DNA of 39,502 nucleotides from the NCBI GenBank assembly GCA_001275005.1, contig JWZX01003165.1, forward strand, positions 1 through 39,502, written 5' to 3'. The notes beneath the pieces were generated by a model. That model worked only from the letters and a program-made list of their open reading frames with translations. It was not told where the DNA came from and did no database searches. The stretch comes from Chrysochromulina tobinii. Lineage: Eukaryota; Haptophyta; Prymnesiales; Chrysochromulinaceae. The position numbers and the translations under genes are program-made. Positions 1 to 39,502 of this stretch are shown piece by piece. Within the stretch, counting starts at the first letter, position 1. The number at the start of each line of letters is the position of its first letter.

Positions 1-492
1 TCCAGTGGCACAAAGCTGATCCAAAGGTATCACCCTGTTCCACAAGTCAACTAAAATCACGGAAAAACGCGCTTACTGTTAAGCGCGCCGCTTACCGCTA
101 ATGAACCGATCATCCAAGTCCCTCGACGTGTTCCTAGTTTCCTAAAGCGGCGCATGGTTGCGATGGTGTTCACGCTCACGTTACGTTCACGTTCACGTTC
201 ACGTCCACGCGGCAAGACGCACAACCACCGGTCCCGAGGAGACACAACTGGAAGGCGCAGACTGTAACACAAAACACCAAAGACGCACACACAAGAGGTG
301 CGGCGGTCGCGGTCGCGGTGTGTCGCGCACGCGAATAGTATATAGTTATGTGGTTCAATGTGGAATGACACGAGAGGGCTGTGCCCGTACAAAGGCCAAC
401 GGGTGTTGACAGTGATCACAAACTAATCTCTGTACACCGAGCGCGATCCGGCCGAGCCCTTCCTTGTAGGAAACCTCTCTCACTTACTCTAC
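1..492. other. Intergenic, downstream of the repetitive secreted protein
   Basis: I see no convincing gene here. The short open frames on both strands have no recognisable domain. Positions 172-213 hold a run of GTTCAC-like hexamers (several copies, slightly degenerate). The stretch lies beyond the 3' end of the minus-strand gene that ends at 493. Confidence 0.5.
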
Positions 493-3400
493 TTACTTAG
501 CCTCCAGATGGCGCGCCGCAAACTCGACTGCGCGCTGGACGGAGGCTCGGCCGTCGGAGGCGCGTGTGCCTACATTCGCCCAGCACACCGGGTCGCGAAG
601 GAGATCGAGAGCCAATACGCCGAGCGTCTCACGGACGGCATGCCGCTCCAGGTAAGTAGAGAGCTCGGGCCGGAGCACCGCTCCTGCGATCGCCACTGGC
701 AAAGTGTCGACGGGTCGTGTAGCATGCGCGCGCAGGTGGGATGCCATCTGCTTGAATGGCGGCCCGTCTGGCAGCGAAGCAAGCGCCGCATTGAGTGCAT
801 GCGAGAGCCGCTGCCCGAGCTCGTCGACTGCAGCCTCCTTCGAAGTTGGCACATTGGCCATGATCGCGCCGGCTCTCGCTGCCACCGCCGTCTCATCCTC
901 GGCTGCCTTCGCCGCCACGGCCGCGCCCGCTACCTCCTCGGCCGCCTTTGCTGCAGAGGTCACCGCCTCGGCTGCCAATCGCTCGGCCTCAACACGACCC
1001 GCCTCGGCTTTCTCCGCCGCCGGGCGCTTCGCCTTCGCCTTCTTCCCCCTCCCAATCTCCGCCTTCGCCTTCTCCGCCTTCGCCTTCACCTTCTCCGCCT
1101 TCACCTTCTTCGCCCTCACCTCCTCCGCTGCTCCCTCCTCAGCCGCAGCCTTTTCCGACGCGTCCTCCTCGGCCGCCGCCAACTCGGCGGCCACCTTCTC
1201 AGCTGCCGCAACCTCGGCCGCCGCCTTCTCGGCCGCCGCCAACTCGACCACCGCCTTCTCGGCCGCCGCCTTCTCGGCCGCCGCCTTCTCGGCCGCCGCC
1301 TTCTCGGCCGCCGCCAACTCGGCCGCCGCCTTCTCGGCCGCCGCCTTCTCGGCCGCCGCCTCCTCGGCCGCCGCCTCCTCGGCCGCCGCCTTCTCGGCCG
1401 CCGCCTCCTCGGCCGCCGCCTTCTCGGCCGCCGCCTTCTCGGAAGCCGCCTTCTCGGAAGCCGCCATCTCGGCCGCCGCCTTGTCAGCGGCCTCCTTGTC
1501 GGCCGCCGCCTTGTCAGCGGCCGCCTTCTCCGCCGCCGCCTTCTCGGCCGCCGCCTCCTCAGCCGCGGCCGCCTTGTCGGCCGCCTCCTTGTCGGCCGCC
1601 GCCTTGTTGGCCGCCGCCTGGTCCGCTGTCGGAGAGGTCGCGGGCACGGCCGGGGCGACAGAGGGCGCGGGCGCTTGGGCCGAGATCGGCGAGGTCGGCG
1701 AGGTCGGCGAGGTCGGCGAGGTCGGCGAGGTCGGCGAGGTCGGCGAGGTCGGCGAGGTCGGAGCATCGGCGGAAGCGGGGGCGGGGCAGCCGCACGAGAA
1801 GGCGCACTTTGCATGCATGAACACTGGAATGCGATCGCATTCGCCCGATTTAGACCATTTGGCGCACGGGAAGGTGGCGTCGTCGATGCACGACGAGCGT
1901 GCGTCCTCGTTCTTTGTCGGTGCGCCAAAGTCGAAATTGGCTGGCGGGGCCGGCGCGGTCAAGGCTGGCGCATTGACCGAGATCGGCGAGATCGGCGAGA
2001 TCCTCGGCGAGGTCGGCGAGATCGGCGAGATCGGTATCGGCAAGGTTGACGAGGGCGGGGCTACGACCTCAGCGGCCGGTGGCACGACCGCAGCGGGCGC
2101 GGCAGGACAGCCGCACGAGAACGCGCACTTAGCGTGCATGAACACTGGAATGCTGAGGCACTGGCCCGAAGCGACCCATTTGGCACATGGGAAAGAGGGG
2201 TCATCGGCGCACAGTGCGTTGCCTGCTGCCGCTTCTTCTGCTGCCGCCTTCTCGGCCGCCTTCTTGTCGGCTGCCGCCTTGTCGGCGGCCGCCTTGTCGG
2301 CTGCCTCCTTCTCAGCTGCCGCCTCCTCGGCCGCCTCCTTCTCAGCTGCTGCCTTGTCAGTCGCCGCCTTGTCGGCTGCGGCCTGGTCAGCTGCCTCCTG
2401 GTCTGCCTCCGTGATCGGAGTGCTCGGCGTCGTCGCGTCGTCGGCTGGGGCCGGCGCGGCGATGTCGGTCGGCGCATCTGCCATGGCTGGTGCCTTGAAC
2501 GTCGTGCATTCCGCACAAGCGTTGCACGCTGCAAAGGTGGTGCACTTTTCCTCAAAGGAGGCCGTGTGCTGCGCGCACCACGACTTGCAATATCCATTCG
2601 TCGCCGGCACAGCCGGGGGGACAGAGGTCGCGGGCGCTTGGGCCGCGATCGGCGAGGCCGGCTTCGGCAATAACAGGCTCGCCTCCTTCTCGTCAGCCAG
2701 CTGCTTCTCCGCCGCCCTCCTGGCCTTCTCCGCTGCCCTCTCGGCGTCCGCTTTCTCAGCCGCCGCCCTCTCCGCGGGTGTCATGAGGTCACCTCCATCT
2801 TTGTCTGGGAGCGGCGGAGACACAGCAGGAGGCGGTGGAGAAGGCGGCGGTGGCATCGGAGGCGGAGGCGATGGCGATGGCGGCGATGGCGATGGCGGCG
2901 ATGGCGATGGCGGCGATGGCGATGGCGGCGATGGCGATGGCGGCGATGGCGGCGATGGCTGAAGCAGATCCAGATTGTTGGCATACCAACCGTCACTCGG
3001 GGTGCTCTCACGCGCCGGAGATGAAGGGAGATCGTGTGCGCCGTTGTGGTCCCCGATGGCCGGAGCCTTGAGGTCGTGACCCATGTCGTGTCCACCTGTG
3101 TTCCCCATGTCGTGTCCACCTTTGTTCTTGAGGTCCAGGTCGTCAATATCGAGGTGGTTGAAACGGTCGAGGTCCACGTCGTCGACATCGTCTCCAGCTT
3201 CGGGATCCTCATTGGCCAGAGCCTCGGGCTCGTCTGCATATTTGTTGTCGAGGTCGAGCTCATCGATGTACCAATCGTTGCTATGGTTGGTCTCATACGC
3301 CGGTGGTGCCAAGATCGGCGAGGTCGGCTTCGGCAACGTCATGCTCGCCTCCTTTTCGTCCGCCAGCTTCTTTCGCGCTGCCCTCTCGGCGTCCGCCTTC

Positions 3401-4056
3401 GTAGCCGCCGCTCTCTCGTCCTCCGCCCGTTCGGCATCCCTCTCGTCCGCCGCCTTCTCGTCCGCCGCCTTCTGGAGCTCAAGCTCGTCCTGAGGAATTG
3501 CCTTGTCGCCGGCAAAGTCGCACTTGACGATGCCGTTGTCGTTGTCGCACACGATCGGTGCCTTCGACACGGCCTCACGTGCGGGCGGCGCCGACACGAG
3601 ATCGTCTCCACCTTCGCGGTCCTCGCTTGCCGGAGCCTCGAGAACATCTTCACCTTTGTTCTTGAGGTCTAGGTCGTCGATGTCAAGGTCGTCGAGATCT
3701 TCGGGGTCAATGTCATCGCTGGCCGGAGCTTCGAGAGGTACATCAGGTCGTCGAAATAGCAGGTCGTCAATATTCCTCTCCCACATTTGTAGGTCTTCTC
3801 CCACTTGTGGTCGATGGTATTTGCCCACGGATCTCAACGACGGAGCGCTGGGTTCTGGTGCATGGGCTCCGCGAGGACTGTCATGACTCTCGTGGTGTTG
3901 TCCTCCACCTTTGCCGTCGTTGTCGTTGTCGTTGTGTCTCAATAGGGCAACGCCGCCGCCCAAGGGATACGCCAGGGCGACGGCAAAAAAAGCTAGCATT
4001 GCGACAGAGAGAGAGTGTTCACTGCCAAATTTGGTTTCGTTCACATCGCTATGCAT
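493..4056 (-). CDS. Secreted/anchored low-complexity protein with ShKT-like Cys modules
   Basis: Single open frame of 1,187 residues from an ATG at 4056; a second ATG at 3999 puts the hydrophobic signal or anchor [15 protein letters not shown] right at the N-terminus and is an equally good start. In order: Asp/Glu-rich acidic segments with repeated [12 protein letters not shown] (about 120-330); a Pro-Ser run of PPSPSPPSP type (about 365-400), as in extracellular algal glycoproteins; a Cys cluster (about 485-520); two related Cys modules with the core FPCAKW...[15 protein letters not shown] (about 613-652 and 719-758), which resemble ShKT domains; an SPT run (about 766-791); a long [12 protein letters not shown] array (about 805-962); a Lys-rich stretch; and a non-repetitive C-terminal 120 residues. 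Likely a cell-surface or matrix protein; function unknown. Long open frames on the plus strand here are by-products of the repeats. Confidence 0.75.
1170..1640 (-). repeat. Coding 15-bp minisatellite (Ala-rich array)
   Basis: About thirty tandem copies of a 15-bp unit (plus-strand form close to TTCTCGGCCGCCGCC) encode the [10 protein letters not shown] array of the secreted protein. The unit is a multiple of three, so copy-number change keeps the frame. A similar but more diverged block lies at about 2225-2400. Confidence 0.85.
1681..1760 (-). repeat. Coding 9-bp minisatellite (SPT array)
   Basis: Nine-bp units of GAGGTCGGC on the plus strand, about nine copies, encode the Ser-Pro-Thr run between the last Cys module and the Ala-rich array. 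Shorter related runs occur at about 1981-2035. Confidence 0.85.
2865..2960 (-). repeat. Coding Pro-Ser minisatellite
   Basis: Tandem GGCGATGGCGATGGC-type units on the plus strand encode the PPSPSPPSP run of the secreted protein. Confidence 0.8.
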
Positions 4057-4439
4057 GCAGGTTGTGTGGTAGTCAAGTCAAGACACATTCTCCGTCTTCA
4101 GTTGTTTATGTTTAGACTTGACTTTCAGGAACGATCATACATGTATCATGTTCGGTTCCGCTGCCGTGCCGGGAGGCCGAGCATGGCCGAGGCAGCCGAA
4201 GGCAGCCGGCATCCACACCACCTCCACCAGGAGCGCGGGAGGGCAGAGTTTGTGTTTGAGTGGTACGGTTGGACTAGTTCCGCTGTACCTTGGTTGTTCC
4301 ACTCGTCCTATTTCATGTCCTATTGCCGCACCACGATCGGTGCCCCCCCTAGCCCTTTGCACGTGGGCCATTGCTCCCCTCGCTCCCTGAGCGCTTTCGA
4401 TGCCCCGCAGCTCTTCAAATACACCACCTCACTCATCCC
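4057..4439. other. Intergenic, upstream of the secreted protein
   Basis: 383 bp between the start of the repetitive secreted protein and the 3' end of the next minus-strand gene. It must hold the promoter of the former. I see no clear TATA box and no gene. Base composition is less GC-rich than the flanking genes. Confidence 0.4.
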
Positions 4440-5402
4440 TCAGATTTGTATGGGTTTGCCATCGAGCCCGAACACGGGAGTCGTCACGGGGACTGTGTTG
4501 ATGATGGGTTTGCCATCGAGCCCAAACACGGGGAGACCGGGGACTGTGTTGATGGCTGTTGATGGCTGCGTAGCGGAAAGGAAGGCAGTGTTCGGCTGCA
4601 TGTCGTAAAAGGGCGCCGCAGAAGTCGCTACTTCCACAGTATGGCTGGTCATCGCACGGGTTGCCGTCCTTCTGCGGTGCAGATGTACCACCAGACCGCC
4701 AACCGCCAGGCCGATGGCAAGAAGGAGAATCGCGACGCCGACGACACACGAGATGACCCACAGGGGCAGCGGCTGGAGGACACACGCACCGCTCGTGCGG
4801 ACCACCACCGTGTACGTGATCACTGAGGCGGAAGTGGACTCCGTCCCGCTCACAGCCTGCGGATAGTTCACGGACCAATCGCACTCGAGCTGCATGACAT
4901 ATTGCCGCTGCAGGCCGCCAGAGCCGCCACGCGCAGGGTCGCCACCGCTGAATGTGATTTGCGCACCGCCTTTGATGTCGTTTGGATTCTGCAGACTCCA
5001 GACGTGGTTTCTCAGATGGCCCGGGGCGACGCACTTTGCACCGTTCTGGTATACGTCGATCGCGGCTGGATTCGATATGCACGGTGGGTTTGCTGAGTCG
5101 CAGGCATAGCTGCCTTGGCCGCACGTCACCGTGGGTGGCCTGCAGATGCGCGTGTAAATGTCGCCGGTGATGGCGCCGGCCTGATTCTTGACGGCCACAC
5201 GCAGATTGCCCGTTAGAGCTTCATCGGCCAAACGAAGATCATAGTAGATCTCAGGCTGACTTGCATCCGGGGTGAACGTGCAGATCATCGTAGCCTCTGG
5301 AGGTGGTGGGCTAGGAGGCGATGGTGGCGGGTTGAATTTAATACCCTGTGCCGATACGAGCGTCCATGCTTGCAGCAGCGAGAGCAGCCGCAGGCAACTC
5401 AT
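4440..5402 (-). CDS. Type I membrane protein, possible MRH/Atg27-like lumenal domain
   Basis: 320 residues from the ATG at 5402, chosen because it gives a signal peptide (MSCLRLLSLLQAWTLVSAQG); the frame is open further upstream but without an ATG. After a PPPSPPSPPPP linker comes a Cys-containing lumenal region (about 37-210), one membrane helix (about 214-239, LWVISCVVGVAILLLAIGLA) followed by an HRRR stop-transfer, and a cytosolic tail ending in two copies of PVFGLDGKPI. The segment ITFSGGDP...RQYVMQLECDW is reminiscent of the GD...R...C pattern of mannose-6-phosphate-receptor homology domains (M6PR, Atg27), which would suggest a Golgi/endosome sorting role; that is a weak inference. It is divergent to the co-chaperone gene across a 228-bp spacer. 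Confidence 0.7.
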   Translation of the reverse strand: MSCLRLLSLLQAWTLVSAQGIKFNPPPSPPSPPPPEATMICTFTPDASQPEIYYDLRLADEALTGNLRVAVKNQAGAITGDIYTRICRPPTVTCGQGSYACDSANPPCISNPAAIDVYQNGAKCVAPGHLRNHVWSLQNPNDIKGGAQITFSGGDPARGGSGGLQRQYVMQLECDWSVNYPQAVSGTESTSASVITYTVVVRTSGACVLQPLPLWVISCVVGVAILLLAIGLAVGGLVVHLHRRRTATRAMTSHTVEVATSAAPFYDMQPNTAFLSATQPSTAINTVPGLPVFGLDGKPIINTVPVTTPVFGLDGKPIQI

Positions 5403-5630
5403 CGCCTGGCGGCCTCGCTCGCCTTCCGCCAACTCTTCCGCACCGAAATCAAAGATCTTCAAGTTCTTGTTTTTTCGGGGATGTGAACGTTAACACTGAT
5501 GGTTCCATCTCTGTTTCCGCACAAAAGCTCCGCGGCTCACGCCCGTCCAGGGCCCGTCCCACCCGACACGGCGGCTTCTTGTCGTCAGCCCGAACTATCC
5601 GATCACGCAGGGCGTGGGCACTGCCGCAGC
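5403..5630. promoter_or_regulatory. Divergent intergenic spacer
   Basis: 228 bp between two divergent starts (5402 minus, 5631 plus), so it probably carries both promoters. No core promoter motif is recognisable. If translation of the plus-strand gene starts at the in-frame ATG at 5499, the spacer shrinks to 96 bp. Confidence 0.4.
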
Positions 5631-7847
5631 ATGACGACTAGGCGCGGGCACGTTCCGCATGCGCAGCGCCGTCATCCGGCACCGCCTCTCGAGGCTTTTC
5701 GCCGGTCCGATGTCTTCGAGACTCTCGCATGCCATCCCGACACGCGCCCACACGTGGTCGATGCTGGGTTCCGCGAGGCGGTTTCGAAGCTGCGCACGAG
5801 TTCACACGAGGGCGGCATGCGCCTGATCCAGCACGACCCGCGGCTGGTACAGGCCATGGGCGTACTCAACGGCCATCGTGTCAGTGCGACCGAGGCGGAC
5901 GTGCGCGCCGCCGAGCGTGTCGGCGACATCAAGAAGCGCGATGCCATCCAAACGGCCGACGTCGAGGCTGCGCTGCAGTGTGCGACCGTCGCGGAGGCCA
6001 AGGCGGCCGGCAACGAGCACTTCAAGGCGGGGGCGCACAGCAAGGCGCTCGCCTGCTACGCGCGCGCGCGCGTACTCCTCGACAGCGAGGAGGCAGCCGC
6101 GCTCGCCGCTGGGGCTAGCGAGGACGACGAGGACGACAAGGTGGCGACGGGCGCCGCGCGTTCGGGCACGATGCGCGCCGTGCTTCTGAGCAACTCAGCG
6201 GCGGCGCTTCTGCGGCTTGAGCGGCCCGCGGAGGCGCTGCAGGCCGGGCTCGAGGCCCTCTCCGCCGCGCCGCCCCGCAGCAGTGAGCCCCTGAGTAAGA
6301 TCCACTACCGACTCGCACACGCGTACGAGCAGCTCCAGAGGTATGACGAGGCCATCGAGGCCATGCGTCGCTCTCTGGAGCACGCGCGTGGCGAGGCAGT
6401 CGAGGCGCCGTCTCGGGCAGTCGAGGCGCCGTCTGGGGCAGTCGAGGCGCCGTCTCGGGCTGGCGAGGCGCCGTCTCGGGCAGGCGAGGCGCCGTCTCGG
6501 GCAGTCGAGGCGCCGTCTCGGGCAGTCGAGGCGGCGCGTGGGGCTCTCCACCCATCGAGCCTCGAGTGCAGTGCAGCCTCCGACAGCGCCACCACCGCCA
6601 GCGCCACCACCGCCAGCGCCACCACCGCCAGCGCCACCACCGCCAGCGCCACCACCGCCAGCGCCACCACCACGAGCGCCTCCACCGCGACCAGTGCCAC
6701 CACCACCGCGAGCGCCACCAGTGCCCGCGCTAAGCTGCTGGCAGACGAGCTACGGCGGCTCGAGTGTGCACGCCGTGTCGCCACTGAGGCTCGGGAGGAC
6801 AAGGAGCGGCAGGCGAGGCGGGAAGCGGTGGCGCAGGCAAGGCGCGAGGCGGGCGTGCCTCTCGCGCCGTCCCGGGCGCCTGCCAACGGGGCGGAGGCGC
6901 CGTCCCGGGCGGCCGAGGGGGCGAAGGCAGCGGCCTTGGCTGAGCACGACTTCAGCCACTGGGCGCGCCGGGCGTTGGCGGCGCGACTGGGGGGCCTTCG
7001 ACACGCTCGCGCGGGCGCAACTGTCGTCGTGGATAGGATGGATGATGAGCGCTCCGAGGTGACTCTGATGACCCTTGATGACCCTTGATGACCCTTGATG
7101 ACCCTTGATGACCATTGATGACCATTGATGACCCTTGATGACCCTTGATTACGTCCGAGATGGACGATGAGCGCTCCGAGGTGACTTGCGTCTGCCCCGA
7201 CCATCGCCCCGGCCGCCAACCCCCCTTGCCTCAAGCTGGTGTGCATGGGGGGGTGCTGATTGTGGTGTGCAGGGGGGGTGGCTGATTGTGGTGTGCAGAT
7301 GGCTGACGGCTTGCTGATGATGATGGCAGGTGCATGCATCCATTCAAGAGCGTCGCGGCCGGCGCGCACTATATTACGATCTGGACCTGGTGCTGCACTG
7401 GACGGGTCACTGCGCGCTGGGGGAGCAGACGTTGGGCGAGGAGGCTGGGCACGCGCCCGAGACGACGGCACACACGATCCAGGGCGAGTTTCGGCACGCG
7501 CCCGAGACGACGGCACACACGATCCAGGGCGAGTTTCGGCTGTACAATGTCGGGCAGGACACCCAATTCAACCTTCAACCTCGCCCGCATCCAAGTGCTC
7601 ATCACGGCGCCGCCCTCCCTCCCCTTCCCCACAGGTGGGGCAGGACACCCAATTCAACCTCGGCGGCGACCCGCACACGTCCTACCTCTACACAGTGGGC
7701 GTTCCCGTACAGTTCCACAACGATGAGCGGTGCGAGCTCTGGGCGCGCCATCTCAAGTACGAGGCCAGCGAGCTCTTCGAGCTTGTGAGCGCGCTCGTCG
7801 GCCAAGTTGTAACCGATCTCGTGCGCAAGGCCGAAAGGGATTGTTGA
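5631..7847 (+). CDS. STI1/TPR protein fused to Aha1-like domain (Hsp90 co-chaperone)
   Basis: Inferred exons 5631-7058, 7330-7548 and 7635-7847 give 619 residues; an in-frame ATG at 5499 would add 44. Residues about 23-83 look like an STI1 motif (DP-rich helices ending QHDPRLVQAMGVLNG). Residues about 120-250 are TPR repeats beginning AKAAGNEHFKAGAHSKALACY. Then come a 21-bp-encoded array (EAPSRAV), an ATTAS array, and a charged helix. From about 438 to the end, DFSHWARRAL...RRGRRALYYDLDLVLHWTG...IQGEF matches the pattern of the Aha1 N-terminal domain, the activator of Hsp90 ATPase. TPR and STI1 modules also act with Hsp70/Hsp90, so a fused Hsp90 co-chaperone is the natural reading. Splice joins are phase 0 at both introns and restore the Aha1 frame. 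Exon 2 carries a perfect 45-bp in-frame duplication. Confidence 0.78.
6391..6541 (+). repeat. Coding 21-bp minisatellite
   Basis: About seven tandem units close to GTCGAGGCGCCGTCTCGGGCA encode VEAPSRA in the linker after the TPR repeats. The unit keeps the frame. Confidence 0.85.
6586..6680 (+). repeat. Coding 15-bp minisatellite (ATTAS)
   Basis: Tandem GCCACCACCGCCAGC units encode Ala-Thr-Thr-Ala-Ser, followed by degenerate copies to about 6725, in the linker before the Aha1-like domain. Confidence 0.85.
7059..7329 (+). other. Intron 1 of the STI1/TPR-Aha1 gene, carrying a 10-bp minisatellite element
   Basis: GAG|GTGACT...GGCAG|GTGCAT, phase 0, 271 bp. It contains eight 10-bp units (TTGATGACCC type, 7065-7144) ending in TTGATTACGTCCGAG. 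A 28-bp copy of the exon-end/donor junction (7037-7064) is repeated at 7159-7186 with one mismatch, so the block 7065-7158 sits between direct repeats. A further 18-bp repeat lies at 7255-7272 and 7281-7298. Confidence 0.75.
7065..7159 (+). repeat. 10-bp intronic minisatellite, copy A
   Basis: One CTGATGACCC unit, seven TTGATGACC(C/A) units, then TTGATTACGTCCGAG. The same organisation and the same terminal sequence recur at 33711-33815 in an intron of Brr2. Confidence 0.95.
7450..7539 (+). repeat. Perfect 45-bp tandem duplication in coding sequence
   Basis: Copies at 7450-7494 and 7495-7539 are identical and duplicate HAPETTAHTIQGEFR in the Aha1-like domain without changing frame. Perfect identity suggests a recent event, or an assembly artefact. 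Confidence 0.9.
7549..7634 (+). other. Intron 2 of the STI1/TPR-Aha1 gene, flanked by a 26-bp direct repeat
   Basis: AAT|GTCGGG...CACAG|GTGGGG, phase 0, 86 bp. The first 26 bases of the intron (7549-7574) equal the first 26 bases of exon 3 (7635-7660) with one mismatch. Both copies include GGGCAGGACACCCAATTCAA. The frame before and after supports the join. Confidence 0.8.
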
Positions 7848-9112
7848 AAGGGCTCCAAAGGGTTTCTACGCTGTGCAGTGGTAGACGAATCGTATTGATC
7901 GGATAGGACGCAGCGCTTGCCGCGTAGAATGTACTGTTTAGAGAATAGGTTTCGTCATTAGGGCTACCGGTACGCCACTGAGTTCAAAATCAGGTGGTGG
8001 GGATAGTGTGTGAATCCAGAAAGAATACCCTCCCCTACCCCTTTGGATCAACCACTGAGTTCAAAATCAGGTGGTGGGCAGGTGGGGATAGTGTGTGAAT
8101 CCAGAAAGAATACCCTCCCCTACCCCTTTGGATCAACCACTGAGTTCAAAATCAGGTGGTGGGGATAGTGTGTGACTCCAGAAAGAATACCCTCCCCTAC
8201 CCCTTTGGATCAACCACTGAGTTCAAAATCAGGTGGTGGGGATAGTGTGTGAATCCAGAAAGAATACCTTAGAATACCCTCCCCTACCCCTTTGGATCAA
8301 CCACTGAGTTCAAAATCAGGTGGTGGGGATAGTGTGTGAATCCAGAAAGAATACCCTCCCCTACCCCTTTGGGTCAAGTCGCAATCTCCGTAAGGTATTA
8401 AATCTCCGTAAGATATAGTATAGAGGATATAGAGAATGATATAGAGTTGTCCTGTGCCCCCATATAGCCGAGCGGCCGAGAGCGATGCGACGAGACCAAG
8501 AGAGATGTGACCGTCCGGTCCGGAGTCAGATAACCGAACGTGTGAGTTCAGTGAGTTGTGAGCGTCTCGCCGCGCGTGACTCGCCGCGCCTCTTCGCTCT
8601 CGCGCGTCTATTAATAAAAGCGACCGGTGCCGCGGACTACGCACACTCTGCTGCACACGCAAAGCGATTCGTGCACATGCGACGTGCCCTGCACCGCTGG
8701 TTCTCGACCTTGTACGTATGGGATATGCCACGGTGCCCGTGCCGCCTGCGTGGGGGCGGAGGCCTCCTCTCCCAGCCGGCTCGAGATCCGGAGACGAGGC
8801 CGAGCGCCGTGGGTGGAATCGAGCTTCGCGTCCACCACATCAAGATGCTTCATTGGTGACTTAAAAGATGCCTCGAGGATCAACATGGCGGTCGGCATGA
8901 TCCCAGCCATTCACGCATGATCCCAGCCCGGACTGAGGAGACGCAAGTGTGAACACCCACCCTCCCAAATCTCTCCAAATCTCCCCGAGCCGCTCAAAGC
9001 AGCGCTGGCGCATCTTCGGCTGCAATCTCCTCCCAATCTCCCTGCCATTTGCAAGATTCCCACATGCCCTCACGCCCGCATGCCCGCTGTTCACAGGCCG
9101 CATGCCCGCTGT
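7848..9112. other. 1.27-kb intergenic region between convergent genes
   Basis: Between the 3' ends of the co-chaperone and the C1 peptidase. It holds the 77-bp satellite (7975-8376), a less GC-rich stretch at 8377-8460 with two copies of AATCTCCGTAAG, a doubled CATGATCCCAGCC near 8897-8930, and a 22-bp tandem duplication that reaches the peptidase stop codon. Open frames at 8485-8859 and 8611-8910 have no recognisable domain. I do not call a gene. Confidence 0.5.
7975..8376. repeat. Five-copy 77-bp satellite
   Basis: Units start CCACTGAGTTCAAAATCAGG at 7975, 8052, 8137, 8214 and 8301. Three are 76-77 bp; unit 2 has an 8-bp insert and unit 4 a 10-bp insert. Otherwise they are nearly identical. 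Each unit starts with a potential stem (CCAC-TGA paired with TCA-GGTGG across an AT-rich loop) and ends with a pyrimidine-rich CCCTCCCCTACCCC. Confidence 0.95.
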
Positions 9113-9121
9113 TCACAGGCC
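9078..9121. repeat. 22-bp tandem duplication at the peptidase stop codon
   Basis: Two copies of a 22-bp unit containing GCATGCCCGCTGTTCACAGG (9078-9099 and 9100-9121). The peptidase stop (9113-9115) lies in the second copy, so the duplicate forms the start of the 3' UTR. Confidence 0.85.
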
Positions 9122-11144
9122 GTTCGGGTCGTAGCGCGACGGCGCGTACTCGGGTACCGTCTTGAGCGGTTTCGTCGACTCCTCGATGAGAGTGTAATCA
9201 TACCCGTGCTCGCGGCGCGATGCGTATGAGCGCTCAGTCCACTCGATGTCGAACCTGTGAACGAGCGATGGGGCGCTGTGGTGAGCACACGCATGCGAGG
9301 CAGCTCAGGGCCGGGCGAACGGTCCAACTCGATGCCGTACGAAGTGGCGATGACGTCCCCGAAGCGCGATTGGAGCGTCTCGTACGTCTCGTACGGGATG
9401 AAGTTGAAGCCGCACACCTCCGGGTCGTTGATGCCCACGCGCTTGATCTCCTCGTCAGTCGGACCGAAGATCATCGGAAGGTCATCAAAGGGCATCGGCG
9501 GGTAGCACTTTGAGGTGGCCTCCGTGCCCTGAACGCGCAGGAAGCATGCGACGTAGAGCCCGGCCGAGCCGAAGTCGGTGATGTTCTGGAAGTAGTAGCC
9601 CTCGCCAGGCTCACACGCGCCCGTCGGCAGGGAGGAGCCATCGTCGACACACTTGAGGTGGAAGACCTTGCGTGTGCTCTCGGCGCTCATGAGCGTCATT
9701 GGGGAGGTGCACTCGGCCACACTGCCACACGTCATCCAGGAGCGCGGCGAGTGCGGGTTTGGGCACACGTACGACTCATCGAGCTCGCCCACGTCTTGCA
9801 GGAAGTACGCTGCGGAGTGCGAGCCGCGAGCGCGCATGCCATGCGAGCGCCCCATGCCATCCTCCCAAGTGTTGCGCACGATCCAGCCTCCGTCAAAGCC
9901 CCGAACGGTGCGGAAGTGGTCATTGTAGCCGACGATGTTGATGGCGTGGCCGCCAATCTGCACTAGCGGCTCATTCGGCTGGTGAAACCACTCGCCTGCG
10001 ACACACACACACGCGCGCGCGAGCGCACGCCCGGTGGAGAGCTGTCAGAGGTCTGGAGACGGAGGGGCGGGCGGATGCCGAGAGGACGCGCCCAGTACGG
10101 CGCCTACGCCACGAGCAGCACGCTGAGTGTAGGCGCCGTACTGGGCACGCTGAGCAGCACTGCCGGGCGATGACGCTGACGAAGTTGGCGAGGCTGAGCA
10201 GCACTGCCGGGCGACGCACCCTTCATGCTCACCATCGGGCGCTCGATGGTGATGCAGCACGTGATGCCCTCGTAGACGCGCTCGTGCGGGCACGCCTCGC
10301 AAACCTCCTTCTCCTTGTCGCAGCCCCGACGGGCGTCGCAAGGCACGTGAAAGTGCGAGCTGACCTCGCCGAGACCCAGCGAGAGCGGGTAGCCGCGCTC
10401 GACGAGCGTCCGCTTGATGTCGTCACGCGCAAAGTGCGTCTTCCACGAATTCACTTTAAACTCGAGTGGATTCTTGCTACGCGCCTCGGCGAGGCCATCG
10501 CATTTCCAGTCATCGTCGAGGCCGGCGACCGGTGTGTAGGGGCACACCGTCACGGGCAGCGGGCCGATCTTGCCGAGGTCCGAGATCTGGCTCAGGGGGG
10601 CAAAGATCTTCTCATCGCCACCGTCGCGGCCTTCGGTCGTATTGCCCCACGAGATCATAGTGGCTCCGCCCTCCACCGTGACCTCCACGGCAGGGCAATA
10701 GCTCATCGGGTACTTCTTGCACGTCTCCATGTACGCGATGCCGAGCGCCTGGCGGCTCAGCCTCATGTACTTTGCGGGGTCAAACCAGCCGCGCTCGACT
10801 CCATAGCGACGGTAAGAGTCTTCGAGGATGCCCGAGCCCGAGAAGAGATAGCAGTCGCCACGAAGCAACTGATGGGACGACGGAGTCACGCCACTGACGA
10901 GGAATCGCGGCGGCGTCGAAGTGTGGACGCTCGGGCAAGACGGCGCGCTCGCCATCGACACCGCGCTGGGCTGCATGAAGTAGGCGAGCGTGCTCAGGAG
11001 CCCGCCGCCGATTACCATACCTCCGATGACCAAGGTGCCATTTCGTACCATACCTCCGAGTGGCGTGACCAGGTTGGTCGGCTTGGCGCGCTCATCGTCG
11101 CCGAGAAGAGATGTCTTTCCATTCTCCATAGATGCGTACTGCAT
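9113..11144 (-). CDS. Membrane-anchored papain-like (C1 family) cysteine peptidase
   Basis: Inferred exons 11144-10220, 9995-9329 and 9254-9113 total 1,734 bp, 577 residues. The ATG at 11144 is the first in frame; the frame stays open to 11282 without an ATG. Residues about 36-57 (TLVIGGMVIGGGLLSTLAYF) form a signal anchor, so the enzyme is probably type II with a lumenal or extracellular catalytic domain. Papain landmarks are in order: Gln92 six residues before Cys98 in HQLLRGDCYLFSGSG; His325 in GGHAINIVGYN; Asn350 in WIVRNTWEDG. The usual GSCWAF box is replaced by GDCYLF, so it is a divergent member. A Cys-containing C-terminal extension of about 200 residues follows. The last exon replaces an arginine-rich out-of-frame tail with FDIEWTERSYASRREHGYDY, supporting the second intron. 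Substrate unknown. Confidence 0.78.
9255..9328 (-). other. Intron 2 of the C1 peptidase
   Basis: Minus-strand GA|GTTGGA...TCACAG|GTTCGAC, phase 2, 74 bp. The donor is weak but is the only upstream GT in the right phase that I found, and the join gives YGIEFDIEW. The intron start (GTTGGAC) and next exon start (GTTCGAC) differ at one of seven bases, possibly a decayed form of the duplication seen elsewhere. Confidence 0.55.
10090..10146. repeat. 18-bp perfect inverted repeat (hairpin) in an intron
   Basis: Arms GCCCAGTACGGCGCCTAC (10090-10107) and its exact reverse complement (10129-10146) are separated by 21 bp. It can form a strong stem-loop in the pre-mRNA of the C1 peptidase. Confidence 0.9.
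10149..10214. repeat. 22-bp direct repeat, 44-bp period
   Basis: Identical 22-bp copies containing GAGCAGCACTGCCGGGCGA at 10149-10170 and 10193-10214. The second ends five bases from the donor of the peptidase's first intron. Confidence 0.9.
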
Positions 11145-11687
11145 CGTGTCGGCGCAGGCGCTTGGAAGGAAGGTGACGTCGGGGGTCTCGCCGTCCGCGC
11201 CGATTCCGCTCGGGGGTCTCGTTACCGGTACGTACCGGTATCGGCAAATTCCGCACCAAAGCAATGACGACGCGTCGACCACCCTGTGACTGACCGACCA
11301 CCTTTCGCTGCCTCACTCACCGCGGAGCGCATGGCGCAAACGCAAATACGAGTAATGTCCTACAGTATCAGGCTACAGACTGCATCGGCGCCAGGCGCCG
11401 CGGTCTAAACTTAGTTCATGTCAGCCAGAGGACAACAACGCCGTGAATAAAGGAAGCCTTACTGAATGTGCTCCGGAAGCCAGCTGTGGTGGAAGGGAGT
11501 CGATGGAGACCATGGAGGGGGGTCCAAATTTTTGATGGACTTGATTGTTATTGATGTTATTGATCACGTTATCTTCGCGGAATTTTCTAGTGAACATATC
11601 CTGCGACGTCCACATTGCATCACCACGGGACCGAGTCTTGCCGTTCACAACCCCTACTCTAGGTCCTTCACACCTCATGTTCTAGAA
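11145..11687. promoter_or_regulatory. Divergent intergenic region with an 18-bp palindrome
   Basis: 543 bp between the divergent starts of the C1 peptidase (11144) and the methyltransferase-hydroxylase (11688), so both promoters are probably here. It contains the perfect palindrome at 11223-11240. The part from 11466 to 11687 is open in frame with the plus-strand gene but is markedly AT-richer, so I treat it as 5' UTR or promoter, not coding. Confidence 0.45.
11223..11240. repeat. 18-bp perfect palindrome TACCGGTACGTACCGGTA
   Basis: Perfectly self-complementary, 79 bp upstream of the peptidase start on the minus strand. It contains two copies of the 8-bp core TACCGGTA that is also the centre of the palindrome at 37708-37727. 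It could be a site for a dimeric DNA-binding protein. Confidence 0.7.
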
Positions 11688-13591
11688 ATGGAGACCTTCC
11701 TGCCTTCACCCATTGACGACGACGGCGACGCTACAGGTGACCGAGAGTGGGACAGCAGTTACCTCCTGCTTGCAGCTCTTGTCAATGAGGATGCGTGTGC
11801 ACGCCTCCTGCCTCCCGGCGTCTCGCTTCCTCCTGAGGAGGTGCTAGAGCTGGGCGCCGGAACCGGCGCCATGGCCTGCTCACTTCTTGCGTCACGCTGG
11901 TCTGGAGTACGGTACGTGGCCACGGACATGGCTTGCCGTATCGCCAACATAGAAGCCAACGCGGCCAAGAGCAAGTGCACCAGCTTGTACGCACAGCCAC
12001 TCATCTGGGGCAGCACGCCACCAGCACCAATGAGTGCGGGCGATGCCACCTACCTTGTTTTGATGTCCGACTTGATCTACTTTCACGGCAAGCACCTGCT
12101 CGAGCCCGACACACTCGAGCCGCTCGCGCAGACGCTCTGCATGGCGCTCTCACAGCGCAGGCGCTCCTGTGCCCTCTTCACGTTCAGGGAGCGCGACCCC
12201 GAGCGTGAGGCTCATTTTCGAGCCTTGTGCGTCGCACGTGGCTTGGCGGTCACAGAGCCGCTCGACGCTGACTATCTGGCGGGGCTCGTACCCGCCGCGA
12301 CGCACTCGGATGTTGAATCATCTGGGCCATTGAGGCTATGGCGCCTGACGCCTCCACAAGACAGCACTACACACGTGATTTCAGGCGAGGCGCCCACTCC
12401 CCCGGCGCCCGCAGCCACAGTGCCGCAGCATGCACTCTCTTCTGCGCAGCCGTCTGTACTCATACCGCAGCTCTCGATTACAGCACTCTCGGCCGGCTCT
12501 GTTCGCGCGCATCTCCGGATCAAGATCGGCCCAGATCTGCCGAGATTGGAGCCAGATCTGCCCAGATCGGAGCCAGATCTGCCGAAATCGGAGCCAGATC
12601 TACCCAGATCGGAGCCAGATCTGCCCAGATGGCGCCAGGGTGCCCTCGTAGCGAGCGAGCGAGAGCCTCGGCTGGTGCTCTACCCCAATTTCCTCTCTGC
12701 GTCGGAGACAGCGCACCTGCTCGACTTAAGTCGCTGGGGCGCGCTCGAGGCAGAGGCCGCTGCGATCTTCACGCCCGCGGCGACGCCTGCTGTCTCTTGG
12801 GACAGCGGTCGCGCCATTAACGCCGCGAGCAGCGGGCGCACGATCACCATCCATTTGCCCTCGCCCAGTGACGATCCTATCATCCAGGCCATCGAGGAGC
12901 GCTGTGCGGCAGCGACAGGCATCCCAATACACGCCGATGAGGAGCCTATAGGGGTGCGCCTAACGAGCCCCTCAACGGCCACCACTGATATATACATGAT
13001 TGCCCCTAATCATGGATGCCCCCTGATTGCCTCGCTCATCAGGTGCGCCATACGAGTCCCTCAACGGCCGACGAGTGCGGCGAGCGCTACTGCACCGCGC
13101 TTCACATCGACACGAACCAAGGCGGCCACTTCCGCGCCGCGACGGTGCTGCTGTACCTGCATGACATCGAGCACGGCGGCGAGACCCGTTTCCCGCTCGT
13201 CGGCGCGGCGGAGGGCTCGGAGATTCGACTTGCGGCCGAGCGCCTTGCGGATCTCGGCATCACGGCGTTCAGCCCGAGTGAAGACATCGAGTGGCCACCC
13301 CTCCACTTGCGAAAGCCGTTACTGGATGCCGCGGAGGCGGAGGGCGTCGGGCTGTGCATCCAGCCCAAGGCGGGGCTCGCCGCCGTCTTCTGGACGCATA
13401 CGCCCGATGGCCTGGACAAGTACAGCTGGCACGCGGGCGCGCGCGTGCCGCCTGAGGCCACCGATGGCAAGCTCATCGCCCAAAAGTTCAAGTCGCTTCC
13501 AGTCCAGTGGCGGCCAACACGGAAAGCAGATGCCGTCAGGCTGCCCGTTGAGTTGAGCCCGCCGTTAGGGTTAGGGTTAGGCGTAGCGTGA
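11688..13591 (+). CDS. Methyltransferase fused to 2OG-Fe(II)/prolyl 4-hydroxylase domain
   Basis: Inferred exons 11688-12953 and 13043-13591, 604 residues. An upstream in-frame ATG at 11466 would add 74 residues from AT-rich sequence, so I prefer 11688. The N-terminal half has a class I SAM-binding fold of the METTL21-like lysine methyltransferase type: VLELGAGTGAMACSLL (about 52-67, motif I), YVATDM, then VLMSDLIYF (about 123-131). A PDLPRSE heptapeptide array (about 281-315) links to the C-terminal half, which has the prolyl 4-hydroxylase pattern: LHIDTNQGGHFRAATVLLYL with the HxD iron ligands at about 441-443, a distal His in YSWHAGARV (about 550), and a following Lys. Both active sites look intact. 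A dual protein-modifying enzyme is inferred; the substrates are unknown. The C-terminus ends in a telomere-like repeat. Confidence 0.78.
12529..12630 (+). repeat. Coding 21-bp minisatellite (PDLPRSE)
   Basis: About five units close to CCAGATCTGCCCAGATCGGA encode the heptapeptide linker between the methyltransferase and hydroxylase domains. The frame is kept. Confidence 0.85.
12954..13042 (+). other. Intron of the methyltransferase-hydroxylase gene, flanked by a 27-bp direct repeat
   Basis: GGG|GTGCGCC...CTCATCAG|GTGCGCC, phase 0, 89 bp. The first 27 bases of the intron (12954-12980) match the first 27 of the next exon (13043-13069) at 24 positions. The 3' end GATTGCCTCGCTCATCAG closely resembles intron ends in Brr2. 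Confidence 0.8.
13563..13580 (+). repeat. Interstitial telomere-like motif
   Basis: Three contiguous TTAGGG-type units inside the last codons of the methyltransferase-hydroxylase gene (encoding LGLGLG). Too short to be a telomere; possibly a scar of repair or telomere-RNA insertion, or chance. Confidence 0.7.
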
Positions 13592-13790
13592 CCCAAACGA
13601 TGAACTCTTCGCGGCACTTTTCACTACAGGGAATTATTTGCTACACATTTTGGGAGCGGGCCACCCCATGCTCCCAGCGGCACGCACAGAACTGTGACAT
13701 TTGCGAGACGCCATGGCGTGGGCATGGTGCACCGACAGTAGTGTCGACTCGGGCGGCTGCGCGCGCGCCCTGCGCCCTCGTGCTCATCGT
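13592..13790. other. Convergent intergenic spacer
   Basis: 199 bp between the 3' ends of the methyltransferase-hydroxylase (plus) and dynein (minus). Both 3' UTRs and poly(A) sites must fit here; I see no clear AATAAA. Confidence 0.4.
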
Positions 13791-16700
13791 TTAGTCGTTG
13801 GTCATCGAGATCAGCGCGGTGCCGCGGCGCGTCCACAGGAGTGGGTCTTCCTTGCTCTTGAGCCAGAAGTTGCACACGTGGTTCGTCGAGTGGCCCGCGG
13901 TCGAGAGCGTGCCCGCGCGCACGTTCGTCTTGTAGAAGGGGCACTCGTAGTTGCCCTTGGCCCGATCGGGCCCGATTTTGTCGGGCATCAAGTGGAGGAC
14001 GTTCATCGGCGCGAAGAGCTCGCCCTGGTGCGACTCGGCCATGCACCCCTCCTTCGGGTCGAAGCGTGCGCCCTCCATGAACATGCCGTGGATGAAGACG
14101 CCGTCCGGAGGGGCCGCGGGCACGTCCTCGAGCCCCGCGTACGGCTTGACAAACGCGACGAACTCGAGTAGGTCGATGGCCTCCTTGTACTTGCGCGCGT
14201 AGGCCTGGAGCGCGGACGTGAAGAAGCCCTGTGGGAAGAAGACGGCGGAGATCCAGAACGACTTGGGCGGTCCGCCCGTGAGCCAGCCGCGCATGAACTC
14301 GACGCGCCCGACAAAGTCCTTGTACCAGGAGGCGAGGGGCTTGAGCGACGGGTAGCCCTTGCCGCCCTCGCCCCAGGGCCCCGGCACCTGCTGGAAGAGG
14401 AGGTTGGCGTATGCGGCGTCGAGTTGGGCGGACATGACGACGAGCCCCTTGAGGCCGCGCTGGAGCTCGTTGAGCATCGTCTTGATGGCACCGATCATTC
14501 GGTTGAACTTGTCAATCTCCTGCGAGAGGAAGATGCCGAGAGGATTCATCGAACCGTCCTCGAGCTTCGCAAAGGTCGACGCGCCCGCCTCCTTGAGGTT
14601 GAGATTCTTGGGCATGCGCGCCACGAGGTCGTCGCACACCTCGCCGACGACCTCATCGGACGACTTGCCGCCGCCGCCGCCGCCCGTGCGCGGCTGCAGC
14701 GAGATGATGGTCTCGAGCATGCCTGCGGACTCCTTTGTTTGGAAAGTGATGTCCGCGTTCAGGTGGAGTCCGAAGATCTCGGGACGGTCCACGAGCGGGA
14801 ACGTCGAGATGAACTGGCGGTACGTGTCGATCGGCCCCTCGGGCGGCGCGCAGTACCGGAACTTGGCATCCAGCTGCGGGCAGTACGAGAAGGTCGTCGG
14901 CTGCGCGATGGTCTGCGGGTCGAGGTACGACGAGAGGATGGCGCGCGTGAGGCGCACGTCCTGCTTGTCCGTCACGCGCCCGCCGTAGATGACGTCCGAG
15001 ATGATGATGTTGAGCGCCTCCCACGGCACCGACGGGTTCTGGTCGAGGAAGAGCTTGAGGTTCGCCTGCGCAAAGTTGAGGTCGGAGGTCATCCACTGGT
15101 ACGCGATGTTCCAGCCGATCGCGCCGTACTTGCGCCGCTCCTGAATGACCGCGTTGAAGAAGCACAGGCCGAAGAGCAGGTTCTTGAACTCGGTCGGCTG
15201 CGCGCATCCTTCGAGCGTGCTCACATCCATGTCGATGTACGAGCGGCCGATGTTGGCCTTGAGGCCCTTTGGAGGCTCCTGCGTGAGCTTGAGCGAGTTC
15301 TGCAGGATGGTCGAGGGGAACTCGGGCGTGGGCATCGTGGTGAGCCACATCCTAAAGTCCTCGGCGATGCCCGACGCGTCGCGAAGCTGCTCGAGCAGCC
15401 GATCGAGCGTGGGCAGCCACGAGACGGCCAGGTGGCAGTTCTGCAGGCACACCCAGTATCCCTTGCCCTGCCCCTCGGCCATCAGCCGCTCGGCGATCGG
15501 ACCCTGGCCCTGGCCGAGCGAGACCATCTTGAGATTGTCTCCGACCGAGTAGTCGTACTTGCGCCCGAGCGCGAGAAGGTACTGCGTCGGGTCGGCGCCC
15601 GAGGTGAGGACGAAAACGATCGGCACCTTGGACGACGAGTCATTGTACGTGGACTGCAGATCAAAGGGAGGCGGCTCCTTGAACGACTTGCCGATCGAGT
15701 TGCCCACGAACTCTGACGAGCCGAACGCGACCTTCTCTGGCCGGAAGGCCTTGACGAGCAGCAGCCGATGGAAGGCGGTCGCCTTCTTCTCCCAGGCGGC
15801 GGGCAGTGGCGCCGTCTCTGGCGTCTCGGACGTGAAGAAGGTCTCCCACGCGGCCGAGTCGGCCATGACCGACTTGCGCAGCCCCTTGAGCTCGTCGATC
15901 TCGGCGTCGGCCGCGAGCACCATCGCCCAGGCGCGCGGCTCGATCCACGAGGACGCGGCGCCCGCGTCGGGCAGCCCGTCGACCCCGATGCCGGCCTTGA
16001 GGAAGTAGGCCCACTCGGCGGGGGTGATGTCGCCGCGCTGGCGCAGCACGCCGACGGCGATCAGGAAGGCAAAGAGCGTCTTGTGCTTCTCGAAGAGGGC
16101 GCGGCAGATGTTGACGAAGATCGACTTTAGGATTTCGTCGAGGAGAGTCTGCAGGCGCACCGCGAGGTCGTCGCTGGGCGGCGCGTCGGTGACCGTCTTG
16201 CAGAAGACCTGCTTAAAGTACTGGAGCGAGAACTGGTACATCGGGTCGATGACGCGGAAGTCGGCGACCACGAAATACAGGATCGAGCCGCGCGTGGCCA
16301 CCGGCCGATATGCCTCGCACGTCTGCACGATCTCCTTGGTCGTCACCTCGGCGCCCTTGACCGACTCTTCGGTCTTCTTGGAGATCTTCTTGGACGAGTC
16401 GAGCGTGTTGATCAGCGCCTCGTCGTCGAGGATGTTGCCGCTCGACTCGGCAAGCAGCCGGAGGATTGTATCCTCGAGCTCCTGGATGGTCTTACGGCCG
16501 GCCGCGATCGAGATCACGAGCTCCTCCTTCTTCTGCTGCAGGTCGGGCCGCTCGAGCGACGCGACGTCGGCGAGCAGCTGGTCCTCGAGCCCCTCGATGG
16601 TGACGGTGAAGTTGACGATGGTCACCTTGATGCACACCTCGGGCGCGTAGTGCGGGTTGGCGAGCGGCGAGGTGATGTAGAACTTGAAGTTCTCCGAGTA

Positions 16701-19700
16701 GTCGACGTCCGTGTCGCCCAGGCGGAGCAGCATGCGCCCCTGCGACTTGTACACCTGCTTGAGCAGCACGGGATCGAGCGACGGGTCGAGCGCCTCCTGC
16801 ACGTTCTCGAGCAGCACCGGGACGCCCACGCGGATCGAGGACTCGAGCGTGCGCAGGAAGTCGCTCTGCGAGAGCTTGATGATGCGCAGCTTATTGTCCT
16901 TCTCGAGGTTCTTGATCCACCGGTTGGCCTGGCTTTGCGGGTCGATCATGAGCGGCCAGCGTCGCGAGCGCGTCACGAAGATGGCATTCTCGATCGAGAG
17001 GTTGTCCTGCGGGAGCCCCGCGATGCCCCATTCACGAATGGTCACCGGGTCGCCCAGGATGGCCGTGACGGGCGTGCCCACCGCCGGCGTCTCCTCGACG
17101 AGCACGTCGAGCTCCTTGACCTTCGAGATCCATTGCGAGTTGAGCGCGTTGCGATACTTGGCCGTGAACGGCCCCTCGTACGCGATCGCGCCCGCGCACA
17201 CGATGGTATTGCCGACGACGTTGCGTTGGCCCTGGTTGAGGCGCACGCACAGCTGCTCCCAGCGCGTCTTCTCGGAGCCGAGCCCACCCACGAGCTTATC
17301 GGCACGCTCGAGCTTCACCTTCGTGTCCGCCTCCTGCTCCTCGAGCTGCTTGGCCTTGCGCTGCGTGTCGTCGAGCTTCTTCTTGAGGCCGGCGACGCGC
17401 CGCTCGACCTCCTTGAGCGCGTCCTGCTTCTCCTTGAGCATGGCCTGGGAGTCGGCGAGCTGCTTCTGCGCCGCCAAGAGCTTCGCTTTCTTGGGCTCGA
17501 CCGTCTTGGCAACGCGTGCGTACGTATCCATCGCGCGCACCCACATGCAGAGCGACTTGGCCGCCGTGGACACCTTGCCCACCATCTCCGGCAGGAACTT
17601 TTCGTTCTTCATGTACTTTTGGATGTTCTTGATCTTCTTCTCCTCGATGTTGTCCTTGTCGTAGTTCTGGAGCTGCTCGAGGAAGTCCATGGCCGACATG
17701 AGCTTCTTCGCCTCACCCCAGTCGGGCTTGACACCGAGCAGGATGCACACGGCCTCGAGCGTGAGCACGACGAGCTCGGGCGGCTGCTTGTACGCCTTCA
17801 CCTCGTTGATGTCGTTCTTGTTCAGCGACTTGAGCGCATCGACGGACGCGTAGAAGGCGGGCATGGCCTCGTCAAGGTCGCGCTTCGCATCGGCGGCGAT
17901 AGCCTGGGCCTCCTTGGCGACCTCGCCCACGGCGGCCTCCTCCTTGGCGACGCGCTGCTTGACCTCGTCGGCGTTGGCCTGGTCGACCGACACCTCCTCG
18001 AGCAACTTGGTCGTGTCCTTGGCCGCCTGCACGAGCACGGGCTGCAGCTTCGTCAGCTCGTCCTTCATCGTGTCGACCACCGCGTTGGTCTCGATGAGCT
18101 TATTCACACCGCCCGAGTAGTGCGAGATCTTGCGCGCGACGAGCGACTTTTGTTCGCCGAGCATGGTGCTGTACAGGTTGAGCAGCTCGAGGTACGAGGT
18201 GGGCGTCGTGTACGTCTTGCGCCGCAGCTGCGCGAAAAAGTCGTCGCCTGCCTGGCCGACCGAGTAGTGGATCTCGACGCAGATGTTGCAGATGGCCGCT
18301 TTGGTCTCTGGGCTGCCCATGTCGACCTTTTCGAAGTAGCGGTTCGCGACGGCGAGCAGCGCGTCCTTGGGCCACGCGTCGAACCAGTCGATGGTGCAGC
18401 AGTTGATGAGCGACGGGAACATGCGGCAGCGCACGCGGAATGCATCGCCGATCGGCGAGACGCACATGACGATGTGCAGGTTCTCGCGCACGAGGGAGAT
18501 GAAGTGCTTGTAGATGTCGTCGCGCCCCTCGCCCTTGCCCGCCTCCTTGGCGAGCGGGCGGCACGCGGAGAGGATCCTCTGCATGTCCTCTTCGGCGAAG
18601 AGGTTGGGCACCTCGCCAGAGTTGAGGATGCCGTTGATGTCCTCGACCATCGCCTCCTTGATGATCTGCGTGTCGGAGAAGAGGAAGACTGTCGGCTTGT
18701 TCTCGCAGCCCGCGGCGAACATGAAGGTCTTGAGGTCGTCGTGCCACGCGTTGAAGTCATACGTGCGCGTGATCTCGATGCCGAGGCACTCCATCTCCCA
18801 CATCGAGGCAGCGAGGCGCGCGAGTGACGAGCGGCCGGAGCCGCCGACGCCGACGAGCAGCGCGCAGCCGCGCGGCTGCGTGATCACGCGCGAGATGCGA
18901 GCGAGGTGGAGGGTCGCGTCCGTGAAGAAGACGAGGTTCATCGGCTTCGTCGTGTTCATGTTGTAGTCGCTCAGGCACTCTGCGAACTTGTCGCCCGACT
19001 TTTTGACATCGAGCTCCTCGTAGACCATCCCGGCCACGCCGTTGGACGTGTTCATAAAGGAGCCAAAGACGAATTTGGAGATCGAGTCCGTGTCCCACTC
19101 CTTGCTGAACGTGGTCTTGACGGATTCGACGATCTCGTGGCGGAACCAGGTGCGGTCCTTGTCGGAGATGAGCCGGTCGCAGAAGACGCGGCAGGTCTCG
19201 TGGGCCCAGAGCCGCAGGAAGGCATCTGGGTCGGGCGCCTTGGCCGGCGTGATCTGGAGCGCGCCCTGCATGACGCGCGAGACGTCGCGCAGGTTGAACG
19301 TGTAGTGCGACTTGGAGGGCGTTGGAAGCATCTCGGCGAGCATCCGGTTGTAGATGTGGATCGTGGCTCGGACGACCGGCTCGCCCAGCTCGGTGATGTT
19401 GAGCGGGAACGACGACGCGGTCAGGAAGCCGCCCAGGATCGATGTGAAGATGCGCTGCATCGAGGCCGACGAGAGCGTCGGGATCCAGAGCAGGTTGAAG
19501 TGGCGCGTGAGGCGCGGCGTCATCGCGTTGCGCCCACCGCCCGCGGGCCCGCACGCGGCGAGGAAGGACGTGTTCTGCACCTTCTTGAAGAAGAGCTTCT
19601 TGAGGTCGTAGAAGCCGCCCTGCGCGAGCGTCTGGCGAACGAGCTCGATGGGCGGCTGCGCGCCGTACTTTTCGAGCGCGGGCATGTTGATGTCGTCGAC

Positions 19701-22700
19701 GAAGATGACGTTCTGACGGCCGGGGGGCGCACCCAGAAGGTTCTTGCGCAGCTTGTCGAGCTTGGACTCGAGCAGGTCCTGCATGTTCTTGGCCGCGGTC
19801 TGCGCCGAGAAGGCCGCCTGGATCGAGGTGAAGCCGGGGGAGCCGGGTGCGGGCGACTGCTGCGGCAGGCGCGAAAGGAAGCCCTGCACGAGCACCGACT
19901 TGCCCGTGCCCGTCTCGCCGACCATCATCACGTTCGTCGAGTTGTCCACGAGCACCTTGAGCAGGAACTCGAAGCACGTGGTCTCGCCCGTGGGCACGAG
20001 GATCCCAAAGTAGGGCATGCCCTTCTGGTACGTGAACGAGGCCGTCTGCGAGGCCCAGCTGACGAACGCACCATTGTCGGGCGACACGCAGTAGTCGTAC
20101 ACAGTTCCCTCTGTGGGGAACGTCGGGTCGAGCTCCTTGAGGATGCCGCACTCGCGCACGTACTTGTCGAACCGGGCGCGCGACGCGTCCTGCAGGTTGC
20201 CGCCGATGGCCCAGATGAAGCACCAGATGAACCACAGGTTGATCATGTTCTCGAGGCCGCTCTTGCCCGGGCTCACCCCATATTTGGGAAGCAGCGTCGC
20301 GTCGAGCAGGTTGAACATCGAGCGCACGATCTGCGGGGTCTGGCGCGGGCATGCCCACCTTGCACTCCTCGCGCACAAAGTCGATCGCCTTGAGCGAGTA
20401 CTTTGTGAGCAGCTTAGACAGGCGCGCGCCGTGCTGCGGCAGACGCTTGGGCAGCACGTTTTCGACCCACGACCTGATGTAGGGCTCAGTGCCGATGTAC
20501 ACGTACTCCATGTACACCATGCCGCAGCGCGAGACGGTGGCAGGGGAGGCGACGGAGAGGTCGTTCACCTCGAACATCATGTGCTGCGTCTTGGCGAGCT
20601 TGATGCGCTCACCGTTGGAGAGGCAGAGCATCTTATTGTCGTCGAGCACGGTGTTCATGTTCTCGATCCAGAGCGCGTCCACGGGCCCATCGAAGACGAC
20701 CCAGTTCTTGTTCTCGGACTCGTCGGTGACGCACAGGCGCACCAGGTAGGGCACGATGCCATCAGACCACTCCTGCGTCACCGTGTTCACCTCGCCGTAC
20801 AGCTCGCCCATCGTGATCGACTTCGGGTTGAGCCAGTGCTGCTTCGTCACCTCATACTTTGGAGATTCGTCACCGTCGCGCTTGAGCTGCGAGAGCGCCG
20901 CCGCGAGCATGTTCGTGTTCATCGTCTTGCCGGTGAGCGTGAGGCCGACGACCATCACGCCGTGGCGCACGAGCATCGTCTCGAAGAGCTGGATGACCTT
21001 GGCCACGTACGAGGGCACCGGCTGCATCCCGTTGAGCGTGATCTGGCGCTCGATGGCCTTCTGGAGCGTGCCGTAGTCCACATTCGGGATGGTGACTCCC
21101 GGGAAGAGGTCCTGGATGATGGCCACGAAGAGGGGCAGGTCGTGGTACAGGAACTTGGGCACGTTCGAGTCGCGGAGCGCGCGGATGAGGGTGATGTCCT
21201 CGGCAATCTGCGGGTTCTCGCGCTTGAGGCCGCCCGCCATCACGAGCACCGACTTGACGGCGCGCATGCCGAAGTCGTAGTGGTCCTGCTTCGAGAGCTG
21301 CTCCGACGAGAGCTGGTACAGCTTCGTCATCTTTGTCGAGAGCGGCTTCGCCTCGCCGAAGCCCTCTGAGAAGAGCATGATCTCGGCGATCAGCCGGTAG
21401 TCGGGGATCATCATCGCCACCGGCCGGAAGAGCGCCTTGAGGTTGTCGGGCAGCTCGGCGCGGCCGGCATAGCCCGGGTTCATCGTGATGAAGACGCCGT
21501 AGCCCGGGTTGAGGCTGATCTCGCGTCCCTCGAAGATGAAGCGCTCCACCTTCATCTTGACCGCCTCCATGATCGTGAGCACCTGCTGTGCGATCACCGA
21601 GAGCACCTCGATGTCGATGCGGTTGAACTCGTCGAAGCACGCCCACGCGCCCGACTGCGCGAGGCCAGAGAAGAAGCGGCCCATCGTGGGCACGGTGAGG
21701 TCAGGGCCGCAGTTCATGACCACGCACTGGCGTGCGAGGGCCTTGGCGAGGTCCTTGGTCGTCTCGGTCTTGCCCGTGCCCGCGGGGCCCGCGGGCGCGC
21801 CACCCATGCCGAGGTTGAGACCTCCCGTGAGCGTCATGTAGCACTTGTCGGTGAGGGGCGTGACAACGAGGCGCATCGAGTTGCCCAGGTACTCGTACCC
21901 GTACCGGAAGTACGTGTTCGTCTGGCGCAGCGCGCAGTCGTCGACCTCCTCGTCCCACTGGTAGCGCAGCTGCTTCTGCCACTCGAACTCGTTGACCCAG
22001 CCGACCTTTTTGTGCACGAGCTCGGAGTTCGTGTCGCGGCAGTGCACGTCGAGCGTCAGCTTGGCGCCGATGACCTGGCGCTGGTTGGGCTTGAGCTGCC
22101 GGCGTACGATCGAGACCATGTACCCGATCGACTGGATCCACTTCTCCGAGTAGATCTTGAGAGCATCCGGCTTCCCCTCGTCATGGATTTGTGTGAGCGC
22201 CATGTCGACGCCCAACGTCCACTCGATCTGGCCGATCATGATGATCGACTGTGCCGGGAAGCCGAAGAACCACTGGTCGAGCGGCCCGTTCTCGGCGCCC
22301 ATGCGCGCCTCGGAGAACTTGTCGGGGAGGACGAACTCAATCTCGAGCAACCTCAGCCACGCGTTCTTGCAGTTGGTGTAGAGGGCCTCGATCATCGCGA
22401 GCTGCATGTTCATCAGCCACACCTCGACCGGGCCCTCGGCCATCGGGCAGTTGACAAACGGGACGACCTCCGCCTCGCCCGAGATGATGGCGAGCATCTT
22501 CTTGGCGTCCTCCATGTCGCCGAACTGCAGGCGCTTGATGGCGTCGAAGCACTTGATGAGGTGAGGCTGCACCGCGTACGGGTCGCGGGTCTGCGAGAGG
22601 ATCTCGAGCAGCTCGTCGTTCGAGAGGAAGTAGAAGCGCGGGAAAGCGGCGCACTTGAGCTCGAGGTAGTCGTTCAAGCTCTTCTGGATCTCGTCGAGCT

Positions 22701-25700
22701 GCTTGTTCGCGTCGAGGAAGGTGTCAAGGAGCCCTGGCACGGTCACCTGCGCGATCACGTTTGGATTGTCGTGGCACTTGCGCATGCGGTCGATGAAGAA
22801 CTTGTTGATCTTCGTAAACTTTTGCGACTCGGCGGGCAGCTGCTTCTGGATGTCCTCGGCGCCAAAGATGTTCTCGAGGTACATCCACGAGCGCTGGCAC
22901 GTGAGCCACTCGTCGAGCACCTCGGAGAGCGTCGAGAGCTTCTTCTCCCACTCCTCCACCTCCGTCCGGATGCCTCCGACGAAGCGCGAGGCGAGGATCG
23001 TCTGCAGGCCCACCTGCGAGTCCTCGAGCTGAACCACGACCTCATCGATACCGCCCACGATGAAGATGTCCGCCTGGTCACGGTGGTTGAGCGTGACGAA
23101 GCCAATGTCGGCCCAGCCTTTGCGGATCTTCTCGAGCAGCTGCTCGAGGCCGAACTCGCCACTTGCGTTGTTCGAGGTCTCGTTGATGAACTCGGCCTGC
23201 TTCGTGGCGCCGTACGAGAGGAGCTGCTCGAGGGTGAAGGGCGCGCCCGGGTAGTACGACTGGCCGAGCTTGTCGTACAGCTTGGCCCAGTGCCGGTCCT
23301 TGCCCACGACCGCGAGGTTGGCGAGGTCCTGGATGCACGGCATCTGCTCCTTGAAGTCCTCGACGCTCTCCTTGAACATGGTCACCACCGGGTCAGGCAG
23401 CCCATTCGGACCTGGCCGCTTCGAGAGCTTGTGCGCGTCCTTGTAGTTCTGCGCGACCTCCTTGATCAGTTCCTCGACGTTGAGCGCCTTGAAGTCGACT
23501 GCCTTCCAGGCGTACAGCATCTCGTTCCACGTGTCCAGCTTGGACCACAGCTCCATGCGCAGCTCGTACTGCCCCATCGTGTCGTTGAGCTGCTTGAACT
23601 CCTGCGGAGGCTGCTTGAAGGTCTCTTGCATCGCCTTGTAGCCCTCGGCCTTCTCCGCGATGGCGGCCATCTGCTCTTTGGTCGCATGCAGACGCTCAAG
23701 CACCACCTTCGGGTCGACGGTCGGGTCGACGTAGTCGCCGGTCGAGAGGCTCGCCATGATCGACACGAGGTCCTCGTTGAGGTTGGCAATCGACTTGTTG
23801 AGTGTCGCGACCATCTGTTCCATCTTCTCACCCACCGCGCCGTCGGCGGAGCCCGTCTGCTCGGTGAGTTTGTCTCGTGCCTCCTTGAGATCATCCTTCT
23901 TGACGGCATCCGCCGCGGGCACCTTGACCTCGTACATCTCGAGCAGGTCGTACATCTCGTTCACCTGCATCGCGCGGTCCTCCATGTCGTTGCGCTCGAT
24001 GCGGATGCGGTTGAGGTTGTCGCAGTAGTCCGCAAAATCGCGCAGTGAGCGCGGCTGCTCGGACAGGTCGCGAATCCGCATCTGGTACGACGCGAGTGCC
24101 TCGGCGCAGAACTCGCGCGCCACCGACAGCAGCAGCGTACGGCACTTGTTGAGCGTCTCTTGGCAAATGGGCATCAGACCGTTCTTGAGCGTCTTCGTGT
24201 CGACGTGCAGGTTGCGCTCGGTGCCCGAGGTTTTCATCTTTTCGAGATCAATGACCCATTTCTTGATCTGGCCCATGTCCTGTCTTGAACGCCTGCACGG
24301 TCTCCTTGAACGACGTGCCCTCCTGCTGGCGCTCCGCGTACGCGTCAAAGTTGAAGTGCTGGCCGAAAAAGTGGATGACGCGGTACATCTCAAACTCCTG
24401 CGCGTACGCGTACGCGCGCACGAAGTCGGTGGCGACGGCCTCCTGCAGCAGCTTCTGCACCTCGATGAAGCGAGTGTCGTGCCGCACCACCTTCGACACG
24501 TCCGGCCCCTCGATGCGTCCTGAGTGGAAGTACCTGCCAAATTAGGGAGGTCATTAGGGGATCTCATTCAGGGAGGTCATTAGCATCAGGGGAGGCTCTT
24601 AGGGGAGGGCATTAGAAGAGGTACTCACGGCTTGAACGGGCGCATGTAGAGGAGCCGCGGCACCGTCTGCACGTTCGTGATCATCGCCTCGATCATGGTG
24701 ACGAGCGAGGCCGAGAAGGTCTTGAGCGGCGGCGAGAAGAGCGTGTCGTCCTCGCCGTACTCGACCGATGTGATCCAGAGCCCGTTCTTGCGCGGCGTCG
24801 TCATCGTGTTCAGCAGGTTCTCATTCGAGGCGACCGTGAGAAGGTAGCAGGACGAAACGGACATGTAATCCGCGAGCCGGATGAAGTCGCCGAGCATGAG
24901 CGACTCCCCCTGCGCCTGCTTGACCGCGCGCAGCTTCTCCTGCTTCTCCTCGCGCTCCGCCGCCATCGACTTCGAATGCGTCTTCATAGGGAGGGCACGC
25001 TTGCCATCCTCGCCTTCGCCGCCCGTGACCGAGGCGGAGAGCGGGTTATCGTCCGAGAGGCGCGAACGCGAGGTGACGTCCTTGCACACCTTCTCGACGA
25101 GCGCCTGCAGCTTGTCGATGATCTGCTCAAAGGCCTTCGCGGCCTGCAGCTGCTGCTGCTGCTGCTCCTCGAGGAACGCGTCGATCGTCAGGTAATTGGG
25201 TGACGCGGGCGCGAGCAGGCGCGTCTTATCTCCCGAGCGGAGCTCGTAGCACAGCGCGTTGATCTCGAGCAGCGTGCCGCAGAAGGCGACCTTTGACAAG
25301 AAGAGGCGCTTGCACAGCTGGCGCCGGCACGCGTCGAAGAGCTTGTACCGCACGTTCGCGCGCCACAGCCGGAAGATCTTCGCCGCAAGGAAGCTCTTGA
25401 AGAACCGGATCGATGTGAGCACGTTGAAAAAGGTCGACTGCTGCATCCACGACGAGAGTTGCGTGAACTCGGAGGGCGGGACCTCCTTGCTTCCGTTAGA
25501 GGCCCAGCTTCCGCCGAACACGTGCACCACGCCGCACGCGGACATGGTGAAGTACTCGGGATCCGTCTGATCGCGCGACACGACCGTCAGGTCGTACGGC
25601 CGGAACTCGTCGCCCGTCCGAGCGCGGTTGAGGTAGACAAACTTGACGGGGGTGTGGCTGCTATTGCGTGCGAAGAAGTTGGCGGCCTGGTCGCCCGTCT

Positions 25701-25914
25701 TCAGCCGCGCCTCGCCCGTCGCGTCCTCCTCCTCCGCCGATGCGCCCGCACCGGCGGAGCTCTTCGCGAGCTTCGCCTTTTTGAAGGAAGCTTGCATTGG
25801 CTGCTGAGCCATCGCCGTCAGCGACTCCGACGGGCGACGGATGTTGGGCAGGTCATAGTCGTACAGCTCCTCGATGTTGAAAGCGTACAGCGGCGCCGAC
25901 CCCTCCTGCGCCAT
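13791..25914 (-). CDS. Axonemal inner-arm dynein heavy chain (single-headed, DNAH6-like)
   Basis: Motor ATPase of the ciliary inner dynein arm. Exons 25914-24629 and 24533-13791; skipping one base at each of two breaks gives exactly 4,008 residues, close to the family's usual length. The ATG at 25914 has a good context (GCGCCCATGG); an in-frame ATG at 25977 is possible. The tail has RFFKSFLAAKIFRLWRANVR, typical of single-headed inner-arm chains. Nucleotide sites in order: AAA1 GPAGTGKTET (about 1345), AAA2 GLTLTGKT (about 1630), AAA3 GETGTGKS (about 1975), AAA4 GVGGSGRSS (about 2320; Arg for Lys is normal). The stalk helices flank the microtubule-binding domain (about 2580-2850), then AAA5, AAA6 and a C-terminal domain with YECPFYKTNVRAGTLSTAGH, ending in SMTND. 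Frame breaks lie near 24276-24290 and 20335-20338. Its presence implies a motile flagellum. Only one intron in 12 kb. Confidence 0.92.
20335..20338 (-). other. Apparent frameshift in dynein at a G4 run
   Basis: The frame moves by one base here. Dropping one base of the run (CCCC on the coding strand) gives CKVGMPAPDPQIVRSMFNLL, which matches the length and the conserved Asp of the same segment in other dyneins. Most likely a sequence overcall. Confidence 0.75.
24276..24290 (-). other. Apparent frameshift in dynein tail
   Basis: The frame FKETVQAFK upstream and QDMGQIKKWVIDLEKMK downstream differ by one base. Skipping one base gives a continuous coiled-coil-like helix. The exact base cannot be placed. 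Confidence 0.7.
24534..24628 (-). other. Intron of the dynein heavy chain
   Basis: Minus-strand CC|GTGAGT...TTTGGCAG|GTACTT, phase 2, 95 bp, joining RPFKP to YFHSGRIEGPDVSKVV. The body holds repeats of TAATGACCTCCCT, related to the TGATGRCC core of other introns in the window. Confidence 0.85.
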
Positions 25915-26304
25915 GGGCGCAGCACAAAGAGGTACCTTTCGCCAACGGAGACGAGAGTAGAGCGCCGTTGTGGTCATATCGAAACGTCCGATGCCTGCCT
26001 TATCTTTCACTGAGATGCTTTCACTTGGTAAGGGCCGGGGCTTCTGAACAAGACATGATAGCAACAACTCACATGACCCGCCATGGTCTCACGACGCACG
26101 AAATCCGGAACAACACAGGCGAGGTACAAAGCGGAACAGCACTCGTTAACGCACTTGCGGCTATGTGGTGCCCTCTCTGGCACACAACACGACAGCTCCC
26201 ATCTGACGCCTGGTATGTATATACTCCATCTCAAACCGATCGCAAGTGCGAGTTGACAAGATGCACAAGAAGCTCGATCTGCCCACGATCTGTCATTGGT
26301 ATCA
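25915..26304. other. Spacer between dynein start and DNase II 3' end
   Basis: 390 bp that must include the dynein promoter and the DNase II 3' UTR. The uncorrected DNase II frame stays open through it to 26007, but with composition unlike a conserved domain. No gene called. Confidence 0.45.
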
Positions 26305-27872
26305 TCAGTCGCAGCAGCACGAGGCAATCGGTTCGCAGTCGCTCGTCCGCACAGGGCACTTGTGCACGTCGCCCCCGGGCGCCGCGCAGCATTCGCCTCC
26401 CATTTGGATACAGTTGGCCTGCGCGAGGGCACGGATGCCCGGCAGCGACTTCGGGATGTCGCACACGCCGTTTTCCCACACGCAGCCGTGCACTGCGCCG
26501 TACTGTTTGCAGCTGCCCTCGCTCGTGTACGACTCGCCCGAGCCGGAGCAGCACGTCTGTCCCGGGCTGCACGTCGCGTCCGCATGGTAGCAGCAGTTGC
26601 CGGGCGTCGGGCCGGGCTTGGGGGGGGCGGGGGGGCCCGGGGCAGCGACTTCGGGATGTCGCACACGCCGTTTTCCCACACGCAGCCGTGCACTGCGCCA
26701 TACTGTTTGCAGCTGCCCTCGCTCGTGTACGACTCGCCCGAGCCGGAGCAGCACGTCTGTCCCGGGCTGCACGTCGCGTCCGCATGGTAGCAGCAGTTGC
26801 CGGGCGTCGGGCCGGGCTTGGGGGGGGGCGGCGCGGGCGCCCCGCACGGCCCCACCGCCATTGCTGCCGCGTGCATGAGGCCGACAAGGCCCGGCTGCTG
26901 CATGCAAATCGCGAGCCCCGCGCGGCCGAACTGCGACTCGACGTGGTTGTTGTCGAGCGCGCAGAACCAGTCGTCGCTCTCCGTTTTCGCGACCGCCCAC
27001 TTCGAGTGGTCCACCTGGGTGGCATGCACGTCAGGCGGTTCTTCGCCTGGAAGCTGAATGGTCAAGATGTCCGTCACGTTGTAGCCCTCACCAGGCGGTA
27101 CGCAGTAGCCGCCAATGACGCCGCCAGTATTGAGCCACGACTGCGACCACAGGTCCGTCTTGAGCGCGGGCGCGGTGATCAAGTCGAGCATGTCGATCTC
27201 CGCCGCGCTCGCCTTCCCCTGCAGGTGAAGCGTCGCCCACCCGACGTCGATCGTCGTGACTGTCGTGCCCGGTAGTTTCTGCTCCGCGGCGACGGCGTTA
27301 ATGTTGGGCCAGCTCGTGATGTCCAGGCGCTTGTCGTACACCTGCGGGTACGCGTACTGCATCACCAGGGCGATCTCGTTGAGCATCTTGGGCGTGAGCG
27401 ACATGCAGAACGCGTGCTGCCCGTAATACGTCTGGCCGTCGCCGTACTGGTAGCCTGCCTTGACGTACTCGGGGAAGTCGGGGACGCTGTGCTGGACGAA
27501 GAAGGCCGAGGTCTCGTCGAAGGCGAAGAAGCCCTTGGAGTGCCCGTGGGATGAGCTCGATCCCCCGCCGTCGGGCAACTGGTCGTTGTAGAAGACGTAG
27601 TTGGTGACCGAGCCATCGTAGACGCCGGCGAGCTGCAGCCCAAACAGCGACGACGTCTGGAAGACGGTGTGCGCGCCGACGGTCCATGAAGTGGGCGAGG
27701 CAGAGGTGCTGTACACGTACGTGGAGCCGGTGCAGTCGCCGATGCATGTTTTATGGCTCGCGTCCGTCCAGCGCGGATGCTTGTAGAGAAACCACCAGTC
27801 GACGGCTTCGCCGGCTTCGTTGACGCAGCCGAGCTTGGCGGAAATGGCGAGGACGGGCAGAAGCAGTGCCAT
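26305..27872 (-). CDS. DNase II family protein with cysteine-rich tail
   Basis: Acid endonuclease of lysosome-like compartments or a secreted nuclease, by family. The ATG at 27872 gives a signal peptide (MALLLPVLAISAKLG); the frame is open to an ATG at 28055, which would bury the hydrophobic segment. The DNase II signature is clear: NEAGEAVDWWFLYKHP near the N-terminus, YVFYNDQLPD, GHSKGFFAFDE with the first catalytic His (about 111), VQHSVPDFP (about 127-134), and VDHSKWAVA with the second HxK motif (about 288-292). After a Pro-rich linker comes a Cys-rich module (CCYHADATCSPGQTCCSGSG, from about 360), encoded twice because of a 200-bp tandem duplication. Since 200 is not a multiple of three, the second module is out of frame at the G-runs near 26620-26642. 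With a small correction there the protein ends at 26305 in CCCD. Without it, the frame runs to 26007 as junk. Confidence 0.82.
26441..26827 (-). repeat. Near-identical 200-bp tandem duplication
   Basis: Sequence from 26441 to 26627 recurs at 26641-26827 with one difference that I found (26500 G versus 26700 A). Each copy encodes one Cys-rich module of the DNase II tail. G-runs of 8-9 and 7 bases lie at the junction, where the frame breaks. Confidence 0.92.
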
Positions 27873-28388
27873 CCGTGGCGGCAGCAGCAGCAATGGCAGG
27901 AACACCCACAGGAAGCGCCCTCGAGGGAGCGAACGGAGCGAGGCACAGAGAGGAGGCCTTCGATGCCTCGAGAATGAGATCCGAAGCAGACCGGAGTCGC
28001 CGCTGTAACACTCTGTGAACGTTGAGCCGTGAATGCCGACGGCTTTTGGCTCCAATGCTGGAAGTGACCCGAGAGAGCGAGTGCAATTGTACTAAGTACT
28101 CCTTGCAATCTCCTTGTCAGTATTTAGAGTGCTGACCGAAGTGTGCGGAGCCGTCTTTTACTTTTTTTTTGAAACGTGTTGCGAGCGAAGGTGGAGGGAC
28201 AGCGACGAAACTGGACAATGTTTGACTGTTCACTGTTGAGAGCGCGAACGGAATAGAGCGCAGCGGCGGCGCTCCCTCCGGGACCGCGACGAAACTGACG
28301 GACTTCCGTAGTGACGTTTCGCGGTTCACGGGTCGCTCTTCTGTGCTCGCACTTCCTGTCTCGCGAAATTCGCTTCGGAGTGACGACC
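27873..28388. promoter_or_regulatory. Divergent intergenic region
   Basis: 516 bp between the divergent starts of the DNase II gene and the DUF3431-glycosyltransferase gene. A T-run (about 28162-28170) is the only notable simple sequence. No TATA box is evident. Confidence 0.4.
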
Positions 28389-30150
28389 ATGCGCGAGACA
28401 GAGTGGGCGTGCCGTCCGTCGGACCTCACACCCCCACGCACGTCTCCACTTGCATCGACATACACACTCGTGGTCGCGGCTTATGAGTTCACGCCACCGA
28501 GCAAGGAGCGGAGCGAAACGCTGGGCTTCATCTTCCCGAAAGTGGCCGGGGGGTTCGCGATCCACGCAGATCTACCTGCACTGTCAGTCGCGCATCGAAC
28601 ACTGCAGAGTGCCCGTCGACTTGCTCGAGTGCGACGCCATCATAGGCTGCAGCCTGCACAAGCTGCGAAACGTCGGCCGGGAGACACACATCTACGTGCA
28701 CCATCTCAGCTCCTTGCATCTGGTGAATACCTCGCTTCCGACGATGACCTTCTTCACCCAGGAGAACGAGCTCTCCGATCTCGACAAATACTTGCTCGAC
28801 GCGATCGACGGCGTGCTCGATCCGAGCATATGGTTTGTGGGAAGCCAGTCATACGCTTGCTACGGAGGGGCAGGTTGCGGCTACGGAGGTACACGCAACT
28901 TCTGCTGGTCACCCCAAGACCTTGCGCCCGCGATGAACAAGATCTTTTCGATTCTTAACCGCACCTGCCCCAGTGCGCCGTTTGCGTGTGGGCTCCGTGG
29001 GGCTTTCGGCGTGCATCGCGTCGCCATCCTCCGCCACTCGCGAGAGACCTACGGCGCGATGCTTGCGATCACTGAGGACACGCTGCCAGGCCCACCGCTC
29101 CAGGGCTGCAGCAGGAAAGGCTCGAGAAGCAAAAAGTACGGGGATGCTGTGCGCAAAGAAGGAGCGGCGACTTGGTACGGTCATGCGTTTGAACGCATGT
29201 GGCCGTCTATCTTTGGCGCGGGAACCACGGATGTGCGTTGCACCACCGATCCAGATACTATCCTGGACGGGCCACCCTATTTCCCCCCGGTCGTCTGCCG
29301 GAATGCGCAGCTGCGCGACCCTACAGAACGCGCGCTCATGCAGTTGCGTGCTGCCCAGGCGCTGGTCCCGATCGAGGTGGAGAGCCGCTTTGCGAAAGCT
29401 GTGCACAAGGCGCTCAACTCGCCGAGCTCGCGCGTGCCCGAGGGTGCGATCATGGTAAGCGTGGCCAACGAGCAGCATCGCCAGCTACGAGGGGTTGCAT
29501 TTACTGGAGTCGGATCGAGGAATCAGTCGAACTGCTTGCTCGATCGCTTCGTCTCGCTTTGCTTTGGGTTCGAAGACAGCATCGGAAGTTGTGTGTCTGC
29601 CCAGCCAATTGTTGCCGCCGGCGGGCCCTCCCCCTACTACCACAGGTTGGCGTGGACGAAGTGGCACGTGCTTCGTATCGCCTCGAGCTTAGCGACGCAC
29701 GTTTTCTTCATGGACGCGGACGTTGTTCTGTTTGAGAACCCGTGGCCTGCACTCATTGCGGCCGCCAAAAATGTGCTCGGGTACGATGTACTCTTCCAAG
29801 TGGTGGGATTAGGTCGCTCCTGTGCCGTCAGCTGCCCCGATACGACGGGGCCTTCCTTTGTTGGCCACAGCAGCAACGTGTGCTCACGAAAGTTCATCAT
29901 GCCGAGAAGCGGAATGCATCGGTGTTGCCCTACGAATGGCAGCCAGCTGCTGGTGGCCCGAAATAGCGGCCTGGTCCGGCGCGTACTGCAATTCCAGCCC
30001 TGCTTTCGTGCAGGATCAGTCAGGCTGCCCCTCGACCAGAACATCAGCCATGTCGTGCGCTCTCATAACTTCCAGAACCTGCAGACGTGTAAGCTGCCCA
30101 CCACATTCGCAAGCCACTCTGAGAAGGCAATTTTGTTCTTATGGACATAA
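28389..30150 (+). CDS. DUF3431 domain fused to nucleotide-diphospho-sugar transferase
   Basis: 586 residues from the ATG at 28389 if one base is skipped in the G6 run at 28548-28553. The upstream frame supplies TLVVAAYEFTPPSKERS, the expected first strand of a DUF3431 domain; the downstream frame supplies IYLHCQ, LRNVGRETHIYVHHL (about 92-106), RGAFGVHRVAIL and FERMWPSIFG. Without the correction the nearest downstream ATG is 28483 (555 residues). The C-terminal half is a nucleotide-diphospho-sugar transferase-like GT: YYHRLAWTKWHVLRIA, then HVFFMDADVVLFENPWP with the metal-binding DxD (about 442-444), and a late LDQN motif. No signal peptide is obvious. Two carbohydrate-related modules in one chain suggest a role in glycan synthesis; substrate unknown. 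It lies 202 bp upstream of Brr2 on the same strand. Confidence 0.75.
28548..28553 (+). other. Apparent frameshift at a G6 run in the DUF3431 gene
   Basis: Conserved DUF3431 sequence lies in one frame before and in another frame after this run; removal of one G joins them. The shift has the same sense as the two dynein breaks. Confidence 0.6.
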
Positions 30151-30352
30151 AAGTTCGCGGGCTCTGGGGTGTTAACAGCCGAGCGAGCGAGTACCTTAGT
30201 TCTTGTTTGCTATTGACTGTTAACAGCCTTCTTTCACACCGCGTTCTCTTGCTTCTGTGAACACGCACGACCACGCGCTTCAGCTCCACGCGCTGGAGAC
30301 TCACCTTGACTTCACGCGCAAGCGGTACTCACCTTGACTTCACCGCAAACGA
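30151..30352 (+). promoter_or_regulatory. Spacer and probable 5' UTR of Brr2
   Basis: 202 bp. It has two GTTAACAGCC motifs (about 30171 and 30217) and, just before the Brr2 ATG, a doubled ACTCACCTTGACTTCAC (about 30299 and 30328). Confidence 0.45.
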
Positions 30353-33300
30353 ATGGCGGACAAGGTGCAGCGCCTCCGCCAGTATGAGTACCGCGCCAAC
30401 TCCAACCTCGTGCTCACCTCGGAGACGGCGCGGGTGCGCAACGACGAGCCGTCGGGCGAGCCCACGTCGCTCAAGGAGCACCTCGAGGGCACGCGCTTCG
30501 GCGACCGCGTGTACCACTCGAAGCCGGACCTCGAGGGTGCGGGCAAGAAGCGACGCTCAGAGAAGGGCGTGATCGAAGTCAAGCGCTCAAAAAAGGACAC
30601 GGAGACGGTGCTTGGCCTCACCGATGACATCGACTCCTACCGGCCGCGCTCAAAGGAGACGCGCAGCGCGTACGAGGACCTGCTCTCGACGATCTCGCAG
30701 CAGCTGGGCGACCAGCCGCACGACATCCTGCGCGGCGCGGCCGACGAGGTGCTCGCGTGCCTCAAGAACGACTCGCTCACCGACCCAGAGCGCAAGGTCG
30801 AGGTGGAGAAGCTGATCAACCACCTGGGCTCCGAAGCCTTCGCATCACTCGTGCAGGTGGGCAAGCGCATCACCGACTACATGCAGTACGAGGGCATGGC
30901 GGGGAACGAGAAGCTCGACGACGAGCTCGGCGTTGCCGTCGTCTTCGACGGCGGCGATGACGACGACGACCCGTCGGCGAGGCGCGACGATGCCGACGAT
31001 CTGGTCGACGTTGATGTCTCCGATGACGATGCGGATGACGTGGGCGTCGATGCGGCGGCGCCTCGGCAGCTGGCGCGCGGCGACGAGGTGGCGGGCGCCG
31101 ACGGCGACGGCGACGAGCTGCCCATCGGCTCCATCGACGCCTACTGGCTGCAGCGTGAGTGCGGCAAGTACTTTGGCGATCCGTTGGTGGCGCAGCGCAC
31201 AGCCGTGGACGTTCTGACGACGTTGATGCTTCCGGACGAGCGTGAGTGTGAGAACCGGCTGGTACGTGGCTGGTGGTGGATGGCCTTGATGATGATGATG
31301 GCCTCGGAGTGCCTCTGACGGCCTCGTCGATGGCCTCGTTGATGGCCTCGTTGATGGCCTCGCTGATGGCTTCGTTGATGGCGTGCCTCCTCAGGTGGTG
31401 CTGCTCGACTACGACAAGTTCGAGTTCATCCGGCTGCTGCTCAAGCACCGCTGGAAGATTGGGTGCTGCACACGCCTCGCGCAAGCGCAGTCGGAGGCCG
31501 AGCGCGCGCGCCTGCTCGCCGAGTTCGACACACACGAGGCGACAGCCGCGGTCGTCCACGAGCTTGCGAGCGCGCGCACGCAGACCGAGGAGATATTCAC
31601 CCAGACGAAGCAGCTCGAGGCGCGTGTGCGCAAGGAGACCGCCGAGCTGTCGCGGATGCGCGCCCAGGCCGAGGGTGCCGGCGCCGCCGCCGCAGATCTC
31701 CTCGCAGCGATGCCCGAGCCCACCAAGGCGCGCGTCGGCACGACGGTGCTCGACCTGGACGCGCTCGCCTTCGAACAGGGAGGCCACCTGATGGCGAATA
31801 AAAAGTGCGCGCTGCCGGCGGGCTCGGTGCGCACCCAGCGCAAGGGGTACGAGGAGGTTCACATCCCCGCGCTCAAGCCGAAACCGTTCTTGGAGGGGGA
31901 GGCACTCGTGCCGATCGATTCGCTTCCCGAGTGGGCGCAGCCCGCGTTCGCGGGCATGCGCACGCTCAACCGGGTGCAGTCGCGCGTGTGCAAGTGCGCG
32001 CTGTACTCGGCCGAGAACATGCTCATCTGCGCGCCCACCGGCGCGGGCAAGACGAACGTCGCGATGCTCACCATGCTCCATGAGATTGGCATGCATCGCT
32101 CGCCGACGACGGGCGCCGTGCTGCTCGACGCGTTCAAGATCGTGTACGTGGCGCCCATGAAGGCCCTCGTGCAGGAGATGGTGACCAATTTTGGCAAGCG
32201 GCTCGAGGCGTTCGGGATCACGGTGCGCGAGCTCACCGGAGATCAGCAGCTGACGAAGCAGCAGATCGCCGAGACGCAGCTGATCATCACGACGCCCGAG
32301 AAGTGGGACATCATCACACGAAAGAGCGGCGACCGTACATACACGCAGCTGGTGCGCCTGATCATCATCGACGAAATCCACCTGCTCCACGACCACCGCG
32401 GGCCGGTGCTCGAGTCGATCGTCGCGCGCACGATCCGGCAGGTGGAGACGACGCAGGAGATGACGCGCGTCATCGGCCTCTCCGCCACCCTCCCAAATTA
32501 CGAGGATGTCGCGGCTTTCCTGCGCGTCGAGCCGAGCAAAGGGCTCTTCCACTTCGACAACTCGTACCGCCCCGTGCCGCTTCAGCAGCAGTATATTGGG
32601 ATCACCGAGAAGAAGGCCATCCGCCGATTCCAGCTCATGAACGAGATTGTGTACGTTGAGTGCCTCTGATGACCGCTGAGTGTGCCACTGATGACCGCTG
32701 AGTGTGCCACTCATGACCGCTGAGGAGCTCTGATTGCGCCCATCATCATGTTCAGGTACGAAAAGTGCCACGCCCAGGCCGGCAAGAACCAGGTGCTCGT
32801 CTTCGTGCACTCACGCAAGGAGTGCGCCAAGACAGCGAAGGCCATCCGCGATACCGCGCTGCAGCACGACACGCTCGTCGACTTTCTGCGCGAAGACTCC
32901 GCCTCGCGCGAGATCTTGCAGACCGAAGCCGAAGCGACCAAGAATCGCGAGCTGGCCGACCTGCTGCCGTATGGCTTCGCGATCCACCACGCGGGCATGA
33001 CGCGCGTCGATCGGACGTTGGTCGAAGACCTCTTTGCCGATGGGCACATCCAGGTGCTCGTCTCGGCGCCCTGAGTGCTCGTCTCGGCGCCCTGAGTGCT
33101 CGTCTCGGCGCCTTGAGTGCTCGTCTCGGCGCCCTGAGTGCTCGTCTCGGCGCCCTGAGTGCCCTCCCTCATCTGAAGGCCGAAACCGATGGCCTCCCTC
33201 ATCAGGTGCTCGTCTCGACGGCCACGCTCGCATGGGGAGTCAACCTGCCCGCGCACACGGTGATCATCAAGGGGACTCAGGTGTACGATCCCGAAAAAGG

Positions 33301-36300
33301 CAAGTGGACGGAGCTCTCGATGATGGACGTGATGCAGATGCTCGGGCGGGCGGGCCGGCCCGGCTTCATGGGACGTGCCGACGAGCACGGCGAGGGGATC
33401 ATCCTGACGCAGCACTCGGAGCTCCAGTACTACCTGTCGCTCCTCAATCAGCAGCTGCCCATCGAGTCGCAGTACGTGACGAAACTTGCCGACAATCTCA
33501 ACGCCGAGGTGGTGCTCGGCACGGTGCAGACGGCCGCCGAGGGCGTCGCGTGGCTTGGGTATACGTACCTCTTCGTGCGCATGCTGCGCAACCCTTCGCT
33601 CTACGGCGCGTCCGAAGCGGAGCGGGAGAGCGATCCGTTACTCGAGCAGCGGCGCATCGACCTCATCCACTCGGCCGCGACGCTGCTCGACAAGTGCGGG
33701 CTGCTGCGCTCTGATGGCCCTTGATGACCCTTGATGACCCTTGATGACCCTTGATGACCCTTGATGACCCTTGATGACCCTTGATGACCCTTGATGACCC
33801 TTGATTACGTCCGAGTGCCCCTCTCATCAGGTGCGGGCTGCTGCGCTACGAGCGCAAGAGCGGCCAGCTGCAGCCAACGGACCTGGGGCGCGTGGCGGCG
33901 TACTACTACGTGCCCCACAAGACGATCTCGGTGTACAATGAGTATCTCAAGCCGACACTGAGCGACATTGAGCTGCTCCGCCTCTTCGCGCTCTCGACCG
34001 ACTTTGCGAACATCACCGTGCGCGAGGAGGAGAAGCAGGAGCTTGCGCGCCTGATCGAGCGCGTGCCTGTACCGGTCAAAGAGCACGTGGACGAGCCCAC
34101 TGCGAAGACGAACATCCTTCTGCAGGCGTACATCTCGCAGCTCAAGCTCGAGGGCTTCTCCCTCCTCTCCGACATGGTGTACGTGACGCAGTCGGCTGCG
34201 CGCCTGATGCGCTGCCTGCACGAGATAGTGCTCAAGCGCGGATGGGCCTCCCTTGCGGATCGCGTGCTCAGCTTCTGCAAGATGATCGATCGGCGCATGT
34301 GGCTCGCGCAGACGCCGCTTCGCCAATTCAAGGGCATCCCGGAGGACATCATCAGGAAGATTGAGAAGAAAGACTTTCCGTGGGAGCGATTCTATGATCT
34401 CCAGCCGCAGGAGATCGGCGAGCTCGTGCGCTTTCCTAAAATGGGCAAGATGATCCACCGGTTCGTCCATCAGTTCCCGCGCCTCGAGCTGCAGGCGCAC
34501 GTGCAGCCCATCACGCGCACCGTGCTCCGTGTCGAGCTCACCCTCACCCCCGACTTCCAATTCGATCCCAAGGTCCACGGCCATGCAGAGGCCTTCCACG
34601 TGCTCGTGGAGGACGTCGATCAAGAGCACATCCTGCACACGGAGACCTTTTTATTAAAGGCCAAGTTTGCTGAGGACGATCACACTCTCTCGTTCACAGT
34701 TCCGATTGCCGACCCGCTGCCGCCTCAGTACTACATTCGGGTCGTCTCCGATAGGTGGCTTGGGTCCGAGACCACCTTGCCGGTCTCCTTCCGCCAGCTC
34801 ATCCTACCCGATAAGTTCCCGCCACACACGGAGCTGCTCGACCTGCAGCCGCTGCCCGTCTCGGCGCTCGAGAAGCAGTCGAGATTGTACGCCAACGCCT
34901 TCACGCACTTCAACCCGATCCAGACGCAGACCTTCTCAACGCTCTTCCACACCGACGAGAATTGCCTCGTCGGCGCACCGAGCGGCTCGGGCAAGACCGT
35001 GTGCGCCGAGTTCGCCATCCTGCACATGCTCATGACGAAACCCGATGGACGGTGCGTCTACCTCGCCCCCCTCGCCGCCATCGCGGAGGAGAGGCATGCG
35101 GACTGGACGAAGCGCTTCGGGGCGCTCGGCTGCACAGTCGAGATGCTCACGGGCGAGACGGCGATGGACCTCAAGCTGCTCGAGAAGGCCACGATCCTGA
35201 TCGCGACCCCGCAGCAATGGGACCATCTCTCGCGCCGCTGGAAGCAGCGCAAGAACGTGCAGACGGTCGCGCTGCTGCTGTGCGACGAGCTCCACCTCAT
35301 CGGGGGCGAGCCCGGGCCCGTGCTCGAGATTGTGATCTCGCGCATGCGCTACGTTTCGTCACAGACCGAGTCGGGGCTGCGCATCGTGGCGCTCGCGAGC
35401 TCCCTCGCGAGCGCCAAGGACCTCGGAGAGTGGCTCGGCTGCCCTTCAGCGGCGATCTTCAACTTCCATTCGAATGTGCGCCCAGTGCCCCTAGAGCTCC
35501 ACATCCACGGCCTCGACATCGCCCACGTGCCCTCGCGCCTGCTGGCCATGGGCAAGCCCGCGTACTATGCGATCGTCAACCACGCCCAGGAGCGCCCCGT
35601 GCTGCTCTTTGTACCCACCGCCAAGCAGACGCAGCTCACCGCCATCGACCTGCTCACCTACGCAACGGCCGAGGGCAAGCCGCGACGCTTCCTGCATGCC
35701 GAGCCGCAAGACATGGCGCCCTTCGTGGCCAAGATCAAGGACGCGGCGCTCTCTCACACGCTCGGGTACGGCCTTGGCTTCTTACACGAGGGTCTCTCTC
35801 ACGACGAGATCGCGGCTGTGAAAGCACTCTACGCTACCGGGGCGGTCCAGGTGCTCGTGGTCGTCTACACCCTTTGCTGGTCGCTCTCGCTGCCGGCGCA
35901 CCTCACGATCATCATGGACACTCAGCACTTCGACGGCGCAGAGCACCGGTACGTGGACTACCCCATCACCTCCATTCTGCAGATGATGGGGCGCGCGTGC
36001 CGGCCGTTAGTGGACGACGTGGGCCGCTGCGTGCTGCTCTGCCACGCGTCCAAGAAAGCGTTCTATCGCAAGTTCTTGTACGAGCCTCTGCCGGTCGAGT
36101 CGCACCTCGATCACTACCTCGCGAACCACTTGTGCGCCGAGACGGTCACCAAGACGATCGAGTCGAAGCAGGACGCGGTCGATTACCTCACGTGGACTTT
36201 CATGTACCGACGACTCACGCAGAATCCCAATTACTACAATCTTCAAGGGACGAGTCACCGCCACCTGTCCGACCACCTGTCCGAGCTCGTCGAGACGACG

Positions 36301-37473
36301 CTGAGCGATCTCGAGCAAGCTCGCTGCATCTCGATCGAGGAGGGCATGGAGGTGACGCCGCTCAACCTGGGCATGATCGCGAGCTACTATTACATCAACT
36401 ACACGACTGTCGAGCTCTTCGCTTCGTCGCTGACGGCGACCACCAAGCTGCGAGGTCTGCTCGAGATTGTGGCAAGCGCCTCCGAGTTTGAGCTGCTGCC
36501 TGTCCGATTGCGCGAGGACGACACGCTCGCGGCCCTCGCCGCGCACTGCCCGCACAAGCTCGAGAGCCCGCGCTTCTCGGACCCACACACCAAGGTGAAC
36601 GTGCTGCTCCAGTGCCATTTTGGGCGTCGCGATCTGCCGCCGGAGCTCACGGCTGACCTGCACGGCACGCTCGAGAAGGTGACGAAACTGCTCCAGGCGA
36701 TCGTGGACGTGCTTTCGTCCTCGGGGTGGCTCGCGCCCGCCCTTGCCGCCATGGAGCTCTGCCAGATGTGCGTCCAAGCGCTCTGGGATCGCGACCCCGT
36801 CCTCTTGCAGCTGCCGCACGTGACGCGCGAGATCGCGATGCGGGCCAAGGCGGCGGGCATCGAGACGGTCTTCGACCTGATGGAGATGGACGATGATGAG
36901 CGCGTCGAGCTGCTGGCCATGCCGCCCGCGCACCTCGCCGACGTGGCGCGCGTGTGCAACCGGTACCCGTCTGTCGAGCTCGCCTTCGAGGTCGAGGACA
37001 CTGAGGACGTCTCCGCAGGCGACACAGTCACCGTGCTCATCTCTCTCGAGCGCGAGGCTGAGGAGCAGCAGGGCGTGCCTGCAGTGCATGCGCCGCACTA
37101 CCCTAAGGCGCGCTGATTGCCTGTGATTGCACTGGGTTTGCCTGTGATTGCCTGTGATCACCTGTGATTGCCTGTGATTGCACACGTGATGACCTCTGAT
37201 GGCCTCCATCATCAGGTCAAGGAGGAGGGCTGGTGGCTCGTCGTGGGCAACACAAAGGCCAACACGCTGCTGTGCATCAAGCGGATCTCGCTGCAGCTCA
37301 AGGCCAAGGTGAAGCTCGAGTTCGTGGCGCCCGAGGCGGGCGAGTATGTGTATACGCTCTACCTGATGAGCGACTCATACCTGGGCTGCGACCAGGAGTA
37401 CGAGCTGCCTCTCCAGGTGGCCGAGGCCAAGGATGCGGACGACGACGAGGACGAGGATGACGAGGACGCCTGA
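30353..37473 (+). CDS. BRR2: Brr2/SNRNP200, U5 snRNP RNA helicase
   Basis: Ski2-like helicase that unwinds U4/U6 during spliceosome activation. Exons 30353-31261, 31395-32650, 32756-33053, 33206-33693, 33831-37107 and 37216-37473 sum to 6,486 bp, 2,161 residues, the usual full length. The start is fixed by the conserved N-terminus ([12 protein letters not shown] follows within 20 residues of MADK). Order: N-terminal region with a PWI-like part and acidic linker (to about 290); first cassette with APTGAGKT (about 515), DEIH (about 628), [10 protein letters not shown] and MLGRAGRP; Sec63 domain; second cassette with GAPSGSGKT (about 1365) and DELH (about 1467); second Sec63 domain; acidic C-terminus. 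The first cassette has all catalytic motifs. The second is diverged (ASSL in motif III), as in the family, where it is regulatory. All six exons join in frame with conserved sequence on both sides. Four of its five introns carry repeats of the family described in the findings. Confidence 0.96.
31262..31394 (+). other. Brr2 intron 1
   Basis: CTG|GTACGT...CCTCAG|GTGGTG, phase 0, 133 bp, joining ECENRLV to [10 protein letters not shown]. Contains six 12-bp units of the GATGGCCTCGTT type (about 31316-31387). An upstream GTGAGT at 31242 is a better donor but would delete conserved residues ECENRL. Confidence 0.85.
32651..32755 (+). other. Brr2 intron 2, flanked by a short direct repeat
   Basis: ATTGT|GTACGT...TGTTCAG|GTACGA, phase 2, 105 bp, joining MNEIV to [12 protein letters not shown]. 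The intron starts GTACGTTGAGTGCC and exon 3 starts GTACGAAAAGTGCC (11 of 14). The body is two and a half 22-bp units starting TGATGACCGCTGAGTG (32667, 32689, 32711). Confidence 0.9.
33054..33205 (+). other. Brr2 intron 3, built of 21-bp units copied from exon 4
   Basis: CAG|GTGCTC...CTCATCAG|GTGCTC, phase 0, 152 bp, joining ADGHIQ to [11 protein letters not shown]. Five 21-bp units (33054, 33075, 33096, 33117, 33138) each begin with GTGCTCGTCTCG, the first 12 bases of exon 4, and end with an in-frame TGA. The intron ends GATGGCCTCCCTCATCAG. Confidence 0.92.
33694..33830 (+). other. Brr2 intron 4, flanked by a 17-bp perfect repeat and carrying the 10-bp minisatellite
   Basis: GACAA|GTGCGG...TCATCAG|GTGCGG, phase 2, 137 bp, joining LLDK to [11 protein letters not shown]. 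The first 17 bases of the intron, GTGCGGGCTGCTGCGCT (33694-33710), equal the first 17 of exon 5 (33831-33847). Confidence 0.93.
33711..33815 (+). repeat. 10-bp intronic minisatellite, copy B
   Basis: One CTGATGGCCC unit, eight perfect TTGATGACCC units, then TTGATTACGTCCGAG. Same architecture and ends as 7065-7159 in a different gene. Confidence 0.95.
37108..37215 (+). other. Brr2 intron 5, probable GC-AG intron
   Basis: AAG|GCGCGC...CATCATCAG|GTCAAG, phase 0, 108 bp. The exon frame hits a stop at 37114-37116. The GC donor gives [14 protein letters not shown], which keeps exact spacing to the conserved EEGWW segment of Brr2. The nearest upstream GT (at GCA|GTGCAT) would remove ten residues. 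The body holds at least five CCTGTGATTG-type 10-bp units. Confidence 0.75.
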
Positions 37474-37821
37474 TGAGTGAGTAAGAGAGTGCGCGAGATG
37501 ACGATCTACCCTTGGCACCACAATCCGCACTCTCCGTGGTGGTGAGACCGTTGGTCAGACGCGCAAAGCCGAATAATTAAGGCATTTCATCATGGTTGCG
37601 CCTGTCATTGAACATGTCTCTCATTGACACGCACACGCACGTGTCGCCGGCAGCCGCCCGGCGCGGCAGTATAGTTGCGATGTGTACGGATGAGGTGAGC
37701 GGGCACGTATTCATACCGGTATGAATAGGTCGCTGCGTATGGCGTATGTTGCATCCGCTCACTTGTACTTCACGGCTGATTCACGCGGTCCGCACGAACT
37801 CGGGCCCGTGCCCCCGAATAT
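37474..37821. other. Convergent intergenic region with a 20-bp palindrome
   Basis: 348 bp between the 3' ends of Brr2 (plus) and the glycosyltransferase (minus). No gene seen. Apart from the palindrome at 37708-37727, it has only short pyrimidine and CA-type simple sequence. Confidence 0.45.
37708..37727. repeat. 20-bp perfect palindrome TATTCATACCGGTATGAATA
   Basis: Perfectly self-complementary with TACCGGTA at its centre, the same core as the palindrome at 11223-11240. It lies between two convergent genes, so a promoter role is not obvious. Confidence 0.7.
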
Positions 37822-39222
37822 CTACAACTTGAGATTGGGAAACGTTTGATAGCGCTGGTGATGCTCTTCGCAAGTTTTGCGCGCCGCAATTGAGCCGGTG
37901 GCGGTGCAGGAGGTGAGCAACTCGTATAGGTTGACCGTGACACGCTCGGCTGAGTACCTTCGCACTAGACGTTGCGCGTAACGTTGCATCTGCGCGCGCC
38001 GTGTGGAGTTTGCTCGTAGGTGCTCGATGGCGTCCACGTAGCGATCGATCATCGTGTCGTCGTACAGCTGCGGGACGTGCAGTGGCTTATATGCTGACTG
38101 CGCTTTTGCCGGGATGCCACCTGGCGGGGTCACCCACATGACAGCCTCGCCAAACACCGAGGGCAGCGCGGCAATCGGTGGGGCGAGCACAAGCACGCCT
38201 GCAACCAACGCCTCCGCAACCGCGTTCGCAAAGGTGTCGTAGTGCACAATTCCGCGGACACTCGCAAGGCCATACACAAAGAAGGAGGAGCCGAGTAGCT
38301 CTCGCAGCAATGCCTCCTTGCTAAAGTGCGTCACCAACACGTCAAGCCCTTGACCAGCTGCAGAACGGATTCCGTCCCTCTCCGCAATTGAACCACGGTT
38401 GTCTTTGGCATATTGAGCCCACGTCGCGCGCGCCACAATGCTCTCTCTCTCTCTCTCTCTCTCTGTCGAGGTATGCATACGGGACGCGTTGACCATGCCA
38501 CCATATCTGTCACGCACCCGCGCATAGACTCGAGCAGCAACCGCACCACCTCGCTCATAGCACGCGGGGAAGACAAAGCCGAGGGGATTGCGGGGGATGT
38601 GCGAGGACGAGCTTATGCGATCCACGGCCTCGGTGTCGACCGGATTGCGCCACTGCAGGTGCCTTACCCACTGCGAAAGCTGCATCCATGTCGGTGCGTA
38701 CCGTGGGAAGAGAGACTGGCCCCACGGGCTAAGATGGGCAAAGACGAGTTCATAGGACGGGTGTACGGCACGCTGGGCTTCACTGTACGTCTTCAGCCTC
38801 TTCGCATCGTTTAGATCGACGTCTTGCATCTCCATCAAGATGCAGAGCCGCTGGGTGACGACTTCGGTAAAAAACCGTGCGACTGAAAGGGCAGTGGACA
38901 CGATCGTCACATTGAATGTTAAGGCCTTCAACCGGGTTTGCGCCTCATCCAGTGGCACATAGTGAACACCATTTGCAGCAGCCATGGAGCTCGGCTTCGT
39001 GACCTGACCCACAAGATACGTTTCCCAGCCCGATGCTGCAAAACGCTCTGCCATTGCAAGCAGTGCTGTATGTGTACCGGAAATGCCGACACCACTTTTA
39101 GGATTTGCTATGATCTCTGAATTCCAAGTGACCAAAATATCTGGTATGCTTGGAGTCTCAACAAGGACGCGATTCCTTGGGCGAACCCCTAGCATGGCGA
39201 GCGCTAGCGTTGCCACCAGCAT
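37822..39222 (-). CDS. GT-B fold glycosyltransferase (group 1/GT4-like)
   Basis: 466 residues from the ATG at 39222, which starts a hydrophobic N-terminus (MLVATLALAMLGV), probably a signal anchor placing it in the Golgi/ER lumen. The frame is open to 39330 but without an ATG before this one. The N-terminal Rossmann half has GVGISGTHTALLAMAERFAASGWETYLVG, the pattern of a GT-B acceptor domain start (GT4-type). The C-terminal half has HYDTFANAVAEALVAGVLVL and PSVFGEAVMWV, the nucleotide-sugar-side E-x7-E region of group 1 transferases. A CT microsatellite within the gene encodes an ERERERE run. Donor and acceptor sugars are unknown. Confidence 0.72.
   Translation of the reverse strand: MLVATLALAMLGVRPRNRVLVETPSIPDILVTWNSEIIANPKSGVGISGTHTALLAMAERFAASGWETYLVGQVTKPSSMAAANGVHYVPLDEAQTRLKALTFNVTIVSTALSVARFFTEVVTQRLCILMEMQDVDLNDAKRLKTYSEAQRAVHPSYELVFAHLSPWGQSLFPRYAPTWMQLSQWVRHLQWRNPVDTEAVDRISSSSHIPRNPLGFVFPACYERGGAVAARVYARVRDRYGGMVNASRMHTSTERERERESIVARATWAQYAKDNRGSIAERDGIRSAAGQGLDVLVTHFSKEALLRELLGSSFFVYGLASVRGIVHYDTFANAVAEALVAGVLVLAPPIAALPSVFGEAVMWVTPPGGIPAKAQSAYKPLHVPQLYDDTMIDRYVDAIEHLRANSTRRAQMQRYAQRLVRRYSAERVTVNLYELLTSCTATGSIAARKTCEEHHQRYQTFPNLKL
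38441..38464. repeat. (CT)12 microsatellite inside a coding region
   Basis: Twelve CT dinucleotides on the plus strand encode alternating Glu-Arg in the minus-strand glycosyltransferase. Dinucleotide slippage here would shift the frame. Confidence 0.95.
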
Positions 39223-39502
39223 GCCCTCGAGCTCCTGAACACGGATGCGAGGATGGGCGCCACTTGGCACGTGCGCGGAAAAACTCCAGTGTATCGGATA
39301 CAGGGCAGAACAACAGCACGAAAAAACCAACGGAAAAAGACAATTATTAGTCTTTTATGGGGGCAGTGGGAATAAAGTTACTGTTAACAGTTCACTTTAT
39401 TCCCACTGCACCCCAGGGTGACGGGGGGTTTCCTATACAAATTGGGGGGGGTTTCCTATACAATACGTATCCTGATGTATCCTGCATGTATCCTGCATGT
39501 AT
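39223..39502. other. Upstream region of the glycosyltransferase, repeat-rich
   Basis: 280 bp to the window end: likely promoter of the minus-strand glycosyltransferase. It holds the nested inverted repeat at 39363-39409, a doubled GGGGGGTTTCCTATACAA (39423-39440 and 39446-39463), and a GTATCCTGCAT-type run to the edge. Confidence 0.5.
39363..39409. repeat. 16-bp inverted repeat around a 12-bp palindrome
   Basis: Arms GCAGTGGGAATAAAGT (39363-39378) and its exact reverse complement (39394-39409) enclose ACTGTTAACAGT (39380-39391), itself a palindrome. G-run and C-run flanks extend the pairing with one bulge. It could be a MITE-like fragment or a hairpin. Confidence 0.85.

Follow-up and report, generated by a model that had tools for sequence, protein, structure and literature searches.

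Introner-like insertions with long, variable target duplications as a probable source of introns in Chrysochromulina tobinii

Introns and repeats of the window

The window (the whole stretch of 39,502 nt that was analysed) is one entire contig of the Chrysochromulina tobinii genome, which was searched as 53.15 Mb in 2,253 contigs. Its forward strand carries a gene for the splicing helicase Brr2/SNRNP200 (30353..37473) with five introns, at 31262-31394, 32651-32755, 33054-33205, 33694-33830 and 37108-37215. The spliced protein is 74% identical to its Prymnesium parvum counterpart and 73% identical to the Emiliania huxleyi protein, each over 99% of the length; these are its best two named relatives, the others among the top eight being unnamed. 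At all five junctions the residues brought together by splicing are direct neighbours in the 8 homologous proteins compared and rejoin a conserved protein (for example PK^VKEEGWW at the last intron), with the exception of a 3-residue insertion at intron 3 in the E. huxleyi model; at junction 5 some homologues show small gaps a few residues upstream. The prediction that these are real introns is well supported by this agreement. A Brr2 relative on contig C2002 was considered for comparison and found too diverged (71-72% over the two longest pieces).

A sequence-only reading of the window had claimed that five of its introns begin with a copy of the start of the following exon. We scored this match in the donor register (+1/-2) against a null of 79 GT-initial exon starts from other loci, and four of the five copies stood out, with none of the 79 null sequences scoring as well. 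Two of these introns lie outside Brr2, on the forward strand. In the intron at 7549..7634, copy 1 (7549-7574) is followed by an insert (7575-7634) and by copy 2, which is the start of the next exon (7635-7660; 25/26 match, score 23). The intron at 12954..13042 has the same arrangement (copy 1 12954-12980, insert 12981-13042, copy 2 13043-13069; 24/27, score 18); its host is a methyltransferase-16 / 2OG-Fe(II) oxygenase-like gene whose frame is open once spliced and in which the Pfam domain Methyltransf_16 scores over the cut-off and 2OG-FeII_Oxy_3 under it. The other two are Brr2 introns. At 33054..33205 a 21-nt unit, GTGCTCGTCTCGGCGCCCTGA, is repeated about 5 times (33054-33162), and the first 12 nt of this unit are the start of the next exon (about 14/15, score 12); at 33694..33830 copy 1 (33694-33710) and copy 2 (33831-33847) match at 17/17 positions (score 17) and enclose a TGATGACCCT array (33712-33805).

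The fifth claimed copy did not survive the comparison. In the Brr2 intron at 32651..32755, whose junction is conserved and which holds a 22-nt array (32660-32724), the 11/14 match scores 5, a value reached by 17 of the 79 null sequences and thus not above chance. The same donor-register test detected no exon-start copy in the intron at 31262..31394 (12-nt array, 31316-31382) and no target duplication in the GC-AG intron at 37108..37215 (TGATTGCCTG array, 37114-37181). The description of the intron bodies as tandem repeats fits 32651, 33054 and 33694 but not 7549 and 12954.

The sequence-only reading had placed the beginning of the affected range at 7059, where a 28-nt direct repeat (27/28; 7037-7064 and 7159-7186) is present on the forward strand, but in another layout: it spans an exon end, an AG and a GT. 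The repeat encloses a TGATGACCCT array (7066-7149), and we read the segment 7037..7186 as an insertion at the 5' edge of a probable older intron ending at 7329. Going by the frame, read by eye, the exons would join as ...DDERSE^VHASIQ. A scan of the window for GT-initial repeats, comparing AG before copy 2 only with AG before copy 1 only, gave 8 vs 5 on the forward and 1 vs 3 on the reverse strand, counts too small to be of use. A comparison with Rfam was negative both for the window, at gathering thresholds, and for six class-2 loci (see below), at E 0.5.

Two cassette classes and their flanking repeats

When the 7549 region was used as a query, 41 further stretches of the genome matched it, and this search led to the recognition of two types of cassette. 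The insert of intron 7549 belongs to class 2: its core, GCATCCAAGTGCTCATCACGGCGC (at about 7587-7610), is one base off the class-2 15-mer that we counted, and its 3' end is CCCCTTCCCCACAG. That 15-mer, GCATGCAAGTGCTCA, has 1,084 exact matches in the genome, as compared to 0 for a reversed-pattern control; as a rule CACCACGGCGC comes next, and then pyrimidines and CACAG. Class 1 is marked by the 14-mer 3' end GCCTCNCTCATCAG, with 1,657 matches (reversed-pattern control, 1), of which 1,115 have a GT directly after it (GCCTCNCTCATCAGGT; control, 0). This motif is exact in introns 12954, which ends in GATTGCCTCGCTCATCAG, and 33054, and the 3' end of intron 33694, GCCCCTCTCATCAG, is one base off it. 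Class-1 inserts often hold decamer arrays such as CTGATGACCT, and tandem arrays are chiefly a feature of one cassette type.

In both classes the cassette is about 40 nt long and consists of a branch-point-like CTCAC or CTGAT, a pyrimidine tract and an AG; we presume the former two to be branch points from their likeness to the known consensus. By eye, class-1 inserts often start near CTGATGA and end in TCATCAG, which is a possible short inverted repeat, and no inverted ends were noticed in class 2. CTGATGA was also considered as a hammerhead-like motif, and no support for this turned up. The class-1 motif was absent from the viral contigs searched, a set that may omit close records.

The direct repeats around these cassettes were assessed in a sample spread over 44 contigs for class 2 (60 places, most neighbouring matches being passed over) and 39 contigs for class 1 (40 places), drawn from the first 100 listed matches per motif and hence from low-numbered contigs. 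Places were picked blind to repeats, except for one class-1 place (C172) that was known to carry them and was excluded; of the 44 class-1 regions prepared, C249, C254 and C256 were also dropped, these three to save space. Since L114/L131 and L071/L113 are each one gene on redundant contigs, 60 slightly exceeds the number of independent class-2 places. Going by the motif counts and these inspected places, several similar introns occur at unrelated positions, as in introners.

Direct repeats of the kind left by target-site duplication (local score at least 15) flanked the core in 47/60 class-2 places, as compared to 9 of 1,172 shuffled pairs. In class 1 they were found in 19/40 places against 26 of 781 shuffled pairs, the higher control value being attributable to the arrays. 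Some of the places that showed no repeat at score 15 (13/60 in class 2 and 21/40 in class 1) may owe this to age, gaps or nested copies. The sequence-only reading had proposed comparing intron starts with the starts of the following exons against shuffled pairs. In the sampled class-2 places, with the acceptor set by rule beforehand, 37 of 59 scored at least 11 (one place had no acceptor by rule) as compared to 4 of 1,160 shuffled pairs, a large excess outside the window as well.

Forty class-2 repeats could be aligned without gaps, a set that includes other layouts and a redundant pair and leaves aside gapped alignments such as one of 68 nt at L068. These repeats measure 17-48 nt; 28 are at least 95% identical, 12 of them perfect, and 12 fall below 95%. 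L061, L105 and L112 are examples of places with a perfect duplication. This spread suggests a process that is recent and has been running for some time.

Three further tests were set aside. A GT-initial repeat scan over regions L009-L032, of the same kind as that of the window, gave 45 vs 17 and was swamped by decamer arrays, four of the regions being non-random. A search by stricter criteria, covering 200 kb taken from 20 random contigs, yielded 47 repeat pairs, 24 of them with AG/GY at matching places on at least one strand under a loose rule; being control-free, it yields no rate. A reading-frame test on 34 short joined class-2 flanks did not discriminate, since the frame was open in 33 for the sense strand, in 32 for the antisense strand and in 30 when left unspliced.

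The main layout of these introns consists of a target copy starting with GT or GC, a variable filler, the cassette of about 40 nt, and a second target copy that forms the start of the next exon; on its left side the duplication begins with the donor, a GT or sometimes a GC, and the last two bases of the insert are AG. We treated 34 class-2 introns as having this layout. The other 13 of the 47 repeat-bearing places were left out: 12 were removed manually, as tandem copies, as cases with another layout, as a redundant contig (one place) or, for L119, as a member of the truncated subfamily, and L070 had no acceptor by the rule. The automatic acceptor rule misplaces at least two acceptors (L109 and L117), and the statistics on the 34 introns include these errors. 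Total length is 82 +/- 10 nt and the duplication 29 +/- 9 nt, and in 31/34 the acceptor lies 37-48 nt from the start of the core. The donor is GT in 26, GC in 4 and another dinucleotide in 4; the two bases past the acceptor are GT in 28, GC in 3 and other in 3; and the last base of exon 1 is a G in 28 introns, 13 of them with AG. In main-layout class-2 introns in general, a 5' stretch of roughly 12-46 nt comes from the target and is specific to the locus. For the most part, the filler ahead of the cassette measures 0-28 nt and the insert about 25-70 nt. Across the 34 introns, longer duplications tend to go with shorter fillers (Spearman -0.46, p 0.006), which we read as selection for a minimal donor-to-branch-point spacing that duplication and filler meet together.

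Other layouts were also seen. The duplication spans AG/GC or AG/GT at L059, L111, L127, window positions 7037-7186, L012 near 7644 and L022 at 2903; in such cases the target can be the source of both splice sites. One subfamily has progressively shorter 5' ends (L097, L127/L111, L059, L120, L119). At L115 and L123, cores of about 25 nt lie between repeats with no obvious intron and look truncated at the 3' side too.

Empty paralogous sites and the origin of the insertions

Paralogous genes with and without insertions were found for two loci. A search with L022 retrieved a paralogue on contig C1788 (L135), whose matches overlap by 25 and 13 bases where L022 has extra sequence. L022 carries a GC-AG intron of 100 nt (2528-2627) with a 27-nt duplication matching at 26/27 positions from the donor, and in the alignment C1788 has a single target copy and no insert at this site. 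Spliced L022 reads IVAAEAGTLTPPFMQLIAA and C1788, translated by eye, reads IVAAETVPTLPPFMQVIAA, at equal length. A second L022 insertion lies where an older intron common to both paralogues has its 3' end, and duplicates CCGTTGGGCAGGTAC, which is single in C1788. The L022 junctions are covered by Pfam methyltransferase domains. The second locus, L012, has a paralogue of about 76% identity on contig C1370 (L136), and carries two consecutive insertions at one AG/GTAC, both absent from C1370; the C1370 frame TWLTSYDGGSGLTKP runs through, and the L012 frame, read by eye, is TWLARYDGGSGLTAP. Across the two gene pairs, four insertions therefore have an insert-free homologous site with a single target copy. 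Precise deletion between the repeats could, in principle, also leave such an empty paralogue.

C1370 in turn has an apparent class-2-like intron. By eye, its repeat measures about 50 nt and its insert, which starts close to the presumed branch point, about 29 nt; as the reading frame stays open through this intron, it could also be coding. The redundant contigs C101 and C235 were of no use as a presence/absence test, with only a 72-bp difference in array length in the part compared, and L007 had, besides itself, no gene-length match among the 40 candidates scored.

These results very probably reflect introner-like insertions, in which a cassette and a long, variable target duplication together supply a new intron. 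The observed basis consists of the cassette families, the flanking repeats, the empty paralogue sites and the junctions that fit homologous proteins at the tested sites. A short cassette resembling the 3' part of an intron would insert into a gene beside a GT or GC, duplicating about 15-50 bp of the target. The 5' splice site would then lie in target copy 1, which would also serve as the spacer that separates donor from branch point, whereas copy 2 would become the next exon; removal of everything from the first base of copy 1 through the AG of the cassette would restore the gene; in the variants that span AG/GT, the target could provide both splice sites. The scheme put forward by the sequence-only reading, with the GT from the duplicated target and the AG from the insert, is thus supported by the cassettes, the excess of flanking repeats over shuffled pairs and the empty paralogues. 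Splicing at each individual site, the derivation of the insert from an intron and the enzymology are what we infer from these data.

As to the route, we lean tentatively towards RNA-templated, target-primed insertion. Target-primed reverse transcription fits the nearly constant 3' end, the 5'-truncation series and the variable duplication length, and reverse-transcriptase domains are present in the genome (26 matches, 22 over the cut-off; presence only). A possible but somewhat doubtful competitor is the templated repair of staggered double-strand breaks, in which fill-in of ends of 15-50 nt would produce the duplication and a piece of intron, as DNA or cDNA, would be captured as filler; selection would retain the insertions that splice, and common introns would be the commonest donors. 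Such repair would account for the variable duplication length and variable 5' filler as well as for the small apparent insert in C1370, and, in the available part of PMC3443670, short direct repeats flank 43% of the introns gained in Daphnia. The cores apparently cut on both sides at L115 and L123 are not predicted by simple target-primed reverse transcription and fit templated break repair better. On the other hand, more than 1,000 exact matches to one 15-mer suggest amplification from few sources, and the narrow range of core-to-acceptor distances in 31/34 main-layout introns also speaks against break repair.

Excised introns might themselves act as retroelements, although we regard this as unlikely. 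The 3' tail of an intron RNA, reaching from about the branch point to the final AG, would be joined to DNA directly ahead of a GT and reverse-transcribed, and a distant cut of the second strand would yield a 15-50-bp duplication from which the new intron takes its 5' half. Being products of the spliceosome, two unrelated families of introns would in this way use a common route of insertion. If true, similar gains could sit in other genomes, unseen by screens that demand similarity at both ends.

Less probable still is a non-autonomous, MITE-like DNA transposon whose transposase sets the duplication. The available text of PMC9860276 reports target duplications, inverted ends or both in 59.2% of 130 surveyed families, and the possible CTGATGA/TCATCAG inverted repeat of class 1 would agree with such an element; but class 2 showed no inverted ends by eye, and the duplications vary (17-48 nt) as compared to 3-9 bp in the earlier cut-and-paste-like families, which argues against a standard cut-and-paste transposase.

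The alternative named in the sequence-only reading, a partial tandem duplication of exon sequence containing AGGT with no mobile element, is highly improbable: the mechanism is known (PMC3443670, in the part available) and AG/GT-spanning repeats exist (window 7037-7186, L022 at 2903, L012 near 7644), but plain exon duplication does not explain introns in which a cassette common to many places sits between the copies and in which, in the main layout, the acceptor belongs to the insert. Equally remote is an artefact of misassembled repeats or unspliced segments, since despite the fragmented assembly, its redundant contigs and splicing read from sequence alone, C101 and C235 agree over about 2 kb save 2 mismatches and the array difference, L005 and L006 are 99.8% identical over 3 kb, and the frames and protein junctions fit.

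Relation to known intron-generating systems

The origin of introns has long been an open question. In the present case the new intron appears to owe its donor, and as much as about half of its sequence, to the target, so that a cassette with no donor of its own could still make an intron. Non-LTR retrotransposons and SINEs also produce variable-length target duplications and 5'-truncated copies, and the insertions described here resemble them in the duplications and, for one subfamily, in a series of shortened 5' ends, although some cores look truncated at the 3' side as well; they differ in that the inserts showed no recognised tail and are mostly only about 25-70 nt long.

Among documented intron gains, the break-repair introns of Daphnia are similar in being flanked by direct repeats, but in the accessible part of that report (PMC3443670) the repeats are short, whereas here a high-copy cassette is present. 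Introns from tandem genomic duplication, described in the same source, likewise take their splice sites from a duplicated AGGT, but have no inserted cassette and only duplicated exon between the splice sites; in our introns a shared cassette lies between the copies. Rogers and Bendich (PMC11782384) examined 213 introns by hand and report that every one had direct repeats of 4-30 bp nearby, and the available portion of their text describes no such element family. The introners of Amoebophrya (PMC7789003, as far as its accessible text goes) are repeated introns with direct repeats at exon/intron borders, but these repeats are 3-5 nt and are accompanied by inverted repeats of 8-20 nt and often by non-canonical splice sites, while here the repeats are long and the splice sites mostly GT/GC-AG. 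Among the papers listed by a literature search with thin coverage of subscription journals, none was recognisable as a report of long, variable duplications at introners.

The closest parallel is with the introners of Micromonas, Aureococcus, dinoflagellates and Chrysochromulina itself (Gozashti et al. 2022, PMC9860276). In the available part of that study, introners are recognised by similarity that must set in, at both splice sites, no more than 10 bases into the intron or 5 into the exon, low-complexity families are removed, and target-site duplications are reported for 49 of 130 families, at 3-9 bp for earlier families and with 4- and 8-bp examples in a figure that includes a Chrysochromulina family with a 4-bp duplication. 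The likeness to introners asserted by the sequence-only reading thus holds in function, but not by this definition: main-layout introns, whose 5' part is target sequence, lack the similarity near both splice sites and should therefore tend to escape the published screen. Comparing each intron start with the start of the following exon is independent of similarity between introns, and should find gains that similarity screens miss. As in those systems, high-copy sequences here make introns with a target duplication, and either splice site can be co-opted from the target; the duplications, however, are 17-48 nt as compared to the 3-9 bp given there, in line with the earlier claim that they are longer, and it is the target rather than the element that appears to supply the 5' part of the intron.

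Apparent length variation of a 12-nt array

Two regions on redundant contigs of the same assembly, L133 (contig C101) and L134 (contig C235), are nearly identical when aligned, with 2 mismatches over ~2 kb, and differ in length by a 72-bp block of a 12-nt array, corresponding to about six repeat units. Judging from the sequences of these two contigs, the length of this array seems to be variable within the sampled organism or population.

Unusual arrangements of the insertion units

At locus L028, on the minus strand, the unit formed by the target copy and the cassette is doubled in tandem (~8420-8565 and 8932-9063), so that there are two AG acceptors, each followed by an identical exon start. 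At two other loci, L100 and L115, class-2 cores (the core motif of the class-2 cassette) apparently lie within an open reading frame and no intron is evident, with the frames assigned by eye; on this sequence reading, the insertion may have been retained there as coding sequence.

Additional features of the window

A domain search of the predicted spliced protein encoded at ~5990-7845 of the window retrieved TPR repeats and an Aha1_N domain. Downstream of this TPR/Aha1-like gene, a 77-bp tandem repeat is present in about five copies (7975-8377). At 26441-26827 of the window, a 200-bp unit occurs in about two tandem copies with 99% matches. Visual examination also revealed an inverted duplication at 10090-10160 (GCCCAGTACGGCGCCTAC / GTAGGCGCCGTACTGGGC), which is probably located inside or beside a minus-strand gene.

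The class-2 motif in a viral-collection contig

Searching the viral-collection contigs for the class-2 motif retrieved a single match, at the end of a 4.5-kb contig (L137:4340-4554). This segment includes a class-2 core and a CACAG-GT end; upstream of these, a decamer array is flanked by the two copies of a long direct repeat. Since the remainder of L137 is phage-like in appearance, as judged by eye, it is probably a chimeric contig containing alga DNA from another sample. The match hints that the elements are not confined to the C. tobinii genome.
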